This document shows, piece after piece, positions 1 through 64,000 of a DNA stretch of 64,000 nt. A program made the translations under genes and the position numbers. Below the pieces are notes generated by a model. The model saw only the letters and a list, made by a program, of their open reading frames with translations, made no database searches and was not told the DNA's origin. Location: positions 62,001-126,000 of the forward strand of contig NZ_FOTR01000005.1 in assembly GCF_900114645.1 (NCBI RefSeq), written 5' to 3'. Numbering within the stretch: the stretch's first letter is position 1; every line of letters begins with the position of its first letter. Origin of the DNA: Gracilibacillus orientalis. Lineage in GTDB: Bacteria > Bacillota > Bacilli > Bacillales > Amphibacillaceae.

Positions 1-53
1 GTACCTACTTATATAAATACTGTTCTTTATTTTCCTGTGAAGATATTCCGTAG

Positions 54-209
54 TGGGAAAAGTATTTATCTAAACCCACCTCTTTTACTTCAAAAGACAA
101 TGAAACTGAAATGGAAAAGAAGGCGATAGTGTTTATTCAAGAAGCTGGAGATACAATGGTTCAGATAATTTCTAGAGAGTGTAGTGAGGGTATTGTAGGC
201 TTGTATTAA
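54..209 (+). other. Possible 3' end of a truncated reading frame
   Basis: An open frame without an upstream start runs from a stop at 51-53 to TAA at 207-209 and encodes about 51 residues, followed immediately by a hairpin terminator. The terminator suggests that some gene ends here, but I do not recognise the peptide. Another frame (stop near 133) is also open to the left edge, so which frame is real is undecided. It may be a decayed gene remnant. Confidence 0.2.
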
Positions 210-211
210 AG

Positions 212-270
212 ATGAGGTTATACCAATGATTATTTGTAATTCATTGATATAGCCTCATTGTTTCTATTTT
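212..270. terminator. Bidirectional hairpin terminator
   Basis: ATGAGG at 212-217 pairs with CCTCAT at 253-258, the stem continuing inward through TATA/TATA-type pairs, and is followed by a T-rich stretch to 270. It lies just downstream of the minus-strand SDR gene and could also end any plus-strand transcript entering from the left edge. Confidence 0.6.
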
Positions 271-285
271 GTTTTAAACTTTTTT

Positions 286-1041
286 CTAACCTTTCATAAA
301 TCCACCTTCAGAGTGTATAATCTGCCCGGTTATCCATTCAGATTCATCACTAACGAGAAATTTAATGATACGTGCCACATCATCTGGTGTACCAATTCGT
401 CCCATTGGAAATTTAGGTAAAAGTGATTTTCTTATTTCATCCGTCATCCAAGTTGAATCAGTTGGACCTGGGTTTACGGCGTTAACCGTAATTCCTAATG
501 GGGCAAGTTCTTGTGACAAGGATCTAGTAAAGCTTGAAATGGCCCCTTTAGTCGCTATATAGGCTAACTCTCCAGTCATAGGACCTAAATCTTGCCCAGA
601 GGTCATATTGATTATTCTACCTGCATCTAAATTAGTTTTTTCAAAAAGGCGAGCAAATTGAACACAAAGGAGAAAAGTTGATCTCATATTGACCACATAA
701 TGCTCATCAAGCGTTTTGGCATTTAACTCTACATATCCACCTCTTGTGGAATGCGCTGCATTATTGATCAATATAGATGGTAAATCTAACTTTTGGGTAA
801 CTGTATCGAGTATTTCAAAGGCCGCATCAGAATCAGACAGATCTATTTGCAAGTTTTCACAGCGAACACCCATTTTTCTAATCTCTTGTTGAAACTTCTC
901 TATCCAATCAGCATTTGATTTCCAGTGCGTAAAAAAAATATCAATACCCTCAGCTGCTAGCTTGCGACAAATAGCGGTTCCCATATCTTTGTCACTACTG
1001 GCCCCTGTAATTAATGCAATTTTATTTTGACGATCATTCAT
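286..1041 (-). CDS. SDR family oxidoreductase (FabG-like)
   Basis: Classical short-chain dehydrogenase/reductase of 251 residues, the usual family length, acting in the cytoplasm with NAD(P)H on an unidentified carbonyl or alcohol. Visible are the cofactor glycine motif TGASSDKDMGTA (about residues 12-23, with an insertion-like spacing), the NNAA motif (93-96), and a catalytic set Ser148, Tyr161, Lys165 (YxxxK). The C-terminal GxxIxxxGG strand is present. It is read in the same direction as the oligogalacturonate lyase gene upstream, but 360 bases with a terminator separate them, so it is probably transcribed alone. The substrate cannot be told from sequence; a sugar-acid role by proximity to the lyase is possible but unsupported. 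Confidence 0.9.
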   Translation of the reverse strand: MNDRQNKIALITGASSDKDMGTAICRKLAAEGIDIFFTHWKSNADWIEKFQQEIRKMGVRCENLQIDLSDSDAAFEILDTVTQKLDLPSILINNAAHSTRGGYVELNAKTLDEHYVVNMRSTFLLCVQFARLFEKTNLDAGRIINMTSGQDLGPMTGELAYIATKGAISSFTRSLSQELAPLGITVNAVNPGPTDSTWMTDEIRKSLLPKFPMGRIGTPDDVARIIKFLVSDESEWITGQIIHSEGGFMKG

Positions 1042-1102
1042 TTTAATTTACCCCCGATATATAGGGACACTTGATAAAAGGGGAATAGAGATGTATCTGT
1101 CT

Positions 1103-1136
1103 CCAAAAAACAAAAGCAGACCCAAATAGGATCTGC
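1103..1136 (-). terminator. Rho-independent terminator of the oligogalacturonate lyase gene
   Basis: On the minus strand GCAGATCC pairs with GGTCTGC across a short loop (1116-1136) and is followed by a run of T (plus-strand A-run 1103-1115). It lies in the 360-base gap 1042-1401 between two minus-strand genes. The rest of that gap holds repeat copy A and an imperfect hairpin near 1207-1236, with nothing else recognised. Confidence 0.7.
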
Positions 1137-1350
1137 CTAGTCAAAGGATATTTATACCTCCATACCACGCATCCCTGTAATGATAATTATTCAAACAAAT
1201 AGACGTACTTATCCCGTTAATGTTATGGGTAAGCAGTTATTTATTTTGATGAATTATGCATTACAAGATTGGACACATATAGAAGAATTCTCCTTTCGAT
1301 ACATCTCTAATTTTATGTTATTTCATTTTTTGTTAAAAAACAATCCTTTT

Positions 1351-1405
1351 TTATAACGATGTTAATTGTCCGTAAAATCCCCACTGATAGAAGTCTCACT
1401 TTTAA
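1351..1405 (-). repeat. Dispersed stop-codon-abutting repeat, copy A
   Basis: On the minus strand the copy reads AAGTGAGAC, then CAGTGGGGATTTTACGG, then a degenerate TTAACATCGTTATAA end. The TAA stop of the lyase gene (1402-1404) directly precedes AAGTGAGAC. It is one of ten copies in this window sharing the same block order. Confidence 0.75.
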
Positions 1406-2550
1406 TTATTGATATTAAAATCCGGTAAAGTCTCAAAATTCTTCGGTAAATCAACTAAATATAAATTTCCGTAGCCATTTTTGTCACTGGTAAATAATAA
1501 CTGGCTACCGTCCGGGCTAAATCTGGGATGGGCGTGTACTTTTTGAACATGAAAACTGCAACGGTGTTCACACAACATTTTAGGGTTAGAGAACTCCCCA
1601 TTAACCTGATCCCAGACAATTAATTTATCAAGTGGAGCTCTTCCGTCTATTACTACTCTAGAAAATCCGTGAGAATGGGCATGCCAATTGCGAAAAGAAA
1701 ACTCTACCTCCTCCATGTTTTTATTGTTGTAGTGGATTTTCCCAAAAAAGGCTGTGCCATCCGCTCGAAAACCATGATATCCAATGTTTTCCCCATCTGG
1801 AAACCAGTATTCATGTCCGACCATTTCATAAGGTTCTTTTCGCTCACGAATCTTCCATGTCTCTTGGGTATTTAAATTAAGCCCCCATATTCGGTGATCG
1901 ACAAGTTGCCACGGCCCTTCATGACAGAATGTGATCAGGTTTTTATGTTTTGGTGACGTATTTATGTGAGTGGTAAAATTATGATCTTCGTAAACTACGG
2001 TTGCGTCTCCATCTTCAATGTTTATTTTTAGAATTTGAGAGTATGGTTTTGCTTCCATTAATTCACGATGACCCACATAACCATTCTTTAAATCAATTGG
2101 AAATTTGTTTTTAAAATCCTCATGTAAGCATGTAATAATAAATTTGCCATCCGCAGTACAGTTAATATTACCTCCAACAAGGGATTTATCTCCTTCAAAG
2201 ATTACTCTTTCTTTCAATGTGATTAAATCAATCTCGATAATTTGATGTTCTTTTCTGAAGTAGGCCGTTTGTTCAGTTGGATGTAAACACGCAGATAAAC
2301 TGCCATACGTCGTATCATGATCAGTCAACTGTACAATTTCTCCGGAGGAAATATTAAGACTGAATAAATTTGTTTTATTTTCCCTATCGGAGCAAAATAA
2401 TATCTTATTGCCGTTATCATACCAACCGTTTTCCGTAAAATACAGATGATGACTGTGTCCTGTGTAATCAGTTAATTGTGTTATGGTTACTCCTGAAAAT
2501 CGATCTTCGAAGCTTTTCCGTTCTGCTGGCCATATTGTACTTTTGGACAT
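1402..2550 (-). CDS. ogl: Oligogalacturonate lyase (PL22 family)
   Basis: Cytoplasmic beta-elimination lyase that splits short oligogalacturonides, made by pectin breakdown, into unsaturated monomers feeding the 2-keto-3-deoxygluconate route. The 382-residue length fits the seven-bladed propeller family. Visible are the N-terminal family signature GHSHHLYFTENGWYD (31-45), repeated propeller strands of the type LFCSD/LFTSDKNG, a conserved GHEYWFPDG (245-253) and the metal site Gln336, His339, His341 (QxxHxH, known to bind Mn in characterised members), with further histidines at 290-294. No other pectin genes (kduI, kduD, transporter, polygalacturonase) lie next to it, so this is an orphan copy. 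Its stop touches repeat copy A. Confidence 0.92.
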   Translation of the reverse strand: MSKSTIWPAERKSFEDRFSGVTITQLTDYTGHSHHLYFTENGWYDNGNKILFCSDRENKTNLFSLNISSGEIVQLTDHDTTYGSLSACLHPTEQTAYFRKEHQIIEIDLITLKERVIFEGDKSLVGGNINCTADGKFIITCLHEDFKNKFPIDLKNGYVGHRELMEAKPYSQILKINIEDGDATVVYEDHNFTTHINTSPKHKNLITFCHEGPWQLVDHRIWGLNLNTQETWKIRERKEPYEMVGHEYWFPDGENIGYHGFRADGTAFFGKIHYNNKNMEEVEFSFRNWHAHSHGFSRVVIDGRAPLDKLIVWDQVNGEFSNPKMLCEHRCSFHVQKVHAHPRFSPDGSQLLFTSDKNGYGNLYLVDLPKNFETLPDFNINN

Positions 2551-2805
2551 AGAATTCCAACCCTTTCTTTTTCAAAGATTTACCTGCATAGGTATTTCAT
2601 CGTCTAAATGTAATCGTATTCATTTTGTTGTTCAAAAAGAAGTATTTGTAGTAACTTTATTGTAAGCTATCCTGTTGGTTTACTCAAAGCATTTGGTAGA
2701 CAACTTATGGTTCTTATACAAGTATTACTTTTCTTGCAGGTTTACTCAGTTTTGAATTTTAGTTTGATAGTTTCCGATAAGAAAGCATAAAATTGGAGGG
2801 AGCAT

Positions 2806-3510
2806 ATGAATAGGATAGAATTCATTCGCAATGAAGAAAAGCAGTATCATGAATATTGTTATGATAATTACAAATTATTTGAAAAGGGTTCCTGGTTATA
2901 TAAACCTGTTAAGACAGTAATGGAATTAATACCTTTATTGGAAGATAAAGATCATCTTAATGTTTTGGATTTAGGTGCCGGTATAGGGAGAAATAGTATT
3001 CCTATCGCGGAAAAAATTAAAGGTAAGGGTGGAAAAGTTGTCTGTGTTGATTTACTGGATTCAGCTATTGATAAATTAATAGAATACAGTAAGAAATTTG
3101 ATGTGGAAGATATAATTGAAACAGAAAAGGCTGATATAGGAGAGTATTCAATACAAGATGATGAATATAATTTGATTGTTGCAGTATCTAGCCTGGAACA
3201 TGTTAATTCGGACAATGCCCTTGAAGATACAATTAATCGGATGGTTAAAGGCACCAAAAAAGGTGGTATTAACTGTATTATCATAAATTCAGAAGTAGAA
3301 GAACTGGAAATAGAAACAAATAAGCAGTTAGAAGCACTCATGGAGATCAATATTCCAACAGACGAAATGATAAATAAATTAAATAACATTTATAATGGTT
3401 GGAAGGTCATCAATCAGTTAGTCAAACCGTTGGAATACCAAATTATACGTAATGGAAAACCTGTTTTATTAAAATCGAATGCGATAACATTTGTGGCAAA
3501 GAAGGATTAG
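2806..3510 (+). CDS. Class I SAM-dependent methyltransferase
   Basis: A 234-residue soluble protein with the Rossmann-type methyltransferase fold. Motif I is VLDLGAGIGRNS (about residues 53-64), followed by VVCVDLLDSA with the acidic residue that binds the ribose of S-adenosylmethionine, and a post-motif II segment LIVAVSSLEHV. The start has a good ribosome binding site (GGAGGGAG, 2796-2803). The methyl acceptor is unknown. The next gene, an APH-fold kinase, starts 68 bases downstream on the same strand and may be co-transcribed. An inverted GGTATT/AATACC pair near 3519-3547 is a weak hairpin in the gap. Confidence 0.85.
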   Translation: MNRIEFIRNEEKQYHEYCYDNYKLFEKGSWLYKPVKTVMELIPLLEDKDHLNVLDLGAGIGRNSIPIAEKIKGKGGKVVCVDLLDSAIDKLIEYSKKFDVEDIIETEKADIGEYSIQDDEYNLIVAVSSLEHVNSDNALEDTINRMVKGTKKGGINCIIINSEVEELEIETNKQLEALMEINIPTDEMINKLNNIYNGWKVINQLVKPLEYQIIRNGKPVLLKSNAITFVAKKD

Positions 3511-3578
3511 TATTTTTGAGGTATTCAAAATACAGTATCAATACCTACCTTTCTCAAAATTAAAGTGAGGTGAAATGA

Positions 3579-4874
3579 ATGCTTTTGAAATTCATAGTGT
3601 ATTCAAAAGACAATAAAAGTTTGTTACTTAATCAACTAAACCAAAAGTTTTTTTTACCTGCTTTTGAATTTGATACTTTTCATATAGCGGTCACATCGAC
3701 TATTAATCATTTCTTTATGGAAGAATTCAAATTAAAAACAAACGTACTACGATGCAATTACCAAGAATTGCGTATTTATGAATTAGAAGCATTGGATGAT
3801 TTAAAAAACAATAATAAATATGTTTGGATAAAAATATCATCTATTCCATCACTAAAAGATCAAGTTTCCGACGATAAAAAGGAGCTATTACTTAACGTGT
3901 TGAATAATACATTTAATCGTTCTGTATCATGGTTTGAACCTGGTCGGCAAAAGGAAATGAGATATTGGGTTGAGCAAAAAGTATTTAAAAATGGAAGTCT
4001 TACATTAATACAAATGAGAAGCTGGGAACGAGCAGCATTATTTAAGGTTAAAACTAGTAAAACAAACTATTATTTTAAAGCAGTACCAAAAACTTTTGCA
4101 CATGAAGCACTTGTTCATAGATATATATCGGGACAATACCCTTCATATGTCCCCGAAATCATAGCAATAAATGAAAACAGAAATTGGTATATAATGAGCG
4201 AAATTCAAGGTGATCTTCTTGGAAAGTCTAAAGAGATTGAGCACTGGCAAAAAGCTGTCCATAGAATAATTGATATTCAAAAAAATTCTTATATACATAA
4301 AAAAAGGCTTCAAAAATTAGGATGTCCAGAAAGGCCTTTGGTAGAGGTGCTGAACAATTATTTAGAGCAATCTCTGGAGGGATTAGTCGATAGTAATTAT
4401 ATTTCCAAAGCTAACTACACTGTTTTGAAACAGAGTATACCTTCTATGTTGTCCCTTGTTCATCAATTAGATGACTCGTATTTACCAAAGGCTTTAGATC
4501 ATGGTGATTTGTTTGGCGGAAATATCATCGTCCAAAATGGGCAACCAATTATATATGACTGGTCGGATAGTTCATTAACACATCCATTTCTAAGTGTCGT
4601 GGTAATATTAGAAGAAATAAGTGAAATATTTTCAAACAATCAGAGCAATAGTTTGTTAGAAAGCTATATTAAAGAATGGGAAGAATTTGATACATTTGAA
4701 CATTTACTTAATGAATATCGGATTATTAGAATATTGGCTCCATTATACTATTTGACGGTTTATCAGCAATTTATATTTCCAAACTTCGCTGACAATGTAG
4801 ATAAACAATGGGTAGTTAACGATTATGTAGATCAATGGTTGAATCATATATTTAGATTGTCAGCATTTGATTAG
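3579..4874 (+). CDS. APH-family phosphotransferase (aminoglycoside phosphotransferase-like)
   Basis: A 431-residue protein. The C-terminal two thirds have the APH/choline kinase fold: the catalytic loop LDHGDLFGGNIIV (His308 region, HGDxxxxN) and the metal-binding IIYDWSD about 20 residues later. The N-terminal ~150 residues look like an unrelated or divergent lobe, making the protein longer than resistance-type APH enzymes (about 260-300). In the family this motif set supports ATP-dependent phosphorylation of a hydroxyl on a small molecule; the substrate here is unknown and antibiotic resistance should not be assumed. The start is preceded by GTGAGG at suitable spacing. Confidence 0.75.
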   Translation: MLLKFIVYSKDNKSLLLNQLNQKFFLPAFEFDTFHIAVTSTINHFFMEEFKLKTNVLRCNYQELRIYELEALDDLKNNNKYVWIKISSIPSLKDQVSDDKKELLLNVLNNTFNRSVSWFEPGRQKEMRYWVEQKVFKNGSLTLIQMRSWERAALFKVKTSKTNYYFKAVPKTFAHEALVHRYISGQYPSYVPEIIAINENRNWYIMSEIQGDLLGKSKEIEHWQKAVHRIIDIQKNSYIHKKRLQKLGCPERPLVEVLNNYLEQSLEGLVDSNYISKANYTVLKQSIPSMLSLVHQLDDSYLPKALDHGDLFGGNIIVQNGQPIIYDWSDSSLTHPFLSVVVILEEISEIFSNNQSNSLLESYIKEWEEFDTFEHLLNEYRIIRILAPLYYLTVYQQFIFPNFADNVDKQWVVNDYVDQWLNHIFRLSAFD

Positions 4875-5165
4875 TTATTACTGTTTCTAATGTGGTATAA
4901 GAAAGTTACTGTTAAAGAAAAAATCTGATTTGTAAAATCTATAGGAGCAGGGGTAAGATATATAGATTAAAAAAATCTTTTCATATTAAAAGAGTTATGA
5001 TTTTAACAACATACAATGCTTGTTCAAAAAAAGATATATAAATGCTAAGGTAGAATATATATAGACGTGAGGAATGACAACAATCATTATTACCTAAGTA
5101 TCCTTTGATTAAATTCTTAATTCACTAACTATTTGTTAAGCAGAAAAGGAGAGGAGCTAATTCCA

Positions 5166-5615
5166 TTGAAAAGAAATTTTTGGTTCATATCTTTGGGAAT
5201 GGTTTGGACCGTTATTTTTGCAAGTATGAGTTTCTATTGGGCAATGGGTGGTTTACTTGGTGTTCGATCCCTAGGAGGGGCAATATATGAAATGTCGTTA
5301 AATCCTGCTCCCTCGTTTGTTGTTGTAATATGGTTAACTGGTGTATTTAAACTATTTGGTTTTCTTTTGTTACTGATGATTCTTATTAAATGGCATAATA
5401 TTATAATAACTAAAACCCTTTATTACATGACAAAAATTGCAGGAGTAGCTTTATTTCTATACGGCTTACTCAATTTTATCACGATTACATTAAGTGCGAT
5501 CAATATTCTAGATTTTGACTTGGATTCCTCTGCAACTTTTTGGAGGTTAGTTTTTTGGGAACCTTTTTGGATGTTTGGCGGTATATGTTACTTTTTTTCA
5601 GTTAGGAAGTTATAA
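5166..5615 (+). CDS. DUF3995 family integral membrane protein
   Basis: Small membrane protein of about 149 residues with four hydrophobic helices. The motif SFYWAMGG in the first helix followed by an ExSLNPAP loop is typical of the DUF3995 family, whose function is unknown. I take the TTG at 5166 as start, because GGAGAGGAG (5149-5157) lies 8-9 bases upstream; a longer frame from ATG 5133 has no ribosome binding site. The upstream gap 4875-5165 (291 bases) is AT-rich and holds no recognised element. The gene converges on the minus-strand kinase gene; repeat copy B lies between them. Confidence 0.75.
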   Translation: MKRNFWFISLGMVWTVIFASMSFYWAMGGLLGVRSLGGAIYEMSLNPAPSFVVVIWLTGVFKLFGFLLLLMILIKWHNIIITKTLYYMTKIAGVALFLYGLLNFITITLSAINILDFDLDSSATFWRLVFWEPFWMFGGICYFFSVRKL

Positions 5616-5650
5616 TGATTGTTGACTGCCAGGCTGCTTAGCAAAGATAA

Positions 5651-5687
5651 ACGTGAAACCCCCACTGATGGAGGTCTCACTTTATAA
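5651..5687 (-). repeat. Dispersed stop-codon-abutting repeat, copy B (short)
   Basis: On the minus strand the copy reads AAGTGAGACCTCCATCAG then TGGGGGTTTCACG, and the terminal hairpin block is missing. The stop codon TAA of the downstream-ending kinase gene is formed by the repeat's own ATAAAG end (TTA TAA AGTGAGAC). Confidence 0.75.
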
Positions 5688-6239
5688 TTTAAACTCCTTT
5701 TTTAACAAGCTCGCGACTTCTTCTGCACTTAGTTCAGTATTGTTTATTCTTAGGTGATTTTTTCGTTCAATTTCCCTTGGCTCTGAATTCAATCTGTAGG
5801 CATTTAAGGAGTTAAGGAGCTCTTCTTCAGACTGTTGAATATTTCTTTTTGTTGGTTTCTGTTCAAGTCTGTTAGGTGTTTTATTACGTATTACTCTCTG
5901 ATCGACATCAGCTTCTAACTCAACGAAGTATATTTCAGCATTCTCAGATTCAAATATATGACAGATATTTTTCACAAAATTCCAATCTTCGTCTTCATTA
6001 AATGCCCATACATAGGTGAAGATCATTCCATAGTTTTCGCTTTTCGCAAAGGATTTCATTATTTCCTCGCGAAACAGCGTTGATAATCTCCATGTTTCAG
6101 TTTCGAATCCGAAGAATGGCTCTAGTAAATCGATGGTCATATGGTTATGTAATAATTTTAATTCTGTTATCTTGGCTAGCTCTTGTCCGACTGTCATTTT
6201 TCCAACAGCTTGTGGTCCAAAAATTAAGACGAATTTCAT
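5682..6239 (-). CDS. P-loop kinase-like AAA/shikimate-kinase-fold protein
   Basis: A 185-residue cytoplasmic protein with an N-terminal Walker A loop GPQAVGKMT (residues 8-16), followed by a helix and the HNHMTIDL segment typical of small nucleotide or metabolite kinases annotated as AAA family ATPase. A late RVIRNKTPNRLEQKPTKRN basic segment resembles a lid region. The phosphate acceptor is unknown. It ends inside repeat copy B and starts 58 bases downstream of the Nudix gene, in the same direction, so the two may form an operon of small phosphate-handling enzymes. Confidence 0.75.
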   Translation of the reverse strand: MKFVLIFGPQAVGKMTVGQELAKITELKLLHNHMTIDLLEPFFGFETETWRLSTLFREEIMKSFAKSENYGMIFTYVWAFNEDEDWNFVKNICHIFESENAEIYFVELEADVDQRVIRNKTPNRLEQKPTKRNIQQSEEELLNSLNAYRLNSEPREIERKNHLRINNTELSAEEVASLLKKEFKL

Positions 6240-6297
6240 TTTTTTACTCCTTTTTGTTAATCTCCTATATTGCTTCTATCAAAGATAGTATTTCATA

Positions 6298-6912
6298 TTA
6301 AAAATGCCGAGAAATTTGTTCCACAACTTGTTGTAAATAAGCTTTCCGATGTGGAACAATATTGTCTAAACTTATGTTTCTATTGATGGTGGTTTTCTGA
6401 CCGATTTCATTGATTTCAAAACCTTCCACTTTCATTTCATTCTTCTTGTCAAAGCACAAATCAGAAAAATCATTAATCGTTGTCTTTACCATTCCAGAAA
6501 CTTCTTCTTGTTGTAAGTTGAATTCATCGGTATCTTTTAAGTGGTATAGATATACATTAGCCCATTCCATGTCCAGGAAGTTATTTGTTTCGATGGGGTC
6601 TTCTAAAACTCCTAATGATATTAACTCATCAAAATTCACATCTATTCCCATTTCTTCATGTATTTCTCTGACACCATCTGTAACAGTTTCAGTTGAGAGT
6701 AAATGACCAGCAGCAGTTATGTCAAAAAGGTTAGGGAAATCTTTTTTTTCATTGCTACGTTGTTGTAAGTAAATATAATTTATGCCATCTTTTTGATCGA
6801 CGAACCAGCACTGGAATGTTTCATGCCAATATCCGCGTTTGTGCACTTCATCCCTATCTGCGATGCCTAATTCATTTCGTTTGCCATCATAAATTTTTAG
6901 TTCTTCGCTCAT
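6298..6912 (-). CDS. Nudix hydrolase (isopentenyl-diphosphate isomerase-like)
   Basis: A protein of about 204 residues carrying a full Nudix box, GHLLSTETVTDGVREIHEEMG (GX5EX7REUXEEXGU), in the middle of the fold; it would hydrolyse a nucleoside-diphosphate-linked compound with Mg. The N-terminal layout (KIYDGKRNELG, then RGYWHETFQCWF) is that of the IPP-isomerase-like Nudix branch, which also holds many uncharacterised hydrolases. The start is the ATG at 6912 because AAGGTGG lies eight bases before it; the longer frame begins with a GTG inside that ribosome binding site. It is upstream of, and codirectional with, the P-loop kinase gene. Confidence 0.85.
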   Translation of the reverse strand: MSEELKIYDGKRNELGIADRDEVHKRGYWHETFQCWFVDQKDGINYIYLQQRSNEKKDFPNLFDITAAGHLLSTETVTDGVREIHEEMGIDVNFDELISLGVLEDPIETNNFLDMEWANVYLYHLKDTDEFNLQQEEVSGMVKTTINDFSDLCFDKKNEMKVEGFEINEIGQKTTINRNISLDNIVPHRKAYLQQVVEQISRHF

Positions 6913-7139
6913 AGTATATTCCACCTTAATAAAGTTAGATTCCTATCCCTGACTATTATTCTTTCTGTCTATTAGTATTAAGTATATCACAACAAGCCCT
7001 AATTATTTCCAGTAGATTACTCAATAGTCTGTTATTAAGCAATGTAAAAAACCCCTAATGACTAGCTTTAAACGATACAGATGATAAAATAGCATCATCA
7101 TTAAATGAATGAATAAAGCAAACATAGGGGTGAAAAAAA

Positions 7140-7610
7140 GTGAATAAAAAGGAACTTATTTTGAAACAATTTGAAGCGTGTCATAACAAAGACACTTGGT
7201 TTGTATCTTTGAAGACTGCAATAGAGGGGGTTAGTTCTGAACAAGCTTCCTATAAAAGTGAAAGTGCTACACATTCTATATCTGAGATTGTTCATCATTT
7301 ATATTTCTATAATTTACTTGAATTAAATAGATTTAAAGAAATACCTGATGATGTTAGTGTTGCGGATAATAACGCAACATTTCGTAATGCAAAGGAAGTG
7401 AGTTGGAAGTCGCTGGTAAGTGAAATTTTGACAACGATGGAAGACTGGGAATATGAAATTAAATGTTGTGACCAAGATTATTTAGAAAAATATTCAGAAA
7501 GTCTTTCATATATAAACTTACACAATGCATATCACATCGGACAAATTTTACAGATAAGGAAACTAATTGGAATGTGGGATAGCAATAATGGAATTAACTA
7601 TACTTTTTAA
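7140..7610 (+). CDS. DinB-family four-helix bundle protein
   Basis: A 156-residue all-helical protein. The putative metal-binding histidines lie in HSISEIVHHLYF and in the late HNAYHIGQI motif, the usual DinB/YfiT arrangement. Family members include thiol transferases and damage-induced proteins of unknown activity. The start is GTG at 7140 behind AGGGGTG. It is the first of three DinB proteins in the window (others at 20174 and 43210) and the most divergent of them. Confidence 0.8.
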   Translation: MNKKELILKQFEACHNKDTWFVSLKTAIEGVSSEQASYKSESATHSISEIVHHLYFYNLLELNRFKEIPDDVSVADNNATFRNAKEVSWKSLVSEILTTMEDWEYEIKCCDQDYLEKYSESLSYINLHNAYHIGQILQIRKLIGMWDSNNGINYTF

Positions 7611-7912
7611 TAATTATGGTCGAATTTTAAAATGAGCAATGATGCTTATTTTTTCATGATTTTCATTTCCCTCTTATTTTTCGGGGAAATCTAACAATTT
7701 TTTAGTTATTTATCAATTTATCTATCAATTTTTTCTAAAAAAAGATATAATATCCTTGAGTAGATTTGAAATAAAGTCATACACATTAGCACAAAAGACC
7801 TACATAATTGCACTATTTTCGATTAACGTATTTCTAAGTATGTGTTTTAATCGAACTTTATTTTAAATCAATACTAAAAAATATAATTATCATAAATAGG
7901 AGGATATGGAAA
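7611..7912 (+). promoter_or_regulatory. Leader/promoter region of the LysM endopeptidase gene
   Basis: This 302-base gap holds a hairpin ATTTCCC/GGGAAAT (7665-7690) followed by a T-run, a plausible end of the DinB transcript, and two TATCAATTT direct repeats at 7711 and 7723. I could not find a confident WalR box or sigma-I promoter, the signals that control lytE-type genes in Bacillus subtilis; TATAAT-like strings occur at 7746 and 7882. Confidence 0.3.
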
Positions 7913-8986
7913 TTGGCAAATAAAAAAGTGGTAATGTCGGTTACATTAGGTGCAGCAATCGCAGCGGCAATGGTAGGTGCAGACGAAGCAGAAGCAGCAT
8001 CATATAAAGTTCAGAGTGGAGATTCTTTATGGAAGATTGCGCAAAAATATAATACAAATGTTCAGTCAATAGTCGATATCAATAAACTCACTTCAGATGT
8101 CATTTATCCTAATCAAGTTCTAGAAACTGATAAAACTCCTTCAAGTAGTGATGAAAAAAATAAGGATAAAGACAGCAGCCAAGCGGAAAAAACAAGTTCT
8201 GCTAAACATACCGTGAAAAGCGGTGACACTTTAAGTGCCATTGCATCCAAACATAATATTTCTCTTAGTAACCTCATGAAATGGAATGATTTAGATACTA
8301 CATTAATATACCCTGGGAATGTTTTAGTAGTTAAGAAGTCAAACACTAGTAGTAGCTCTAACACAGATAATACTTCCACTTCAAATTCTAAACCTAAAGA
8401 AGAAAGTGTGGGGTCTTCCACCGTATACGTTGTAAAATCCGGTGACACGCTTTCCCATATTGGGGCAGAGCATAATGTGACGGTCGCTAAGTTGAAGAAG
8501 TGGAATAATCTAAGCACGGATAGAATTAATATTGGTCAAAAATTAAACATCGGGGAAGCAAAAAGTAATGGATCCTCTTCGAAGGATAACAGTTCTAGTA
8601 ACAAACCCACCGCAGATGTAGATTATAATGTCGACGAGCTTATTGACGTAGCAAAAAGTCTGGAAGGTACTGGTTATGCATGGGCAGGAACAACACCAAG
8701 TGGGTTTGATTGCAGTGGATTCATATACTATGTTTATAACGAAGCGGGGATGGATCTTCGTCGTTACTCAAGTTCTTCTTACTATGATCGTTCCCATTAT
8801 GTGAACAATCCTAAAGTAGGAGATTTAGTATTCTTCGAGGGAACCTATAAATCTGGTATCTCTCATATGGGTATCTATATAGGAGATAATAAGTTTATCC
8901 ATGCAGGTTCCAGTGGGGTTGTTATCACTAGCTTGGATAATTCTTATTGGAAGAAACACTTTGAAAGTTTTAAACGATTTTATTAA
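7913..8986 (+). CDS. LysM-NlpC/P60 peptidoglycan endopeptidase (LytE/CwlS type)
   Basis: Secreted D,L-endopeptidase-type autolysin of 357 residues. A signal peptide (residues 1-28, cleavage near AEA-A) precedes three LysM domains (about 30-72, 100-142, 167-210), each starting [10 protein letters not shown] / [10 protein letters not shown] / [10 protein letters not shown] and separated by Ser/Asn/Lys-rich linkers. The C-terminal NlpC/P60 domain has Cys267 (FDCSGF), His318 (ISHMGIYIG) and His330 as catalytic set. The length and order match LytE, which cuts peptide stems at lateral wall and septum. Start is TTG at 7913 nine bases after AGGAGG; the nearby ATG at 7905 is out of frame. Monocistronic, ending at a strong bidirectional terminator. 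Confidence 0.92.
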
Positions 8987-9102
8987 AGGAAAGTACTTGG
9001 CAATAAGTTTCTAGTCGATCAACTAATTCTGCAAAAACTGGGGTTAGGCTTATCTATCGAAAAGTTTTATGGAATAAATGAATAGAGTTGAACTGTAAGA
9101 TA

Positions 9103-9143
9103 CTTAAGAGGCCGTCACCATTACATTGGGACAGCCTCTTAAG
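9103..9143. terminator. Bidirectional terminator
   Basis: Perfect ten-base stem CTTAAGAGGC (9103-9112) with GCCTCTTAAG (9134-9143), placed between the convergent LysM endopeptidase and ABC permease genes, with T-rich sequence after it on the plus strand. Confidence 0.8.
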
Positions 9144-9144
9144 T

Positions 9145-9870
9145 TTATTTAGGTTGGATTGCTACGCTTTTAGTTAACATGCGAATCAATAATAGTCCCA
9201 CAGCAATTAGAATTAGGGTGCAAAACAGTGCTGCAGGGGTTGAAAGATTAGGGTCAGTGATACCAATAGCATTTATTAATGGGTGTGATATATCTCCTTG
9301 CCATAATAAATCAGTTAATGAAAAATACAATAAAGCGATCAGGATAAATACGAAACATCCCCAGCCACCGAGCCGTTGAAAACCTGCGATAATCATCCAT
9401 CCAGCTATATAGTAACATAATATGATCAAGCTAAAGACAAGTATGGGTATGATCCACATAGATGTTGTATCTAAGAATGCAATATGGGTGTTGCTAGGTG
9501 AAAAACCTGTCAATGGCTCAATTAAATGCAGGATACCATTAATGATACTTGCGATGATCATGATAGAAAAGGCTACTCCTGTAGCTGCCATAGCGGATCC
9601 GCTAACATAATCTTTACGAGTAATCCCGTTTTGTACATAATGGTTGAAAAAGGCTAGGGCAGAGATAATACCGATAACGAGCATATAAATTTTAGATGGA
9701 TTAAACATAGTAGACAAAAAATTTAATTCCACTTCTGTTATTTCCTTAAGAACTATAGGAAGAAACAAATAAAACCCTAAAACGGCCGGAATAAACCAGA
9801 GTGTCCATTTCATCTGAAAAAGAAATAAATCTGTTGCTACCTTAAACATCGTATTATTTTTCGTGTTCAT
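9145..9870 (-). CDS. ABC transporter permease-like membrane protein (YtrC/D type)
   Basis: A 241-residue integral membrane protein with about six hydrophobic helices and no soluble domain, encoded one base downstream of the ABC ATPase gene and behind an AGGAGG site. Position and topology make it the membrane half of a transporter with that ATPase. Substrate is unknown; the GntR-ATPase-permease layout is that of the Ytr/Bcr-like systems responding to cell-envelope antibiotics in related bacilli. Only one permease is present, so it would have to homodimerise or use another partner. Confidence 0.8.
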   Translation of the reverse strand: MNTKNNTMFKVATDLFLFQMKWTLWFIPAVLGFYLFLPIVLKEITEVELNFLSTMFNPSKIYMLVIGIISALAFFNHYVQNGITRKDYVSGSAMAATGVAFSIMIIASIINGILHLIEPLTGFSPSNTHIAFLDTTSMWIIPILVFSLIILCYYIAGWMIIAGFQRLGGWGCFVFILIALLYFSLTDLLWQGDISHPLINAIGITDPNLSTPAALFCTLILIAVGLLLIRMLTKSVAIQPK

Positions 9871-9871
9871 A

Positions 9872-10747
9872 CTATTCTACCTCCTTTGTTAGGTGAATGA
9901 ATAATTCCTGCAACGAAACTGGACCGATCTCAAGGCCAAGCTTTTCCGCTTCAAAGAGGTCATTATCGCTTAAATTTCCATATATCATAACGGATTTTGT
10001 ATTGCCAAGTGTTTGTGTGCTTAATGCATTCCTATTTTTAACGAATGTATCGACAGTTTCTGCTATACCCGTAACAGAAGCACCACGGCTGATAATTTCT
10101 TCAAATGATTCATTAACAATGAGTTTCCCCTGATCTAGTATCAGGACATGATCAAACAAATAATCCATTTCAGATACTAGATGAGTCGATAAAATCATAA
10201 TTCGCGGATGACGTTGCTGTTCCTCGAGAACTTCCTGATAAAATATTTCACGAGTAGGAGCATCCATCGATACATACGCTTCATCAAATATCGTGACAGG
10301 ATTACGGTGAGCGAGTCCAAGAGTAACATTTAAAGCAGATTGCATCCCACTAGATAAACTTCTAATTGGTTTATCCAATGGCAGTTTGAACCGTGCTGCG
10401 AGTTCCTTTGCATACTCTATATCAAAATTTGGTCGGTATTGATTGGCGAATGAAAAATAACTTGTGATAGGTTCGTGTTCATCTTTATAATCCACTTCGA
10501 AAATAAAACTTACATAGGGCATGATCTTTTTATTTTCGAACGGTGTCTCCCCACCAATCTGAATTTGGCCTGAAGTAGGCTCCATCAAAGATCCCAATAA
10601 TGAAAGTAATGTTGTTTTCCCAGCTCCGTTTCTTCCAATTAATCCGTATATTTTGCCGGGTTCAAGTGTAAAAGAAATGTCTTTTAATGCAACAAATTTT
10701 TTGTATTCTTTCGTGACATTTTCGAGAAATACATCAAACTTCATCAT
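9872..10747 (-). CDS. ABC transporter ATP-binding protein (YtrB-like)
   Basis: Cytoplasmic ATPase subunit, about 291 residues. Walker A GRNGAGKTT, Walker B VTIFDEAY and the H-loop STHLVSEMD are intact. The signature motif is degenerate, LSSGMQSAL rather than LSGGQ, as is common in the YtrB subfamily. The frame can start at GTG 10753, but ATG 10747 has AAAGG eight bases before it. It overlaps the end of the GntR gene by about 14 bases, indicating translational coupling in a GntR-ATPase-permease operon. Confidence 0.88.
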   Translation of the reverse strand: MMKFDVFLENVTKEYKKFVALKDISFTLEPGKIYGLIGRNGAGKTTLLSLLGSLMEPTSGQIQIGGETPFENKKIMPYVSFIFEVDYKDEHEPITSYFSFANQYRPNFDIEYAKELAARFKLPLDKPIRSLSSGMQSALNVTLGLAHRNPVTIFDEAYVSMDAPTREIFYQEVLEEQQRHPRIMILSTHLVSEMDYLFDHVLILDQGKLIVNESFEEIISRGASVTGIAETVDTFVKNRNALSTQTLGNTKSVMIYGNLSDNDLFEAEKLGLEIGPVSLQELFIHLTKEVE

Positions 10748-11117
10748 TTCCACTACCTTTCTTTTTTAGAATTAAGTCAATGATATATTGGTCTGTTAAT
10801 CCCAGTTTTTTCGCTTCCTGCATCATGGGCATAATATAATCATCTGCAAATTTTTTTTGCCGTTTTTTGAATAACTTCTCTTTCGCTTCAGGTGCCACAA
10901 ACATTCCTACACCTCTTTTCTTATAAATGATGCCTTCATCCACTAATAAGTTAGTACCTTTAGATATAGTGATGTGATTGACCTTATAAAAATGCACCAT
11001 ATTTGTTGTTGAAGGAATTTGCTCATTCTCCTTTAACTGGTCATTGACGATCTGATCTTCTATTTTTTCTTTTATCTGCATAAATATCGGTTTTTTATCA
11101 TGAAAATCCTGATTCAA
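10734..11117 (-). CDS. GntR-family transcriptional regulator (YtrA subfamily)
   Basis: A 127-residue repressor: a GntR winged-helix N-terminal domain (PIFMQIKEKIEDQI, then IPSTTNMV and the recognition region to about residue 75) followed by only a short two-helix tail, the hallmark of the YtrA subfamily. Start is TTG at 11117 behind AAGGGTGGTG. As first gene of the operon it likely represses itself and the ABC genes; a 22-base palindrome at 11149-11170 in its upstream region is the obvious operator candidate. Confidence 0.88.
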   Translation of the reverse strand: MNQDFHDKKPIFMQIKEKIEDQIVNDQLKENEQIPSTTNMVHFYKVNHITISKGTNLLVDEGIIYKKRGVGMFVAPEAKEKLFKKRQKKFADDYIMPMMQEAKKLGLTDQYIIDLILKKKGSGNDEV

Positions 11118-11148
11118 CAGCTTTCACCACCCTTTGGTGTAATGGTTG

Positions 11149-11170
11149 TATAGTTATGTATATAAGTATA
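11149..11170. promoter_or_regulatory. Candidate YtrA-type operator
   Basis: An imperfect inverted repeat of two 11-base halves, TATAGTTATGT and ATATAAGTATA, matching at 8 of 11 positions. It lies 32-53 bases upstream of the TTG start of the GntR gene. Self-repression through an AT-rich palindrome is the rule for YtrA-type regulators; the assignment here is by position only. Confidence 0.45.
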
Positions 11171-11310
11171 TGACGGTGGTGGGATAAATGTCAATAGTTA
11201 GCAGACCATTTATTTTGCTACTGCTATTGTTAATTAAAAAAGGAATGCGTGTAGGGAATATTGATGAAAGGAGTGTGCTTGGTATAGCGGGGATTTCATG
11301 AAAGTGAAAC

Positions 11311-11346
11311 AAAAAAACGGCACCTGGAAAAAGGCGCCGTTTTTTT
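11311..11346. terminator. Terminator of the 11359-12141 SDR gene
   Basis: ACGGCACC (11317-11324) pairs with GGCGCCGT (11333-11340) with one mismatch, flanked by A-run and T-run on both sides, so it can act in both directions. It directly follows the minus-strand SDR gene. Confidence 0.75.
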
Positions 11347-11358
11347 GTGATAAGGTCA

Positions 11359-12141
11359 TTAATATTGAAAGGACTGGCCACCATCAATAGCGATAACTGT
11401 ACCGTTGATAAAATTCGCCTGGTTGGATAAAAGGAATGTAGCGAGATAAGCAACTTCTTCCGGTTTACCGAATCGTTTCATTGGATTGACACTGATAAAC
11501 TCTTTTCCGGCTGCTTCCCAATCGTCTCCACCCATTTGTTTCAATGACTCTTCGACCATATTTGTCATAATTGCACCAGGAGCAATAGCCTTGATACTTA
11601 CACCATACTGCCCATACTCCACAGCGGAGTTTCGAGTTAGACCAACCACACCGTGTTTACTGGCTGCATAGCCAGATTGATTACCAACACCTCTGATTCC
11701 TCCAACTGATGCTGTATTAACAATAGATCCATATCCTTGTTCTTTCATTACTTTTAACACATGTTTCATTCCATAGAATACACCATTTAAGTTAATATCC
11801 AATACACGTTGGAATTCCTCAATGCCATAGTCTTCCGTTAAGTTTTGTTTTCCTTCAATACCGGCATTATTGAAGAACCCGTCAATTCTGCCGAATGTAT
11901 CCATCGTAAATTGAATATAACGGGAAACATCTTCTTCTTTAGCAACATTAGCTTCTGCCAGTTCTACTTTTGTTTGAGGAGCTATTTTTTTAATTTCATC
12001 TTGGCTTTCTTCCAAACCTTCTTTGTCCAAATCGACAAGTACAAGTTTGCCGCCTTCTTTTGCTACTTCTAAAGCGGTAGCCCTGCCGAGTCCAGAAGCA
12101 CCACCAGTAATGACAACCACTTTGTCTTCAAAACGATTCAT
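11359..12141 (-). CDS. SDR family NAD-dependent oxidoreductase
   Basis: Classical SDR of 260 residues with TGGASGLG (12-19), Asp37 at the end of the second strand, favouring NAD over NADP, NNAG (91-94) and catalytic Ser145, Tyr158, Lys162. Overall it resembles the glucose 1-dehydrogenase/levodione-reductase-like group, which is broad and does not fix a substrate. It has its own terminator and lies 112 bases downstream of another SDR gene in the same direction. Confidence 0.88.
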   Translation of the reverse strand: MNRFEDKVVVITGGASGLGRATALEVAKEGGKLVLVDLDKEGLEESQDEIKKIAPQTKVELAEANVAKEEDVSRYIQFTMDTFGRIDGFFNNAGIEGKQNLTEDYGIEEFQRVLDINLNGVFYGMKHVLKVMKEQGYGSIVNTASVGGIRGVGNQSGYAASKHGVVGLTRNSAVEYGQYGVSIKAIAPGAIMTNMVEESLKQMGGDDWEAAGKEFISVNPMKRFGKPEEVAYLATFLLSNQANFINGTVIAIDGGQSFQY

Positions 12142-12253
12142 TAGCCATTCACTCCTTCGTAAGTTGTTGGTATCGATTTACTTCTGACCTGTAAACAGAA
12201 AATGCCATATAATTCTCATCCATACTATTCCCATTTTTAGAGAAAAAACACAC

Positions 12254-13135
12254 TTATTCTTTTGCTTTTCCGTTAAATGTCTTATTAAAATAGTCACCCC
12301 AATCAGGTTTAGTGCCGTCAGTGTCTGTAAAATCATATTCTTTAGCCAATTCCCAAGAGCTTAAGATTTGTCCAGTTTTTTGAAAAATGCCCCTATCGGA
12401 TGATAAAGCAGCAATACCTTTTGCAATATAGTAAGGCGATTCTGATGCGATAAAATGAGGTTCAATTTTAGTTGCCTCTTTCCAATTTTCTTCTGTAACA
12501 CCAAAGTGATCAAGCATAGCCTCTGACCGAAGAAAACCTGGTGTGACAGCAACAGCAGTAATCTGATGTTTCTCTAGATCATGAGCCATTGCTTCTGCAA
12601 GATGAATAGCTGATATTTTGGCAAGGCTGTAATATAGATTCCCTCGATAGTCATAATTGACTCCATCTGTAATTTCCACAACCAAACCTTCTCTCTGTTT
12701 TATCATTAGGGGGATAGCGTAGTGACTCGTAATGATATGGGAATGCACTGCTTGTGTTTGTATTTTTAAACCATTGTGCAGATTATGTTCCCAGAAAGGT
12801 TGGTCCCAATTAGTTAATGGGTCTCCACCCCAAACGTCGTTGACAAGAATGTCAAGCTTACCTTGCTCCATTTCAATTCTTTCAAAAAGCACTTTAACCT
12901 CTTGTTCCAAAGTATGATCCACTTTGACAGCTATTCCATTTCCACCTTGTTGATTAACAAGTTCTGCCGTTTCCTCAATCGTTTCAGGTCGTCCCAACGC
13001 AGAAGGTTTTCCTCTAACACTTCTACCGGTTACGTATACAGTAGCACCAGCTTTGCCAAGCATGACTGCAATAGCTCGTCCAGCTCCACGTGTAGCTCCA
13101 GCTACTACAGCGACTTTCCCTTTTAAAGAATTCAT
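12254..13135 (-). CDS. SDR family oxidoreductase, DHRS1-like, atypical active site
   Basis: A 293-residue SDR, longer than classical members. It has GATRGAGR (13-20) and YxxxK (Tyr169, Lys173), but NNAG is replaced by NDVWGG (99-104) and the expected active-site serine lies in EITDG (154-158), so Thr156 may stand in or catalysis may differ. This pattern is known from the DHRS1-like branch, whose bacterial members have unknown substrates. It is divergent from a WYL-domain regulator with a palindrome between them, so it is probably that regulator's target. Confidence 0.85.
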   Translation of the reverse strand: MNSLKGKVAVVAGATRGAGRAIAVMLGKAGATVYVTGRSVRGKPSALGRPETIEETAELVNQQGGNGIAVKVDHTLEQEVKVLFERIEMEQGKLDILVNDVWGGDPLTNWDQPFWEHNLHNGLKIQTQAVHSHIITSHYAIPLMIKQREGLVVEITDGVNYDYRGNLYYSLAKISAIHLAEAMAHDLEKHQITAVAVTPGFLRSEAMLDHFGVTEENWKEATKIEPHFIASESPYYIAKGIAALSSDRGIFQKTGQILSSWELAKEYDFTDTDGTKPDWGDYFNKTFNGKAKE

Positions 13136-13186
13136 ATTGTTTTGTCTCCTTTCTTTGCTTTGAACTAAAGTATATACTACAAATAC

Positions 13187-13199
13187 GACATCCTATGTC
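13187..13199. promoter_or_regulatory. Candidate operator between WYL regulator and SDR
   Basis: Palindrome GACAT-CCT-ATGTC lies in the 102-base space between the divergent SDR and WYL genes. On the minus strand it sits about where the -35 region of a TATACT promoter (13171-13176) would be. No second copy was found nearby. Confidence 0.4.
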
Positions 13200-13237
13200 A
13201 TGATTAAAATATATATTTTACGTAAAGGGTGAATTGG

Positions 13238-14197
13238 ATGAGAGCGGATCGATTAATTAATATCATGGTTTTGTTGCAGAACAGAGGTAAAATGACTACG
13301 AAGGAATTGGCTGGTGAATTAGAAGTCTCAGACAGAACGATTATTAGAGACATGGATGCACTAAGTACAGTAGGAATACCAGTGGTTGCAGAAAGAGGCA
13401 AATGGGGAGGTTGGCGCTTATTAGATAACTTTCGAAGTAAATTAAGTACGATAACATTAGAGGAGATGAAAGCTTTATTTGTGTTTCCTTCCAAAGGGTT
13501 ACTTCAAGATTTGGGGTTAACCCATTCGATAGATCCTAGACACAATCTACTTGTATCCCTTCCAGTTCATTATCAAGCGGATGCTCAAGCAATGTGGGAT
13601 AGAATTCATATAGATGTTAGTACTTGGAGGCAATCTAAAGAAAAAGTGACTGCCTTTGAAACCATTCAACAAGCTGTTTTGGGGAATAAAAAGCTGAAAA
13701 TTCACTATGAGAAGGCTGATGGAAACAAAGAAGATAGATTGATTGAACCATTAGGCTTAGTTGCAAAAGGTAACAGATGGTATCTTGTTGCATCAAGAAA
13801 TGGAGAATTACGAAATTATCGAGCATCAAGAATTCATTCCGCAAAAATGGAAATGGAAAGATTTGAACGTCCAGCTAATTTTCATTTAGCTACGTATTGG
13901 GAACAATCAAAAGACAACTTTATCCGGAATTTGCCCGCTTATGATGTCGATGTAGAGATTGCCCCGTCCATCATAAAGAGAATAACGTTTACAGGAAAAT
14001 TTGTCCAAGTGATCGAGAAGAAAAGTGCAAATGAACAAGGTTGGCTTCCTGCAGTTTTGCGTTTCAATGATCGACAGGAAGCCATAGAGTATATTTTAGG
14101 ATTTGGTGATCAAATCAAAATAGTCTCACCTGCGCATCTTACAGATGAAATTGTGTCGTTGGCTAGGAGAGCTATTAGATTTCACCAAAATAGATGA
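13238..14197 (+). CDS. HTH/WYL-domain transcriptional regulator (YafY family)
   Basis: DNA-binding regulator of about 319 residues: an N-terminal HTH_11/DeoR-type helix-turn-helix (KMTTKELAGELEVSDRTIIRDM) and a C-terminal WYL ligand-sensing region (RLIEPLGLVAKGNRWYLVA, then RNYRASRIHSA). ATG 13238 is chosen over GTG 13229 because AAAGGGTGA precedes it at proper distance. Divergent to the DHRS1-like SDR, the likely target. Its TGA stop (14195-14197) is followed at once by TAAAGTGAGA of repeat copy C. Confidence 0.88.
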   Translation: MRADRLINIMVLLQNRGKMTTKELAGELEVSDRTIIRDMDALSTVGIPVVAERGKWGGWRLLDNFRSKLSTITLEEMKALFVFPSKGLLQDLGLTHSIDPRHNLLVSLPVHYQADAQAMWDRIHIDVSTWRQSKEKVTAFETIQQAVLGNKKLKIHYEKADGNKEDRLIEPLGLVAKGNRWYLVASRNGELRNYRASRIHSAKMEMERFERPANFHLATYWEQSKDNFIRNLPAYDVDVEIAPSIIKRITFTGKFVQVIEKKSANEQGWLPAVLRFNDRQEAIEYILGFGDQIKIVSPAHLTDEIVSLARRAIRFHQNR

Positions 14198-14251
14198 TAA
14201 AGTGAGATTTCCATCAGTGGGGATTTACGAAACGATTAGCACCATGATAAA
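14198..14251 (+). repeat. Dispersed stop-codon-abutting repeat, copy C
   Basis: The only copy with the TAAAGTGAGA end on the plus strand. It starts with zero bases between it and the stop codon of the plus-strand WYL gene and continues CATCAGTGGGGATTTACG, then ACGATTAGCACCATGATAA. The orientation follows the neighbouring gene, as in the minus-strand copies. Confidence 0.8.
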
Positions 14252-14265
14252 AGAGTTATCTCAGC

Positions 14266-14859
14266 TTATTTGACCATCTTTGTCACCATTGTTACTAATT
14301 CATTCTTATATGCCTCTAAGTTAAAGTTTTCTTGATTCATTAGCATACTTTCACCAATAGCGCCTTGAATGATGATGGAGACATTTTTAGTATCAAATGT
14401 GCTAAATTCCTTCGTTTTCTGCCCATCTTGTAATATTTCTTGTAATAGTACATATAATGGATCTTCTTCATCATCCGATACTTTATAGTAAGGTATATTA
14501 TCTGGTGTACGGGCATTAAAGATAATCTCAATTAATGCCACGTTGTGAACGTAATGGGTACCTTGATACGCCAAAGATGTATCTATGAAAGTAATGAGTT
14601 GATCATATGCAGATTTGCTCTCATCAACTTTTTCTTTAATATAGTCATATTGTTTTTTTAACAAATAGACAAGTGTATTATTTAATACATCTTCTTTATC
14701 AGAGAAATGATAAGAGATTAGTCCTGTACTAACTTTTGCTATTTTTGCTATTTTGGCTAGGCTGATACTTTTATAGCCAATTTCGTCCAATGCCTTAATT
14801 GTCGCTTCGATGATTTGTTCTCTTCTTGCTTGTGTAATAAAAGACGGCTGCTTTTCCAT
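14266..14859 (-). CDS. TetR/AcrR family transcriptional regulator
   Basis: A 197-residue repressor with an N-terminal TetR helix-turn-helix (ARREQIIEATIKALDEIGY, then KVSTGLISYHFSDKED) and a C-terminal ligand domain resembling the TetR_C group with QxxFNAR features. It lies 22 bases downstream of a small membrane protein gene in the same direction, so the two are likely one operon, with autoregulation possible through a palindrome at 15381-15394. Confidence 0.87.
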   Translation of the reverse strand: MEKQPSFITQARREQIIEATIKALDEIGYKSISLAKIAKIAKVSTGLISYHFSDKEDVLNNTLVYLLKKQYDYIKEKVDESKSAYDQLITFIDTSLAYQGTHYVHNVALIEIIFNARTPDNIPYYKVSDDEEDPLYVLLQEILQDGQKTKEFSTFDTKNVSIIIQGAIGESMLMNQENFNLEAYKNELVTMVTKMVK

Positions 14860-14881
14860 TCTCTTTCCTCCTGCATATAGA

Positions 14882-15343
14882 TTACTTTTGAGGCTTTTTT
14901 AGTTGATCGATTATCCACATCACTCCAATAATAAAGAGCACGCTTAATATGATTATATCGAATTTACTCGGATAGTTCTCGATAAACATTCTAATTGGCT
15001 CAGGAACACTTCCTTGAAAAATGGATTGAATAACTATTCGTATCACTTTTAAAATAAGTAAGAAAAGCTGCAACATTAAAAGTATGGGTAGTAAAGTCAA
15101 TCCCCCAATGAGTAATTTCCAAGACTCCTCTTTATTGAAGGCGAAGGTAATAGCAGAAAATAGTAATACGACTCCTATAATTGAAAAAATAATTATTCTC
15201 AGCCAATGTACAAATTCTAAATCTCCTTGTGTGTAACGAAAAAAAACGTAGGAAAAAGCTAATAACGACAAGACAATACTTATAAAGGGGACAATCCGTT
15301 GAAGCCAACCAGGAAGGCTTTTATACACTTCTACATTATCCAT
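14882..15343 (-). CDS. Four-helix membrane protein of unknown function
   Basis: A 153-residue protein with four predicted membrane helices (about residues 19-37, 47-65, 76-103, 127-147) and no catalytic motif that I recognise. It is the first gene of a putative operon with the TetR regulator at 14266. Pairs of this type usually respond to membrane-active or lipophilic compounds, which is only an inference here. Confidence 0.65.
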   Translation of the reverse strand: MDNVEVYKSLPGWLQRIVPFISIVLSLLAFSYVFFRYTQGDLEFVHWLRIIIFSIIGVVLLFSAITFAFNKEESWKLLIGGLTLLPILLMLQLFLLILKVIRIVIQSIFQGSVPEPIRMFIENYPSKFDIIILSVLFIIGVMWIIDQLKKPQK

Positions 15344-15380
15344 AAGACCACTCCTTAATTTGATTAATTAATATTTATTT

Positions 15381-15394
15381 TGATCAGTCAATCA
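15381..15394. promoter_or_regulatory. Candidate TetR operator
   Basis: TGATCAGTCAATCA, an imperfect palindrome with TGAT/ATCA ends, 38 bases upstream of the membrane-protein start. Palindromes of this kind are typical TetR-family sites; assignment is by position only. Confidence 0.3.
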
Positions 15395-15628
15395 GATTTT
15401 ATCATTAAAACAAACGTTTTACAAGACAATAAATCAGAGGTACAGATTTTCTGGCATTTTCGTGATCATTCATTAACTTCGTCAGCTATACTAGCATCGA
15501 GGCTTATATAACAGGAAAAGATACAAAATTGTAACATTAATTTAATATGGATAAATGAAACTTAACACGTGGTGAAATCGTCTCTTTTATATAAAGAGAA
15601 ATAGAACTATGGGACGGAGAAATCCCTG

Positions 15629-15735
15629 TTTATCACGGTGCTAACCGTCTGTTATCCCTACTTCATGCTTCAAGTAACACAAGGAAGCTAAGTGGGGCAG
15701 ACGCTAACACCCTGATCATAGTCTCGCTTTATAAA
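15629..15735 (-). repeat. Dispersed repeat, copy D (long form)
   Basis: The longest copy, about 107 bases. The plus strand opens TTTATCACGGTGCTAACCGT and closes GTCTCGCTTTATAAA. Between these ends are about 60 extra bases, including CTTCATGCTTCAAGTAAC and AAGGAAGCTAAGTGGGGC, which can pair internally. No minus-strand gene ends here, so this copy does not abut a stop codon. It shows that the short copies are probably internal deletions of a longer structured element. Confidence 0.75.
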
Positions 15736-15761
15736 CAATTAATGGAAGGAGCAATTAATCA

Positions 15762-16223
15762 TTGAGGAAGTTATCAGTAATACTAGTTGTGCTTATTAGT
15801 CTGTTATGTGCTTGTTCTACAGAGCAAAAAACGGTTCAAGTAGATAATAAAGACTTTGTCAATACATTATTTGTTCAAAAGGTAGAAAATAACTTTACTT
15901 CAGATAAACTATTGAAGCAAATAGAAGACCAGGAAAAGATAGAGCAAGTGTTATCGATGGTGGAGGGATTGGAAGCGGAAGAAATTGATAACGATGAACT
16001 AATCGGGGTATTGGAGAATCATGCTAATTACTATATGTTTCAATTTTCTGAAGGCGAGAATACCAATACAGACAGAGGAGATTACGGGTTCCAGGTTTTG
16101 GAGGATGGTATCATTCTATTCAGCTATGATCAGCCCAATACTTCAAGCCAACCTCTTATCACTGTCAACACGCATAAAGATCTACTAGAAGATATGAAAG
16201 AAATGTTGGAAATTACATTCTAA
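15762..16223 (+). CDS. Putative lipoprotein of unknown function
   Basis: A 153-residue protein with a lysine/arginine-hydrophobic signal and a near-canonical lipobox, LCAC, at residues 15-18, suggesting anchoring at the outer face of the membrane after cleavage before Cys18. The mature part is acidic and has no motif that I know. Start is TTG at 15762 nine bases after GGAAGGAG. It appears to be a single gene. Confidence 0.65.
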   Translation: MRKLSVILVVLISLLCACSTEQKTVQVDNKDFVNTLFVQKVENNFTSDKLLKQIEDQEKIEQVLSMVEGLEAEEIDNDELIGVLENHANYYMFQFSEGENTNTDRGDYGFQVLEDGIILFSYDQPNTSSQPLITVNTHKDLLEDMKEMLEITF

Positions 16224-16305
16224 AGTATAATAGTAGGTATACGTTAATATAGTAGGATAAGAAGAGATTTTCTTGAAACTAATAATGAATGGGTGAGGTA
16301 ATTTA

Positions 16306-16893
16306 ATGAAAAGGTTAGCAGTATATTGTGGATCTAGTACGGGAACAGATCCTATTTATGTAAAAGAGGCGAAAAGGTTAGGACAACTATTAGTAGAAAA
16401 CGGGATGGACCTTGTTTATGGAGGTTCTAATGTAGGGTGTATGGGTGCTGTCGCTGACGGTGTTTTAGAAGCTGGTGGTAATGTGATCGGCGTCATCCCG
16501 CAAAAGTTAAAAAATGTAGAGATTGCTCATGAAAAACTGACCGAACTACATGTAGTTGAATCCATGCATGAACGAAAAGCGATGATGGCAGATTATGCTG
16601 ATGGATTTGTTGCGTTACCGGGAGGAACAGGGACATTAGAAGAATGGTTTGAAGTGTTTACTTGGGCCCAAATTGGCTATCATAAGAAGCCATGTGCACT
16701 CCTTAACATCAATAATTACTATGATCCGATTATGACTCTTTTTGACCATATGATAGAGCAAGGCTTTGTGAAACCGGAATATAAGGAATTAATCTTAATA
16801 GAAAATGATGCAAAAAAATTAATCGATCGATTGTTAAAATATGAAGGAACTTACATACATAAATGGGGAAATGGACCGACAGAGAAAAATTAA
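16306..16893 (+). CDS. LOG family cytokinin riboside 5'-monophosphate phosphoribohydrolase-like protein
   Basis: A 195-residue Rossmann-fold protein of the LOG/YvdD family (TIGR00730). It has the two defining motifs: PGGTGTLEE (105-113) and the MHERK segment with Arg90-Lys91. Characterised members cleave the N-glycosidic bond of AMP and cytokinin nucleotides to release the base and ribose 5-phosphate. The N-terminal VYCGSSTG is also typical. The gene stands alone. Confidence 0.92.
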   Translation: MKRLAVYCGSSTGTDPIYVKEAKRLGQLLVENGMDLVYGGSNVGCMGAVADGVLEAGGNVIGVIPQKLKNVEIAHEKLTELHVVESMHERKAMMADYADGFVALPGGTGTLEEWFEVFTWAQIGYHKKPCALLNINNYYDPIMTLFDHMIEQGFVKPEYKELILIENDAKKLIDRLLKYEGTYIHKWGNGPTEKN

Positions 16894-16981
16894 TAGATTG
16901 AGCCGCAAACTACTATTTTCCCTAAGTACAACGGTAACTAAATGATAATGTTAGAAGGAAAAGATAGGGAGGTAGCTAAGT

Positions 16982-17842
16982 GTGGCTAATTTGACTTATG
17001 ATCTAATAATAGAAAGGTTTCTATCATTTGCTGACAAAGAGCAAAATATCCGAGCGGTGATAATAGTCGGTTCTAGAGCAAGACAGGAAAAACCAGCCGA
17101 TCAATATTCGGATCTAGATCTAGTTATATTTGCAGAAAATCCTAATTCGTTACTTTATCATAAAAAATGGTTAGCACAGATAGGCAAATCACATATTACT
17201 TTCCTTGAAAATACAGCAGTTGGTGGAGGTATAGAACGAAGGGTTTTATTTGAAGGTGGGCTTGACGTCGACTTTGCCTGCTTCCCTATATCAGCAGTGT
17301 CAGAAATGAAATCTCAATATCAAGTGTTAAGCGTTTTTGGAAAAGGTATTGAAGTATTAATAGATAAGGATAATATCATACCTACTATTAAAAAGAATAT
17401 AAAGACAGATCTTAGCAAAAAAGATATGTCAGAAGAGATAGAGAATACAATGCAGGATTTTTGGTACCATGCAGTTCTCGCTGCTAAAAAAATATGCAGG
17501 GGTGAGTTATTAGAAGGTAAATCGATATGTGATACTTATATGAAGAACCTACTTATCTCGTTAAATAGAACGCATTCCAAATTAAAGAACGGAATAGAGT
17601 ATAACACTTGGCATGGCTTTCGATTTTTTGAAGAATGGTCTGATCCGACAATTGTGGCAAAATTCGCGCAAATATATTCACATTACGAAGAAAAAGATGT
17701 TTGGGAAGCACTAAAATACACGATGAATCTATTTGAAGAACTCTCCATAGAAGTTTGTAAGTTAAAGAATCTTTTCTATCCAGCTGAAAGCGTTCGATAT
17801 GCAACACATTTAGTAGAATCATATTACCTACAAGGGAGATAA
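16982..17842 (+). CDS. Aminoglycoside 6-adenylyltransferase-like nucleotidyltransferase
   Basis: A 286-residue protein of the AadK/ANT(6) family. The nucleotidyltransferase signature VGSRARQEKPADQYSDLDLV (residues 29-48) holds the Gly-Ser and Asp-x-Asp for metal and ATP binding; a third acidic residue lies in LDVDFACF. Family members adenylylate streptomycin, but chromosomal copies in bacilli are often weak or cryptic, so resistance is not claimed. GTG start at 16982 behind GGGAGG. A GNAT gene follows within a few bases, probably as one operon. Confidence 0.85.
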   Translation: MANLTYDLIIERFLSFADKEQNIRAVIIVGSRARQEKPADQYSDLDLVIFAENPNSLLYHKKWLAQIGKSHITFLENTAVGGGIERRVLFEGGLDVDFACFPISAVSEMKSQYQVLSVFGKGIEVLIDKDNIIPTIKKNIKTDLSKKDMSEEIENTMQDFWYHAVLAAKKICRGELLEGKSICDTYMKNLLISLNRTHSKLKNGIEYNTWHGFRFFEEWSDPTIVAKFAQIYSHYEEKDVWEALKYTMNLFEELSIEVCKLKNLFYPAESVRYATHLVESYYLQGR

Positions 17843-17848
17843 TAGGTG

Positions 17849-18598
17849 ATGAGTAATTATATTGATATTCAGGAAATAGAAGAACTTTCCTTGAACGCTT
17901 TCCCCTCTCTACAAACACAGCATTTGGATGGTTGGATACTTCGCTTTTCCAATGGATATGCAAAAAGAGCCAACTCTATTAATCCTCTATATGATTCTCA
18001 AGAGGATATCCAAAAGAAGATAGAAGAATGTGAACGCATTTACCGAGAAAAAGGGCTAAAAGTTATCTACAAACTTACGCAACAAGTTTTCCCAAAGCAA
18101 TTAGACAAAATTCTCGAACGAAAAGGTTATAATGTTGTCGGGGTGACAAGCGTTCAATGTTTATCACTAGAGGAAAGCGAAACACACATGTCGGATAAGG
18201 CAGTTATTTCTAATCAATTAACTGATGAATGGTTTACTGATTTTAGTGAATTAAATCATATAGATGATACGGACCAGCATACACTTAAACAGATGTTAAA
18301 AAATATCAATACAGATGTGTGTTATGTTCGTTTGATTAACAACAGCGAAACTATCGCTTGTGGAATGGGAGTCTTAGAAGATGGATGGTTGGGATTATAT
18401 GATATCGTAACGAGTGAAAAGCATCGAAATAAAGGATATGGCATGGAAATCGTTTCATCGATTCTGGAATGGGGAAAGAATCACGCGGCAAAAAAAGCCT
18501 ATCTTCAAGTGATGTTAAATAATAAACAGGCTATAAACCTATACACAAAATCAGGTTTCGTTGAAGCATATCGATATTGGTATAGAATAACCAAGTGA
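17849..18598 (+). CDS. GNAT family N-acetyltransferase
   Basis: About 249 residues with a C-terminal GNAT domain: the acetyl-CoA loop SEKHRNKGYGMEIVSSIL and the late NKQAINLYTKSGFVEAYRY are diagnostic. The N-terminal half (HLDGWILRFSNGYAKRANSI) is the conserved lobe found in two-domain GNAT proteins. ATG 17849 and GTG 17846 are equally plausible starts behind GGGAG. It lies six bases after the adenylyltransferase-like gene; the pair looks like a small-molecule modification operon of unknown substrate. Confidence 0.85.
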   Translation: MSNYIDIQEIEELSLNAFPSLQTQHLDGWILRFSNGYAKRANSINPLYDSQEDIQKKIEECERIYREKGLKVIYKLTQQVFPKQLDKILERKGYNVVGVTSVQCLSLEESETHMSDKAVISNQLTDEWFTDFSELNHIDDTDQHTLKQMLKNINTDVCYVRLINNSETIACGMGVLEDGWLGLYDIVTSEKHRNKGYGMEIVSSILEWGKNHAAKKAYLQVMLNNKQAINLYTKSGFVEAYRYWYRITK

Positions 18599-18653
18599 AC
18601 AAATGAATAGATTATGAGAGTATTAAAAATAGAAAATAGTTGAGGTGAGGCCA

Positions 18654-18974
18654 TTGTTGACCATCCTCGCATATTCCTCATTAATTACAGCATTTGTCTC
18701 CTTTATTTTAGCTGTTGGCGGGAAACATTATTATTATTGGATATCTGCCGTAGGTATGTATATTTTTAGTTTTTTAGCAGGCTTTTCTATTGGGCAATTA
18801 ACAGTGGGATTAACCTTTATTCCAATAGTGTTGGCAATTGGATATACGTTTGACTGGATTAAAAATAAAGTGCATTATTTATTTTTTGTCTGTTCAGGTG
18901 TCATCATCGGTTTTATTATGGTGTTCTTTGTAGACGATCAATGGGTGTTTTTTCCCTTCTGGATCTTTAATTGA
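18654..18974 (+). CDS. Small membrane protein of unknown function
   Basis: About 106 residues, almost wholly hydrophobic, with four short membrane helices and no recognised domain. The frame can open at GTG 18645, but that lies inside the ribosome binding site GAGGTGAGG; TTG 18654 or 18657 fits better. It ends in FFPFWIFN just after the fourth helix. Confidence 0.55.
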   Translation: MLTILAYSSLITAFVSFILAVGGKHYYYWISAVGMYIFSFLAGFSIGQLTVGLTFIPIVLAIGYTFDWIKNKVHYLFFVCSGVIIGFIMVFFVDDQWVFFPFWIFN

Positions 18975-19040
18975 ATGCTACAGTCTTAGTGCAAATGGAA
19001 GGGCGATAATGAAGTAATAGTTTTTAGTGAAGGTGATGTT

Positions 19041-19928
19041 GTGAAAATAGCTATGAAATGGTGTTTTCTCTTTCTTTTTATATTGATAGTGATAATTGGA
19101 GCAACTTACATATGGAAGCCAGAAGAAAAAGTGGATAATGTTAATAGTCTACCACCTGACTCTTTATTGTCTTCTGACCGAATTTTAAATATTGCCCATC
19201 GGGGAGCGTCCGGGTACGCACCAGAACATACGTTAATTGCTTATGAATCGGCGCAAAAAATGAATACCGATTTTTTAGAAATTGACGTTCATATGACAGC
19301 TGATGGAGAGTTAGTTGCGATGCATGATGAGGATGTTTCTCGTACTACAAATGGAAGTGGTCTAATCAAAGATATGTCTCTTACCGAACTGAAAAATTTG
19401 GATGCTGGTTCTTGGTTCAACACAGCTTATCCTGAAAAAGCAGACGAATACTTTGTTGGTATAGAAGTGCCCACATTAGAAGAGATTCTCGACTCTTTCG
19501 GTTTACATAGCAATTATTATATCGAAATAAAAGACACGGATTCAAAGATGACAGACAAATTTCTTGGCATTTTAGAGGATTATCACCTGATCGAGGAAAA
19601 TAAAGTGGTCATTCAATCCTTTAGCGCAGAAATCTTGAAACAAATTCATGCGCAATATGAATCTATTCCACTTATTCAGCTTTTGTATCAAGATGAAACA
19701 AAGTCAGCTCATTACAATCAGATTCGGCAATATGCAACAGGGGTAGGTGCTCTATATCAAGAGTTAGATAAGGAACTCGTTCAAGAGACTCATAGTGAAG
19801 GTTTACATGTTCATACTTATACAGTTAATGCGGAAGAGGATATGAAACAAGTGATAGAGTGGGGAGTTGACGGTGTTTTTACAAATTATCCTGATCGATT
19901 GGCAGAAATACTTATGAATGATATGTGA
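19041..19928 (+). CDS. Glycerophosphodiester phosphodiesterase
   Basis: A 295-residue enzyme that hydrolyses glycerophosphodiesters to glycerol 3-phosphate and an alcohol. An N-terminal membrane helix (about residues 5-24) anchors or exports it. The GDPD core begins with HRGASGYAPEHT, then LEIDVHMTADGELVAMHD, containing the catalytic His pair and metal-binding Glu/Asp; it ends with VDGVFTNYPD. It is most like secreted GlpQ-type enzymes working on phospholipid or teichoic-acid fragments. GTG start at 19041. A terminator follows at 19973. Confidence 0.92.
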   Translation: MKIAMKWCFLFLFILIVIIGATYIWKPEEKVDNVNSLPPDSLLSSDRILNIAHRGASGYAPEHTLIAYESAQKMNTDFLEIDVHMTADGELVAMHDEDVSRTTNGSGLIKDMSLTELKNLDAGSWFNTAYPEKADEYFVGIEVPTLEEILDSFGLHSNYYIEIKDTDSKMTDKFLGILEDYHLIEENKVVIQSFSAEILKQIHAQYESIPLIQLLYQDETKSAHYNQIRQYATGVGALYQELDKELVQETHSEGLHVHTYTVNAEEDMKQVIEWGVDGVFTNYPDRLAEILMNDM

Positions 19929-19972
19929 CATACAGAATAAGGATAAAAACTAGTAGGGAAAAGGTTGAATTG

Positions 19973-20008
19973 CTTCGTCCACATGAAAATATGTGAACGG
20001 AGTTTTTT
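19973..20008 (+). terminator. Terminator of the GDPD gene
   Basis: CTTCGTCCACAT (19973-19984) pairs with ATGTGAACGGAG (19990-20002) with one mismatch, followed by a T-run. Repeat copy E begins directly at its end. Confidence 0.7.
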
Positions 20009-20065
20009 GTGATGGTGCTAATAGTCCTAAAACCCCCGCCGCTAATGGAAGTCTCACTTTATAAA
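20006..20065 (-). repeat. Dispersed repeat, copy E
   Basis: The plus strand reads GATGGTGCTAATAGTCC, AAAACCCCCGCCGCTAATGG, then AAGTCTCACTTTATAAA. It lies between two plus-strand genes and follows the GDPD terminator, so this copy does not abut a stop codon on its own strand. Confidence 0.7.
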
Positions 20066-20173
20066 GAGAAAGAAACGTAGCAATTAAAAAGAAATATTTA
20101 CTGTCTTCGTTTGTTATACTCTTATCAAATGTGATGGAACACCAGTTTATGTGGATTAGGAGGAAAACGCTTG

Positions 20174-20650
20174 ATGAAGATAATATTTGATCAATATAAG
20201 ATGACGAGAGGTTTATTGTTTGACTCCATCTCACCTATCTCTAAGGATTTGATCGATCTGAAGCCACCCGGATTTCGTAATACGATTCATTGGCAGGTTG
20301 GGCATGTGTTAGTCATAGCAGAAGAAGTTGCGAATTTCCCACATCGAAGCAAGAGTAGTTTACCAGATAATTATAATGAGTTGTTTGCAAGAGGTACAAA
20401 ACCTGATGATTGGTCTCGTAATATACCAAGCATAGACCAATTAATACTAGATTTACAGGATCAATTAAATCGAATCGAGAATATGTCACCTAAACAGGTA
20501 AAAGAAAGATTAACAGTACCATTTGATGGTATCGATCGTTTTGAGGAGTTTGCTAGTCTTGGTATATTCCATGAGGCGATGCATTTGGGGCAAATTCTCG
20601 CAATGCAACGTATATTGACGGAAGATCATACGGGTTATTATGATGTATAG
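20174..20650 (+). CDS. DinB-family protein
   Basis: A four-helix-bundle protein of about 158 residues with the DinB histidine triad in HWQVGH (about residues 38-43) and HEAMHLGQI near the C terminus. It is a close paralogue of the protein at 43210, sharing the block NYNELFARGTKPDDW / NFPELFSPGTSPKQW. The enzymatic role is unknown; relatives use metal and a thiol cofactor. ATG 20174 is chosen ten bases after AGGAGG; TTG 20171 is also possible. A small hydrolase gene follows after 17 bases. Confidence 0.82.
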   Translation: MKIIFDQYKMTRGLLFDSISPISKDLIDLKPPGFRNTIHWQVGHVLVIAEEVANFPHRSKSSLPDNYNELFARGTKPDDWSRNIPSIDQLILDLQDQLNRIENMSPKQVKERLTVPFDGIDRFEEFASLGIFHEAMHLGQILAMQRILTEDHTGYYDV

Positions 20651-20667
20651 TTCGGGAGGTGTAAAAA

Positions 20668-21219
20668 TTGAAAAAACAAATCCTTTTTGTTCATAGTGCA
20701 GGGGCACAAGGTCCTCAGCAAGGAAGCAGTGAATTAATCGAATATCTACAAGATCAACTTAGTGATACTTATCATTTGATTTCACCTAAGATGCCTAATC
20801 CAGAAAATCCTGAGTACGCCAGATGGAAAAATGCATTAACAAACATATTCGCTAACTTGGAGGAGGATGAAGTAATGCTTATTGGACATTCGCTGGGTGG
20901 ATCGGTTTTATTGAAATATCTTTCAGAAATGGATGTGAAACCTGTTGTTTCCAGTTTGTTTCTAATTGCATCACCATACTGGGGAAAAGATGAGGACTGG
21001 CAGGTAAAGGAGTTTACTCTAACAGAGAATTTCAAATCAAATCTTCCTCACATATCCAACATATATTTGTATCACGGCAAGGATGATAAGGTAGTACCAG
21101 TTACGCACATCAATCACTACACAAACAAATTTCCTCAGGCTATTACTAGAGTATTTGAAAGAGAAGATCATTATTTTTCCAATGGAATACCTGACCTCAT
21201 AAGCGATATAAGGGGATAA
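20668..21219 (+). CDS. Alpha/beta hydrolase (RBBP9/YdeN-like)
   Basis: A 183-residue serine hydrolase. Key features are the oxyanion-side VHSAGAQGP near the N terminus, the nucleophile elbow GHSLGG (about residues 73-78), a late Asp in HGKDDKVVP and a final His in EREDHYF. The size and LIGHSLGG/SPKMPNPENP segments are those of the RBBP9/YdeN group, esterases with unknown natural substrates. TTG start behind GGGAGG; likely co-transcribed with the DinB gene upstream. Confidence 0.85.
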   Translation: MKKQILFVHSAGAQGPQQGSSELIEYLQDQLSDTYHLISPKMPNPENPEYARWKNALTNIFANLEEDEVMLIGHSLGGSVLLKYLSEMDVKPVVSSLFLIASPYWGKDEDWQVKEFTLTENFKSNLPHISNIYLYHGKDDKVVPVTHINHYTNKFPQAITRVFEREDHYFSNGIPDLISDIRG

Positions 21220-21397
21220 AGAGGCCAGATAAGTGTATTAAGTATAACGCTTCTAATATTATTCCTTGAGAAATAAATTTTTTGCCCTGAATATAAAAAA
21301 ATAAAATATGGAACTCGGCTTATATCTCATTTTTTTCTTTGAGCAACCAAAGCCACAGGAAACTAAGTAATACCACTTGACTGATGCAAAAGATAGC

Positions 21398-21832
21398 CTA
21401 TAAAAACTTCCTTGTTTGATACGATATTCCTTTTCCCTCTTCGCAATATTGTTTCAGACTGTATAAAAAGATAGCCCAGTTGTAATTACAACTACGAAAG
21501 CAAGTGGTAATATCCTGCCAATTTGCATGACGGAAAATGATCTCAGTTTTTTCGTTGTTTTCTTCCAAATCAAAGGAAATTGTTGTATTGATCCATTCTG
21601 GTTCATCTGATTCAATGCATTTCCAAACAACCTTCTTATTAACAACTAGCTCTTCCACACGAATTTTGCTCTCATCCCTTTCACCGAAACGAAACACATT
21701 AATCGCACCTATTTCATTATTGAAATTTAAGTCATTTGTCCATATTTCGGAAAGACCTTTTTTCGTTGTCAATACCTCGTATACATTTTGAACTGGAATG
21801 TTGACAATTTGAAAGTGTTCGATACTGGACAT
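21398..21832 (-). CDS. SRPBCC/AHSA1 domain protein
   Basis: A 144-residue START-like hydrophobic-pocket protein: it begins with IPVQNVYEVLTTKKGLSEIWT and ends with the long C-terminal helix containing FLYSLKQYCEEGKG, the standard SRPBCC layout. Proteins like this are often encoded beside an ArsR-type repressor; none is adjacent here, but an 8-2-8 AT palindrome lies just upstream of the start (21852-21869). The ligand is unknown. Confidence 0.8.
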   Translation of the reverse strand: MSSIEHFQIVNIPVQNVYEVLTTKKGLSEIWTNDLNFNNEIGAINVFRFGERDESKIRVEELVVNKKVVWKCIESDEPEWINTTISFDLEENNEKTEIIFRHANWQDITTCFRSCNYNWAIFLYSLKQYCEEGKGISYQTRKFL

Positions 21833-21851
21833 AATCCCATCTCCTTTTTAT

Positions 21852-21869
21852 ATTAAATATTTATTTAAT
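21852..21869. promoter_or_regulatory. AT-rich palindrome upstream of the SRPBCC gene
   Basis: ATTAAATA-TT-TATTTAAT, a perfect eight-base inverted repeat with two-base spacer, 20 bases before the start. Its shape resembles ArsR-type sites, but no regulator is adjacent and AT-rich palindromes are common by chance here. Confidence 0.25.
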
Positions 21870-22030
21870 CCATTTGATTATACAATTTTTTAGGCCGATA
21901 GATTTCTTCTAAATTGCTTTTATTTTCTGTTATTCACTTGGTTTTTGTATGAGTTAATTTCTAGCAATATAAGAGAAATATTCAGCTATTTCATATGCTA
22001 GAATAAAGAAAAAAAGAAGGAGCGAATTAA

Positions 22031-22639
22031 ATGTCGAAAGTTATTCTTGATATTTCAATGTCACTTGATGGTTTTATAGCAGGTTTGAATGATAACCAAA
22101 AACAGCCGTTAGGAGAAGGAGGCGATGTGATCCAGAACTGGTTGTTTAGTGGTGACCAATTAAGTCGTTACAATGACTTTTTTAAGCTATCTGCTACAAA
22201 CAAAGAAGTTTTTGACGGTCCAGTTCCCATGACTGGGGCGATGGTTGTAGGAAGGAGAACATTTGATATCGTTAATGGCTGGGGTGGCAGTCATCCGATT
22301 CAAGGAGTTCCTATTTTCATCGTGACACATGAAGCTCCGGAACGTTATTTAGAAGAGAATACAAACTTTACTTTTGTCACAAGTGGTGTTGAAAATGCTA
22401 TTCACCAAGCAAAGCAAGCGGCAAATGGTAAAAATGTTAGTGTTGGGACAGCAAGTATTGCTCAGCAGTGTATAAGAGCAGAACTTCTAGATGAAATGCA
22501 TCTTCATGTAGCCCCGATTCTGATGGGAAAAGGTATCCGCTTGTTCGATCAAATTGGCACGGAACAAATAAAGTTAGAATCTCAAGATGTAACAGATGGT
22601 ACAAATGTTACACACTTAAAATATAAACTCTTGTACTGA
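22031..22639 (+). CDS. Dihydrofolate reductase family protein (RibD C-terminal-like)
   Basis: A 202-residue protein of the RibD_C/YwjB group: ILDISMSLDGFIAG at the N terminus, GAMVVGRRTFDIVNGWGG in the middle, and LLDEMHLHVAPILMGKGIRLF near the C terminus. These are NADPH-fold proteins related to riboflavin reductase, distinct from true FolA; substrate unknown. AAGAAGGAG precedes the ATG. A short hairpin terminator follows immediately. Confidence 0.88.
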   Translation: MSKVILDISMSLDGFIAGLNDNQKQPLGEGGDVIQNWLFSGDQLSRYNDFFKLSATNKEVFDGPVPMTGAMVVGRRTFDIVNGWGGSHPIQGVPIFIVTHEAPERYLEENTNFTFVTSGVENAIHQAKQAANGKNVSVGTASIAQQCIRAELLDEMHLHVAPILMGKGIRLFDQIGTEQIKLESQDVTDGTNVTHLKYKLLY

Positions 22640-22668
22640 AAACTCTTAGTGCAAAAGTTTTATTTTTG
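22639..22668 (+). terminator. Terminator of the RibD-like gene
   Basis: AAAACTCTT and AAAAGTTTT (22639-22661) form a short stem overlapping the stop codon, followed by TATTTTTG. Confidence 0.55.
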
Positions 22669-22731
22669 TATGGAAGTATTATTTAAATGTAAACTAAGAA
22701 TGATCCATTTGAAAGGGAGGTGCTATTAACT

Positions 22732-23379
22732 ATGAATCTTGATAGAAAAACCAAATTAGTAGTTTTACACGCGCATCATAGTAACATTGATTTTACGGAG
22801 GCCGCACTGCAAGATGCTAATGTGGAACAAATTCACCATGTTGATCCTGGTTTTATTGATGTCATTAAAAATAAATCAAAGCACCAAATCGAAAAAAGAG
22901 TACAGACACAATTAGAATGGCTCGCAGCTTCAAAACCAGATGCTATTTTAATAACCTGCACCAATTATAGTCTGTATATAAAGGGATCGGAGATAAACGA
23001 TATTCCCATTTTAAAAATAGACGAATTATTTTTCCAATCCCTCCTTGATTATTCAAATGTAACTTTATATTTCACAAATGATGAAACTGTGGAAGGTACT
23101 ACACATCGACTGAAAGATTATTTTAAACAAGTCAAATCTAAGGTTGATTTCCAGGTAAAGCTCATTGATCATGCTTTTGAGTTATTAATGTCCAATAAGC
23201 ATGATGCCTATAGTAAAGTGATTGTTGACTATATCGGAAAAAATCCAACTCAAGGACATATAGTCTTTCCTCAGCTTTCCATGCACCAGGCAGCCACACA
23301 CCTGAAAAGTAAGGGATTTAATGTTATCACCCCAGTTGACACCTTGAAAAAAGCAGAAATCTATATGAGACAAATATAA
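22732..23379 (+). CDS. Putative Asp/Glu racemase-fold protein
   Basis: About 215 residues. The layout is that of the Asp/Glu/hydantoin racemase superfamily: LVVLHAHHSN at the first strand, LITCTNYS with a cysteine in the middle and a late HIVFPQLSMH segment where the second cysteine would be expected. A serine/glutamine-rich motif replaces the second catalytic cysteine, so racemase activity is doubtful. I do not recognise a named family with confidence. ATG 22732 is preferred because the longer GTG start overlaps GGGAGG. Confidence 0.5.
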   Translation: MNLDRKTKLVVLHAHHSNIDFTEAALQDANVEQIHHVDPGFIDVIKNKSKHQIEKRVQTQLEWLAASKPDAILITCTNYSLYIKGSEINDIPILKIDELFFQSLLDYSNVTLYFTNDETVEGTTHRLKDYFKQVKSKVDFQVKLIDHAFELLMSNKHDAYSKVIVDYIGKNPTQGHIVFPQLSMHQAATHLKSKGFNVITPVDTLKKAEIYMRQI

Positions 23380-23383
23380 AAAG

Positions 23384-23430
23384 AAAAGCCGAAAGAGTAC
23401 ATGTAATGTAGTGCTTTTTCGGCTTTTAAA
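23384..23430 (+). terminator. Strong terminator after the racemase-fold gene
   Basis: AAAAGCCGAAAGAG (23384-23397) pairs with CTTTTTCGGCTTTT (23414-23427) with a G-T pair, ending in T-residues. Symmetric ends make it potentially bidirectional. Confidence 0.8.
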
Positions 23431-23456
23431 ATGGGTCTTCAAAAACTGATTGCCTT

Positions 23457-23503
23457 TATATACTGAGTAATTATATACTCAATATATATTTACTCAGTAT
23501 ATA
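23457..23503. promoter_or_regulatory. 14-base inverted repeat with central half-site, candidate operator
   Basis: TATATACTGAGTAA (23457-23470) and TTACTCAGTATATA (23490-23503) are perfect inverted repeats. The 19 bases between them include a third ACTCA element (23477-23481). It lies directly upstream of the membrane-protein gene at 23521. PadR- and MarR-type repressors use sites of this kind, but no such regulator is adjacent. Confidence 0.5.
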
Positions 23504-23520
23504 AATAAAGGGTGAAAAAA

Positions 23521-24159
23521 ATGAATTTTATCGTCCAGTACCAATGGGAAATCTTTATTGTCGTTGAAATACTATCACTTGCCTGCTTATTGTTATTTGG
23601 TGGGGTGCGTTATCTGATTGGTAAGAGGAAACAAAGCTTATTCTTTTTATTTTTGTTTCTTTTCTTGCTTATTCTAGAAGCAGGATTAGCCTTCTTGATC
23701 TATAATGAAACAGGTGAGATCTCCACATTCCAAATAGTTATTACCATATTTGTTATTTATGCCTGCACGTTCGGTATTAACGATTTTAAAAAGCTTGACC
23801 GATGGATGCGGATAAAAATAGGGAAATGGAGAGGTCTCGATTTACTAACAGACAAAGATAAGGCGATTATGAAAAAGCAACAAGATCCAAAGTATATTGC
23901 GAAAATAAATCGATATAGTGCAATAGCTCATTTGTTTATATTTGTAGTCGTACAAACTGGTTTCTGGCTATATGGATTGGGAGAATTCGCACATTTTGGC
24001 GAATATCTTACCGATTTTTCCTGGGTCGGAACTGAGGAATTAGATAAAACTCCATATCCAAATGATACACTCTATCGTATTTCAATGTTATGGGGGTTAA
24101 TTTTTATCGTTGATTTTATCTGGTCGATGTCTTACACTTTTTTTCCGGCGAAAGGATAA
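23521..24159 (+). CDS. Integral membrane protein of unknown function
   Basis: About 212 residues. Two or three hydrophobic helices fill the first 85 residues, then a basic cytoplasmic stretch (FKKLDRWMRIKIGKWRGLDL), then two more helices near residues 135-160 and 185-205. The central FKKLDRWMR region is reminiscent of integral membrane proteins of bacilli but gives no function. ATG 23521 follows AAAGGGTG at suitable distance; GTG 23512 is part of that site. Upstream it has a striking inverted repeat, so it is probably tightly regulated. Confidence 0.65.
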   Translation: MNFIVQYQWEIFIVVEILSLACLLLFGGVRYLIGKRKQSLFFLFLFLFLLILEAGLAFLIYNETGEISTFQIVITIFVIYACTFGINDFKKLDRWMRIKIGKWRGLDLLTDKDKAIMKKQQDPKYIAKINRYSAIAHLFIFVVVQTGFWLYGLGEFAHFGEYLTDFSWVGTEELDKTPYPNDTLYRISMLWGLIFIVDFIWSMSYTFFPAKG

Positions 24160-24406
24160 AAAGTTGATTCAAACAATAGGTTTTAAAAAAAGGATTTTAA
24201 GGCAGGGAAAGAGGTGGTTACAGTCATTTAGCATACGATGAAGATGTTTATCGAAGGAGTATTACTGCACTTAGAAGCGGATATAAAATGGCTGGATATG
24301 ATGGTAGGATAGCACTTCAGGTGAACCGATATATGTACTACAAATCTATCTCGGTTCTTTATGTTGAGTGAAAGATGTAATATTTTATATGATTAAAGAA
24401 GTACAT

Positions 24407-25492
24407 TTAAAAGACACGCTTCTTTATCAAAAGTACTCCAAGTATAATAAGGGGCAAAATTAATCCAGCTGTGACCGAGAGAACAATATACGCCCCATTT
24501 ATAAATGCAAAAGATGCGAATGTATTAGGTACTGAAAGTATGGAAGCTAAAAATATAAAAAGAGCTAATGGAACGGATAACGTTTTATAATTTTTTAATT
24601 TTAATAAATGACTAATCCCATTTGTAAAAACATAAAAAGACACACAAAGCTTTATGAAGATAGTGAAAAACCAGATAAAGGCAACGATTATTTCTACACG
24701 TTCCACAAAATCAAAGATACTAATTCTTTGACCCAAAGCATAGATTGGATAGGCATAATTGGCTGTTCCTTGCACTCCAAGTACTGTAATACAAGCCAAT
24801 GTAATAACTAAAAGAATTAACCCACTAGTAAATCCACCTACTAGAAATCCTTTGCGCGCACTTTGAATATTGTTTACGTTATCTGTAATAGCTAGCAAAA
24901 TGACTAATTCCAAAAACGTGACAGATACAATGGGCAAAGTACCTACTATCGTGGCTGATTTATTTAGTTGAAAAATGGGTGTGATATTGCTAAAATCAGC
25001 ATCTTTAATCACCAGTAAGGTAAGTAATAAAGCACACAGCATTGTGAAAGGGAAAAAAAGTTGGGCAGTTCTCCCAATTACTTCTATACCGTATCTAATT
25101 GCAATTAATACGGTTAAGGCAATTATTAATGATATAACTTCAAAAGGTGTACCCATTAAAATTTGTAAAGAGATAAAATCACTTATTGCCCATAAATTTG
25201 CAAACGTGTTGATAAAGATATAACAAGTTAATAACATAATAATGATAGCTCCCAACCATTTACCGAATAAGATATCGATGGTCGAGAAAAATTCTTTACC
25301 ATTTAGTTTTTTAATTATTTGGTTATAAAGTAAAATAATGAAGACGCCTAATATAGTAGAAAATATCAGTGTAATCCAACCATTTTCCTTACCATAATTA
25401 GTTGCGATACTAGGAATGAAAATAATCGATGCTCCGAGAGTGTTCATAATGACTAATACTGTGAATTGCTTGCCATCTAACTTCTCTGTCAT
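24407..25492 (-). CDS. Spore germination receptor B subunit (GerAB family)
   Basis: A 361-residue polytopic protein with about ten membrane helices of the GerAB/ArcD/ProY amino-acid-permease-like family; the first helix region QFTVLVIMNTLGASIIF is typical. It sits in the inner spore membrane and forms the ligand-binding part of the nutrient germinant receptor. It is the last gene of the operon at 24407-28609, behind AGGAGG and 24 bases after the small D gene. Confidence 0.92.
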   Translation of the reverse strand: MTEKLDGKQFTVLVIMNTLGASIIFIPSIATNYGKENGWITLIFSTILGVFIILLYNQIIKKLNGKEFFSTIDILFGKWLGAIIIMLLTCYIFINTFANLWAISDFISLQILMGTPFEVISLIIALTVLIAIRYGIEVIGRTAQLFFPFTMLCALLLTLLVIKDADFSNITPIFQLNKSATIVGTLPIVSVTFLELVILLAITDNVNNIQSARKGFLVGGFTSGLILLVITLACITVLGVQGTANYAYPIYALGQRISIFDFVERVEIIVAFIWFFTIFIKLCVSFYVFTNGISHLLKLKNYKTLSVPLALFIFLASILSVPNTFASFAFINGAYIVLSVTAGLILPLIILGVLLIKKRVF

Positions 25493-25516
25493 AGAAGGTT
25501 CCTCCTGCTAAGCATA

Positions 25517-25768
25517 TTAAGAAGGTTGCTGAAAGTTTTTTAACCATTTCCCTAAGGGTTCTGAGATAGGCTTTGTAACAAATTCAATCATATCAATGAT
25601 ATATGGCAGCTTGATATCCAAATAGTGTAAGGAAATCAAGGTAATAAATAGGCACATCATGATAATGAAAATTATTTTATCTTTCATACCTTTCCTTTTA
25701 TTTAGTCTTTTAATCTCCATGTAGGACAATAATGCGCTTATCACCCAAAATATAATAATATTTGGCAT
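25517..25768 (-). CDS. Small two-helix germination operon protein (D-type)
   Basis: An 83-residue protein with two membrane helices (about residues 3-16 and 31-48) and an amphipathic tail (LGKWLKNFQQPS). Small 2TM 'D' proteins of this kind occur within ger receptor operons of Bacillus and modulate receptor function in those species. Its gene lies between the C and B genes, two bases after the C gene stop. Confidence 0.75.
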   Translation of the reverse strand: MPNIIIFWVISALLSYMEIKRLNKRKGMKDKIIFIIMMCLFITLISLHYLDIKLPYIIDMIEFVTKPISEPLGKWLKNFQQPS

Positions 25769-25770
25769 GG

Positions 25771-26979
25771 CTATTCCTCTTTCTCTGTTTTTCTTTCTAT
25801 CTTTTCATATATTGGTTGCGTGATCATACCAGATTTTTTTATTTCCACTTGTGCTTGCACATCCACATTTAAATCAGGATATATAGTGTTCCAATTGTCT
25901 TTTATTTGCTCCCATTTTTTGGGATTAGAACGCCTGATAGCATTGCCGAATCCAAAAATATCGCTACGGTATTCCTGAGCTGCAGAAATACTTGCTTCAG
26001 CAATGTTAATAGTTTTCTGTTCAAGTTTTTTTTGAACGTCTTGAATTGTTTTTGGTTTAGAGAGATCTAAGGAACATTCTACATCTCCAATATTTGCTTT
26101 GATTTTAATATCGATTTTGATACTTGGTTCACCATTAACCACTGATCCTTGCATGTTGGTATTGCTTTGGAAAACTTCAACTGATATCGTGCCTCCATCG
26201 TTACAATCTACCCAGCCTATTGTATTGGTTACATTGTCGGTTATATAATTGAATCCTTTGCTTTCCTTTTCATTTAACCAGCCTTGTAACTTGTCACCAC
26301 GAAAAACACCAATATCATCTAAGTAAATCTGTGCTGGTGAATCAGAATACTCTGTATTCTCCATTTTAGTCCCTTCATCTGGGCTCCCTACAAGATACAC
26401 ACCAGTTAATATAGCTTCCTTTCCGTTTGAGGAAATGGATTCTATTAGTTCATCTAATTTAACTTCCTTTGTTGGTGCCCAGAAGTCTTCTGAGGATTCA
26501 ACGCTTGATCTTACTTTATCAGCTGGAATTTTCTCCAGGGGGGTTAAAATACTTATTAAAGCATCACCTGATAAACCTTTTGCAATGGCGATGGTAAAAT
26601 CCGTACGCACTTCGTGATCCCTTATAAGGAAATCTAATGTTTTTCCAATGCCTTCTTTAGCCGTCTCTTCTCCATAAACGACAAGCTGAAGATGGCTTAG
26701 GTGAACTTTTCTAGGTGAGCTTTTCGTTAATTTCCTAATTGCTTCAAAGATCGATCTTCCTGAAGCGGAGTATGTAGAAATCGTAGCTCTGGTTGACAGC
26801 TGATCTCCTGCAATTTCTCCAGGATTTAAAACTTGTATTGTTACCTTGTAATCTTCCCCATCTTTATCAATCGCTAGTGCTTTTGCAAGTGTGATATCTG
26901 TTAATTCTTGTGCACTCCAGCAACCAGTAAGCAGGAGACACAGTGATGAACATAACAACCATACTCGAAATCGTTTCAT
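25771..26979 (-). CDS. Spore germination receptor C subunit, lipoprotein (GerAC family)
   Basis: A lipoprotein of about 402 residues. A signal peptide with lipobox LLTGC near residues 16-21 is followed by the GerAC N-terminal domain, beginning WSAQELTDITLAKALAID. ATG 26979 is preferred over the longer frame because GAGGGG precedes it and it places the signal peptide at the true N terminus. The C subunit is outer-leaflet anchored in the spore inner membrane and essential for receptor assembly. Second gene of the operon. Confidence 0.92.
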   Translation of the reverse strand: MKRFRVWLLCSSLCLLLTGCWSAQELTDITLAKALAIDKDGEDYKVTIQVLNPGEIAGDQLSTRATISTYSASGRSIFEAIRKLTKSSPRKVHLSHLQLVVYGEETAKEGIGKTLDFLIRDHEVRTDFTIAIAKGLSGDALISILTPLEKIPADKVRSSVESSEDFWAPTKEVKLDELIESISSNGKEAILTGVYLVGSPDEGTKMENTEYSDSPAQIYLDDIGVFRGDKLQGWLNEKESKGFNYITDNVTNTIGWVDCNDGGTISVEVFQSNTNMQGSVVNGEPSIKIDIKIKANIGDVECSLDLSKPKTIQDVQKKLEQKTINIAEASISAAQEYRSDIFGFGNAIRRSNPKKWEQIKDNWNTIYPDLNVDVQAQVEIKKSGMITQPIYEKIERKTEKEE

Positions 26980-27025
26980 GTTGACCCCTCTTTTGTTCAA
27001 AATAATCATTAGGTGTATCACTCTA

Positions 27026-28609
27026 TTAGCTATTATTTGGAGGCTGTGGTTTTTTCATTTTTTCTCGCTTTATATTTCGTTGACTCATAAGCCGAGGTCT
27101 TGTTGTTTGTTTCCATCTCGGAAGTCGTATAATAGCATCCTGTTGGTCAGCAGAATTAAAAGGTGCAAATGGTGATAAGTAGGGAATGCCAAAGGACCTT
27201 AGACTAGTCAAGTGTAATGCCATTAGTAATAAGCCAATGAAAATACCAAACAAACCTAACGTAGCTGCTAGCCCCATAAAACCAAATCGTAACATCCTGA
27301 CACTAATTGCTAAATTGTAATTGGGAAAGATAAAGCTGCTTATTGCGGTAAGCGAGACCACAATAACCATTGTGGCAGATACAATTCCGGCATCTACTGC
27401 TGCCTGCCCTAAAACTAGTGCTCCAACAATCGATATAGTGGATCCGACCGGGTTAGGTAATCTTATTCCTGCTTCTCTTAATAATTCAAAGGTAATTTCC
27501 ATTATGAGTGCTTCTACAAGTGCTGGGAAAGGTATCCCTTCCCTTTGAGCAGCTAAACTGACCAATAAAGTTGTCGGTATCATTTCCTGATGGAATGTTG
27601 TTAATGCGATATAAGTGGAAGGCGTTAATAAAGCAAGAAAAAAAGCAAAAAATCGCAACATTCTGATTAAGCTCGCAATATCACTTCTTTGATAATAATC
27701 TTCACTGGATTGGAAAAAATCAATAAAAAACGACGGAACTAACAAGACAAAAGGTGTGCCATCTACTATAATAGCTACTCTACCCTCTAATAATCCCGCA
27801 CTTATCGCATCAGGCCTCTCACTATTAATAATAGTTGGAAAAGGGGTATAAGTTTCATCTTGTATCAACTCTTCAACGTAACCACTTTCTAAAATGGAAT
27901 CAATATCTATTTTTTCTAATCTGGATTTTACTTCTTTGACTATATCTGGATTAACGATTCCGTGTATGTAAGCAATAGTTACTGTTGTTTGAGTCTTTCG
28001 TCCATAAGTAAAAGACTCAAGCCAAAGGTTAGGGTCTTTAATTCTTTTTCTTATTAATGCAGTATTGACATTAAGGTTTTCTGTAAAAGAATCCTTTGGT
28101 CCACGTACAACCTGTTGTGTTGTAGGTGTTTCTACATTACGTTCACTTGCTCCTTTGGAACCTACAGCAAACCCTTGATTGATCCCGTCAATAAGCAAGA
28201 CCGTGTCACCGGTTAATAAATGTTCAAGTAGTTTTTTAAAATGATCAATTTCCGATAATTCAGCCGTTGTAATCGAGTATTTGATAAGTTGATATAATGT
28301 AGCAGCATCTTGTAGGCTTTCATCAAGTTCTATACCTCGCACATTATCTATTAAAGGGTTCAATAGATAATGCTGTACAGTTTCCTTATCGACTAATCCA
28401 TCCATGAAAATAATAATAGCTTTAGTAGAATGGATTTTTCCTAGCTGGAATTCTCGAATAATAATGTCAGAGCTATTACCTAATATTTTCAAAAGGTGGC
28501 TTCTGTTTGTTTCGAGATCTTTGAATAAGTGCTGTTGATAATCAGTTGATATATTCTCCTTAAACACCTGATCTTTTTTTTGTTTTATTTTCTGCCTGCG
28601 TTTGATCAT
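27026..28609 (-). CDS. Spore germination receptor A subunit (GerAA family)
   Basis: A 527-residue protein with a long soluble N-terminal part (about 1-300) and a C-terminal membrane region of several helices. Signature segments are GLLEGRVAIIVDGTPFVLL, the RSDIASLIRMLRFFAF region and the PYLSPFAPF end. It is the gating/structural subunit of the nutrient germinant receptor. First gene of an A-C-D-B operon. A sigma-G-type promoter lies 83-112 bases upstream, as expected for forespore-specific expression. Confidence 0.93.
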   Translation of the reverse strand: MIKRRQKIKQKKDQVFKENISTDYQQHLFKDLETNRSHLLKILGNSSDIIIREFQLGKIHSTKAIIIFMDGLVDKETVQHYLLNPLIDNVRGIELDESLQDAATLYQLIKYSITTAELSEIDHFKKLLEHLLTGDTVLLIDGINQGFAVGSKGASERNVETPTTQQVVRGPKDSFTENLNVNTALIRKRIKDPNLWLESFTYGRKTQTTVTIAYIHGIVNPDIVKEVKSRLEKIDIDSILESGYVEELIQDETYTPFPTIINSERPDAISAGLLEGRVAIIVDGTPFVLLVPSFFIDFFQSSEDYYQRSDIASLIRMLRFFAFFLALLTPSTYIALTTFHQEMIPTTLLVSLAAQREGIPFPALVEALIMEITFELLREAGIRLPNPVGSTISIVGALVLGQAAVDAGIVSATMVIVVSLTAISSFIFPNYNLAISVRMLRFGFMGLAATLGLFGIFIGLLLMALHLTSLRSFGIPYLSPFAPFNSADQQDAIIRLPRWKQTTRPRLMSQRNIKREKMKKPQPPNNS

Positions 28610-28691
28610 ATAAACTGAACCTCATATGGAGTTATTTTGTGCACACAATTATGTAAGCCAATTCTTATTCGATCATAAAAATTTGTACCGT

Positions 28692-28721
28692 TAGTATGAT
28701 CAAAAACAGCGAATTTATGTA
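28692..28721 (-). promoter_or_regulatory. Sigma-G-type promoter of the germination operon
   Basis: On the minus strand the -35 TACATA (plus 28716-28721) and the -10 CATACTA (plus 28692-28698) are separated by exactly 17 bases. The known sigma-G consensus is TGMATA-N17/18-CATACTA, so 5 of 6 and 7 of 7 positions match. The start of transcription would fall about 75 bases before the GerAA start codon. Confidence 0.75.
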
Positions 28722-28889
28722 TTCTTAGGGAACAGAGTATGAAAAAATTCTGGTTTAACTTTAGATTCAGTAAAGGGGTAAAAGGAAATATAGACTTAAC
28801 TGTAGTAGGTGAGGGCAAATATTGGAGTCGACCAAGACATGAAAGCTTGTGTTAGTCAACTCCCCCTATCAAGAAGAATGTATTTTTTC

Positions 28890-30332
28890 TTATATGCTAG
28901 TACAAAAGTGATTACTAATATTTTTATAGTAATGAAACCAAGGGTTTTCTTGTTCCATTTGGGTAGCGAGCTGGAGTAATAGCTCGTCCTCACCTAGCCT
29001 GCCAAAGAAGTGAGTGCCAACGGGAAGTCCATCATTGGTCCAATAGGTTGGAACACTCATTGCCGGTTGTCCCGTTGCATTTGCGATCGGCATAAATGGG
29101 TTATAGTCTAACATGTTATCCAACATTTGTTGAAACGCATCCGTTTTGGGAGCCGCAAGTTCTCCTATTTGTGCTGGCAATTTGTTTAAGGTTGGCGTCA
29201 TCCATACATCCACATCACGGAAAAATGCTAAGATTTTTTGTGCTTCCTTCTGGATGTATACCCGCGATTCTTCATATTCTAAAGCTGACAAATCTCTACC
29301 ATATTTCAAAATTTCAAAGGTTAACGATTCTAGGTTGTTGCAAGTAGGTTTTTGACCTGCCATTAGTCCAGAGTGATTGATAATAGCGGATCCGCTGCCC
29401 ATCCAAATATTAATAAAATGCTTGGCAAGTTCTTTGAAATCGATTGGTGGCATTTCCTCCACTACCTCATGGCCTATGTCTTTTATGAGTTGTACAGTGT
29501 TCTCCATGTTATTTCTTGTCTCCGGATCAAAATGAATGGTCTCATCTTCTTGATATTGAACAGCAATTCTCAGTTTTCTCGGCGTTTCATGGACGCGTTC
29601 TAAAAAGTTGTTCTGTGAAGCAAAGCTTGGATATAATTGATGATCACCAGCTCCATTTAAAATATCCAATAATGCCGCACTATCTCTGACAGAACGAGTA
29701 AGTGCGTGGTTGATGGAAAAATGATTCATATAAGTAGGATATGGCATTCTTCCTCTACTTGGTTTAAATCCAAATAATCCACAGGCGGAGGCCGGGATTC
29801 GAATGGATCCACCACCATCATTAGCATGAGCAAAAGGAATTAGACCAGCTGCAACGGCTGCAGCAGAACCTCCACTCGAGCCACCTGGTGAGCGTTCTAA
29901 ATCCCAAGGGTTTTTAGTCGGTCCAAACAGATGAGGCTCTGTGGTAGGAAGAAAACCAAATTCAGGTGTATTGGTTTTTCCTAAAAAAATAAGTCCAGCA
30001 TTTTCAAAACGATGAACGATTTCATCGTTTTCCGGAGCGATAAAATCCTTTAACATAGCAGAACCACTTGTTTGTCTTACGCCTTTTACCGCATTTAGAT
30101 CTTTTATTAAAAATGGAAGTCCTGCAACCTTCCCTTCCAAGGATTTCATCTTTTTTGCTTGTTCTCTCCCTATTTCAAAACTTTTCGTGACTACCGCATT
30201 TAATTTAGGGTTGTATTGCTCGATTCGATCGATGAAAAAATCAGTTAATTCTAATACGGATATCTCCTTTTGATCCAGTAACCTTTTTTGACCTAAAGCG
30301 TCTAGTTGAAGTAATTGATCAAAGTGTTTCAT
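28890..30332 (-). CDS. Amidase (amidase signature family)
   Basis: A 480-residue cytoplasmic hydrolase with the full Ser-cisSer-Lys set: Lys77 in FLIKDL, Ser152 in SPGGSSGGSA and the nucleophile Ser176 in GGGSIRIPAS. Overall it resembles GatA-like amidases and 6-aminohexanoate-cyclic-dimer-hydrolase-like proteins, and it is not linked to gatB or gatC, so it is a free amidase acting on an unknown amide. A G-U-rich hairpin (28823-28865) lies between it and the germination promoter. Monocistronic. Confidence 0.9.
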   Translation of the reverse strand: MKHFDQLLQLDALGQKRLLDQKEISVLELTDFFIDRIEQYNPKLNAVVTKSFEIGREQAKKMKSLEGKVAGLPFLIKDLNAVKGVRQTSGSAMLKDFIAPENDEIVHRFENAGLIFLGKTNTPEFGFLPTTEPHLFGPTKNPWDLERSPGGSSGGSAAAVAAGLIPFAHANDGGGSIRIPASACGLFGFKPSRGRMPYPTYMNHFSINHALTRSVRDSAALLDILNGAGDHQLYPSFASQNNFLERVHETPRKLRIAVQYQEDETIHFDPETRNNMENTVQLIKDIGHEVVEEMPPIDFKELAKHFINIWMGSGSAIINHSGLMAGQKPTCNNLESLTFEILKYGRDLSALEYEESRVYIQKEAQKILAFFRDVDVWMTPTLNKLPAQIGELAAPKTDAFQQMLDNMLDYNPFMPIANATGQPAMSVPTYWTNDGLPVGTHFFGRLGEDELLLQLATQMEQENPWFHYYKNISNHFCTSI

Positions 30333-30412
30333 TTATATATTCCTCCGTTTTCAAAAGCATATATTAACTGTTTAGTCTTTTTCTCGTACATTGCGATTCT
30401 TGCAATTTCTTT

Positions 30413-30490
30413 GGTGCTAATCGTCCGTAAAACCCCTACTTTAAGGATCAAGTAAGGGACAAAGACCCTTACTGAGGGAAGTCTCACTCT
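30413..30490 (-). repeat. Dispersed repeat, copy F (longer form, supplies a stop codon)
   Basis: On the minus strand AGTGAGACTTCC and CAGTAAGGG lead into an extra hairpin (AGTAAGGG with CCCTTACT), then GTAGGGGTTTTACGG and ACGATTAGCACC. The stop codon of the TetR gene is the TGA inside GAGTGAGAC, so the repeat itself ends the reading frame. Confidence 0.75.
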
Positions 30491-31080
30491 ATTTTCTCCT
30501 TCAGTCCCATTAGCATAGTATCCAATCCAAATTGAAATTCTTTCTCCATATCTGGAATGGTTAGATGAGTAGGAGTTGATGAGTGAGGTGTTTCCTTACT
30601 TATTCCTAAAAATCGATATTCCTCTAAGATAAAAGAAGTAATGTAGATATTGTATAGCCATAAAGAGGAGAAGGCATTTTCTTTATTCATTCCCGCATTT
30701 ATAAAAATTTGATGAAGCCTCTCGATTAGTTGTATGCGATATGGTGTAGTTGGTGCTGTTTCTGATAATACAACAGCCGCATCTTTAATGGATAAAAGCT
30801 GATCCCGCCATTGATTTGCAAACTGTCTTAATTGCTCGTCCCAATTCTCTTTCTCTACAGGAAATTGTATGTCTTTACATATTTCATCAGCTACCAGTTC
30901 AAGTAATTCTTTTTTATTTTTAATATGCCAATAAAGCGAAGCACTTTTAATACCTAATTTTTCAGCAACTTTTCTTATTGTGATACTTTTGTAACCTTCT
31001 AATTGAAGCACCTCAAAAGCTGCTTGGACAATTTTAGATTGATCAAGCATTTTATGGTGGGATTCGTTATGTGTTGTCAA
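30484..31080 (-). CDS. TetR-family repressor with tetracycline-repressor-type C domain
   Basis: About 198 residues. The N-terminal helix-turn-helix (SITIRKVAEKLGIKSASLYWH, with the SASLYWHIKNKKELL recognition part) is very close in type to classical TetR, and the C-terminal part has the TetR_C layout. The start is TTG 31080, eight bases after AAAGGAG; TTG 31086 is too close. It is divergent to a small membrane protein, and two tet-operator-like palindromes lie between them over overlapping promoters. The stop codon is supplied by repeat copy F. Confidence 0.88.
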   Translation of the reverse strand: MTTHNESHHKMLDQSKIVQAAFEVLQLEGYKSITIRKVAEKLGIKSASLYWHIKNKKELLELVADEICKDIQFPVEKENWDEQLRQFANQWRDQLLSIKDAAVVLSETAPTTPYRIQLIERLHQIFINAGMNKENAFSSLWLYNIYITSFILEEYRFLGISKETPHSSTPTHLTIPDMEKEFQFGLDTMLMGLKEKIE

Positions 31081-31147
31081 TATCAAGTCTCCTTTCTGGT
31101 CGAATAACGTTATTCTCCATTTATGGATTGATTTTTAAAAGAATCTC

Positions 31148-31181
31148 TTGACATTATAACATTTATCATTTAACCTATCAA
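31148..31181. promoter_or_regulatory. Overlapping divergent promoters of tetR-like gene and membrane protein gene
   Basis: Minus strand: TTGATA (plus 31176-31181), 17-base spacer, TATAAT (plus 31153-31158), for the TetR gene. Plus strand: TTGACA (31148-31153) with a weak TAACCT -10 at 31171-31176, 17-base spacer, for the membrane protein. Its minus-strand -35 lies inside the first operator. Confidence 0.65.
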
Positions 31182-31205
31182 TGATAGTTAAACTATCGTT
31201 GATAG
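31175..31205. promoter_or_regulatory. Two tet-operator-like palindromes
   Basis: CTATCA-A-TGATAG (31175-31187, perfect) and CTATCG-T-TGATAG (31193-31205, one mismatch), centred 18 bases apart. Both match the core CTATCA-N-TGATAG of the classical tet operators. They cover the start region of the plus-strand gene and the -35 box of the TetR gene. Confidence 0.8.
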
Positions 31206-31244
31206 GTTAGGAGCTTTTATAATTTTATGAAGGAGAGGATCATG

Positions 31245-31733
31245 ATGAAAAGAATCTATACGCAAGTTGTGTTGATTAGTTTAATTACGGTTATTGGCCT
31301 TGAATTAGGTGGGGCAATTTATGAATGGGTTGTTGTTGCTTCACAGTGGAGCGCTTATCCGCCAGTATCGTTTGCCGTTCTTCAAGAACCTTATGGCTTA
31401 CCTTTGGAACATTTCTGGATACCGCTTCATATGGTCGCACAAGTATTAATTTTATTGGCGGTGATCTTATGCTGGAAGGAAAAAAGTGTTAGAAAATTAT
31501 TATTATGGGTAATAGGACTTTATCTTCTGCTCAGAATTCCGACTTTTTTGTACTTTATACCAGAGTTGGGTGTTTTTACAAACGCAGATCCATCTGGTCC
31601 ATACTCGCAAGAATGGAAGAAACGTGCAGACTTATGGGTGAATCTAAGTATAGTTAGGACAATTATTGTAGTTAGTGTCTATGTACTATCTTGGATAGGA
31701 TATAACCGTTTTAAATCTTTAACCGTGAAGTGA
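31245..31733 (+). CDS. Small membrane protein, probable target of the TetR-type repressor
   Basis: About 162 residues with four membrane helices (about residues 5-27, 58-75, 83-102, 135-152) and a short loop between helices three and four with ADPSGPYSQEWKKR. It is too small and has the wrong topology to be a tetracycline efflux pump of the MFS type. I do not recognise the family. ATG 31242 or 31245 follows AGGAGAGG; the longer frame from 31227 lacks a ribosome binding site. Divergent to the TetR gene across two operators. Confidence 0.7.
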   Translation: MKRIYTQVVLISLITVIGLELGGAIYEWVVVASQWSAYPPVSFAVLQEPYGLPLEHFWIPLHMVAQVLILLAVILCWKEKSVRKLLLWVIGLYLLLRIPTFLYFIPELGVFTNADPSGPYSQEWKKRADLWVNLSIVRTIIVVSVYVLSWIGYNRFKSLTVK

Positions 31734-31786
31734 TGAATTAGTAAGTTGTTAATGAATTTCATTCGTGATTCATTTCCATCATTTCA

Positions 31787-31825
31787 TAGTGATAGAGATT
31801 TTGGAGATGGATCACTATCCTTCTT
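31787..31825. terminator. Possible terminator hairpin
   Basis: ATAGTGAT and ATCACTAT form an eight-base stem around 31787-31821, followed by CCTTCTTTT. It lies between the convergent membrane-protein and lipoprotein genes. Confidence 0.4.
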
Positions 31826-31875
31826 TTAGGGAAATGAAGAAGATCAGAAGAATATATTTAATCTATATCCGTTTA

Positions 31876-32070
31876 TTAAGAACAACATTTTACGGCATCG
31901 TCTACAGCATCTTCAATTTTATAAGGGGTATCATTGTCTTCTAACCGATCCGTTAATTGTTCTGCATCTGTTTTTTGATCAGACCATTCAACGTATTTTC
32001 CTTGATATTCCTCCGATTGGCAAGCATTGAGAAACAGGGGTACAGAAAGTAAAGTAATTAGAGTTATCAC
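31876..32070 (-). CDS. Small lipoprotein with apparent one-base frame problem at the start
   Basis: A 64-residue reading with hydrophobic N terminus and lipobox LNAC (residues 14-17), followed by an acidic mature part ending in CCS. The frame opens at GTG 32070, which lacks a well-placed ribosome binding site. A perfect GAGGTG-ATG start lies eight bases upstream (ATG at 32078), but ATGAAAAAGTG is out of frame by one base: a sixth A would give [11 protein letters not shown]. Either a one-base deletion in the A-run, phase variation or a sequencing error is likely. The intact protein would be a typical small lipoprotein. Confidence 0.5.
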
Positions 32071-32167
32071 TTTTTCATATTTTCACACCTCTTTTTACTT
32101 TTTTACAATACAATTGGAAACTAAAGAAACCCTATTATACAGTGCCAGTTTGGAATTATGCATTCAT

Positions 32168-32197
32168 TTTACATACATACAGTTTGTATGTTAAAAT
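32168..32197 (+). promoter_or_regulatory. Promoter and TetR-type operator of the VOC-AlkC-TetR operon
   Basis: ACATACA-GTT-TGTATGT (32175-32191) is a perfect 7-3-7 palindrome placed between a TTTACA -35 (32168-32173) and a TAAAAT -10 (32192-32197; 18-base spacer). Position between the boxes fits repression by the TetR protein encoded as third gene. Confidence 0.7.
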
Positions 32198-32228
32198 AAA
32201 TCTAACCTATTTAAGAGGAGTGAGGTTC

Positions 32229-32660
32229 ATGAAGCTAAGCAGTTTTTATCCAGTATTGATGACAGATAGAATGAAGGAAACAGGAGATTTTTATCAAAAA
32301 CATTTTGGTTTCTCCATCGTATTTGATGCCGATTGGTACATGAGCTTGAAACAGGAGGAGACTGGAGATGAATTAGCGATTCTTCAAGCTAGTCATGAAA
32401 CAGTGCCATCTCCGTTTGGAAAGTCTGTGCAGGGATTAATTCTTAATTTTGAGGTAGACAATGTCGATCAAGTATATCAACAACTGATTAAAGAAAGACA
32501 ACTTCCTTTACATCTTGCATTGCGTGATGAAGCATTTGGCCAAAGACATTTTATTACACGTGACCCTAATGGAGTTTTAATTGATGTAATTACCGTGATA
32601 CCACCTGAAGAGTCCTTTCAAAATCAGTATAAAGAAGAAGTATGGAAGGACGAGGGATAA
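32229..32660 (+). CDS. VOC/glyoxalase-like dioxygenase-fold protein
   Basis: A 143-residue single VOC-fold protein: [20 protein letters not shown] at the start, then [19 protein letters not shown], and a late [16 protein letters not shown] segment. Such proteins include lactoylglutathione lyase-like and resistance proteins that bind small electrophiles; metal ligands are not obvious. The gene begins at ATG 32229 behind AGAGGAG; the longer frame from 32142 would span the operator. Its stop overlaps the next gene's start (TAATG), so the two are translationally coupled. Confidence 0.85.
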
Positions 32661-33442
32661 TGAGCGATTATGTACCTTTAAAATATTACTTTGATCAGGC
32701 ATTAGCCATTCGATTAGCTGATTCAATTCAACCTTATTATCATTCATTCAACAGAAAAGCCATTATAGAATTTGTAACCAGAGAAGTTGAAAATAAAGAA
32801 CTGAAGGCGAGAGTTGAGGTAATTACGGATGCATTAAAACAACACCTCCCTTCAGACTATGAAGCAGCTTTAGCTATCTTGTTACAAATACTCGGACCGG
32901 AAAATAAAACAGAAGAGGGGATGTTTACCAAAGGATATTTCCTCATGCCTGTAGCCTTTTATGTTGAAAAATATGGGCTGGATCACTATGATCTTTCTTT
33001 TCAAGCGATGTATGAAATAACGAAACGCCATACATCAGAATATGCTATCCGTCCTTATCTGATAGCAAATACCGATCACTGTATGACTTATTTTCGAGAT
33101 TGGGTAACAGATCCTAATCCACATGTTAGGCGATTAGTGAGTGAAGGAACACGACCAAGGCTTCCATGGGCAAAGAAAATGCCCCCCTTAAAAAATAATA
33201 TAGAAAACAATCTACGTTTACTTGAAAACTTGCTTCATGACAGCTCTTCTTATGTTCAAAAATCTGTAGCCAATCACCTGAATGATTTAACGAAAGAAAA
33301 TCCGGAAAAAGTTTTATTATGGGTACATCAAATTATGGAAAATAATCTTGATGTAAATCCTAAAATTATTAAAAATGGATTAAGAACTTTGGTAAAATTA
33401 AAGAATGAACAATCATTAGAATTATTGCGACAAGTAAAATGA
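32660..33442 (+). CDS. DNA alkylation repair protein (AlkC/AlkD-like HEAT-repeat)
   Basis: A 260-residue all-helical protein of the HEAT-repeat DNA glycosylase superfamily. The block SEGTRPRLPWAKKMPP in mid-protein is typical of the AlkC-like branch, which removes 3-methyladenine and related bases. The C-terminal HEAT repeats (LLHDSSSYVQKSVANHLNDL) follow. Second gene of an operon with a VOC protein and a TetR regulator, which suggests a response to reactive alkylating or electrophilic compounds. Confidence 0.85.
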   Translation: MSDYVPLKYYFDQALAIRLADSIQPYYHSFNRKAIIEFVTREVENKELKARVEVITDALKQHLPSDYEAALAILLQILGPENKTEEGMFTKGYFLMPVAFYVEKYGLDHYDLSFQAMYEITKRHTSEYAIRPYLIANTDHCMTYFRDWVTDPNPHVRRLVSEGTRPRLPWAKKMPPLKNNIENNLRLLENLLHDSSSYVQKSVANHLNDLTKENPEKVLLWVHQIMENNLDVNPKIIKNGLRTLVKLKNEQSLELLRQVK

Positions 33443-33455
33443 GGAGTGTAACCGC

Positions 33456-34046
33456 ATGAAAAAGAACAAAATAGAAACAGAACAGACGATACAAAATATA
33501 ATAAAAATCGCACGCTATCATTTTACAGAGCACGGTTATGCCGAGGCTGCACTAGAAGACATAGTGAAAGAAGCCAATTTAACACGAGGAGCATTATACC
33601 ATCATTTTCAAAATAAAAAAGGACTTTTTCTTGCTGTATTTGAGACCGTTCAGCAAGAAGTAGGAGAACATGTAGAAGCAGAAGCGGCAAAAGGTAATGA
33701 TAGCTGGGAACAATTAATCCGTGGGTGTCGAGCTTTTTTGGAAGGGGCAATACAATCACACAATCAACGTATCCTTTTGATTGATGGTCCGGCTGTCTTA
33801 GGATGGGATACGTTTCGGAAAATGGATGAGAAATATTCGATGAACTCCTTAAAAGAACAATTACAGTTGATGCAGGAACAAGGGTTACTAAAGCCGATTT
33901 CCATTGAGGCGATGACACATTGCCTGTCAGGAGCGATGAATGAAGCGGTGCTGTGGATTGCTGATCGCCTTGATCAGGAAGATGAAGATGTCATGGAGGA
34001 TGCAATAATTGTTTTAGAGCATTTATTGGGAGGATTAAAAAAGTAG
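33456..34046 (+). CDS. TetR/AcrR family transcriptional regulator
   Basis: A 196-residue repressor with the classical helix-turn-helix (ALEDIVKEANLTRGALYHHF) followed by a helical ligand domain. It is the third gene of the VOC-AlkC operon, 13 bases after the AlkC-like gene, behind GAGGAGTG. The perfect 17-base palindrome in the operon promoter is its likely target, giving negative autoregulation relieved by an unknown ligand. Confidence 0.9.
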   Translation: MKKNKIETEQTIQNIIKIARYHFTEHGYAEAALEDIVKEANLTRGALYHHFQNKKGLFLAVFETVQQEVGEHVEAEAAKGNDSWEQLIRGCRAFLEGAIQSHNQRILLIDGPAVLGWDTFRKMDEKYSMNSLKEQLQLMQEQGLLKPISIEAMTHCLSGAMNEAVLWIADRLDQEDEDVMEDAIIVLEHLLGGLKK

Positions 34047-34146
34047 AAAAAAGGAATAAACTATTCATTCCTGACGTGATATAATACGTATAATCAACTA
34101 GAAGATTACACCGTGCCAAAGTCTAATAGTAGTGGAGGTTTATACG

Positions 34147-34695
34147 TTGAATATGCTCGAATTGAAACGAGATGCATCTGTGAAAGGAAAGAACGGCATT
34201 GCTTTTATTATGGCGGCAACAATTATTTGGCTTGCGATTACGGTCGTTTATTCGCAAACAATACCACTTCAAACTAAGAATATTATCTTGCTTTTTCTCA
34301 CCGCATTCCTTTTTCCACTTGCATTAGCAGTTTCTGCTATGGTAAAAGCAGATTGGAAATTAGCAGATAATCCACTAGGAATGTTAGGGTTATTTTTAAA
34401 TTTAGCTCAATTCATGTATTTTCCTATTATATTTTGGGCGTTTATTCAAAGCCCGAAGGAAATGATTATCTTTTTTGCTGTCGTGACAGGAGCACACTTT
34501 TTCCCATATGGCTGGTTTTACGAGGCAAAACCTTATTATATATTCGCTCCCATTATATCGGTGTCGATTATGTTAGCAGGGTGGAGGATGGAAGAAAGTC
34601 AATTATGGATTATTCCGCTTATGATGATGATTTTTCTTACTATTCTAAGCCTCTTCTTATATGGCGACTATAAAAGTAAGGTGAAAGGTAACTAG
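34147..34695 (+). CDS. Membrane protein, DUF7010-like
   Basis: About 182 residues with five to six membrane helices. The N-terminal SVKGKNGIAFIMAATIIWLAI and the middle GAHFFPYGWFYEAKPYYIF resemble the DUF7010 family of unknown function, as far as I can recall. TTG 34147 is preferred, eight bases after GGAGG. The preceding TetR gene ends 100 bases upstream. A GC-rich hairpin follows, then repeat copy G. Confidence 0.65.
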   Translation: MNMLELKRDASVKGKNGIAFIMAATIIWLAITVVYSQTIPLQTKNIILLFLTAFLFPLALAVSAMVKADWKLADNPLGMLGLFLNLAQFMYFPIIFWAFIQSPKEMIIFFAVVTGAHFFPYGWFYEAKPYYIFAPIISVSIMLAGWRMEESQLWIIPLMMMIFLTILSLFLYGDYKSKVKGN

Positions 34696-34703
34696 AATGT
34701 GGA

Positions 34704-34748
34704 GGGAGGGGCAGGTTTCTTGTCCCAAAATCTTGCCATGCCTCTCCC
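34704..34748. terminator. GC-rich hairpin after the DUF7010-like gene
   Basis: GGGAGGGGCA (34704-34713) pairs with TGCCTCTCCC (34739-34748) with one G-T pair; no long T-run follows. It lies between convergent genes, next to repeat copy G. Confidence 0.5.
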
Positions 34749-34752
34749 GAAA

Positions 34753-34805
34753 TTTATCACGGTACTAACCGTCTGTAAGACCCCCACTGATCATAGTCTC
34801 ACTTT
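34753..34805 (-). repeat. Dispersed stop-codon-abutting repeat, copy G
   Basis: Plus strand: TTTATCACGGTACTAACCGT, then CTGTAAGACCCCCACTGATC, then GTCTCACTTTG. On the minus strand it begins three bases after the TGA stop of the helicase gene (34807-34809). It is one of the best-conserved short copies. Confidence 0.8.
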
Positions 34806-34806
34806 G

Positions 34807-37800
34807 TCAGAACAATATTTCTCGAATATCTTCTTCTGTTAGTGTGGACGATGATTTTTTCTTCGAATCAATGACTTCTTCTATGAGGAATCTCTTTTGT
34901 TCTTGCAAATCATTCATTTTTTCTTCAATTGTACCGCGGGCAACAAGTTTGATGACTTGTACGACACTCGTCTGACCCATACGGTGGGCACGGTCAGCCG
35001 CTTGTTCTTCCACAGCAGGGTTCCACCAACTGTCATATAAAATCACTGTGTCAGCACCTGTCAGGTTGAGGCCTGTTCCACCTGCTTTCATTGAAATGAG
35101 AAACAAATCGGATTCACCTGCATTGAATCGATCACATCGTTCCATACGTTCTTCTGATGGGGTTTGTCCATCTAAATACAAAAAGGACCTTCCTTGGATG
35201 GCTAAATCTCTACCTATCATCTCAAGCATTTTCGTGAACTGAGAGAAAATTAATACGCTTCTTCCTGCAAGCCTGGATTCTTCGAGAATCTGTTTTAACT
35301 GTTCAAATTTAGCAGAACTCCCTTTATAACCCTCTACAAACAAGGCAGGATGACAACAAATCTGTCGCAATCGAGTTAGGCCGGCAAGGATTTTGATCCG
35401 ATTTTTCTGTAATGTGTCCTTGTCTAGATGCTTTAACGTATCGTGTCGAAGTTTTGCCAAATAAGCGGCATAAAGCTCCTTTTGGTCTGGTAGCAATTCG
35501 ACAGATTCTCTTGATTCAAGTTTTTTAGGTAACTCTGTTAGTACATCCTCTTTTACCCTGCGAAGTAAAAAGGGCTTGATCCGCCGAGCAATCTGTGTTC
35601 TCGTGAGATTACTATACTCCTTTATCCCTTGAAATAGCTCAGGAAAGACAATATGAAAAATCGACCATAGCTCCTCCTGATTATTCTCTACTGGTGTACC
35701 AGTTAAGGCGAAACAATTATCAGCCTGTATCTTTTTTACTGCCTTTGCTGTTTGTGTAACAGGATTTTTAAAGGCTTGTGCTTCATCAAAGAAAACGGTG
35801 TGAAAGGTTTGTTTCTTATACCAATCTATATCCATTCGTAACAACTGGTAAGAAGTAATAACAACGTCCATTTCCAATGCCTCTGTCCTTTTTTTGAACC
35901 GTTTTGTTCTATTTCCATCTACAATAGTCACTTGAATATCGGGTGCGAATTTCCTTATCTCACTATGCCAGTTATACATTAAAGATGATGGGCAAACAAT
36001 AAGAGTAGGAAGTTTCTGCTTACGGATAGTAGGAAGTTCAGACAAAATAAAAGCGATACTTTGTAGTGTTTTGCCAAGTCCCATATCATCTGCAAGAATT
36101 CCTCCAAATCCATGGCTAGCAAGTGTTTTAAGCCATTTATAGCCGTGTATTTGATAATCTCGTAATATTGCCTCTAAACTATTCGGGACTGTAAATGTCT
36201 GATTATCAGGATTTTGGATATTGTGTAGGAACTGACGAAACGATTGCTCGAATGTGAATACATGATCATCAGCGGAGTCTAGCAGCTGCATTCCTTTAAG
36301 GGTTGGTACATGTAATCCGTTTACCACGTCTTCTTGATCCTGGATGGGAGCAGCACTCCTCAAAAAACGTTGAAGCTCTTCAAACTCTCTTGTTTCCAAT
36401 GACAATAGTGCTCCGTCTCGCAAACGATAGTATTTTTGCTTTTCCTCCAAAGCCGATAAAATTTCACGTATTTGTTGGTCAGGAATGCCATCCATTTCAA
36501 ATTTGAATTCCAACCAATTGGTCCGCTCCTTTTGGATCTTTACTTTAATCTTTGGGCGGGGCTTTTCTTTGAATACCCTATTTCTCACAGCGGTTGTAGC
36601 ATATACTTGTACTAATTTTTGAATCTTCGGGAGCATATGGTATAAAAAGTCATATTCCAGTGCTTCATTATGCAAAAAGTATCCGCTATCTGTCTTGATA
36701 AATTGACTTTCATCCATCATTTGTAGGATAGCTTCTTCTTTCTCCTCATCTCTTATCAAAATAGATGCTGTCTCGATTTGGTCATTGTCCAATGGATTGA
36801 TCAGGATATTTCCATAATGAAATTCTAACCCCGCAAGAAGCCGGTTTTTTACTCGATCCAAATATAATTTTGTGACTAAAGGAGTTTTCATGATTCGGTT
36901 GGTGACAGCACCATGTAAATGGACTTGACCTAATCTTTTTAATATAGGTAGCCCTTTTTCTATGAAAAACTCTGCTTGAGTTGGAGGAATCGGAATTTGT
37001 TTGGTTTCAGAACTATCCAGCATCTGAATGAGCTCAGATAGATACTGAAAATCCTCCTCATTTAGGTGTGTTAAAATACCGTCAAACAGAAGAGCTCTAT
37101 ATGCATGTAACACTACGATCTTATCTAATCCTTTAATGGTGAGTAGGTAATCTTGATTGCGAGTTTGTGTAAAGTAAAATGATAATGGCGATGTTTCATG
37201 ATCCGAAAAGTGAAGTTTGTCGATTATTTCCTTCCCATGTGCTAACTTCACAACTGGTGCTTTAGTGAGTAAGGGCACAAGTTGTCCCCAGGGAGATGGT
37301 GGAATAACTAATAGCTGATCTATCATTTTATATTCAAATTTGTCTATTAACAGGTCATAGCCATATGCCTTTTCATCATTAATTACTTGAATAAGTTGTT
37401 GTATAATGTCGTCTGTTTCTTTTGGAAAACAATGTACCTCTGGATCGTAAGTGAATGAAGTAGTTAATACATAGCTATCACTTTCTTTCACTTGTTTAAG
37501 AAAGGTGCGGATATTTTTAACTTTCGTAGTGCCAATCTCAACTTCTATTCCAAACAGAGATTGCCCTTTATTGTTTGTAATAAGTTTGCACGTGAAAGCT
37601 AGTGGAAGCACATTTCGACTTTCAAATCGTGGCTGTTGGGCACTGGGACGGATCGGGCGATTATCAAACAGGTTCATTAGTCCTTCTGAAATATCGGGAC
37701 TAGACAAAGAGTCTGCATGAGGATTTAATTCTCTTCGCGGATGTTCAGATATCGCCAGTAAAACGGCCGCTACATGCTGACAGTCTTTTTTTATAGAAGC

Positions 37801-38016
37801 TAATGTAGGACAGCTACATGTTGTACTTATATGATTACTTTCATCCTGTTCAACAGTGACTTGGAAATTTTCCTTTCCAGCTACGATTGCCTCACAACGA
37901 TGGGGAGTGAAAGTTTCAAGGTATACTTTATTCGAACGATAAAAAGAAAGCCCATTTTTGAAGGATATTTTACCACAGGCTTCTTCAATTTTTTTATGAC
38001 TCCAGTCTATATTCAT
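34807..38016 (-). CDS. SWIM zinc-finger SNF2-type helicase (YwqA-like)
   Basis: A soluble ATP-dependent DNA translocase of about 1069 residues. The N-terminal part holds a SWIM-type zinc motif (CSCPTLASIKKDCQHVAAV, CxCx(n)CxH). The C-terminal half has SNF2 helicase motifs: I (ADDMGLGKTLQS), II (DEAQ), III (ALTGTPVEN), and VI (QAADRAHRMGQ). SNF2 proteins of this group are found in most bacilli; the role is probably in transcription recycling or DNA repair, not known. Start at ATG 38016, nine bases after AAGGCGAG; the longer frame has no ribosome binding site. Confidence 0.9.
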   Translation of the reverse strand: MNIDWSHKKIEEACGKISFKNGLSFYRSNKVYLETFTPHRCEAIVAGKENFQVTVEQDESNHISTTCSCPTLASIKKDCQHVAAVLLAISEHPRRELNPHADSLSSPDISEGLMNLFDNRPIRPSAQQPRFESRNVLPLAFTCKLITNNKGQSLFGIEVEIGTTKVKNIRTFLKQVKESDSYVLTTSFTYDPEVHCFPKETDDIIQQLIQVINDEKAYGYDLLIDKFEYKMIDQLLVIPPSPWGQLVPLLTKAPVVKLAHGKEIIDKLHFSDHETSPLSFYFTQTRNQDYLLTIKGLDKIVVLHAYRALLFDGILTHLNEEDFQYLSELIQMLDSSETKQIPIPPTQAEFFIEKGLPILKRLGQVHLHGAVTNRIMKTPLVTKLYLDRVKNRLLAGLEFHYGNILINPLDNDQIETASILIRDEEKEEAILQMMDESQFIKTDSGYFLHNEALEYDFLYHMLPKIQKLVQVYATTAVRNRVFKEKPRPKIKVKIQKERTNWLEFKFEMDGIPDQQIREILSALEEKQKYYRLRDGALLSLETREFEELQRFLRSAAPIQDQEDVVNGLHVPTLKGMQLLDSADDHVFTFEQSFRQFLHNIQNPDNQTFTVPNSLEAILRDYQIHGYKWLKTLASHGFGGILADDMGLGKTLQSIAFILSELPTIRKQKLPTLIVCPSSLMYNWHSEIRKFAPDIQVTIVDGNRTKRFKKRTEALEMDVVITSYQLLRMDIDWYKKQTFHTVFFDEAQAFKNPVTQTAKAVKKIQADNCFALTGTPVENNQEELWSIFHIVFPELFQGIKEYSNLTRTQIARRIKPFLLRRVKEDVLTELPKKLESRESVELLPDQKELYAAYLAKLRHDTLKHLDKDTLQKNRIKILAGLTRLRQICCHPALFVEGYKGSSAKFEQLKQILEESRLAGRSVLIFSQFTKMLEMIGRDLAIQGRSFLYLDGQTPSEERMERCDRFNAGESDLFLISMKAGGTGLNLTGADTVILYDSWWNPAVEEQAADRAHRMGQTSVVQVIKLVARGTIEEKMNDLQEQKRFLIEEVIDSKKKSSSTLTEEDIREILF

Positions 38017-38131
38017 ATATGCGTACTCGCCTTCTGTCAAGACACATTTAATGTGCATTTAGTATTTATTTGTCCAATATTTTACGTTATTCTGTTGAAC
38101 TAGTCACATAAATGGTGGGGTAATGGACTTG

Positions 38132-38167
38132 AAGATAGGGGGAGAGATCTTGCCCCATCCCTATCTT
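38132..38167 (-). terminator. Hairpin overlapping the stop of the epimerase-like gene
   Basis: AAGATAGGG (38132-38140) pairs with CCCTATCTT (38159-38167), with an inner GGGAG/CTTGCCCC pairing. No T-run follows on the minus strand, so it is a weak terminator or an RNA-stabilising hairpin. Confidence 0.4.
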
Positions 38168-38576
38168 AAGGATAATCACAATATTCGATAATGGTTCCTT
38201 CGGTATCGGCAGGGTTTAAGTAAATCAATCTTCTACCGTGTTTGTTGATTCGTCTGGTGTGTTCCATCACGCGAATGTCTGCTTTCTTTAGATTCTCAAT
38301 TGCTATATCTAAGTTATCCACGCGATAAGCGATATGGTGTACACCTTTCCCTTTTTGTTTGATAAAACGGGCAATGGGAGAGGTTGTATTATTGGTTGGC
38401 ATCAATAATTCTGTACGAGCACCCTCTATATCGATGATCGCAATCTCGCTTTCGACACCAGCAGCTTCACTGCGATAGCGATCAAATAATTCTCCACCTA
38501 AGACATTTATATAGAAATTGATACTGCCTTCCAGATCTCTAACTGCTACCCCTATATGATCTAGTACTTTTTTCAT
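38166..38576 (-). CDS. Methylmalonyl-CoA epimerase-like VOC protein
   Basis: A VOC-fold protein of about 136 residues with the epimerase motif order: VLDHIGVAVRDLEGSINFY, GVHHIAYRVDNL, and a final EGTIIEYC, giving His, His and Glu metal ligands. Methylmalonyl-CoA epimerase interconverts the R and S forms before the mutase reaction. No mutase gene is adjacent, so the true substrate may differ. ATG 38576 is preceded by AAAGGTGA; the longer GTG start lies inside this site. Confidence 0.88.
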   Translation of the reverse strand: MKKVLDHIGVAVRDLEGSINFYINVLGGELFDRYRSEAAGVESEIAIIDIEGARTELLMPTNNTTSPIARFIKQKGKGVHHIAYRVDNLDIAIENLKKADIRVMEHTRRINKHGRRLIYLNPADTEGTIIEYCDYP

Positions 38577-38629
38577 TAAAATCACCTTTCACATCTATTT
38601 ATCATTTATCACCTATTGTAACATGGTTA

Positions 38630-40138
38630 TCATCCATCTTCTTCTAGATAGGTTTGTGCAACTTCGTGTGCGCTTTTTCCTTCGACTGCTACCTGGTAGT
38701 TCATTTCGCGCATTTGATCATCTGTAATTTTTCCAGCAAGTTGGTTAAGTATTTCCTCCAATTCAGGGTATCGATCCAGTGTTTCTTGTCTTAGCAGTGG
38801 AGCACCTTGATAAGGTGGAAAGAGCTCTTGATCATCTTCTAACACTTGTAAATGGTACCTTCTTAATTCACTATCCGTAGAATAAGCATCAATCAGATTG
38901 ACATCACCTTCCGCAATAGCCGCATAGCGAAGTTGTGGTTCCATCGTGGTAACGTTCGGGAAATTTAGTCCATACAGGTCCTGAATTCCTAAATAGCCAT
39001 CTTCTCGATCAGAGAATTCGAGCGTGAATCCTGCCTGAACTTCATTTTCTATCCTTTGCAAATCAGAAATAGTTTCTAATTGATGTTGTTCGGCAAATTC
39101 CTCTGGTACTGCTAATGTGTACGTATTGTTGAATTGCATTGGTTGTAAGAATTTTAGATCAAAGTCTTCTAATAAACCATCATGTGCTTGATGATAGACC
39201 TCTTCTTCATCATTGCTTGAAGCAGTCTCATTTAAAAATTGAGATAGTGCTGTTCCGGTAAATTCCGGATAAATATCAATGCTTCCTGATCGTAATGCTT
39301 TAAACAAAAAGGACGTTTTACCTAAGCCGGGTTCTAGATCTACTTGAAGATTTGTTTCATCTTCAATTAATATTTTGTACATGTTGATTAATATTTCCGG
39401 TTCAGTGCCTAATTTTCCACCAATAACAATGGTGTCTTCATCATTTTCCATGATATTTGGCACAAGAATAAATAGTAAAGAAATAATCGCAATGAGTACC
39501 ATCGTCACCATTGATTGCTTGTAAGAGAATGTCTCCATTTTTCTTAATAATAGATCAAAAACGATGGCTAAAAGTGCAGCAGGTATTGCCCCTAATATAA
39601 TAAGTGACGTGTTATTCCGATCGATTCCTAACAGAATAATATCCCCTAAGCCGCCAGCACCAATCAATGCAGCAAGAGTTGCTGTCCCGACAATTAATAC
39701 CATGGCAGTTCTGATCCCCGCCATAATTACTGGCATCGCTAGTGGCAATTCTACTTTCATTAGTTTTTTTGATGTATTCATCCCCATCGCTGTTGCTGCT
39801 TCAATTAATGAATGATCAACTTCTGTGATGCCTGTATACGTGTTGCGCAAGATTGGTAACAAGGCATAAATGATTAATGCGATGATCGCCGGTATTTTGC
39901 CGATTCCGAATAGAGGAATGAAAAGACCTAGTAAAGCTAAGGAAGGAATAGTTTGTAAAACTGCGGTCACGCCGATAATAGCTTCTGCAATTTTCTCTTG
40001 TTTCGTCAGGTAGATTCCAAGAGGGATGGAAATTATTACGGCAAATAATAAGGCAATGAAAGATATCTGTATATGTTCCAATAATGCCTGCCATAATTGA
40101 TTCTGCCTGTTTTGAAACACGTCATAGAAATTAGACAT
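38630..40138 (-). CDS. ABC permease fused to substrate-binding domain (EgtU/OpuC-type)
   Basis: A 502-residue fusion. Residues about 1-225 form an OpuBB/CB-like permease of six helices, with the EAATAMGMNTSKKLMKVELP coupling loop, and residues 236-502 form an extracellular type II binding domain (GGKLGTEPEILINMYKILIE, then SIDIYPEFTGT). This architecture is found in ergothioneine transporters (EgtU) and in bile/betaine/carnitine/choline exporters or importers (BilEB, OpuC types). The exact ligand cannot be set without checking the aromatic cage. It overlaps the ATPase gene by eight bases. Confidence 0.88.
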   Translation of the reverse strand: MSNFYDVFQNRQNQLWQALLEHIQISFIALLFAVIISIPLGIYLTKQEKIAEAIIGVTAVLQTIPSLALLGLFIPLFGIGKIPAIIALIIYALLPILRNTYTGITEVDHSLIEAATAMGMNTSKKLMKVELPLAMPVIMAGIRTAMVLIVGTATLAALIGAGGLGDIILLGIDRNNTSLIILGAIPAALLAIVFDLLLRKMETFSYKQSMVTMVLIAIISLLFILVPNIMENDEDTIVIGGKLGTEPEILINMYKILIEDETNLQVDLEPGLGKTSFLFKALRSGSIDIYPEFTGTALSQFLNETASSNDEEEVYHQAHDGLLEDFDLKFLQPMQFNNTYTLAVPEEFAEQHQLETISDLQRIENEVQAGFTLEFSDREDGYLGIQDLYGLNFPNVTTMEPQLRYAAIAEGDVNLIDAYSTDSELRRYHLQVLEDDQELFPPYQGAPLLRQETLDRYPELEEILNQLAGKITDDQMREMNYQVAVEGKSAHEVAQTYLEEDG

Positions 40139-41090
40139 ATTCTCTCCGCCCTTCTTTTAATGAGGAAGAAAAGTAATGAACTATCATCTGTCTATTCACT
40201 CTCCCGACTGTCTTACCTTCTGAAGTAACATGTAGCGTTTCTTCTTTGGATAGCATCTCTAATACTTCTTCCAGCGTAGCGGATGCGTCAATCGTGAAAG
40301 CTGGTTTAGGTTCCTGTGTATCTATAGGTTGCACAATATCCTCTAACTGAAAAGCGGTGCCTATTTTGTTAGAAGAGCCTACAAAATCACGGACAAAGTC
40401 GTTGGCTGGGTGCGTTAGGATATCGTTTGGAGTGCCTAACTGAACTATGTTACCCTCTTTCATTATGCAAATCCTGTCCGCCAGCTTCAGTGCTTCTTGA
40501 ATATCATGGGTAACAAATACAATCGTTTTATTAATTTTCTTTTGCAAGTCTATAATGTCTTCCTGCAATTTTTCCCGACTGATCGGGTCTAATGCGCTAA
40601 ATGGTTCGTCCATTAGGATAATATCAGGGTCTGCCGCTAATGCACGGATAACGCCGATTCGTTGTTGCTGGCCACCTGAAAGTTCGCTCGGTTTACGCTG
40701 GCGATATGTGTCCGGATCTAGGCCAACCATATGTAATAATTCGTAGGTTCGTTGTTTGATCTGATCGTTGTTCCATTTTTTCATTTCTGGAACTATTGCA
40801 ATATTTTCTTCGATGGTCATGTGTGGAAAAAGCGCAATTTGCTGCAAAACATATCCTATATTCCATCTTAGTTCGTTGATGTTGTAATCACTGATTCTTT
40901 TATTATCAATAAAAATCGTTCCAGTGGATAGTGGGATGAGACGATTCATCATTTTAAGCGTAGTGGTTTTTCCGCAGCCACTCGGTCCAATCAGCACAAA
41001 AAATTCCCCTTTTTCTATAGAGAAGTTCATGTTGTCTACAGCAGTCGTACCATCAACAAATTGCTTGGTAACATTTTCAAAAGTGATCAT
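40131..41090 (-). CDS. Osmolyte/ergothioneine-type ABC transporter ATP-binding protein
   Basis: A 319-residue ATPase of the OpuBA/OpuCA/EgtV family. Walker A GPSGCGKTT, signature LSGGQQQRIG, Walker B IILMDEPFSALDP and H-loop FVTHDIQEAL are all intact. The C-terminal part (about residues 255-310) looks like one partial CBS-like segment, shorter than the tandem CBS pair that senses ionic strength in OpuA-type ATPases. It is the first gene of a two-gene operon with the fused permease/binding protein. Confidence 0.9.
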   Translation of the reverse strand: MITFENVTKQFVDGTTAVDNMNFSIEKGEFFVLIGPSGCGKTTTLKMMNRLIPLSTGTIFIDNKRISDYNINELRWNIGYVLQQIALFPHMTIEENIAIVPEMKKWNNDQIKQRTYELLHMVGLDPDTYRQRKPSELSGGQQQRIGVIRALAADPDIILMDEPFSALDPISREKLQEDIIDLQKKINKTIVFVTHDIQEALKLADRICIMKEGNIVQLGTPNDILTHPANDFVRDFVGSSNKIGTAFQLEDIVQPIDTQEPKPAFTIDASATLEEVLEMLSKEETLHVTSEGKTVGRVNRQMIVHYFSSSLKEGRREYV

Positions 41091-41148
41091 TCGAATAAAA
41101 CCCCTTCTTTAAACGCTGAAATAATAGTGTATATGGATACTTTTCCCC

Positions 41149-41230
41149 TTTATTACGGGACTAATCGTCTGCCATTCTTGTTTATTCGTAAAGAATCTTT
41201 AAGTACCCGGATTCCTTTAGTCTCAAGTAA
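41149..41230 (-). repeat. Dispersed repeat, copy H (divergent long form)
   Basis: Plus strand opens TTTATTACGGGACTAATCGT and closes TTTAGTCTCAAGTAAA with about 45 extra bases between, including TTCGTAAAGAATCTTTAAG. It lies about 17 bases beyond the stop of the CGNR gene. Overall it is the least conserved copy. Confidence 0.55.
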
Positions 41231-41246
41231 ATATTGAATGACACAG

Positions 41247-41831
41247 TTACTTTTCCTTTTTCTTTCTTTTATGATGTCTTGTTACTTTGACTCTATTTCC
41301 GCAAATTTGCATCGAACACCATTTTCTACGGCCTCGCTTGTCAATAAAGAGTAAAACACATTCTGGATTAGAACATCGGTGTAAATGTTTTAAATCTCCA
41401 GAGGCTATTAATTGTAAACCATTCAATACAATTAATGACACTAGCGATTGTGCAGGATCACCTAAAGGGACAGGAACGAGCTTATCATCAATCAACTGAT
41501 ACGTAAATGGAGCTTGTTTTAGTCGCTCTTCCAACAGTGTCACCATCTCAGAGGGGGCTTCTCTCCCATCAGCCACTTTTTCAAAATGCTCTCGAAGGTA
41601 AGCACGAATTTCTCTTAAGAGGTTTAATGCCTGCTCACTCCAATCATCTATTTTCCTATCAAATTGTTGTGTGAATACAATATTTTCTGATAGCAAAGTA
41701 TCGAACCATGCCTTTACATGCTCCTTTTCAGTTAGTAAATCATGTCGAACTCCATGCCGAACGACTTCTGTATTGATCAAGTCTAATGAGATATTCCCTG
41801 ATATAAGTGGGAATTTTATGTTTTCTATCAT
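41247..41831 (-). CDS. CGNR zinc-finger/ABATE-domain regulator
   Basis: About 194 residues. The N-terminal ABATE-like domain (SGNISLDLINTEVVRHG) is a stress- or ligand-sensing fold. The C-terminal zinc-finger with HRCSNPECVLLFIDKRGRRK, then WCSMQICGNRVK, is the CGNR DNA-binding motif. Regulators of this type are poorly characterised. It is divergent to an MFS transporter across an unusual array of TTAACC half-sites. ATG 41831 is chosen; TTG 41843 also opens the frame. Confidence 0.87.
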   Translation of the reverse strand: MIENIKFPLISGNISLDLINTEVVRHGVRHDLLTEKEHVKAWFDTLLSENIVFTQQFDRKIDDWSEQALNLLREIRAYLREHFEKVADGREAPSEMVTLLEERLKQAPFTYQLIDDKLVPVPLGDPAQSLVSLIVLNGLQLIASGDLKHLHRCSNPECVLLFIDKRGRRKWCSMQICGNRVKVTRHHKRKKKEK

Positions 41832-41853
41832 TATTATCAGCAACCTTTCGATA

Positions 41854-41933
41854 TTAACCTATAATAACATATTTGACAGGTTAAATGAAATGATGTATAT
41901 TTTTAACCATTAAATTATGTTTATAGTGGTTAA
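41854..41933. promoter_or_regulatory. Array of four alternating TTAACC half-sites
   Basis: TTAACCT (41854), AGGTTAA (41878), TTAACCA (41903) and TGGTTAA (41927) start 24, 25 and 24 bases apart. They form two inverted repeats, each with exactly 17 bases between halves. They cover the region from the CGNR start to the MFS promoter, so the CGNR regulator is the likely binder. No binding motif of this family is known to me. Confidence 0.6.
41873..41901 (+). promoter_or_regulatory. Sigma-A-type promoter of the MFS gene
   Basis: TTGACA (41873-41878), 17-base spacer, TATATT (41896-41901). It lies within the half-site array, with AGGTTAA overlapping the end of the -35 box. Confidence 0.7.
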
Positions 41934-41949
41934 AAGAGAGGTGGTTTAG

Positions 41950-43179
41950 ATGAATAATAAGTTTATCGGTTCAAGAATTGTTTTGGTAACATTTATTACG
42001 CTTATGGGTGCGTTTGGTTTGAATCTGACGGCAGGTCAATTTTTTGCACCACTACATGATACTTACGGATGGAGCTTGGCGGTACTTAGTTTAGCAGTAT
42101 CCCTTAATATGGTGACATGGGGGATTTTTCAGCCAATTATGGGAAAGGGCATTGACAGATTTGGTCCCAAAATAGTGATTGCAGGAAGTGCAAGCTTAAT
42201 GGGAATGGCATTTATTCTATGCGCAACTATCACACAATTATGGCAATTCTTTGTTTATTATGGTGTTCTTACAGCTATCGGATTTGCGGGGTGTGGATCG
42301 ATGGCAAATTCTGTACTAGTGTCTCGCTGGTATATCAAAAAACGCGCAAAAATGCTTTCGAGAAGCTCAATGGGAATGAATATTGGCCAATTGTTATTAT
42401 TGCCTTTAGCAGGTTTACTCATTGCATTAGCTAGTTTTCGAATGGCATTCTTCATACTGGGTGTCATTATGCTTGCTATTGTTGTCCCGCTCGTGTTGGT
42501 TTTTGTAAAGAATAACCCTGATGAAGTGGGGCAAATGCCTGATGATTATGCTGAGTCGTTTATTGTAAGCAATCATAATGCAACGCTAAAAGAAGCTATC
42601 CAGAGCAAAGAGTTTTGGCTTGCTACTGCAGGTTTTGCTTCATGTGGGTTTACACTCTACTTGGTGACAATACATTTGCCTAATTATGCAGTAGATCTAG
42701 GAGGAACAAAGTCACTTGGAGGTCAGTTATTAGGACTTGCAGCATTAGCCAGTGCAATTTCGATGTGGATATCTGGGCAATTATCTTATAAAATGGGTAA
42801 GAAGAATATTCTTGTTTTTCTATATATTGTAAGATTGCTAGCCTTTTTTTGGATCGCCATGTCACCGGGTATATGGCAGTTATATCTGTTTGCTATTATA
42901 TACGGTGTTTCCTCTATGCCCATCATTCCAATAGTTACCGGTGTTATTGGTGATAAATTCGGCAAGAATGCGATGGGAAGTATTCTAGGGTTCAGTTGGT
43001 TCATTCATCAAATTTTTGCCGCAATAGGTGTATTCCTTGGTGGCTATTTAAGATCAGTGACGGGGAATTACATGATTGCATTCTGGACTGGAGGATTGTT
43101 ATTAGTATTTGCTGTTATTCTAACACTATTTATTAAAGATACGGCTGTTACGGTGAAGGACAATACCGTTACATCATAA
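41950..43179 (+). CDS. MFS transporter, monocarboxylate/OFA-like
   Basis: A 409-residue 12-helix permease. The N-terminal half (ITLMGAFGLNLTAGQFFAPL, then GWSLAVLSLAVSLN) and the conserved loop GKGIDRFGPK between helices 2 and 3 fit the OFA/monocarboxylate group of the MFS, which exchanges or imports small organic acids. The substrate is unknown. It is divergent to the CGNR regulator and is followed 19 bases downstream by a DinB gene, so these two may be co-transcribed. Confidence 0.85.
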   Translation: MNNKFIGSRIVLVTFITLMGAFGLNLTAGQFFAPLHDTYGWSLAVLSLAVSLNMVTWGIFQPIMGKGIDRFGPKIVIAGSASLMGMAFILCATITQLWQFFVYYGVLTAIGFAGCGSMANSVLVSRWYIKKRAKMLSRSSMGMNIGQLLLLPLAGLLIALASFRMAFFILGVIMLAIVVPLVLVFVKNNPDEVGQMPDDYAESFIVSNHNATLKEAIQSKEFWLATAGFASCGFTLYLVTIHLPNYAVDLGGTKSLGGQLLGLAALASAISMWISGQLSYKMGKKNILVFLYIVRLLAFFWIAMSPGIWQLYLFAIIYGVSSMPIIPIVTGVIGDKFGKNAMGSILGFSWFIHQIFAAIGVFLGGYLRSVTGNYMIAFWTGGLLLVFAVILTLFIKDTAVTVKDNTVTS

Positions 43180-43209
43180 AAAAACTTAAGAGGAAAGGTG
43201 CTGAGTTGG

Positions 43210-43683
43210 ATGGATGAGCTTTTGAAACAGTTACAATTTGCAAGACAAAGTACCATTGATTATGTTAAACAGTTGGAAGAAAGAAGATTTGAGGTCATGC
43301 CTAAAGGGTTTAATAATCATATTAAGTGGAACTTGGGTCATATCTATGTTGCGTTTGAAAACATTGTTTTTCGATTGACTGGCGAAAATGCGAAGTTTCC
43401 GGTGAATTTCCCAGAATTATTTAGCCCTGGTACTTCACCAAAACAATGGACAATGAAAGCACCGGAAACAACAGAGTTAATTACTTTATTGGAAGATCAG
43501 TTGGAAAGGCTTGATTCTTTGCAGTCAAAAAGTTTAGATCATCCCATTCCGGAAGAGTATACTACTTCAACAGGTGCAAAATTTTTAACAATTGGGGATT
43601 GTGTGAGTTTTATCATTTATCATGAAGGTATGCATTTTGGAATCATAAAAAGCATTAATCAAGTATTACAAGAAGTTGAATAA
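43210..43683 (+). CDS. DinB-family protein
   Basis: About 157 residues. Histidines in IKWNLGHIYVAFEN and HEGMHFGIIK match the DinB fold; it is a paralogue of the protein at 20174 with the shared ELFSPGTSPKQW block. It follows the MFS gene directly. ATG 43210 is preferred because GTG 43198 lies in the ribosome binding site GAGGAAAGGTG. Transcription ends at the perfect hairpin at 43698. Confidence 0.82.
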   Translation: MDELLKQLQFARQSTIDYVKQLEERRFEVMPKGFNNHIKWNLGHIYVAFENIVFRLTGENAKFPVNFPELFSPGTSPKQWTMKAPETTELITLLEDQLERLDSLQSKSLDHPIPEEYTTSTGAKFLTIGDCVSFIIYHEGMHFGIIKSINQVLQEVE

Positions 43684-43697
43684 AAATAAATTGATAT

Positions 43698-43735
43698 AGA
43701 GTTTGCGTGATTATTTACACGCAAACTCTTTTTTG
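43698..43735 (+). terminator. Perfect terminator after the DinB gene
   Basis: AGAGTTTGCGTG (43698-43709) pairs with CACGCAAACTCT (43718-43729), followed by a T-run to 43734. Confidence 0.9.
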
Positions 43736-43879
43736 TTAAGCCTCTTTTTTGTTACATTTTCTAAGTGAGTTGTTCTTGTAAATAATGGTTTGTGATATAG
43801 TAAACTCATCACTCTCGTGTGCAGAAGTGAAATGACGTGTATATATACAAAATGACACTAAGATTAAATTGGGGGAACT

Positions 43880-45064
43880 ATGAAACGACTACTATGGATT
43901 GCTTGCTTTACCTATTTGTTAATAGGACTAACACATATTATTATAGGTTCATTGTTAACAGAAATCTTGGATTATTATAACCGGAATTATACAGATGGTG
44001 GTGTCTTAATTGCCTGTCAATCAATTGGCTTTCTGACAGGGGTTATTTGCTCATCTTATATATCGAATTTTTTAGGGCGTAGACGTGCTGTCATATTCGC
44101 CATTCTATCTATTGGTCTAGCACAAATCGCATTTGTATCATTGATACCATGGACATGGTGGTTGGTCATCGCTGTGTTTTGCGGGTTAGGATTTGGGATT
44201 ATCGAGCCTTTGGTGGGGTCACTTATAATTGATGCAATTAAAGATAAACCAGCAGTAGCATTTAGTAGACTAGAAGTTTTCTTCGGGCTAGGCTCACTCA
44301 TTATGCCTATTATATCCGGTTGGTTGGCATCGACAGACTTATGGCGTTATTCCTTTTTAGTATTAGGCTTGTATGCCTTTTTTATTGGTGTGATTTGGAT
44401 GAAGGTATCCTTTGGAGCACTAGATAATTTGATGGCAAAATCGATTGAGCAAGAAGAACATAAACAAGCAGAATCAACCCCGTTTTTAGGAGGAAGATAC
44501 CCTTTATTTATCGGTTTTATTTTGTTTTTCCTTATCTATGTCGGAACAGAAGTCAGTATCATGAATTTTCTACCATCTATTCTTATTAGCAAATTAGGCA
44601 CAGAAACCTTTGCGGCAACGCTAGCTGTCACCATTTTTTGGGGTGCGATAGTTACAGGTCGTTTAGCAGCAGGTTACTTAGCAGAAAAAATGAACTATGT
44701 TCGTTATTTAATGGTTTGTTGTTTTGGAACAGTCGTTTTTGTTGTAAGTTTAGGTTTTATTACAAGCTTGTGGTTAGGCTATGTCTTCATTGTTTTGATC
44801 GGGTTGATGATGGCAGGGATATTTGGAATTGCCCTTGTATATGCTAATCAAATGCTTCCAGGTAGTACCGAACGAAATACTAGTATATTGATTGGAGCTG
44901 GGGGAGTTGGAGGCATTGTTCTCCCACTAGTTACGGGTAGTATTATGGATCAGTTTTCAACAATGGTCGTTTCGTTTGTACTTGCAGGATTATCGCTTTT
45001 TATGTTTGTGTTTATTTTGTTTGCGAAAGGTCAACGGTTTGCAAGTGAACAGATTAAAGCTTGA
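43880..45064 (+). CDS. MFS sugar transporter, GlcP/FucP-like
   Basis: A 394-residue 12-helix permease. The segments SIGFLTGVICSSYI, RLEVFFGLGSLIMPIISGWL and IGAGGVGGIVLPLVTGSI resemble the GlcP (glucose/mannose:H+ symporter) branch of the FucP-type MFS. Sugar import is inferred from that similarity. It stands alone, after the DinB terminator and before the yuaF promoter. Confidence 0.82.
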   Translation: MKRLLWIACFTYLLIGLTHIIIGSLLTEILDYYNRNYTDGGVLIACQSIGFLTGVICSSYISNFLGRRRAVIFAILSIGLAQIAFVSLIPWTWWLVIAVFCGLGFGIIEPLVGSLIIDAIKDKPAVAFSRLEVFFGLGSLIMPIISGWLASTDLWRYSFLVLGLYAFFIGVIWMKVSFGALDNLMAKSIEQEEHKQAESTPFLGGRYPLFIGFILFFLIYVGTEVSIMNFLPSILISKLGTETFAATLAVTIFWGAIVTGRLAAGYLAEKMNYVRYLMVCCFGTVVFVVSLGFITSLWLGYVFIVLIGLMMAGIFGIALVYANQMLPGSTERNTSILIGAGGVGGIVLPLVTGSIMDQFSTMVVSFVLAGLSLFMFVFILFAKGQRFASEQIKA

Positions 45065-45181
45065 AAATTAAAGGGTTAAAATGTCTGAGCTTAAGATCAA
45101 TAAGAAGACAAAACAAAGTTCGTGTGATAAAAAGTAATAAATTCACATAACTATTATACTGTTTCATTTTATGAAAATAAT

Positions 45182-45208
45182 TGGAAACTTTTTTGCTTTT
45201 GATTCGTA
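45182..45208 (+). promoter_or_regulatory. Sigma-W-type promoter of yuaF-floT
   Basis: TGGAAAC (45182-45188; core GGAAAC) and CGTA (45205-45208) are separated by exactly 16 bases, matching the TGAAAC-N16-CGTA sigma-W pattern. In Bacillus subtilis the yuaF-floT operon is under sigma-W, so both sequence and gene context agree. Confidence 0.75.
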
Positions 45209-45243
45209 TATAGTAATAGGTAATATCATCCGGAGGTGTACAT

Positions 45244-45768
45244 ATTGGAGTAGTTGATATTTATTGGTGGTTATTATGGGGGAGCCTAGTGTTTGCAATT
45301 ATTTCCCTTTTATTAGGAAGTGTATTGGAAGGACTCTTAGATAGTCTATTTGATAGTTTAGGAGAATTTTTCAATCCATTACTAGTTTTTGGTACGTTAT
45401 CTGTTGTGGGAGGATCAGGTGTCTTGCTGACTAAGTATTCTTCCATGGTCGAGATCTATGTCTTACTAATTAGTTTGTTAATAGGAATTGGAGCATACGT
45501 ACTTATTTACTATTTCCTTGTGATTCCTATGTCGAATGCTGAGTCCTCTACGTCCATATCGGTTCATGATTTAGAGGGTAAAGTGGGCGAGGTAATTACC
45601 ACGATCCCTGCTCAAGGCATGGGGGAAGTATTTATTTCCTCAACTAGTGGAAGTCGCAGTGAAACAGCAGTAAGTTTTGATCAAAAGATAATTAAGCAAG
45701 GACAACAGGTTGTGGTTGTCCAAGTGAAAGATCACGTGTTATACGTTTCTGAACTTGATGAAATTTAA
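45244..45768 (+). CDS. yuaF: YuaF/NfeD2-like membrane protein, unusual start
   Basis: About 174 residues, partner of flotillin. N-terminal membrane helices (YWWLLWGSLVFAIISLLLG, then LLVFGTLSVVGGSGVLL, then VLLISLLIGIGAYVLIYYF) precede a soluble NfeD-like OB domain (HDLEGKVGEVITTIPAQGMG). The first canonical start in frame is GTG 45289, which has no ribosome binding site and would cut off the first helix. GGAGG at 45232-45236 is placed seven bases before ATT 45244, so initiation at ATT is the best reading; alternatively a base is missing from the G-run after TTG at 45245. Confidence 0.75.
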   Translation: MGVVDIYWWLLWGSLVFAIISLLLGSVLEGLLDSLFDSLGEFFNPLLVFGTLSVVGGSGVLLTKYSSMVEIYVLLISLLIGIGAYVLIYYFLVIPMSNAESSTSISVHDLEGKVGEVITTIPAQGMGEVFISSTSGSRSETAVSFDQKIIKQGQQVVVVQVKDHVLYVSELDEI

Positions 45769-45783
45769 CATAGGAGGCTAAGA

Positions 45784-47235
45784 ATGGATTTTTTGATTGT
45801 CATTGGCGTCGTGGTTGCGGTTATCCTAGCATTTGCGATTCTATTTGCAGCTCGCTATAAAACGGTAGGCGCAGACGATGCTATGATCGTAACAGGTAGT
45901 TTTTTAGGGAGCAAGAATGTACACAGGACGGATGATGGAGGTGGCATTAAGATCGTCCGTGGTGGCGGTGCTTTTATCCTACCTATTTTCCAACAGAAAG
46001 AAAACATCAGTTTACGCTCGCATAGTTTAGATATTTCTACACCTAATGTCTACACTGAGAATGGTGTGCCAGTAATGGCTGATGGAACAGCGATTATCAA
46101 AGTGCAAAGCACAACAGAAGGGATTGCAACAGCGGGGGAACAATTCTTAGGAAAAGACGATTCTGAACTTCAAAAAGAAGCACAAGAAGTATTGGAAGGT
46201 CATTTGCGAGCGATTTTGGGAACAATGACAGTAGAAGAGATCTACAAAAATCGTGAACGTTTCGCACAAGAAGTACAAACCCAAGCGGCTGTTGATTTAA
46301 AGAAAATGGGGCTGCAAATTGTCTCATTTACCATTAAAGATGTGCAAGACGAAAATGGCTATCTAGAAGCATTAGGTAAGCCGCGTATTGCAGAAGTAAA
46401 AAGAGACGCCCAAATTGCCGAAGCGAACGCGATGAGAGATGCTCGTATTCAAAAAGCTTCAGCTGAGCGTGAAAGTCAAAGTGCAGAATTGTTAAGTGAA
46501 ACACAAATTGCTGAATCATCGAAGGAGAAAGAATTGAAAGTAGCGGCTTATAAGCTTGATCAAGACACTGCCAAGGCAGAAGCGGATATGGCTTATAAAT
46601 TACAGGGTGCCAAATCAGAACAACAAGTCAAACAAGAAGAGATGCAGATCCAACTTGTTGAGAAAAATAAACAAATTGAAATTGACGAAAAAGAAGTACT
46701 TCGTAAGCAACGTCAATATGAAGCGGATATCTCTAAAAAGGCAGAGGCAGAGCGTTATGCAACGGAACAAAAGGCAGAAGCAGATAAAGTTACTAGTGTT
46801 AAAAATGCCGAGGCAGAAGCTGCACAAATCCGCTTAGACGGGGAAGCCGAAGCAGATGCTATTCGTCAAAAAGGTTTGGCAGATGCAGAAGCGAAAGAAA
46901 AACTTGCCGAAGCGATGGGGAAATATGGCGAAGCCGCGATACTCGAAATGATTATCAACATGCTTCCTGAGTTTGCTGGAAAAATTGCCGAACCTATCCG
47001 CTCGATTGACAAAGTCACTGTTGTTGATAGTGGAAAAGGCGATGGCGACGGTGCAACACGAATGAGCGATTATGTAACTAAACTAATGAGCCAATTACCA
47101 GAAACACTAAAAGATGTATCTGGTGTTGATTTAAAAGGGATGTTAGATAATGTGGCATCCAATAATGAATCAAAAATTAAGGATAATTTAGCAGGGGCAA
47201 AACCAGAAAAGCCAGAAGTAACCGATGGGGAATAA
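45784..47235 (+). CDS. floT: Flotillin-like SPFH protein
   Basis: A 483-residue membrane-microdomain scaffold. A short N-terminal hydrophobic segment (IVIGVVVAVILAFAILF) is followed by the SPFH/band 7 domain (about 30-190) and a long Ala/Glu-rich coiled coil (about 200-390) with repeated KAEAEA-type runs, then a C-terminal oligomerisation region (AMGKYGEAAILEMIINMLP). It is 15 bases downstream of the YuaF gene, behind AGGAGG. The pair organises functional membrane microdomains in Bacillus subtilis. A strong terminator follows. Confidence 0.94.
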   Translation: MDFLIVIGVVVAVILAFAILFAARYKTVGADDAMIVTGSFLGSKNVHRTDDGGGIKIVRGGGAFILPIFQQKENISLRSHSLDISTPNVYTENGVPVMADGTAIIKVQSTTEGIATAGEQFLGKDDSELQKEAQEVLEGHLRAILGTMTVEEIYKNRERFAQEVQTQAAVDLKKMGLQIVSFTIKDVQDENGYLEALGKPRIAEVKRDAQIAEANAMRDARIQKASAERESQSAELLSETQIAESSKEKELKVAAYKLDQDTAKAEADMAYKLQGAKSEQQVKQEEMQIQLVEKNKQIEIDEKEVLRKQRQYEADISKKAEAERYATEQKAEADKVTSVKNAEAEAAQIRLDGEAEADAIRQKGLADAEAKEKLAEAMGKYGEAAILEMIINMLPEFAGKIAEPIRSIDKVTVVDSGKGDGDGATRMSDYVTKLMSQLPETLKDVSGVDLKGMLDNVASNNESKIKDNLAGAKPEKPEVTDGE

Positions 47236-47297
47236 GAAAGTGGTCAGGCTTAAGTTAACTGTACTATAATTAGTAGTTAATTATATGTGTAATTTAA

Positions 47298-47340
47298 AAT
47301 CGCCCCCTAGGATTCGTCTATCCTTGGGGGCGATTTTTTT
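47298..47340 (+). terminator. Strong terminator of yuaF-floT
   Basis: AATCGCCCCC (47298-47307) pairs with GGGGGCGATT (47326-47335), extended by AGGAT/ATCCT, followed by a T-run. Repeat copy I begins at its end. Confidence 0.92.
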
Positions 47341-47394
47341 ATCACGTTGCTAATCGTCGGTACAACCCTCGCTGATGGTTAGCCTCACTTTATC
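47338..47394 (-). repeat. Dispersed repeat, copy I
   Basis: Plus strand: TTTATCACGTTGCTAATCGT, then CGGTACAACCCTCGCTGATGG, then AGCCTCACTTTATC. It lies 37 bases beyond the stop of the MarR gene and immediately after the flotillin terminator. Confidence 0.7.
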
Positions 47395-47431
47395 TGAATG
47401 TGAGTGGATACAAGACGTTGATAAACACTTT

Positions 47432-47923
47432 TCATGAGTTATCTAAGGCTGTGTCAACATTCGATGCTACCTTTTGTGACAGTGTAATGAATAGTTCCTT
47501 TTCCTGTTCAGTTAGACCTTCTGTAGTAAGGTTTTCCAGTCTGCTCCAAACATCTGTGACCTTTGTTTTGAGGTCCTGGCCGGCTTGAGTTAACGACACT
47601 ATCGTAACACGACCATCTTCCTCAGAACGGCTGCGGGTGACAAGACCTGTGTCCTCCAACCTTCGAACACTCTTCGCAATGGTCGAGTGGTCAAGACGTA
47701 ATGTGCGGCCGAGGCAGTTTTGTGATTGGCCATCCTGATCCCACAATTGCATAAGCAAAATCTCTTGCCCTGCGAACAGCCCCACCTCACGAAGCATTTG
47801 ACCAGCAAGTGCACGGTGAGAACGTGCTAAAGCGAAAATAGCGAAACTTACTGGATGCAGGTCTGCCGCACTCAATTCTTTTTCGTATACTGCTCTATCT
47901 GAATCGTTTCTTTTCTGTTTCAT
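47432..47923 (-). CDS. MarR-family transcriptional regulator
   Basis: A 163-residue winged-helix repressor: CLGRTLRLDHSTIAKSVRRL is the recognition region and TRSRSEEDGRVTIVSLT the wing. Together with the old yellow enzyme gene upstream it forms a redox- or electrophile-responsive pair. The DNA of both genes is visibly richer in G+C than their neighbours, suggesting acquisition from another lineage. Two TGGATTCCAT palindromes, 47 bases apart, lie upstream of its start. Confidence 0.88.
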   Translation of the reverse strand: MKQKRNDSDRAVYEKELSAADLHPVSFAIFALARSHRALAGQMLREVGLFAGQEILLMQLWDQDGQSQNCLGRTLRLDHSTIAKSVRRLEDTGLVTRSRSEEDGRVTIVSLTQAGQDLKTKVTDVWSRLENLTTEGLTEQEKELFITLSQKVASNVDTALDNS

Positions 47924-47970
47924 GAGATATCCTTACCTTTTCTATTGTTTATAATGAAACCGCATAGATG

Positions 47971-48027
47971 TGGATTCCATTTAATAAAGATTATCACCTT
48001 TTTTCTTTTTTAACAAATGGATTCCAT
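47971..48027. promoter_or_regulatory. Two palindromic sites upstream of the MarR gene
   Basis: TGGATTCCAT occurs at 47971-47980 and 48018-48027, each containing the perfect palindrome TGGA-T-TCCA. Identical ten-base sites at this spacing in a MarR promoter suggest operators for autoregulation. Confidence 0.5.
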
Positions 48028-48112
48028 CCTGCTACCTAAATGAAAAAAGGAAATGAAGGGTTAGTATCACATCATACAGAAATGTTCATTATTCTTGAAT
48101 TTGACACCATTT

Positions 48113-49204
48113 TTATTTTCCATGAGATATCTTTACTTTTTGTTGTTTATCCATAGTCGGATAATCGGTGTAACCGCGGCTGTCTCCGCCATAAAAAGTA
48201 GCTCTGTCTGGTTCATTCAACGGTGCATCGAGCTTCAATCGTTCTACCAGATCGGGGTTTGCCAGGGCCCAAGAACCGACAGGAGCAATATCAGCAAGTC
48301 CCGCATCAATGTCTACGACGATATCTTCAAGCGGACGACCTGCACGATTCACCAGTAGGGTATTTGGCCATGCCGAACGAATTTCACGAAGTAATTCATC
48401 GTTTCCACCGTGCGCCACGTGAATGTAAGCCAAGTTCAAATCCGCCAACTTCGGAATCAGATAACGGTAAAGGTCTGAACCGCTTCGTCCTTCATCAATG
48501 CCACCAATAGGTAACCCGGGCGAGATACGAAATCCCGTGCGATCTGCTCCTATTTCTTTTACCACTGCTTTTGCGACTTCAATAGAAAACCGAGCGCGAT
48601 TCTCGATCGAACCCCCATATTCATCTGTACGAAAATTAGAATTTTCACCAAAAAACTGATGAATAAGATAACCATTAGCACCGTGAATCTCCACGCCATC
48701 AGCGCCTGCTTTTATAGCTGCCGCTGCTGCCTTTCTAAAGTCTTCGACCGTTTCTTTAATTTCTGCCCGGCTCAACTCCCTAGGAACCGGGATATCCAAC
48801 TTCCCATTGGCAGTGAACATCTGAACGCCGGGTGCAATTGCTGATGGTGCAACGGGCTGACGATGATGTGGGGTATTATTTGGGTGCGACATTCTTCCCG
48901 CATGCATTAACTGAATGAATAGGTAACCACCAGCTGCGTGCACTTTATCGGCAATCTTCTGCCATCCTTCCACATGTTTATTCGTGTAAATTCCAGGGGT
49001 GGTAAGATATCCTTGCCCATCATCAGAGGGCTGAGTACCTTCACTGATGAGCAAACCCAAGGAGGCGCGCTGCGCATAATATTCTGCACTTAGATTTCCT
49101 GGTGTTCCATCAGGAAGCGCACGGCTTCGAGTCATTGGGGCCATCGCTAAACGATGGGATAATTTTAAACTTCCAACAGTTGTTGAACGCCATAAGTTTG
49201 TCAT
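48113..49204 (-). CDS. Old yellow enzyme family alkene reductase (NemA-like)
   Basis: A 363-residue FMN-dependent (beta/alpha)8 barrel enzyme reducing electron-poor alkenes with NADPH. Seen are MAPMTRSRA at the first strand, HAGRMSHP, the substrate-binding His/Asn pair in VEIHGANGYLIHQF and the RTDEYGGSIENRARF segment, all typical of the classical NemA/XenB-type branch. It lies upstream of the MarR gene on the same strand. One 60-base line inside it (48481-48540) has 34 G/C, far above neighbouring genes. Confidence 0.92.
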   Translation of the reverse strand: MTNLWRSTTVGSLKLSHRLAMAPMTRSRALPDGTPGNLSAEYYAQRASLGLLISEGTQPSDDGQGYLTTPGIYTNKHVEGWQKIADKVHAAGGYLFIQLMHAGRMSHPNNTPHHRQPVAPSAIAPGVQMFTANGKLDIPVPRELSRAEIKETVEDFRKAAAAAIKAGADGVEIHGANGYLIHQFFGENSNFRTDEYGGSIENRARFSIEVAKAVVKEIGADRTGFRISPGLPIGGIDEGRSGSDLYRYLIPKLADLNLAYIHVAHGGNDELLREIRSAWPNTLLVNRAGRPLEDIVVDIDAGLADIAPVGSWALANPDLVERLKLDAPLNEPDRATFYGGDSRGYTDYPTMDKQQKVKISHGK

Positions 49205-49229
49205 TTACAACACTCCTTTAAGATAATTG

Positions 49230-49277
49230 GTGGTCAACCACATAGTTAGCTTAACACCTTTAAATGTGGTTGGCAAC
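49230..49277. promoter_or_regulatory. Palindromic sites upstream of the old yellow enzyme gene
   Basis: GTGG-TCAA-CCAC (49230-49241) is a perfect palindrome 26-37 bases before the start codon; a related GTGGTTGGCAAC with perfect core GTTG-G-CAAC lies at 49266-49277. They differ from the sites at the MarR gene, so a second regulator is possible. Confidence 0.4.
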
Positions 49278-49409
49278 ATATATGTTTGTAAGATATAGGT
49301 CTTGATAACATGGGCCTGCCATCTTGTGCTATTCATTCTATTAAATAGTTGCCTAAACGAGCAGAAAAAATGGTATGCTACAATATAAAGAAAATGAGGA
49401 GGAGCGTTT

Positions 49410-49856
49410 ATGTCAGAAGATATGATTCAAGCATATTTAAAAGATAAAGAAGAAAAATGGCACGAACCATTTACAAAACTCTATCAAACGATCCATGAGA
49501 ATATTCCAGAAGGTTTTACACTAGAAATGCAGTATGGGATGCCTTCGTTTGTTGTTCCATTGACCATATTTCCTGAAGGTTACCATGTTCAAGAAGGCAC
49601 ACCACTTCCATTTATCAGTATTGCGGCACAAAAGAAGCATCTTGCTGTCTATCATATGGGAATCTATGCTGATAAGGAATTGCTGGATTGGTTTCAAAAG
49701 GAATACCCTCACCATATGTCAACCAAATTAAATATGGGTAAGAGTTGTATTCGATTCACGAATCCTAAAAAACTCCCATTTGAGTTGCTTGGTGAACTTT
49801 CCGAAAAAATAACAGTAAATGAATGGATCGAGATGTATAAAAATAGGACAGAGTGA
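49410..49856 (+). CDS. DUF1801 domain protein
   Basis: A 148-residue protein of the DUF1801/YdhG fold, related to SufE-independent iron chaperone-like frataxin folds by structure. Segments EMQYGMPSFVVP, HLAVYHMGIY and TKLNMGKSCIRFTNPKKLP are typical. Function unknown. AGGAGGAG precedes the ATG. It is convergent with the antiporter gene that follows. Confidence 0.82.
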   Translation: MSEDMIQAYLKDKEEKWHEPFTKLYQTIHENIPEGFTLEMQYGMPSFVVPLTIFPEGYHVQEGTPLPFISIAAQKKHLAVYHMGIYADKELLDWFQKEYPHHMSTKLNMGKSCIRFTNPKKLPFELLGELSEKITVNEWIEMYKNRTE

Positions 49857-49882
49857 TTCATTTCCCTATCCCCTGTCTAGTG

Positions 49883-50833
49883 CTAAAACATGATGTAGGT
49901 AGCAATAAAATACAGAACAATGGTTGTAGCTGATGGCAACGCATAGATGAATACATTTTTGACTAATGGTCGTTGTAATGCATAGATAGTTAAGAAAATC
50001 ATCATCAGCCCAAGCAAAGCTGTCATAGCATTTGATAGGCTTGTCATATTTAAAATTGCACCTTTTTGATGGAAGATATCTGTAATCACCAATAGCTGCA
50101 GATTATATAGGTTACTACCTAAAATAGCTCCGATAGCAAGGGAGTATTTGGCCATCTGGAATGCTGCAAGTACAGTGACTAATTCAGGTAAAGAGGTTGC
50201 CGCAGCAATCAAAAAACTTCCGACAAAACTGGAGTTCATTCCTGTTTGTTCAGCAATTTTGTCGCCGGAAATAGTTAAAGTACTACCAGCAAGAAAGACG
50301 ACAATGGCGGCAAAGATAAAACGAATGACACCTTGTTTTAATGTTAAATCAGATGTTACCTCAATATCTTCTTCCCCATAATCGAGTTTTTTCACAACAA
50401 ATAAATAAAGAATAATAAGTAGATACATCTCGAAGCCGATATGAAAAAAGCTAGGAGAGTTGTCCCAAAGAATGGCAATCACTAATAAGGCAGTCGTTAC
50501 AAATCCAGTTTTACCAATCGGGAGATGTGTGCTTTGTTCTACTGTATTAAACACTCTTTTTTTTCGATAAATAAAATCAAATGTCATTAAAATCAAAACG
50601 TTAAACACATTGCTGCCTAACATGTTTCCAACGGCAATATCGGCATTGTCAATATATACAGCAGTTAAACTAGTTGTTAACTCAGGTAAACTTGTTGCCC
50701 CGCCAATTAGAAAGGTCCCTATCATAGCCCCACTTAGTGTTGACTTTTGATTAATGACGTCTCCATATTTATTTAACTGAATTGCAGCAAAAATAACTAT
50801 TGTGGCTGCCAGAAAAAATACGATAAATGTCAT
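49883..50833 (-). CDS. Sodium/calcium exchanger family protein (YrbG-like)
   Basis: About 316 residues with ten membrane helices and the two inverted alpha repeats of the CaCA superfamily: GTFLIGGATSLPELTTSLTA and GSFLIAAATSLPELVTVLAA, each followed by a GNMLGSNVFN / GAILGSNLYN motif. These acidic and serine/threonine residues bind cations; direction and ion specificity are not known. ATG 50833 is chosen six bases after GGGAGG; the longer frame has no such site. Confidence 0.9.
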   Translation of the reverse strand: MTFIVFFLAATIVIFAAIQLNKYGDVINQKSTLSGAMIGTFLIGGATSLPELTTSLTAVYIDNADIAVGNMLGSNVFNVLILMTFDFIYRKKRVFNTVEQSTHLPIGKTGFVTTALLVIAILWDNSPSFFHIGFEMYLLIILYLFVVKKLDYGEEDIEVTSDLTLKQGVIRFIFAAIVVFLAGSTLTISGDKIAEQTGMNSSFVGSFLIAAATSLPELVTVLAAFQMAKYSLAIGAILGSNLYNLQLLVITDIFHQKGAILNMTSLSNAMTALLGLMMIFLTIYALQRPLVKNVFIYALPSATTIVLYFIATYIMF

Positions 50834-50983
50834 GACTATCCTCCCTAAAATTATAATCACAATTAAACTATAAAATTTTTATACAAGCGAACATATATTC
50901 TTGATAGGAAAGAATGGATATGGTATGATAAATGCCTTCATTGCATACTTTTATCCGCAACATGAAAAGGAGATATAATACAT

Positions 50984-51478
50984 ATGACAGGAAAAACACA
51001 TATTATGGGTGGGATCGCAGCAACTACTGTGATGGCCACTTTTACAGATTATGATCCTGCTTGGTTTATATTTGCAGGAGCTATAGGGGGATTAATACCA
51101 GACATATGTCATGGTGGAAGTAAAATTGGCCGAAAATTTCCACTCCTGTCTAAATTGATTAATACGTTATTTGGTCATCGTACTTTTACTCATAGTCTAT
51201 TATTTTTACTGTTAGTTGGATTTTTATTATCGCTAATTACTAGTAATAGATCATTGATTATAGGTGTCGTTATTGGAATAATCAGCCACTTCCTATTAGA
51301 TTCTATGACGAAACAAGGAATAAAATTACTTTACCCAGTAAACATTACCGTAAGATTTCCATTCACAACAAAAACCGGTGGTGCAGTTGAAAATCTTGTG
51401 TTATTAGGGCTAACTTTGCTGACTATTTACTTTGGAAAAGACATCGCCATTATGGGTTCTTCATTTTTCTTGCAATAG
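50984..51478 (+). CDS. YdjM/YfhP-type metal-dependent membrane hydrolase
   Basis: A 164-residue integral membrane protein of the PF04307 family. Features are MTGKTHIMGGIAATT at the start, LIPDICHGGSKIGRK, the HRTFTHSLLF motif with two histidines, and ISHFLLDSMTKQGI near the end. Family members are annotated as LexA-regulated or metal-dependent hydrolases; the reaction is not established. Its last 29 bases overlap the end of the convergent RpiR gene. Confidence 0.87.
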   Translation: MTGKTHIMGGIAATTVMATFTDYDPAWFIFAGAIGGLIPDICHGGSKIGRKFPLLSKLINTLFGHRTFTHSLLFLLLVGFLLSLITSNRSLIIGVVIGIISHFLLDSMTKQGIKLLYPVNITVRFPFTTKTGGAVENLVLLGLTLLTIYFGKDIAIMGSSFFLQ

Positions 51479-52169
51479 ATTCCAATATATAGACAACTGG
51501 CACTTGTGTTGTGACATTGGAATCTTGAAACCATTCTTCCGTAACATAATAGGCAAGATTAATTTCAGATATTTTAGCTATCGTTGAAAGTTTATTATTG
51601 GTAATGCTAATAACTTTACTGCCTTCCTGCTTGAGCTGATTAACCTGTGTCACGGTAAAAGGGTTTTCTCCCGACACCGAGAGTACTATTGTTACACTAT
51701 TATAGCGGAATTTAGCGTGAATCGGATAATGAGGGTCTTTGATATAGACCGAAAACTTCCCCATACTGGAAAAATATCTCGCTCCATATTCTGCTAGAAT
51801 ACCGGAGCTTCCGATCCCGGTGAAAATTACACTTTCTGCTTCCGCTATTAATTTGGCTGCATCATTGATTTTCTCCTCTAGATCTCCGGTTAGTGTACGC
51901 TCGAAGAATTCTGTAATGGAATGCTGAGGACTGTTGATAACTGTCCGCTTGGTTTCCTCTAAATGCATTTTTAGTTTTACCTTGAATTCCGAAAAACCAT
52001 CACAATTTATTTTGCGACAAAAGCGTAAAATAGTAGCTGTCGATACATGTGTTTCATCCGCTAATTCGCGAATTCTCATGTAAGCAACTTTGTCACTGTT
52101 TTTCGATATATAGTTATACAACGTTAACTCTAATTCATTAAAGGAAGCAATCATTTCATGGGTAAACAT
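51450..52169 (-). CDS. RpiR/MurR family regulator with SIS domain
   Basis: A 239-residue regulator. The N-terminal HTH_6 domain (IRELADETHVSTATILRFCR) binds DNA, and the C-terminal SIS domain (SVIFTGIGSSGILAEYGARY, then VTIVLSVSGENP) senses a sugar phosphate. It is divergent to a 6-phospho-beta-glucosidase gene, its likely target; the ligand may be a phosphorylated beta-glucoside or its hydrolysis product. Start ATG 52169 behind AGAAGGGATTCC-type context. Confidence 0.9.
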   Translation of the reverse strand: MFTHEMIASFNELELTLYNYISKNSDKVAYMRIRELADETHVSTATILRFCRKINCDGFSEFKVKLKMHLEETKRTVINSPQHSITEFFERTLTGDLEEKINDAAKLIAEAESVIFTGIGSSGILAEYGARYFSSMGKFSVYIKDPHYPIHAKFRYNSVTIVLSVSGENPFTVTQVNQLKQEGSKVISITNNKLSTIAKISEINLAYYVTEEWFQDSNVTTQVPVVYILESIARKMKNP

Positions 52170-52262
52170 GGAGGTGGAATCCCTTCTTCATATAAGTTTT
52201 TTCTCTATTTTAGCATAATTATAGAATATGTTACACATTGTATCACTTATGAAACATGTCAC

Positions 52263-52327
52263 GAAAGCTGTTATAAACAACAGAAAGCTGTATTCATATT
52301 TACCTTGCTTATGATCCACACTATAAT
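52263..52327 (+). promoter_or_regulatory. Promoter and direct repeats upstream of the GH1 gene
   Basis: GAAAGCTGT occurs at 52263-52271 and 52283-52291, exactly 20 bases apart (two helical turns). A TTTACC (52299-52304) and TATAAT (52322-52327) promoter with 17-base spacer follows immediately. The repeats are candidate sites for the divergent RpiR regulator. Confidence 0.5.
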
Positions 52328-52335
52328 GCAAATAG

Positions 52336-53802
<1,467 letters not shown>

Positions 53803-53811
53803 AAGGTGATT

Positions 53812-53844
53812 AGAAGAAGAGTGTATATCTCTTCTTCTTTTTTA
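53812..53844 (+). terminator. Terminator of the GH1 gene
   Basis: AGAAGAAGAG (53812-53821) pairs perfectly with CTCTTCTTCT (53829-53838) and is followed by TTTTTATT. Confidence 0.9.
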
Positions 53845-53918
53845 TTAAATAAGAAAGTTTAAAATTTGCGCAGATGTCTCGCTCCGATCACCCTTATGCT
53901 CTTGGCGAAAATATAAAT

Positions 53919-54081
53919 TGTCAGCCTAAAAAAATAAGTACCAAAATATCAAAGCACAAAATCAAAATAGTACTTAAACGACGATTAAGAACCAAAACCA
54001 AAAAGAAAACCATCATATATGGTACTTAAATCCGGTTTAAGTACCAAAATGAAACTCAATATCTTAAATTTGGAACTAAGA
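53919..54081. repeat. Degenerate palindromic repeat array, period 51-52 bases
   Basis: In the 393-base gap 53803-54195. AAGTACCAAAAT occurs at 53936 and 54039, with the variant AAGAACCAAAAC at 53987. GTACTTAA precedes the second and third by 17 bases (53970, 54022), and GAACTAAG follows at 54073. The best unit is GGTACTTAAA-TCCGG-TTTAAGTACC (54021-54045), a perfect ten-base stem. Units are degenerate and spacers are about 21-22 bases. The rest of the gap shows no gene. Confidence 0.55.
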
Positions 54082-54195
54082 TTTGTGTGAAAATAGTTAT
54101 TATATACTATTAACAGATGAAATTAACGAAAATTTAATCATTCGAAATGATGATTTGTAGTAGAATGGTTGTAAGATAAAAAAAGGCGGTGTACT

Positions 54196-54543
54196 GTGAA
54201 TAAATTATTGTTACATTTAGAAGGAGCGGCTGTTTTTGCATTAAGTCTTTATGCTTATTTTCATTTTTCGTTTGGCTGGCTGATGTTAGTACTATTATTA
54301 TTGGCGCCAGATCTTGCGATGCTTGGATATCTAATTAATAATAAGATCGGTTCCATTATTTATAACCTTTTTCATACGTATGTTTTTTCGCTTTGTGGTG
54401 TACTTATCGGATTCCTATTTAATGATTTGTTATTGGCGATCAGTTTAATCTGGACAGCACATATTGGGATGGATCGAATGGTAGGCTACGGATTAAAGTA
54501 TGCCACCGGGTTTAAGGACACGCATTTTGATCGAATTAAATAG
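54196..54543 (+). CDS. DUF4260 family membrane protein
   Basis: A 115-residue protein with three to four membrane helices. LLHLEGAAVFALSLYAY, LAPDLAMLGYLINNKIGSI and the C-terminal HIGMDRMVGYGLKY are the DUF4260 signatures; the function is unknown. GTG start at 54196 behind GGCGG. The deacetylase gene follows after about 64 bases with its own -10 and cre site. Confidence 0.85.
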   Translation: MNKLLLHLEGAAVFALSLYAYFHFSFGWLMLVLLLLAPDLAMLGYLINNKIGSIIYNLFHTYVFSLCGVLIGFLFNDLLLAISLIWTAHIGMDRMVGYGLKYATGFKDTHFDRIK

Positions 54544-54577
54544 CAGATATTTCGTTATACCTGCGTTATAATAAAAA

Positions 54578-54591
54578 TGAAAGCGTTTAAA
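54578..54591 (+). promoter_or_regulatory. Candidate cre site (CcpA binding)
   Basis: TGAAAGCGTTTAAA matches the cre consensus TGWAANCGNTNWCA at all but one position. It lies 6-19 bases after a TATAAT -10 (54567-54572) and before the ribosome binding site of the deacetylase gene, the position for repression by CcpA. Confidence 0.65.
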
Positions 54592-54607
54592 AGGAAGGGT
54601 GATTAAA

Positions 54608-55426
54608 ATGACAAAAGTAGTGATGACTTTCCCAGAAGGCAAATTCAAGGTATTAACAATGAGCTATGATGATGGGAAAGCGGCGGACAGACGTTTAGTA
54701 GATATCTTTAATCGTTATGGAATCAAAGGGTCTTTTCACTTGAATTCAGGCTTACTTGGAGAAGGGGAAAGGATACCACCAGAAAAAATAGCGTCATTAT
54801 ATCAGGGACATGAACTTTCAGCACATACGGTCACACATCCTACCATTGCACGTTCTCCGAAAGAGCAGCTAATAGAAGAAGTAATGGAGGACCGTAAAAA
54901 GCTAGAAGAACTGGCAGGTTACCCAGTAAGAGGTCTATCCTACCCGAATGGTTCTTATAATTCTTTAATCAAAGAAGTATTACCTTATTTAGGGATTGAA
55001 TATGCAAGAACCGTAAATAGTACAGACAATTTTGGTATGCCAGATGATTTTATCGAATGGAATCCAACTTGTCATCATAATCGAAACCTCTTACAATTGG
55101 CAGAGAGATTTACTTCATTACATAAGAAGCAATACTTATATATGTTCTATGTATGGGGCCATAGTTATGAATTTGATCATGATAATAATTGGGACTTAAT
55201 CGAACAATTTTCTGAATTTATTGGTGGTAGAGAAGATATCTGGTATGCAACCAATATCGAAATAGTTGATTATATTAAGGCGTTTAGGAGATTGCATTTT
55301 TCAGCAAATAGCCAGTTTGTCTATAATCCATCAGCAAAATCCGTTTGGCTAAATGTTGATGGGCAGATTGTGGAAGTACCAGGAGGTCAACAAGTGAGTC
55401 TGATAAAGGAAGAGACATGGAAATGA
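54608..55426 (+). CDS. Polysaccharide deacetylase family protein (CE4-like), no signal peptide
   Basis: About 272 residues. The NodB-type core has the motif 1 TMSYDDG (two Asp residues) and motif 2 HTVTH (metal histidines), then RGLSYPNGSY as motif 3. There is no signal peptide or membrane segment, so the enzyme is probably cytoplasmic, acting on an N- or O-acetylated sugar or on a cyclic amide. The C-terminal 40 residues add a small beta domain. ATG 54608 is preferred over GTG 54599. A cre site suggests carbon catabolite control. Confidence 0.87.
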   Translation: MTKVVMTFPEGKFKVLTMSYDDGKAADRRLVDIFNRYGIKGSFHLNSGLLGEGERIPPEKIASLYQGHELSAHTVTHPTIARSPKEQLIEEVMEDRKKLEELAGYPVRGLSYPNGSYNSLIKEVLPYLGIEYARTVNSTDNFGMPDDFIEWNPTCHHNRNLLQLAERFTSLHKKQYLYMFYVWGHSYEFDHDNNWDLIEQFSEFIGGREDIWYATNIEIVDYIKAFRRLHFSANSQFVYNPSAKSVWLNVDGQIVEVPGGQQVSLIKEETWK

Positions 55427-55467
55427 TAAGAGACAATATAATTTCATAAATAGTATCCAGTAATAAC

Positions 55468-55506
55468 AGGCTGACCATAGGTGAGATGACTACGGTCAGC
55501 CTTTGA
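55468..55506. terminator. Bidirectional terminator hairpin
   Basis: AGGCTGACCATAG (55468-55480) pairs with CTACGGTCAGCCT (55490-55502) with one G-T pair, between the convergent deacetylase and YdaT genes. Confidence 0.75.
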
Positions 55507-55511
55507 AAAAG

Positions 55512-55961
55512 TTAAACATTTGATTTTTCCTGAATCGAACCGTCTTTTTTATGGATTATGGTAGAAGTACCTTTATTGGCGGCAATTTCTTTTGCTCTGT
55601 CAATGGCTTCCTGTTTATTATCGAAAATATAAGAAGCTTGTTTGGCGTCTTGTACTTTTACAGCCCAGCCATTTTCATGTGGAATGACGTGCTCACCTTT
55701 TTCCAATAACTCGGGTCTGCTGGATTGAGCATCTTCATCACGACTACGTAAGTCTTCGTCACTCATTTGATTTACTTGTTGAATCTCATTATCAGATGCA
55801 TTCTTATACCACTCCTTAGCCTGTTCAGTAGCAATAGGAATAGCTTGTCCTTCCTTATAGCCTTCATCAATCATCGCATTGACAATATCTATGGCCTTTT
55901 TTCTTACGGGAGTTTCTAAATTTTTCAATGAACTAGGATAATCATTTATATCCCAAGGCAT
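55512..55961 (-). CDS. ydaT: YdaT-like general stress protein (DUF2188)
   Basis: A soluble protein of about 149 residues. The N-terminal part (MPWDINDYPSSLKNL, then PVRKKAIDIVNAMIDEGY) and C-terminal DUF2188 domain (HVIPHENGWAVKVQDAKQAS) match YdaT of Bacillus subtilis, a sigma-B-controlled protein of unknown biochemical role. Start is ATG 55961 seven bases after GGAGAGGAG. The gene is 25 bases downstream of the copper-protein gene, behind one sigma-B-like promoter. Confidence 0.9.
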   Translation of the reverse strand: MPWDINDYPSSLKNLETPVRKKAIDIVNAMIDEGYKEGQAIPIATEQAKEWYKNASDNEIQQVNQMSDEDLRSRDEDAQSSRPELLEKGEHVIPHENGWAVKVQDAKQASYIFDNKQEAIDRAKEIAANKGTSTIIHKKDGSIQEKSNV

Positions 55962-55986
55962 GATTTGACTCCTCTCCAATTATAAA

Positions 55987-56313
55987 TTACATTATTTCTT
56001 TGCAAACTTTTGCGCATTGGAAACAAGCATCCGCACATGATTGACAATGATTATGATGATGTTTGTTACATTCCTCCCCACATGTTTGACAAATTTCTGC
56101 ACAAACAGCAGCTAATTGCTTGATAAATGGTGAATTTCTTGTAATAGCTGCCTGTAAATAACTACAAATTTCAGCGCATTCACGGTCAAGACGAATGCAT
56201 TCGGCCATCATGTCGACATTTTCTTCTTTTAAACACGCATTAAAACAATGATTACACTTCGTCATACAAATGTGTAAATGGTCTAATAGTTTTTGGTGCT
56301 TTTGATCAATCAT
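55987..56313 (-). CDS. Four-helix-bundle copper-binding protein (Csp/YhjQ-like)
   Basis: A 108-residue protein with sixteen cysteines, at 16, 20, 23, 27, 39, 46, 50, 71, 75, 78, 82, 90, 93, 97, 100 and 104, mostly in CxxxC or CxxC pairs on predicted helices, plus the central HHHNH patch at 85-89. This is the Csp fold, which stores Cu(I) in the core of a four-helix bundle. There is no signal peptide, so it is cytosolic. First gene of an operon with YdaT under a sigma-B-like promoter. Confidence 0.9.
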   Translation of the reverse strand: MIDQKHQKLLDHLHICMTKCNHCFNACLKEENVDMMAECIRLDRECAEICSYLQAAITRNSPFIKQLAAVCAEICQTCGEECNKHHHNHCQSCADACFQCAKVCKEIM

Positions 56314-56357
56314 GATTCTAGCCTCCGATCGTAGTATAGTTGCTTACATAATCTACG

Positions 56358-56382
56358 ATTCCCATATTTAGGACAAGTAAAC
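56358..56382 (-). promoter_or_regulatory. Sigma-B-type promoter of copper protein-YdaT operon
   Basis: On the minus strand GTTTAC (plus 56377-56382), 13-base spacer, GGGAAT (plus 56358-56363). The sigma-B consensus is GTTTAA-N12..15-GGGWAW, so 5 of 6 and 6 of 6 positions match. YdaT is sigma-B-dependent in Bacillus subtilis. Confidence 0.75.
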
Positions 56383-56400
56383 TTAGATGTTGTTGGTTTT

Positions 56401-56413
56401 CGTTTCAGAAACG
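56401..56413. promoter_or_regulatory. Perfect palindrome upstream of the sugar-sensor operon
   Basis: CGTTTC-A-GAAACG lies 48-60 bases before the start of the sugar-binding protein gene. It could be bound by the operon's own AraC-type response regulator, but that is only by position. Confidence 0.3.
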
Positions 56414-56460
56414 GTATGCTATCATAATTCGTATCCATCATTGATGAACGGGAGGATGAC

Positions 56461-57441
56461 ATGAGAAGTAGTAAATTAATGAATATTATACTTATTTTTT
56501 GCTTTATTATAGCTGTGAGCTTTTCGATATATTTTTATATACAGTCTAAAGGCTTTCAATCCAAAATAATGGATGCGACCTCAAAAGAAACAGTACCGAC
56601 TTATCATTTTGTTTTAATCGGAGAAGAAATGGATCATGATTACTGGCGGTTAGTTGGTGAAGGGGCAAAAGATATGGAGGAAAAATACGATGTGTTTGTT
56701 GAATATGAAGGACCAAGGCGATCCAATCCAGAAGAACAATTGAAGCTTCTCGACATTGCGATGAAATCCAAAGTGGACGGCATCATTGTTCAAGCATTGA
56801 ATGATGAGTTTTTGCCAGTGATTAATCAAGCGGTTGAGCAAGATATCCCTGTTATAACCATTGATACTGATGCTCCTGATAGTAAGCGATCTGCCTATAT
56901 CGGTACGGATAATTATGAAGCTGGTAAACTCGCTGGTAAAGCATTGGTAGAAGATACTGCGGGTAAAGCTACTATTGGAGTCATCACGGGTAGTTTTGAC
57001 AATGCTCATCACCAATTACGTGTGGAAGGGTTTAGAGATATTGTCGAGCAAGAACCTGGAATTGAAATTGTATCGATTGAGGAGTCGAATATTACAAGAG
57101 TGATTGCGGAAGAAAAGGCGCATAATATGTTAAGTGATTATCCTGACATTACAGCTTTATATGGCACGAGTGCATTAGATGGTATTGGTATGGTTGCTGC
57201 TGCTGAATCATTAGGATTGGAAGAATCCCTATATATGATCGGCTTCGATACACTGCCAGCAAATATGGCACTGCTTGAACAGGAAAAAATGGATGTATTA
57301 ATTGGGCAAAAACCATATGAAATGGGATATCGCAGTGTAGAGTTAATGCTGGATTTGGTGAATAATAAAAAAGTACAAGATGTTTACCATACCAATGCAT
57401 CCGTGGTAAGAAAAGAGGATATAGGTGATTTTGATGATTAG
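56461..57441 (+). CDS. Membrane-anchored sugar-binding protein (Peripla_BP_4, sensor type)
   Basis: A 326-residue extracellular ligand-binding protein. The N terminus is an uncleaved-looking anchor (IILIFCFIIAVSFSIYFY) with no lipobox. The rest is a type I periplasmic-binding fold (FVLIGEEMDHDYWRLVGEGA, then KSKVDGIIVQALN, then TIDTDAPDSKR). It is the first gene of an operon with a histidine kinase and a response regulator. In described three-component systems such as XylFII-LytS-YesN, a protein like this binds sugar and signals to the kinase. Its ligand here is unknown. Confidence 0.88.
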   Translation: MRSSKLMNIILIFCFIIAVSFSIYFYIQSKGFQSKIMDATSKETVPTYHFVLIGEEMDHDYWRLVGEGAKDMEEKYDVFVEYEGPRRSNPEEQLKLLDIAMKSKVDGIIVQALNDEFLPVINQAVEQDIPVITIDTDAPDSKRSAYIGTDNYEAGKLAGKALVEDTAGKATIGVITGSFDNAHHQLRVEGFRDIVEQEPGIEIVSIEESNITRVIAEEKAHNMLSDYPDITALYGTSALDGIGMVAAAESLGLEESLYMIGFDTLPANMALLEQEKMDVLIGQKPYEMGYRSVELMLDLVNNKKVQDVYHTNASVVRKEDIGDFDD

Positions 57442-58843
57442 GATTAGATCAAAACTACTTATATACTTCGTTGCTATCCTTGTATTAGTGATTATTTTAT
57501 TTTTCATTCGTGAACAAAGTGCACAAAGAATTGTAGAATTACATGATGAACGTTCCGATCATTATTTTTTGTTAAACGAAATAACGAATAATACTGACCA
57601 GACCTATCAATCACTACAAATTTATGTTCATGAGCCAACAGATGAAAACCTCCAATACTATAAGGAGGACAAGCAACAATTAAACGAACTACAAGAGCAG
57701 TTCGTAATGGCTGCAGAAGATAGTATAGATAAGAAAAACTATGTCCATTTATTAACAAGCTTTCTGGAATTAACAGATCAAACTGCAGAAGGTGTAGCGC
57801 AAGATAACATTGAGCAATATTCCAATTATTTAAATGAAGCAGATAATAGTGCAACCTATATTCATGAGAAAACATTAGAGTTAATAAATTCAGAGCTTAC
57901 TGTTTATCAGAATTTAATAGAACTAGAAGACCAACGGGTGCAATCTTCCAAAAATATGGGGACCGCTATATTTATTTCTGTGATAATACTAAGTATCTTG
58001 TTTGCCTTGTGGTTTTCTAACGGGATTACAAGGGCGATTGAACGTCTAACAGGTGCAGCAAAAGAAATATCGCAAGGGAATTATACCGTGGAAGATGTCG
58101 TTGTGCCACAAAAAGATGAACTAAAAATCTTAACGGAAACGTTTAATCAAATGAAGTGGAATATTGTTGAGGCGATTCGGGAAATGAAGGAAAAAGCTCG
58201 GATGGCTCAATTGTTAAAGGAAATGGAATTAAAAAGCTTACAAAATCAAATTAATCCCCATTTTCTATTTAACACGTTAAATACGATTTCCAAAACATCC
58301 TATATTGAGGGAGCAGAACGAACCAGTGATTTAATTTCTTCTGTTTCTGCACTGCTTCGTTATAATATCGGTAGTCTTGACAGGGAAACTTATTTGAGAG
58401 ATGAAGTAGAGATTGTGAAGGAATATTTTTTCATTCAAAAAACGAGGTTCGGTGACCGGGTAACATTCCATCAAGATATTGAGGAGGATTGTTTGCAAAC
58501 ATCAATACCTTGTTTGACATTACAGCCTATCATTGAGAATGCCTTTATGCATGGTATTGAAGAAATGGCAGATGGTGCAGAAATTACACTTGCCATTTAT
58601 CAAAAGGAAGAAAAAGTGTGGATCGAAATTAGCGATAACGGTGTGGGTATGGATCAGGAAACGATTGATCGCTTACTAACAGCGGATGAGAATAGTGAAA
58701 CGAACAGAAAGGGACATTCCACTGGCATCGGCATGCGAAATGTAATAGACCGTTTGAAGTTATTTGATAGAGAAAGTGATGTATCCATTCAATCAGAGCT
58801 TGGTAAAGGAACGAAAGTCACCATTAAGTTACGAAAGGAGTGA
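57434..58843 (+). CDS. LytS/YesM-type sensor histidine kinase
   Basis: About 469 residues. Two membrane helices (about 5-25 and 177-197) flank an extracellular helical sensor, followed by HAMP (RAIERLTGAAKEISQGNY), the His-kinase motif NPHFLFNTLN (His276) and an HATPase domain (IENAFMHGIEEMA, then ISDNGVGMD and STGIGMRNV). Its start overlaps the stop of the sugar-binding gene by eight bases, indicating coupling. ATG 57434 is preferred over GTG 57425. It likely receives a signal through the binding protein. Confidence 0.93.
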   Translation: MIRIRSKLLIYFVAILVLVIILFFIREQSAQRIVELHDERSDHYFLLNEITNNTDQTYQSLQIYVHEPTDENLQYYKEDKQQLNELQEQFVMAAEDSIDKKNYVHLLTSFLELTDQTAEGVAQDNIEQYSNYLNEADNSATYIHEKTLELINSELTVYQNLIELEDQRVQSSKNMGTAIFISVIILSILFALWFSNGITRAIERLTGAAKEISQGNYTVEDVVVPQKDELKILTETFNQMKWNIVEAIREMKEKARMAQLLKEMELKSLQNQINPHFLFNTLNTISKTSYIEGAERTSDLISSVSALLRYNIGSLDRETYLRDEVEIVKEYFFIQKTRFGDRVTFHQDIEEDCLQTSIPCLTLQPIIENAFMHGIEEMADGAEITLAIYQKEEKVWIEISDNGVGMDQETIDRLLTADENSETNRKGHSTGIGMRNVIDRLKLFDRESDVSIQSELGKGTKVTIKLRKE

Positions 58844-58847
58844 TAAA

Positions 58848-60374
58848 ATGATAAAAGTTATGCTTGTAGATGATGAAGCGATTGAGCGCGAAGGAATCCG
58901 GATGATTCTCAGTAGAAATCGATCAAATGCTGAAATCGTAGCAGAAGCAAAAAATGGTAATGAAGCGGTTGAGCTTGCTACGCTTCATCATCCTGACATT
59001 ATTTTTATGGATATTAAAATGCCGGAATTTGATGGGTTGGTTGCGATTGAGAAGATTCTTCAAACATTACCTGAAACAAAATGTGTGATGGTATCCGCAT
59101 TTGATACTTTTCAATATGCTAAACGAGCAATGAAATTCGGAATTAAAGAATATCTGTTAAAGCCAAGCAAGATATCAGAGATACTGGAAGCTTATGATCG
59201 GATGGTTGCAGAACTATCTGAACAAAATGATGTAAACGAACGGTTAGAACAGGCGAATTCATTAGTCGAAATGGACTTTATTTTAACGCTGATGATGGAT
59301 CATGTACATGAGTTTAATACAGAAGATTGGACAAAATGGCTGGATGTCGAGGATACGAAAGGATTTGCAGCTGTATTTTCTTTTCAGGCAGAGATACTAA
59401 GGCCAGACCGTGAACAAAAAGGTAATTGGTATCGCACACTCAAAGATGGATTATCAAGGCTTCCTTACCATGCTTTCGTGGGGCCACTGACTGGCTATCA
59501 AGTTCCGATTTTAGTTAAATATGAAGCATATACCCTTGATCAGTTTGCTAGAGATGCTATTCAAGATGTTCAGCGTGATTTACACGATTGCCAGCTCTAT
59601 GTTGGAATAGGAGCAATTATCACTGATTTACAGGACTTTTCTCGTTCATACCAAGAAGCACTATATGCTTTGGAACAAGTACAATCCCACCCTGGCGCTA
59701 AATATCAAGTTTTTAATGAACAAATGGCTGAAAAAAGAAAGGAACGGATCCATTTTGAAGAAGAGAAAGAATTGCTTCATGCCATTAAAAAAGGAGATAG
59801 TCAGCAAGGGACGTATTTATTTGGCCGGTATTTTCAATCGATTCAACAACATGCTAATTATCAAGTACCAATCATTCAAAAAACGGTCGAAAACTTTTTT
59901 ATTGTATTAACGAGAATGACAAAAGAGCTTGGTCTTGATCAGGATATCCAAATGGGCTTTGATCAGTTCGAAACAGCGACACAGATCAAGGAAGCTGCTA
60001 AAGCTCACTTGCAAAGCGTTATTAAACAGATACGAGATTGGCGTTCGACCGGAGTCCATGGTCTGTTGATGCAAGCAAAGGATTATATAGAATCACATTA
60101 TCAAAGAAATATAACACTGGAGGAAGTAGCAGAGGAAGTAGGACTGAGCTCTTACTATTTGAGCAAGCTGTTTAAAGAACATTTCGAGATTACCTTTATT
60201 GAATATGTTACACAAACCAGACTGACAAAGGCAAAAGACTTATTATTAGATGATCGCATATCACTGAAAGAAATTGCTTTAACAATCGGATATAAAGACC
60301 CCAATTATTTCAGTCGAGTATTTAAAAAAGAGACAGGTCTAAGCCCGAGTGAATATCGCAAGCAGTATTCTTAA
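58848..60374 (+). CDS. YesN-type response regulator, AraC family
   Basis: A 508-residue regulator. The receiver domain has Asp8-Asp9, phospho-acceptor Asp55 (FMDIKMP) and Lys105 (LLKPSK). A long middle part of unknown fold (about 130-400) precedes the AraC-type double HTH (NITLEEVAEEVGLSSYYLSK, then LKEIALTIGYKDPNYFSRVF). ATG 58848 is right behind AAAGGAG; a longer frame inside the kinase gene is not credible. No transporter gene follows, so its target is elsewhere. Confidence 0.93.
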   Translation: MIKVMLVDDEAIEREGIRMILSRNRSNAEIVAEAKNGNEAVELATLHHPDIIFMDIKMPEFDGLVAIEKILQTLPETKCVMVSAFDTFQYAKRAMKFGIKEYLLKPSKISEILEAYDRMVAELSEQNDVNERLEQANSLVEMDFILTLMMDHVHEFNTEDWTKWLDVEDTKGFAAVFSFQAEILRPDREQKGNWYRTLKDGLSRLPYHAFVGPLTGYQVPILVKYEAYTLDQFARDAIQDVQRDLHDCQLYVGIGAIITDLQDFSRSYQEALYALEQVQSHPGAKYQVFNEQMAEKRKERIHFEEEKELLHAIKKGDSQQGTYLFGRYFQSIQQHANYQVPIIQKTVENFFIVLTRMTKELGLDQDIQMGFDQFETATQIKEAAKAHLQSVIKQIRDWRSTGVHGLLMQAKDYIESHYQRNITLEEVAEEVGLSSYYLSKLFKEHFEITFIEYVTQTRLTKAKDLLLDDRISLKEIALTIGYKDPNYFSRVFKKETGLSPSEYRKQYS

Positions 60375-60582
60375 CAGCGGGTAGAGGAGCGCTTTTTGTC
60401 TGAGAATATAATCTTGACAGGGTGGAGGTCAATTGGGCTCATTGGCGAATAAGCGAACATGTAAAGCTTTAGAAACCTATAAACACTAACCATGATTTCG
60501 ATGTGTTTTCATCAAAATGACTCGTAAAAATTGAAACAAAAGCTAGAATGAAAACTTATCCTAATCATCAGAAGATTTAAAC

Positions 60583-61443
60583 CTATTTTTTTGTTTTTTT
60601 ACGATAACCTGAAGGAGTAGTCCCTATAAATTTTTTAAACGTGCGATAAAAATGTGGTGTACTATCAAATCCACTTAGCTCGGCAATATGAGCAACAGGA
60701 TAGTCCGTTTTCCACAATAGCTCTTTAGCTTTATAGGTTCTTTTTTTGTTCAAATACACAGTAAGCCCAATGCCAGTTACTTCTTTGAAGACTCTACTGA
60801 AATGAGCTGAACTAACGTGTGCTTTCTCAGCTAATAGGCTTAGGGATATATTACCTTGAAGGTTATGGTCAATAAACGCGAATATTTCATTCATCCAAAA
60901 GCGGTTAAAGTTTTCTTCCCTAAATGCTTGATCTATTTGCTCTATACTTAAGCGAGATAAATAAAGTAATATTTGATGGGTAATTAAGATAGCGGCATGA
61001 ATAGAGCCCATTTGTTTTTCGCGTAATTCCTTATCTATATCATTAAGAAACTTTTCAAAAGTCACTTGTTTCCTTTCTGAAAGAGATATTTTATAGTGTT
61101 TGTGCTTCTTAATTTTTTCAACTATAAATATATAGGAAAAATTTTCATCAATCGGTATGGTTTGAATTAATGCAGGACTAAAAAAAACGACAGATGAAGT
61201 AACTAAATCATCCTGATAGGGTACAGCATGATGAATAGTGTCGTTGGGAACCAAGAATACATCCCCTTGGTTCATATAATAAAGCGTGTTATTAATAAAA
61301 AAAGTACCTGTACCTTTGTGAACATAAATAATCTCATGAAAATCATGCATATGGGTTGGTAATTCATTTTGGGGTTCCTTACTGCCTTTATAAACAAAGG
61401 AAAAAGGAAATGAGGAATTAGCATTTTTTTTAATAGCCTTCAT
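60583..61443 (-). CDS. AraC-family regulator with cupin sensor domain
   Basis: A regulator of about 286 residues. The N-terminal cupin (LPTHMHDFHEIIYVHKGTG, then YYMNQGDVFLVPND) binds a sugar or sugar acid; the C-terminal double HTH is ISLSLLAEKAHVSSAHFSRV and PVAHIAELSGFDSTPHFYRT. It is divergent to a dehydrogenase-led sugar-acid cluster and likely activates it. ATG 61443 lies after AGATAGGTGA. Transcription ends near a 208-base gap (60375-60582) where I see no clear terminator. Confidence 0.9.
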   Translation of the reverse strand: MKAIKKNANSSFPFSFVYKGSKEPQNELPTHMHDFHEIIYVHKGTGTFFINNTLYYMNQGDVFLVPNDTIHHAVPYQDDLVTSSVVFFSPALIQTIPIDENFSYIFIVEKIKKHKHYKISLSERKQVTFEKFLNDIDKELREKQMGSIHAAILITHQILLYLSRLSIEQIDQAFREENFNRFWMNEIFAFIDHNLQGNISLSLLAEKAHVSSAHFSRVFKEVTGIGLTVYLNKKRTYKAKELLWKTDYPVAHIAELSGFDSTPHFYRTFKKFIGTTPSGYRKKTKK

Positions 61444-61462
61444 AAGTATCACCTATCTCTAA

Positions 61463-61519
61463 TTTATCACGGTGCTAACCGTCTGTAAGATCTCCGTTGA
61501 TCATATTCTCACTTTATAT
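61463..61519 (-). repeat. Dispersed repeat, copy J
   Basis: Plus strand: TTTATCACGGTGCTAACCGT, then CTGTAAGATCTCCGTTGATC, then ATTCTCACTTTATATC. It lies within the regulatory space between the divergent AraC and dehydrogenase genes, close to the AraC start. It is nearly identical to copy G in its first twenty bases and does not abut a stop codon. Confidence 0.75.
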
Positions 61520-61525
61520 CAAAAA

Positions 61526-61599
61526 ACAGTATAAATAAAGCAATAACCGCAATTTTTATTTCAATTTATTTTTGTTAATCTATATTTATACAGTATATT
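61526..61599 (+). promoter_or_regulatory. Promoter and direct repeats of the sugar-acid cluster
   Basis: TTGTTA (61572-61577) and TATATT (61594-61599) form a promoter with a 16-base spacer. ACAGTATA occurs at 61526 and 61590 as direct repeats, the second overlapping the -10 box. Direct repeats are usual AraC-family binding sites; the 64-base spacing would require looping. Confidence 0.4.
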
Positions 61600-61635
61600 T
61601 ATTTCATTCTGAACACTCATGGGAGGCATATATAA

Positions 61636-62649
61636 TTGAAGGCTATTGTTTGTGAAGAACCTAGAGTATTTAAGCCAATTAATAAGGAGATTCCTCAACT
61701 TGAAAAGGGTAAAGCGCTTGTTAACTTAAAACGAATAGGAGTATGTGGAACAGATTTGCATGCGTTTACAGGAAATCAACCATTTTTTGAGTATCCCCGA
61801 ATATTAGGACATGAGCTTGCAGGGGCTATCGAATCAGTAGGAAAAAATCCTTATGGCTTAGAGCAAGGTGATCAAGTATCCGTTATTCCTTATATGGAAT
61901 GTGGTGAATGTATTGCCTGTAGAAAAGGATTAAAAAATTGTTGTACAAATATGCAAGTTATGGGGGTCCACTTTGATGGAGGGATGACAGAACAAATCTC
62001 TGTTCCATGTGATCATCTAATTAAAACAAATGCATTAACGTTGGATCAAAGTGCTATCTTAGAGCCATTAAGTATTGGAGCCCATGCGGTGAGACGATCT
62101 GATATGCAAAAAGGTGATTTTGCCCTTGTGATTGGTGCGGGTCCGATTGGATTAGGAGTTATGCAGGCTACTAAGCAAAAAGGTGCTAAAGTAATTGCAA
62201 TGGATATGAACGAAGAACGATTAGCTTTTTCCGCACAGTGGGCCAATGTAGACTATTCTATAAATGTATTAAACGATCCTGTTGAGCAACTTATGAATAT
62301 TACAAATGGTGATATGCCAAGCATTGTTTATGATGCAACTGGAAACAGTAAATCCATGATGGATGCTTTCCAATATCCAGCCAATGGAGGGAAATTAGTA
62401 TATGTAGGGTTAGTTAAATCGGAGATCACTTTTTCTGATCCGCTATTCCATTCTAAGGAACTAACATTAATGGCGAGTAGAAATGCTACTAAAGAAGATT
62501 TTGATTTTGTGATAAATTCTATTGAAAATGGTTTCATTGATGAAAAGAGTTTTATCACGCACCGATCGACATTTGATGACCTCCCAAATGAATTCGAAAA
62601 TTGGTTAAAACCAGAGAATGGTGTAGTGAAAGCGATGATTGAGATATAA
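61636..62649 (+). CDS. Zinc-dependent alcohol dehydrogenase (sugar-acid/polyol type)
   Basis: A 337-residue MDR-family enzyme. The catalytic zinc site GVCGTDLHAF and GHELAGAIE, the structural zinc cluster ECGECIACRKGLKNCC, and the NAD motif VIGAGPIGLGVMQA are all intact. It resembles L-galactonate-5-dehydrogenase/sorbitol dehydrogenase-like proteins. As first gene of a cluster with an amidohydrolase and an aldo/keto reductase, it probably oxidises a sugar acid or polyol intermediate. TTG start nine bases after GGGAGG. Confidence 0.88.
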   Translation: MKAIVCEEPRVFKPINKEIPQLEKGKALVNLKRIGVCGTDLHAFTGNQPFFEYPRILGHELAGAIESVGKNPYGLEQGDQVSVIPYMECGECIACRKGLKNCCTNMQVMGVHFDGGMTEQISVPCDHLIKTNALTLDQSAILEPLSIGAHAVRRSDMQKGDFALVIGAGPIGLGVMQATKQKGAKVIAMDMNEERLAFSAQWANVDYSINVLNDPVEQLMNITNGDMPSIVYDATGNSKSMMDAFQYPANGGKLVYVGLVKSEITFSDPLFHSKELTLMASRNATKEDFDFVINSIENGFIDEKSFITHRSTFDDLPNEFENWLKPENGVVKAMIEI

Positions 62650-62709
62650 TTATAAATTAAGCATTTTGAAATCTATATTAATTTGAAAAAGTGGTAAGGT
62701 GGTGAAGAG

Positions 62710-63543
62710 GTGCGAATTGATGCACATCAGCATTATTGGAAGATAAGCAGGGAGGATTATGGTTGGATTACTCCAGATATTCCTACACTATATCGTGATT
62801 TTCTCGAAGAGGATTTAATTGAACACCTGAAAAAGTCAGGGATAGACAAAACAATTGTTGTTCAGGCTGCTCCGACTATTGAGGAAACTGAATTCATTCT
62901 CTCACTAAGTAACCATTCAGAATCGATAGTTGGTGTAGTAGGCTGGATTGATATTGATCACCCGTCATATAAAGAACAACTCGAGATTTTCAGAAGGCAT
63001 CCAAAATTCGTTGGAATTCGCATTATGATTCAAGATATGTCCAATGAAAAGGTAATTCTAAGTGGAAAATTCTTGGAAGCATTCTCTTATTTTGAGGAGA
63101 TAGATCTGCCGGTAGATCTTTTAGTTACTTCTAGTCAGCTTCCAACAGTATGTGAATTATTAAAACGTGTAAAGATAAGAGGAGTAATCGATCATATTGC
63201 TAAACCAGAAATTGAAAAGAGGAAGTTAGAACCCTGGAAAACACAAATGGCTGAAATCGCCAGTTATCAGAATATCTATTGTAAGCTATCTGGAATGGTT
63301 ACCGAAGCAAATCATGATAACTGGATAACTAAGGATATGATTCCTTATGTACATCATATTGTAGAGGTGTTTGGGATTCATCGCATTATGTATGGTAGTG
63401 ATTGGCCTGTTTGTTTATTAGCAGCTAGCTATGACCTGGTATACCGATCATTGAACGATGCTCTCCCTCAAGATGTTACCAAAGTAGATAAGGAATTGAT
63501 TTTTGGCCAAAACACAATCGACTTTTACAAATTAAATATTTAA
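62710..63543 (+). CDS. Amidohydrolase (L-fuconolactonase-like, COG3618)
   Basis: A 277-residue TIM-barrel metal hydrolase. The N-terminal IDAHQHYW is the HxH metal motif of COG3618; later features are DHIAKP and MYGSDWPVC, with the catalytic Asp. Characterised members hydrolyse L-fucono-1,5-lactone or related lactones. GTG start at 62710. The dehydrogenase upstream and aldo/keto reductase downstream (16 bases apart) fit an oxidative route for a six-carbon deoxy- or normal L-sugar. Confidence 0.9.
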   Translation: MRIDAHQHYWKISREDYGWITPDIPTLYRDFLEEDLIEHLKKSGIDKTIVVQAAPTIEETEFILSLSNHSESIVGVVGWIDIDHPSYKEQLEIFRRHPKFVGIRIMIQDMSNEKVILSGKFLEAFSYFEEIDLPVDLLVTSSQLPTVCELLKRVKIRGVIDHIAKPEIEKRKLEPWKTQMAEIASYQNIYCKLSGMVTEANHDNWITKDMIPYVHHIVEVFGIHRIMYGSDWPVCLLAASYDLVYRSLNDALPQDVTKVDKELIFGQNTIDFYKLNI

Positions 63544-63559
63544 AAGAGGAGGAATAATT

Positions 63560-64000
63560 TTGAAATATAGAAAACTGGGGCAAACCGGATTAGATGTTTC
63601 AGTACTTAGCTATGGAGCATCATCATTAGGATCTGTTTTTAGGGAAATCAATGAAACGGAAGGAATTAAGACTGTACATGCAGCCATTGATCAAGGTATA
63701 AATTTAATGGACGTTTCACCGTACTATGGTTTAACAAAAGCAGAAACGGTTTTAGGTAAGGCATTGGCTAATATTCCTCGTGACAAATATATCCTTTCTA
63801 CAAAAGCTGGTAGATTTGGTGCAGATGATTTTGATTTCTCTAAGAAAACAATAGCTAAAAGTTTAGATGAGAGTCTACAAAGGCTAGGGACAGATTATGT
63901 AGATATCTTATATTTACATGATATAGAGTTTGGTTCATATGACCAAGTAATAGAGGAAGGTATCCCTGCTTTAGAAGAACTAAAAAAGCAAGGGAAAATT
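63560..64000 (+). CDS. Aldo/keto reductase, partial (cut by window edge)
   Basis: The first 147 codons of an AKR family enzyme; the gene runs off the right edge. It begins LKYRKLGQTGLDVSVLSYG, with NLMDVSPYYG holding the catalytic Asp/Tyr and STKAGRF the lysine; a DYVDILYLHDIE segment follows. In L-fucose/L-galactose oxidation clusters, an AKR often acts as the sugar dehydrogenase producing the lactone that the preceding amidohydrolase opens. TTG start seven bases after AGAGGAGG. Confidence 0.88.
   Translation, partial: MKYRKLGQTGLDVSVLSYGASSLGSVFREINETEGIKTVHAAIDQGINLMDVSPYYGLTKAETVLGKALANIPRDKYILSTKAGRFGADDFDFSKKTIAKSLDESLQRLGTDYVDILYLHDIEFGSYDQVIEEGIPALEELKKQGKI

Follow-up and report, generated by a model that had tools for sequence, protein, structure and literature searches.

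A structured repeat dispersed at ATAAA sites in Gracilibacillus orientalis and related genomes, probably a non-autonomous mobile element of the bcr1 type

The 64,000-nt stretch of the Gracilibacillus orientalis genome analyzed here (the window; contig NZ_FOTR01000005.1, positions 62,001 to 126,000) contains ten copies of a structured repeat. The repeat is probably a non-autonomous mobile element of Bacillaceae and their neighbors, similar in type to bcr1 (group A Bacillus cereus repeats), that inserts at ATAAA (TTTAT on the other strand) in connection with the replication fork. An initial annotation of the window had described ten dispersed copies, A to J, with shared blocks, and the family proved to be real. 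Block CAGTGGGGGTTTTACGG matched four times in the window with up to three mismatches (0.05 expected) and ACGGTTAGCACCGT matched 14 times (1.7 expected), while a scan with an end profile (cut-off, 13 bits; six of the window's copies were among the training rows) recovered all ten sites. At this cut-off both ends were found in seven copies (A, C, D, E, F, G, and J), the left end only in B, and the right end only in H and I, the left end of I being recognized by eye. The copies are as follows.

1350..1404, minus strand: copy A, short form, both ends by profile; adjoins the native stop of gene 1402-2550
5651..5685, minus strand: copy B, left end only, by profile; the TAA stop of gene 5682-6239 is the TAA of ATAAA
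14197..14251, plus strand: copy C, short form, by profile; a TG/A stop spans the junction
15629..15732, minus strand: copy D, 104-nt form, cmsearch 70.2 bits; P2 arm retained, P1 mostly gone
20006..20062, minus strand: copy E, short form, both ends by profile
30405..30492, minus strand: copy F, 88 nt, by profile; gene 30484-31086 terminates at the element's own TGA
34753..34807, minus strand: copy G, short form, by profile; left end overlapped by a TGA stop
41149..41172, minus strand: copy H, right-end remnant only, by profile (17.9 bits)
47338..47393, minus strand: copy I, short form, right end by profile and left end by eye
61463..61517, minus strand: copy J, short form, by profile; clean empty site in genome G002, with one ATAAA

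Copy H held up in part. Its right end is genuine, the left block claimed for it is host gene sequence, and a better-preserved copy lies at the equivalent place in G002.

Architecture, fold, and distribution

The ~55-nt unit originally described exists, mainly as a deleted form. Full-length units measure ~142 to 160 nt and consist of ATAAA, a P1 hairpin, a long P2 arm that closes at the right end, and a second ATAAA. The sequence of the short form fits an internal deletion joining the GTGGGGG of P1 to that of P2, by which it would have arisen. Folding of single sequences (two units, z = -9.3 and -9.4) supplied the structure, which was then checked by pair counts. Covariation is strong, with 212 double-change cells versus 72.5 after shuffling and 23 to 66 after sliding; on the first alignment RNAalifold missed the P2 arm, probably through misalignment. 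The pair counts point to the plus strand as the structured one. G.U cells numbered 167 versus 48 A.C cells, counts to be read with the bias of alignment A2 toward plus-strand pairs, which stems from the plus-stranded R1 model; in P1 alone, where the model pairs contain no G.U consensus pair, the figures were 45 versus 13.

The right end is GATAAA in 21 of 25 rows, and a T-run after its hairpin is not the rule in the alignment rows inspected, in agreement with the earlier view that this is no simple terminator. The alignment has no terminal inverted repeats of the kind that mark a DDE-type MITE, the ends ATAAAGTGAGAC and CACCGTGATAAA not being inverted repeats of each other. At gathering score, no Rfam family covered the whole element in the window and further loci. 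Bacillaceae-1 RNA (RF01690) forms a module within some long copies, in either orientation, and is also found away from any R1 match (L414), being a high-copy repeat on its own.

The search of the genome and of related genera that had been proposed with the annotation showed the element to be widespread. In the window's own genome (G000), 1.80 Mb contain 95 elements, counting copies and single ends. Within the window's family, the R1 model matched 60 of 100 genomes, belonging to 33 of 46 genera, and there were also matches in named Paenibacillus, Sporosarcina, Lysinibacillus, and others. A "head" pattern matched 35 times each in G002 and G004 and 19 times in G011; this pattern overlooks copies (0 in G005, where R1 found 13), and its zeros, including that of G007, which comes from the head pattern only, are weak. 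High identity between copies with unrelated flanks, reaching 96% for full copies and 98% for short ones, points to recent spread; this sets aside a tandem pair and an identical pair that a larger duplicated repeat carries. Plasmids and phages gave no match for the own-genome type of element; the other type matched 3 of 72,556 plasmids and 0 of 50,697 phages. No description of the repeat was found in the literature by title, by sequence or topic.

Insertion sites, gene ends, and replication

Copies are flanked by ATAAA on both sides and the empty site holds a single ATAAA, as at the clean site of J in G002; G015 reads ATAAC at this position. Copies A, B, C, D, and G are likewise missing from relatives that align (A and C from G002; D from G002, G009, and G015). 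G002 carries a copy of opposite orientation close to the site of E, and of the eight window copies alignable to relatives only H has a same-orientation counterpart. The left site reads ATAAAG in 53 of 70 cases. Tandem arrays occur at L232, L233, L241, L281, and L287 and on own contig C6, neighboring copies having one ATAAA (or near variant) in common. TTTAT, the motif given for the ends and insertion sites of bcr1 in the passages cited from PMC6542083, is present here in the J empty site, the left-site tally, and the tandem junctions. Insertion puts the unit next to an ATAAA already present, which leaves one ATAAA at either side.

As first noticed, copies A, B, C, F, and G abut stop codons, the gene ending at -3, -4, -1, -9, and -1, respectively, relative to the first A of ATAAA, and copy I, placed within 40 bases of a stop, lies at 38 nt by coordinates. 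The suspected preference for gene ends exceeds the expectation from ATAAA sites in two separate sets, 10 of 68 copies at stops versus 3.3 in the own genome (P = 0.0017) and 9 of 103 versus 2.5 in other genomes (P = 0.001); the genome-wide tabulation suggested at the outset thus revealed enrichment. By orientation, 9 of 57 lagging-oriented own-genome copies were at stops (1.4 expected; P = 1e-5), while leading-oriented copies behaved as expected (1/13 versus 0.9).

The stop pattern might be thought an artifact, the left end bearing TAA and TGA so that any insertion within a gene ends its frame. The sequence ATAAAGTGA does carry stops in two frames, and the gene at F ends in the element's TGA. 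However, compared with element-free orthologues, the native protein end is preserved within 0 to 3 residues in A, B, C, and G: it is identical at A in G002, the G002 and G015 proteins at B share the same last residue without the element, and at C the own protein is 3 residues shorter than that of G002. Judged by these comparisons, the four insertions are not gross protein truncations. Truncation by the element would also yield TGA-frame ends, whereas TAA-frame ends outnumber TGA-frame ends 10:3 in the own genome and, in other genomes, 9:0. An artifact is improbable. Stops are favored because A-TAA-A is itself a target and insertion there preserves the stop; the additional gene-end preference is not fully explained by the target, and we propose that it may reflect tolerance.

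Orientation follows replication in 74 of 95 own-genome elements (P = 4e-8; they include clusters and tandem neighbors and are not independent) and in 21 of 24 in G117. In both genomes the minus strand (TTTAT first) lies mostly on the G-rich strand, i.e., the lagging-strand template. By gene context, the own-genome bias was 33:14 for co-directional leading, 15:2 for co-directional lagging, 16:3 for convergent, and 9:2 for divergent positions, orientation tracking replication, not transcription. The bias did not reach significance in G086 by itself (10:6; P = 0.45), with the 20 seed copies from G117 and G086 pooled (14:6; P = 0.12), or in 68 matches in mixed named 8-kb loci (40:28; P = 0.18). 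The replication-linked orientation of the own genome points to insertion plus tolerance over a regulatory job. Positive selection for the repeat at gene ends, where it would act at mRNA 3' ends as a structured RNA or regulator, would fit the strong covariation and the stop enrichment beyond the ATAAA target, but it is a very improbable explanation: only 16 of 70 own-genome copies lie within -10 to +3 of a stop, the majority being elsewhere, H alone among the eight alignable copies has a same-orientation counterpart, and transcription is not what orientation tracks.

Candidate mobilizing enzymes

The repeat had also been likened to IS200/IS605 right ends or non-autonomous derivatives. The notion of a mobile, non-autonomous structured repeat stands; that of descent from IS200/IS605 right ends is not supported, given an own genome without a TnpB (PF07282) match and with only a 35-residue Y1 remnant, element ends at 1 of 30 Y1 loci, and copies in several genomes that gave no Y1 match, although a Y1 enzyme may have been a mobilizer in the past. 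A broader version would make the element an IS200/IS605 (or REP/REPIN) derivative moved in trans by a Y1 HUH transposase or RAYT since lost from some genomes, a reading that we find possible but doubtful. Like minimal IS200/IS605 derivatives and REP/REPIN, the element has hairpins near its ends, no inverted repeats, and a target at one end. It also shares the lagging-strand-template orientation described for IS200/IS605 in the passages cited from PMC6006769, here in the own genome and G117 and not significantly in G086 or the named loci. Y1 and the element co-occur across 100 genomes (53/60 versus 25/40; P = 0.003; Spearman 0.31; descent not taken into account), and the own-genome remnant fits a lost enzyme. 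However, the single Y1 locus with an adjoining element end (L074, one side only; 30 loci from 16 genomes) provides no matching pair of ends, a weak negative because the loci include ~1.5 kb of flank per side and the end profile came from training on the own genus. G015, G029, and G084, with at least 10 R1 matches each, and G002, G004, and G011, copy-bearing by head matches, have no Y1 match, while in G006 Y1 matched 15 times and R1 not at all. RAYT-like protein had no match in 13 of 23 genomes having at least 20 R1 matches, and the one RAYT-like locus inspected for flanking repeats (L079) had no element end. Unlike IS200/IS605 and REP/REPIN, moreover, the element has ATAAA on both sides and no Y1 gene turned up between matching ends, and the G.U excess, in an alignment that leans plus, points to the plus strand as the structured one, opposite to that expected for IS200/IS605.

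This fold asymmetry would be accounted for by a SINE-like retroelement, in which the 3' AUAAA of the RNA would pair with TTTAT-3'OH at the fork and prime cDNA. Such a model would also explain ATAAA at both ends, the minus strand on the lagging template, the lack of inverted repeats, and the hairpin-base deletions. We nevertheless give it little chance, as RVT_1 had no match in the own genome, one of the 23 with at least 20 R1 matches, nor in 9 of the 22 others (G015, G063, G074, G077, G085, G086, G098, G105, and G129). None of Y1, RAYT, TnpB, and reverse transcriptase held up as an obligatory resident partner, and no enzyme candidate fits every copy-rich genome. A recurrent neighbor gene as autonomous partner was not apparent either, with no transposase-like member among the 25 largest families of ORFs around 58 of 80 matches.

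In the favored explanation, a bcr1-type element inserted at ATAAA/TTTAT, an enzyme acting in trans would insert the unit next to TTTAT in the single-stranded lagging-strand template at forks, in an IS200/IS605-like manner, and the plus-strand fold or its RNA may be what is recognized or copied. Several points count against it. The G.U asymmetry places the fold on the plus strand, while simple action of the IS200/IS605 kind would need minus-strand hairpins; no mobilizing enzyme emerged; the orientation bias lacks significance in G086 and the named loci; leading-oriented copies show no stop excess; the J site reads ATAAC in G015; and the 95 own-genome elements are not independent. A more speculative idea, which we judge unlikely on present evidence, is that a mobilizer other than a Y1 transposase or a resident reverse transcriptase inserts this widespread Gram-positive element, with its conserved plus-strand RNA-like fold, at TTTAT in single-stranded DNA at forks. 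The element would then be a modular carrier of further hairpins, Bacillaceae-1 among them, and stand for a new mobilization route that could account for bcr1 as well.

Relation to known repeats

The element and bcr1 share the TTTAT target and are likened by description, not by sequence. Whereas bcr1 is given as confined to the B. cereus group in the descriptions cited, the element here has matches in 33 of the 46 genera in one family and in others as well; the same descriptions, in the parts cited, make no mention of strand bias or stop preference. BOX elements of Streptococcus pneumoniae are modular, with two end modules and variable inserts in between. Their likeness to the element is in this modular build, again by description and not sequence; BOX size and copy number are tabulated in PMC2267715.

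If the favored explanation is true, bcr1 would be a single instance within a class of mobile elements spread across the family, and the orphan Rfam RNA Bacillaceae-1 would be recast as a dispersed hairpin module. Repeats on stop codons would be accounted for by target sequence plus tolerance. The ATAAA target, the plus-strand fold, and the fork-linked orientation would then serve as marks for finding the mobilizer.

Copies, anatomy, and fold of the repeat

The initial annotation proposed that ten places in the window (A to J) belong to one repeat family. This was confirmed: match counts exceeded those of shuffled sequences, and a scan with end profiles recovered every one of the places. Seven of them showed both ends, whereas B had only a left end and H and I only a right end. 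The left block attributed to copy H proved on comparison with the relative G002 to be gene sequence, not repeat. In a sample of 1,799,001 bases of the same genome (39% of 4,611,824), 70 left ends and 75 right ends scored at least 13 bits, compared to 2 (both strands) and 3, respectively, in a 2-Mb random control. Once the ends were paired, the count was 95 elements: both ends were present in 50, the left alone in 20, and the right alone in 25.

The full unit begins with ATAAA-GTGARACT, followed by hairpin P1, whose arms in the own-genome type are GATCAGTGGGGG/CCCCCACTGATC; after a linker (e.g., TTAGCGAAACTTATCAGG) comes the long arm P2, whose outer pairs extend to the right end (e.g., ...CACCGTGATAAA). 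Sixteen of the 50 two-ended elements measured 135 to 155 nt and 30 less than 70 nt (29 of them 54 to 58 nt), with 4 in between. The short form looks like a fusion of the 5′ GTGGGGG of P1 to the 3′ GTGGGGG of P2, a junction that would explain its constant length. It is present in both own-genome sequence types (TATGATC and TTCCATC), which suggests that it arose more than once.

When single units were folded, one gave −78.1 kcal/mol (z = −9.3) and a second −73.5 kcal/mol (z = −9.4). Double-sided changes that kept pairing occupied 53 cells versus 19.5 in shuffled controls among 25 copies, and 212 versus 72.5 (shuffled) and 23 to 66 (slid) among 80 copies from named genomes. In the latter set G.U cells numbered 167 versus 48 A.C cells, a count biased toward plus-strand pairs by alignment to a plus-strand (ATAAA-first) model; in P1 alone the ratio was 45 to 13. 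This excess points to the plus strand, as either RNA or single-stranded DNA, as the strand that has to fold.

Distribution and nested hairpins

R1, our plus-strand model of the repeat, was scored against 100 genomes from the family to which the window belongs; 60 of them had matches, as did 33 of 46 genera. A scan of named genomes found at least 120 stretches, and the 80 stretches listed were mostly from Bacillaceae, Paenibacillus, and Planococcaceae. Twenty stretches of two relatives, selected around known copies, held 40 matches in 396 kb. Far from Bacillales there were isolated matches in a 4,601-base Modestobacter sp. contig (L250) and a Klebsiella grimontii plasmid (CP079755.1).

Bacillaceae-1 (Rfam RF01690) is itself a dispersed high-copy hairpin repeat, found in 75 of the 100 family genomes with at least 45 matches in the top ones. 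Among 13 loci picked for long copies, it gave 10 matches in 8 loci (L225, L226, L237, L253, L255, L262, L279, and L290), all inside the element and in either orientation, placed within the loop of P1 or in the stretch that separates P1 from P2. It was also nested in the copy of L062. In loci not picked for it, two of three matches were inside the element (L227 and L235) and one outside (L414:7531-7597). The nested hairpins of L060, L062, L225, L237, L255, and L279 end in CACAGGAYGTG or its complement, a motif with an apparent likeness to CsrB-type CsrA sites. A 2010 paper gives Bacillaceae-1 as an RNA in a table (PMC2864571). By its published descriptions (PMC6542083, PMC2267715, and PMC3446304), the Bacillus cereus repeat bcr1 resembles the repeat family in size, TTTAT, intergenic location, and hairpins.

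Orientation and candidate mobilisers

The G-rich strand was taken as the leading strand, and orientation was called accordingly. The plus strand lay on the negative-GC-skew strand in 74 of the 95 own-genome elements (P = 4e-8). The bias was kept in all four gene contexts (co-directional leading, 33:14; co-directional lagging, 15:2; convergent, 16:3; divergent, 9:2), linking it to replication rather than transcription in this genome. Genome G117 showed it too (21/24; P = 0.0003), while it was not significant in G086 (10/16; P = 0.45) or among 68 matches in 8-kb named loci (40:28; P = 0.18); G117 and G086 together gave 17/20 for non-seed and 14/20 for seed copies. Fork-linked orientation is shared with IS608-type elements, as described in PMC6006769.

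TnpB (PF07282) had no match in the own genome, and the HUH transposase Y1 was represented there by one remnant. No Y1 match was found in G002, G004, and G011, which carry 35, 35, and 19 matches to a pattern for the head of the element; G006 had 15 Y1 matches and no R1 match. Across the 100 genomes, Y1 was present in 53 of 60 with R1 and 25 of 40 without (P = 0.003; Spearman 0.31, shared descent being ignored), and this association keeps it as a candidate, making Y1 a possible past mobiliser. A 273-aa Y1 protein (L079:1429-2250), presumably RAYT-like, matched 49 of the 100 genomes. Among the 23 genomes with at least 20 R1 matches, 13 gave no match to this protein and 10, including the own genome, none to reverse transcriptase (RVT_1). 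The relative G015, with R1 matches at 30 of 30 scored candidates, matched neither Y1 nor RVT_1. Group II intron matches (RF02001, RF01998, and RF00029) at L060:1703-2259 start about 0.2 kb from an element copy.

Insertion at ATAAA and adjacency to stop codons

At site J, the relative G002 reads ...GATATAAAGTAAAGATAGG and the window ...GATATAAA[element]ATAAATTAGAGATAGG; the site is ATAAA in G009 and ATAAC in G015. Comparison on both sides covered every window copy except F and I.

Window copies compared with relatives
Copy A: no element in G002
Copies B and C: no element in G002 and G015
Copies D and G: no element in three relatives
Copy E (20006-20062): opposite-orientation family copy close by in G002 (L121, near 980-1250); none in G009 and G015
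Copy H: common to the window and G002

Near-identical copies occurred in unrelated flanks (full units up to 96% and short forms up to 98% identity). Tandem arrays shared one ATAAA, or a near variant, per junction, and 53 of 70 left sites read ATAAAG. Three copies with long, similar flanks (L016, L024, and L026, on own-genome contigs C13, C14, and C19) seem to lie within another, larger dispersed repeat.

Since ATAAA contains TAA, part of the stop adjacency is automatic. Nonetheless, with simple reading-frame calls rather than published annotation, a stop fell at the site's TAA in 10 of 68 own-genome left ends versus 3.3 expected from 2,930 viable ATAAA sites, 144 with the stop in place (P = 0.0017). 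Lagging-oriented elements gave 9 of 57 versus 1.4 expected (P = 1e-5) and leading-oriented ones 1 of 13 versus 0.9. In other genomes the figure was 9 of 103 versus 2.5 expected (P = 0.001), with no TGA-frame stop among these 103 left ends. Compared to element-free G002 orthologues, the proteins beside A and B end at the same residue, that beside G one earlier, and that beside C three earlier; the G009 and G015 orthologues of the copy A gene extend one residue beyond that end. The preference for gene ends put forward in the initial annotation is thus borne out, with enrichment beyond that of ATAAA sites in the own and other genomes, although most of it stems from the ATAAA target itself.

What the first reader, a model, noticed from the sequence alone, without database searches (positions are those of the whole stretch)
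1351..61519. Dispersed structured repeat family that abuts stop codons
Ten copies in 64 kb (A-J; 1351, 5651, 14198, 15629, 20006, 30413, 34753, 41149, 47338, 61463) share ordered blocks: ATAAAGTGAGAC, then CAGTGGGGGTTTTACGG, then a hairpin ACGGTTAGCACCGT and GATAAA. In five copies (A, B, C, F, G) the element begins within 0-3 bases of the neighbouring gene's stop codon, always with the same element end next to the gene, on either strand; two more (H, I) lie within 40 bases. Such placement suggests target preference for gene ends, or a post-transcriptional role at mRNA 3' ends. There is no T-run after the hairpin, so it is not a simple terminator. The hairpin end and long forms recall right ends of IS200/IS605-type elements or non-autonomous derivatives, but that is inference.
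Basis: partly seen in the sequence, partly recalled or inferred. Interest (0 to 1): 0.75.

Follow-up and report, generated by a model that had tools for sequence, protein, structure and literature searches.

The report
TTTAT-targeting noncoding mobile DNA family
These repeats are mostly shortened remnants of a roughly 150-base piece of mobile DNA without genes, present in many Bacillota, that inserts at the short sequence TTTAT (ATAAA on the other strand), folds into two conserved hairpins, and tends to point in a direction set by DNA replication, although the enzyme that moves it is unknown.

Summary
In detail: all ten copies are real and belong to a family of about 100 copies in this genome. 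Most window copies are short (about 55 bp) deletion relics of a 145-160 bp element with two hairpins and ATAAA at each end. At 6 of 19 comparable orthologous places a related genome has one ATAAA where the occupied site has two, so this is mobile DNA inserting at TTTAT/ATAAA. The long form's fold is supported by covariation (15 of 42 pairs changed on both sides). A covariance model finds relatives in 24 of 299 genomes of the phylum, 21 outside the class. In six single-contig genomes 140 of 174 listed copies have the TTTAT strand on the lagging-strand template (16 of 19 in one genome where flanking genes point opposite ways): the signature of single-strand insertion as in IS200/IS605. No gene-carrying copy was seen, and four element-bearing relatives lack any detected Y1 transposase. 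Stop-codon adjacency is real (24 of 103 versus 85 of 1131 ATAAA sites) but largely mechanical: ATAAA contains TAA, and the element brings its own TAA and TGA. The IS200/IS605 hint is partly supported; an mRNA 3'-end role is not needed. Of the published families found, bcr1 of Bacillus cereus is closest in behaviour.

The parts
1350..1404 (-). copy A, short form, 55 bp; overlaps the stop codon TAA of ORF 1402-2550 (-)
   Evidence: G033 has its stop at the same codon, as I read the alignment
5651..5685 (-). copy B, five-prime half only called; its ATAAA contains the stop TAA of ORF 5682-6239 (-)
   Evidence: G033 and G028 have a stop at the same codon, as I read
14197..14251 (+). copy C, short form, 55 bp; starts at the stop TGA of ORF 13229-14197 (+)
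15629..15732 (-). copy D, intermediate form, 104 bp, retains much of the P2/P3 hairpin
20006..20062 (-). copy E, short form, 57 bp
30405..30492 (-). copy F, intermediate form, 88 bp; the neighbouring gene (30484-31086, -) ends at the element's own TGA
34753..34807 (-). copy G, short form, 55 bp; absent from the orthologous places of G033, G035 and G028
41149..41225 (-). copy H, degenerate; G033 has a recognisable copy at the same place
47338..47393 (-). copy I, short form with a weaker five-prime block
61463..61517 (-). copy J, short form, 55 bp; clean empty site with one ATAAA in G033, also absent from G028 (whose diverged site reads GGTTAT)

Best explanation
The repeats are copies, mostly internally deleted, of a non-autonomous mobile DNA element of about 145-160 bp: ATAAA-[GTGARACT-hairpin P1-TTAGTTGAAC-long hairpin P2/P3]-ATAAA. 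SHOWN: insertion at a TTTAT/ATAAA site leaves one copy of the word at each end; the long form's fold is conserved by covariation; orientation follows the replication fork; occupied sites shared by two species hold differently deleted forms. INFERRED: the TTTAT strand is taken out of and put into single-stranded DNA on the lagging-strand template, 3' of TTTAT, by a Y1 (HUH) TnpA-like enzyme acting in trans, which reads the hairpins as left and right ends and the near-invariant TAA 5' of each hairpin (on that strand) as guides. Gene ends are hit because ATAAA often contains the stop TAA, and insertions a few codons upstream survive because the element begins with TAA and TGA stops.
For: Empty sites: of 73 paired copies, 19 had both flanks in the G033 sequence held, and 6 of these 19 show exactly one ATAAA against two in the occupied site; 2 of 42 G033 copies tested have an empty site in the part of G000 held (one of the two G000 sites reads ATGAA). 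Fold, 30 long copies: 94.8% of cells paired, 15 pairs and 88 cells with double changes; on four of five measures 0 of 500 shuffles are as high, on the fifth 3 of 500; slid controls 39-49% paired (the structure was drawn from this alignment, which favours it over the slid versions). Replication: TTTAT strand on the lagging template in 60 of 75 listed places (G033, p 1.6e-7), 44 of 56 (G032), 13 of 15 (G023), and outside the class 13 of 14 (G253), 5 of 7 (G173), 5 of 7 (G214). In G033 copies with gene context: 47 of 66, and 16 of 19 where the two flanking genes point opposite ways. The strand and guide layout agree with IS200/IS605 as described in PMC6006769 (abstract and passages); TTTAT is a listed target of IS200/IS605-type IStrons (PMC4227781, passages). 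TTA beside the hairpins is near-invariant: 27, 29, 28 of 30 after P1 and 30 of 30 three times after P3. In-place deletion: C6:174939 and C6:12860 are 54 bp here and longer in G033.
Against: Y1_Tnp (PF01797) is not found in G023, G028, G033 and G034, and in this genome only as a 35-of-121-position fragment, although all four have 17 or more element matches. None of 30 Y1 loci is an autonomous version. IS200/IS605-type IStrons are described as making no target duplication, with variable 3' flanks (PMC4227781); here ATAAA is at both ends, which fits only if the right end itself ends in TTTAT. The TTA beside P3 is partly paired in P2, so its conservation need not mean a guide. With leading-strand neighbours the bias is weak (17 of 31). 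Stop enrichment (odds ratio 2.7 for TAA inside ATAAA, p 0.005) is more than the target word alone predicts.
Confidence: 0.6

Rival explanations
1. Mobile DNA moved by site-specific recombination or by a duplex-DNA transposase that duplicates 5 bp, as proposed for bcr repeats of the B. cereus group.
For: ATAAA at both ends and a single ATAAA at empty sites; head-to-tail arrays sharing one ATAAA; the B. [quoted passage not shown]
Against: No inverted repeats at the ends by inspection. Replication-strand bias in six genomes is not expected of a duplex mechanism. Where both end words differ from ATAAA they match in 1 of 7 copies, though later mutation could hide this.
Confidence: 0.25
2. A conserved regulatory RNA element at mRNA 3' ends, kept by selection at gene ends.
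For: Covarying fold; excess beside stop codons; 84 of 165 and 62 of 155 bcr repeats in two B. cereus strains were found in transcripts (PMC3446304, passages).
Against: Copies come and go between related species at the same gene ends; many are deleted relics; only 24 of 103 starts touch a stop; orientation follows replication more than genes: with lagging-strand neighbours 14 of 16, with leading-strand neighbours 17 of 31 copies have the lagging orientation.
Confidence: 0.05
3. An RNA-mediated (retrotransposed) structured element.
For: Conserved fold with variable extra hairpin arms, some of which match the Rfam RNA family Bacillaceae-1.
Against: No reverse-transcriptase partner was searched for, so this is open; Bacillaceae-1 itself is mostly elsewhere: 4 of 30 of its sampled matches have an element end nearby.
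Confidence: 0.07

Closest known systems
bcr1 (group A bcr repeats) of the Bacillus cereus group
   Same: Noncoding, intergenic, 11 to 130 copies per strain, TTTAT motif, mobility by an unknown enzyme (PMC6542083 and PMC3446304, passages); size 147 or 167 nt (PMC2267715, passage).
   Different: bcr1 is described as restricted to the B. cereus group; this family is in many genera and other classes. The bcr1 sequence could not be read, so homology is untested; of two long forms used as blastn queries one found 4 plasmid records, none of the B. cereus group, and the other none.
REP/REPIN with TnpA-REP (RAYT), and non-autonomous IS200/IS605 derivatives
   Same: Hairpins, guide-like word 5' of the hairpin foot, insertion linked to the lagging strand (PMC6006769, abstract and passages; PMC3116915, passages).
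   Different: REPs are described as 21-65 nt and species-specific, found with a tnpA-REP gene and in large groups tagged GTAG (PMC6006769, passages; PMC3733652, title and passages); here about 150 nt, one alignable fold across classes, TTTAT target, no Y1 gene found in several host genomes.
Bacillaceae-1 RNA (RF01690)
   Same: Dispersed in the same order of bacteria; sometimes nested inside long copies of this element.
   Different: Mostly elsewhere: 26 of 30 sampled matches show no element end nearby.

Membership tests
IS200/IS605 non-autonomous element | Insertion 3' of a short T-rich target on the active strand | tested here: met
   TTTAT; 6 of 19 comparable sites clean. Which strand is active is inferred from the orientation bias
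IS200/IS605 non-autonomous element | Orientation bias towards the lagging-strand template | tested here: met
   140 of 174 listed copies in six single-contig genomes (sum)
IS200/IS605 non-autonomous element | Subterminal hairpins with guide tetranucleotides 5' of the foot | tested here: inconclusive
   hairpins and near-invariant TAA present; pairing with the cleavage site not tested
IS200/IS605 non-autonomous element | No target duplication, variable 3' flank | tested here: inconclusive
   ATAAA at both ends; could be a right end that itself ends in TTTAT
IS200/IS605 non-autonomous element | Y1 transposase source with matching ends | tested here: not met
   30 Y1 loci examined of the many matches in 119 genomes
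bcr1 repeat | Sequence homology to bcr1 | not tested
   bcr1 sequence not held
bcr1 repeat | TTTAT repeats at the ends, noncoding, about 150 bp | tested here: met
DDE-transposase MITE | Terminal inverted repeats | tested here: not met
   ends GTGAAAC... and ...GCGGG are not inverted repeats, by inspection of the alignments
Rfam RNA family | Match to a covariance model | tested here: not met
   no gathering-level match in the window; in the loci no match to the element's own core, only to Bacillaceae-1 inserts

The most novel reading that the evidence does not exclude
A Bacillota-wide family of gene-less, two-hairpin mobile DNA that moves through single-stranded DNA at the replication fork without an IS200/IS605 transposase, driven by an unrecognised or housekeeping single-strand recombinase; bcr1-like repeats would be one branch of it.
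Probability: 0.25. Interest if true: 0.85.

Novelty: new variant of a known kind. Interest (0 to 1): 0.62.

Why it matters
It unites scattered short repeats of Bacillota genomes into one structured mobile family with a defined target, defined ends and a replication-coupled orientation, and it makes the open question of what moves bcr1-like repeats directly testable. It also shows how a repeat can come to abut stop codons without any regulatory role, a caution for reading such placement as function.

Tried and rejected
Rfam: no match for the element core. Phage records: no blastn match to a long form; plasmids: none for window copy G. Autonomous copy with a gene: in 149 loci the longest five-prime to three-prime pair is 492 nt; starts without a recognised end were not followed. 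Y1 loci as source: of 30, three had an end-like match (L394 and L420 weak, L402 strong), and shuffled loci gave 2; L402 holds a 120-aa Y1 frame beside two element five-prime ends, not between paired ends. Bacillaceae-1 RNA as a part of this element looked strong in 18 loci chosen for long copies (14 of 14 matches inside) but failed on 30 loci chosen without regard to the element (2 with both ends, 2 with one). Coding orientation as cause of the orientation bias: rejected on the G033 context table. RNAalifold on the ten window copies gave no base pair, I think because most have lost one arm of each hairpin. Neighbouring genes scanned (8) are unrelated to one another. Literature searches on bcr1, on TTTAT with MITE or target duplication, on Bacillus interspersed repeats and on dispersed repeats in these genera listed no paper that I recognised as describing this family; I saw listings, and passages of the papers cited, within the held open-access library only.
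Full report
OBSERVATION. The ten copies exist where stated. The genome (4.61 Mb in 29 contigs, unnamed; Bacillales by its relatives in named records) holds about 100: 67 pattern matches against 0 reversed controls, 122 model matches including split long copies, 103 five-prime and 100 three-prime ends by position matrix in the 711 kb examined. Of 103 five-prime ends 73 pair with a three-prime end; 44 of these are 54-58 bp and 20 are 141-156 bp, the rest between or outside.

ANATOMY. The long form of this genome reads about ATAAA-GTGAGACTATGATCAGTGGGGG..CCCCCACTGATCAT-TAGCGAAAC-TTATCAGGGTGTTAGCGTCTGTTATCCCCCACTT..AAGTGGGGG-TCTTACAGACGGTTAGCACCGTG-ATAAA; the commoner Bacillales version starts ATAAAGTGAAACTTC and ends GCGGGATAAA. 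The first hairpin (P1) is followed by a long hairpin (P2 capped by P3) that reaches to the end. The short form is what a deletion between the GTGGGGG of P1 and the GTGGGGG of P3 would leave. Two orthologous sites hold differently deleted forms in two species: C6:174939 is 54 bp here and longer, with P1 kept, in G033, and C6:12860 is 54 bp here and longer in G033. The window's ACGGTTAGCACCGT hairpin is the basal part of the three-prime side. Short copies folded alone do not beat shuffles; of nine window copies only D does.

FOLD. In 30 long copies from named Bacillales records and this genome, 94.8% of cells pair, 15 of 42 pairs and 88 cells have changes on both sides; on four of five measures no shuffle of 500 is as high, on the fifth (further pair types) 3 are; sliding the partners drops pairing to 39-49%. 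These 30 were picked by hand from 34 non-redundant long copies plus three of this genome, and the structure was drawn from the same alignment.

MOBILITY. Both flanks of 19 of 73 paired copies were found in the G033 sequence held; 6 of the 19 give a clean empty site with exactly one ATAAA: window J, C13:71269, C14:377625, C14:512094, C19:79361, C20:55005. Three sites are shared, and ten are unclear because the sequence between the flanks has diverged. In the other direction 2 of 42 G033 copies have an empty site in the part of G000 held; in one of them G000 reads ATGAA instead of ATAAA. Window copy G is missing from G033, G035 and G028.

STOP CODONS. 24 of 103 element starts lie from -9 to +5 of a same-strand stop, against 85 of 1131 noncoding ATAAA sites (odds ratio 3.7, p 2.6e-6, own ORF caller). 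Twelve have the stop TAA inside ATAAA (52 of 1131 in the null, p 0.005), and four end at the TGA of the element's GTGA. Relatives show both routes, as I read the printed sequences: the native stop is at the same codon for A and B, it lies 1 nt upstream of the element at C20:55005, and at C14:512094 the gene's last codons were replaced by the element's TGA. A moderate excess remains; I suspect, without a test, that insertions upstream of genes are removed by selection.

REPLICATION. In G033 the first frame of the contig reads as DnaA (recognised by eye), and the GC skew turns between 2.56 and 2.64 Mb. Orientation is 10+/25- before and 35+/5- after 2.6 Mb. G032 gives 44 of 56 and G023 13 of 15 with origin and terminus placed by skew samples. 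In three genomes outside the class, with a DnaA-like frame at the start and the terminus set at the contig midpoint (skew agrees), 13 of 14, 5 of 7 and 5 of 7 agree; the two small samples are not significant alone (p 0.45 each). In G033, with flanking genes on the leading strand 17 of 31, on the lagging strand 14 of 16, divergent 10 of 12, convergent 6 of 7 have the lagging orientation; all contexts 47 of 66. So the fork, not the genes, sets the main direction, with an added pull towards gene sense that fits the stop-codon insertions. On the lagging-strand template the element reads TTTAT-[...]-TTTAT.

RANGE. The exact pattern occurs in 119 stretches of named genome records (scan stopped at its limit), in genera such as Niallia, Cytobacillus, Lysinibacillus, Oceanobacillus, Gracilibacillus, Priestia and Peribacillus. 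Model R1 finds the family in 62 of 159 genomes of the own family and 14 of 17 of the genus. The structural model R2 finds 24 of 299 genomes across the phylum, 21 outside the class (at most 10 candidates scored per genome). Seven out-of-class loci were read: all show the two-hairpin layout at 130-155 nt, and 6 of 7 have ATAAA at both ends. That the phylum is Bacillota is inferred from the named genera. In 149 loci no paired copy exceeds 492 nt; longer ones carry extra hairpins.

ENZYME. Y1_Tnp occurs in 119 of 159 genomes of the family but not in G023, G028, G033 or G034, which have 17 to 27 element matches in the capped search; G036 has 10 Y1 matches and 4 element matches, G026 has 15 and 0. 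The enzyme may have been lost, be diverged, or be of another kind; other recombinase families were not searched.

READING. The strand, the target and the hairpin-plus-guide layout match what the literature says of IS200/IS605 (PMC6006769, abstract and passages), so it most likely works like one; membership is not established.

Noticed in passing
L423-L452 (RF01690 loci): Rfam's Bacillaceae-1 'sRNA' behaves like a dispersed repeat: 198 of 397 genomes of the order match, many with 12 matches (12 being the number scored), sometimes nested in this element (4 of 30 with an element end nearby).
   Followed up: partly
G000 C27:219795 upstream flank; G033 many places: A second dispersed repeat of about 150 bp (containing GGCCGCCCACTTCAACTCCTGTGGGACTCG) borders some copies and has more than ten matches in G033.
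   Followed up: no
L310 (CP079755.1, 221561-221624): A partial copy of the element sits on a plasmid recorded as Klebsiella grimontii pNY3A; assembly contamination or transfer from Bacillota.
   Followed up: no
L091 (NZ_JAPVBI010000007.1): One copy in a 4.6 kb contig filed under Modestobacter, probably contamination.
   Followed up: no
L105, L127, L137 long copies: Very long copies carry tandem hairpin units of a GAGCCTGATTGATTTTTCTAAGGGCTGAAGCCCTAAGAAAAACC type, a further module family.
   Followed up: no
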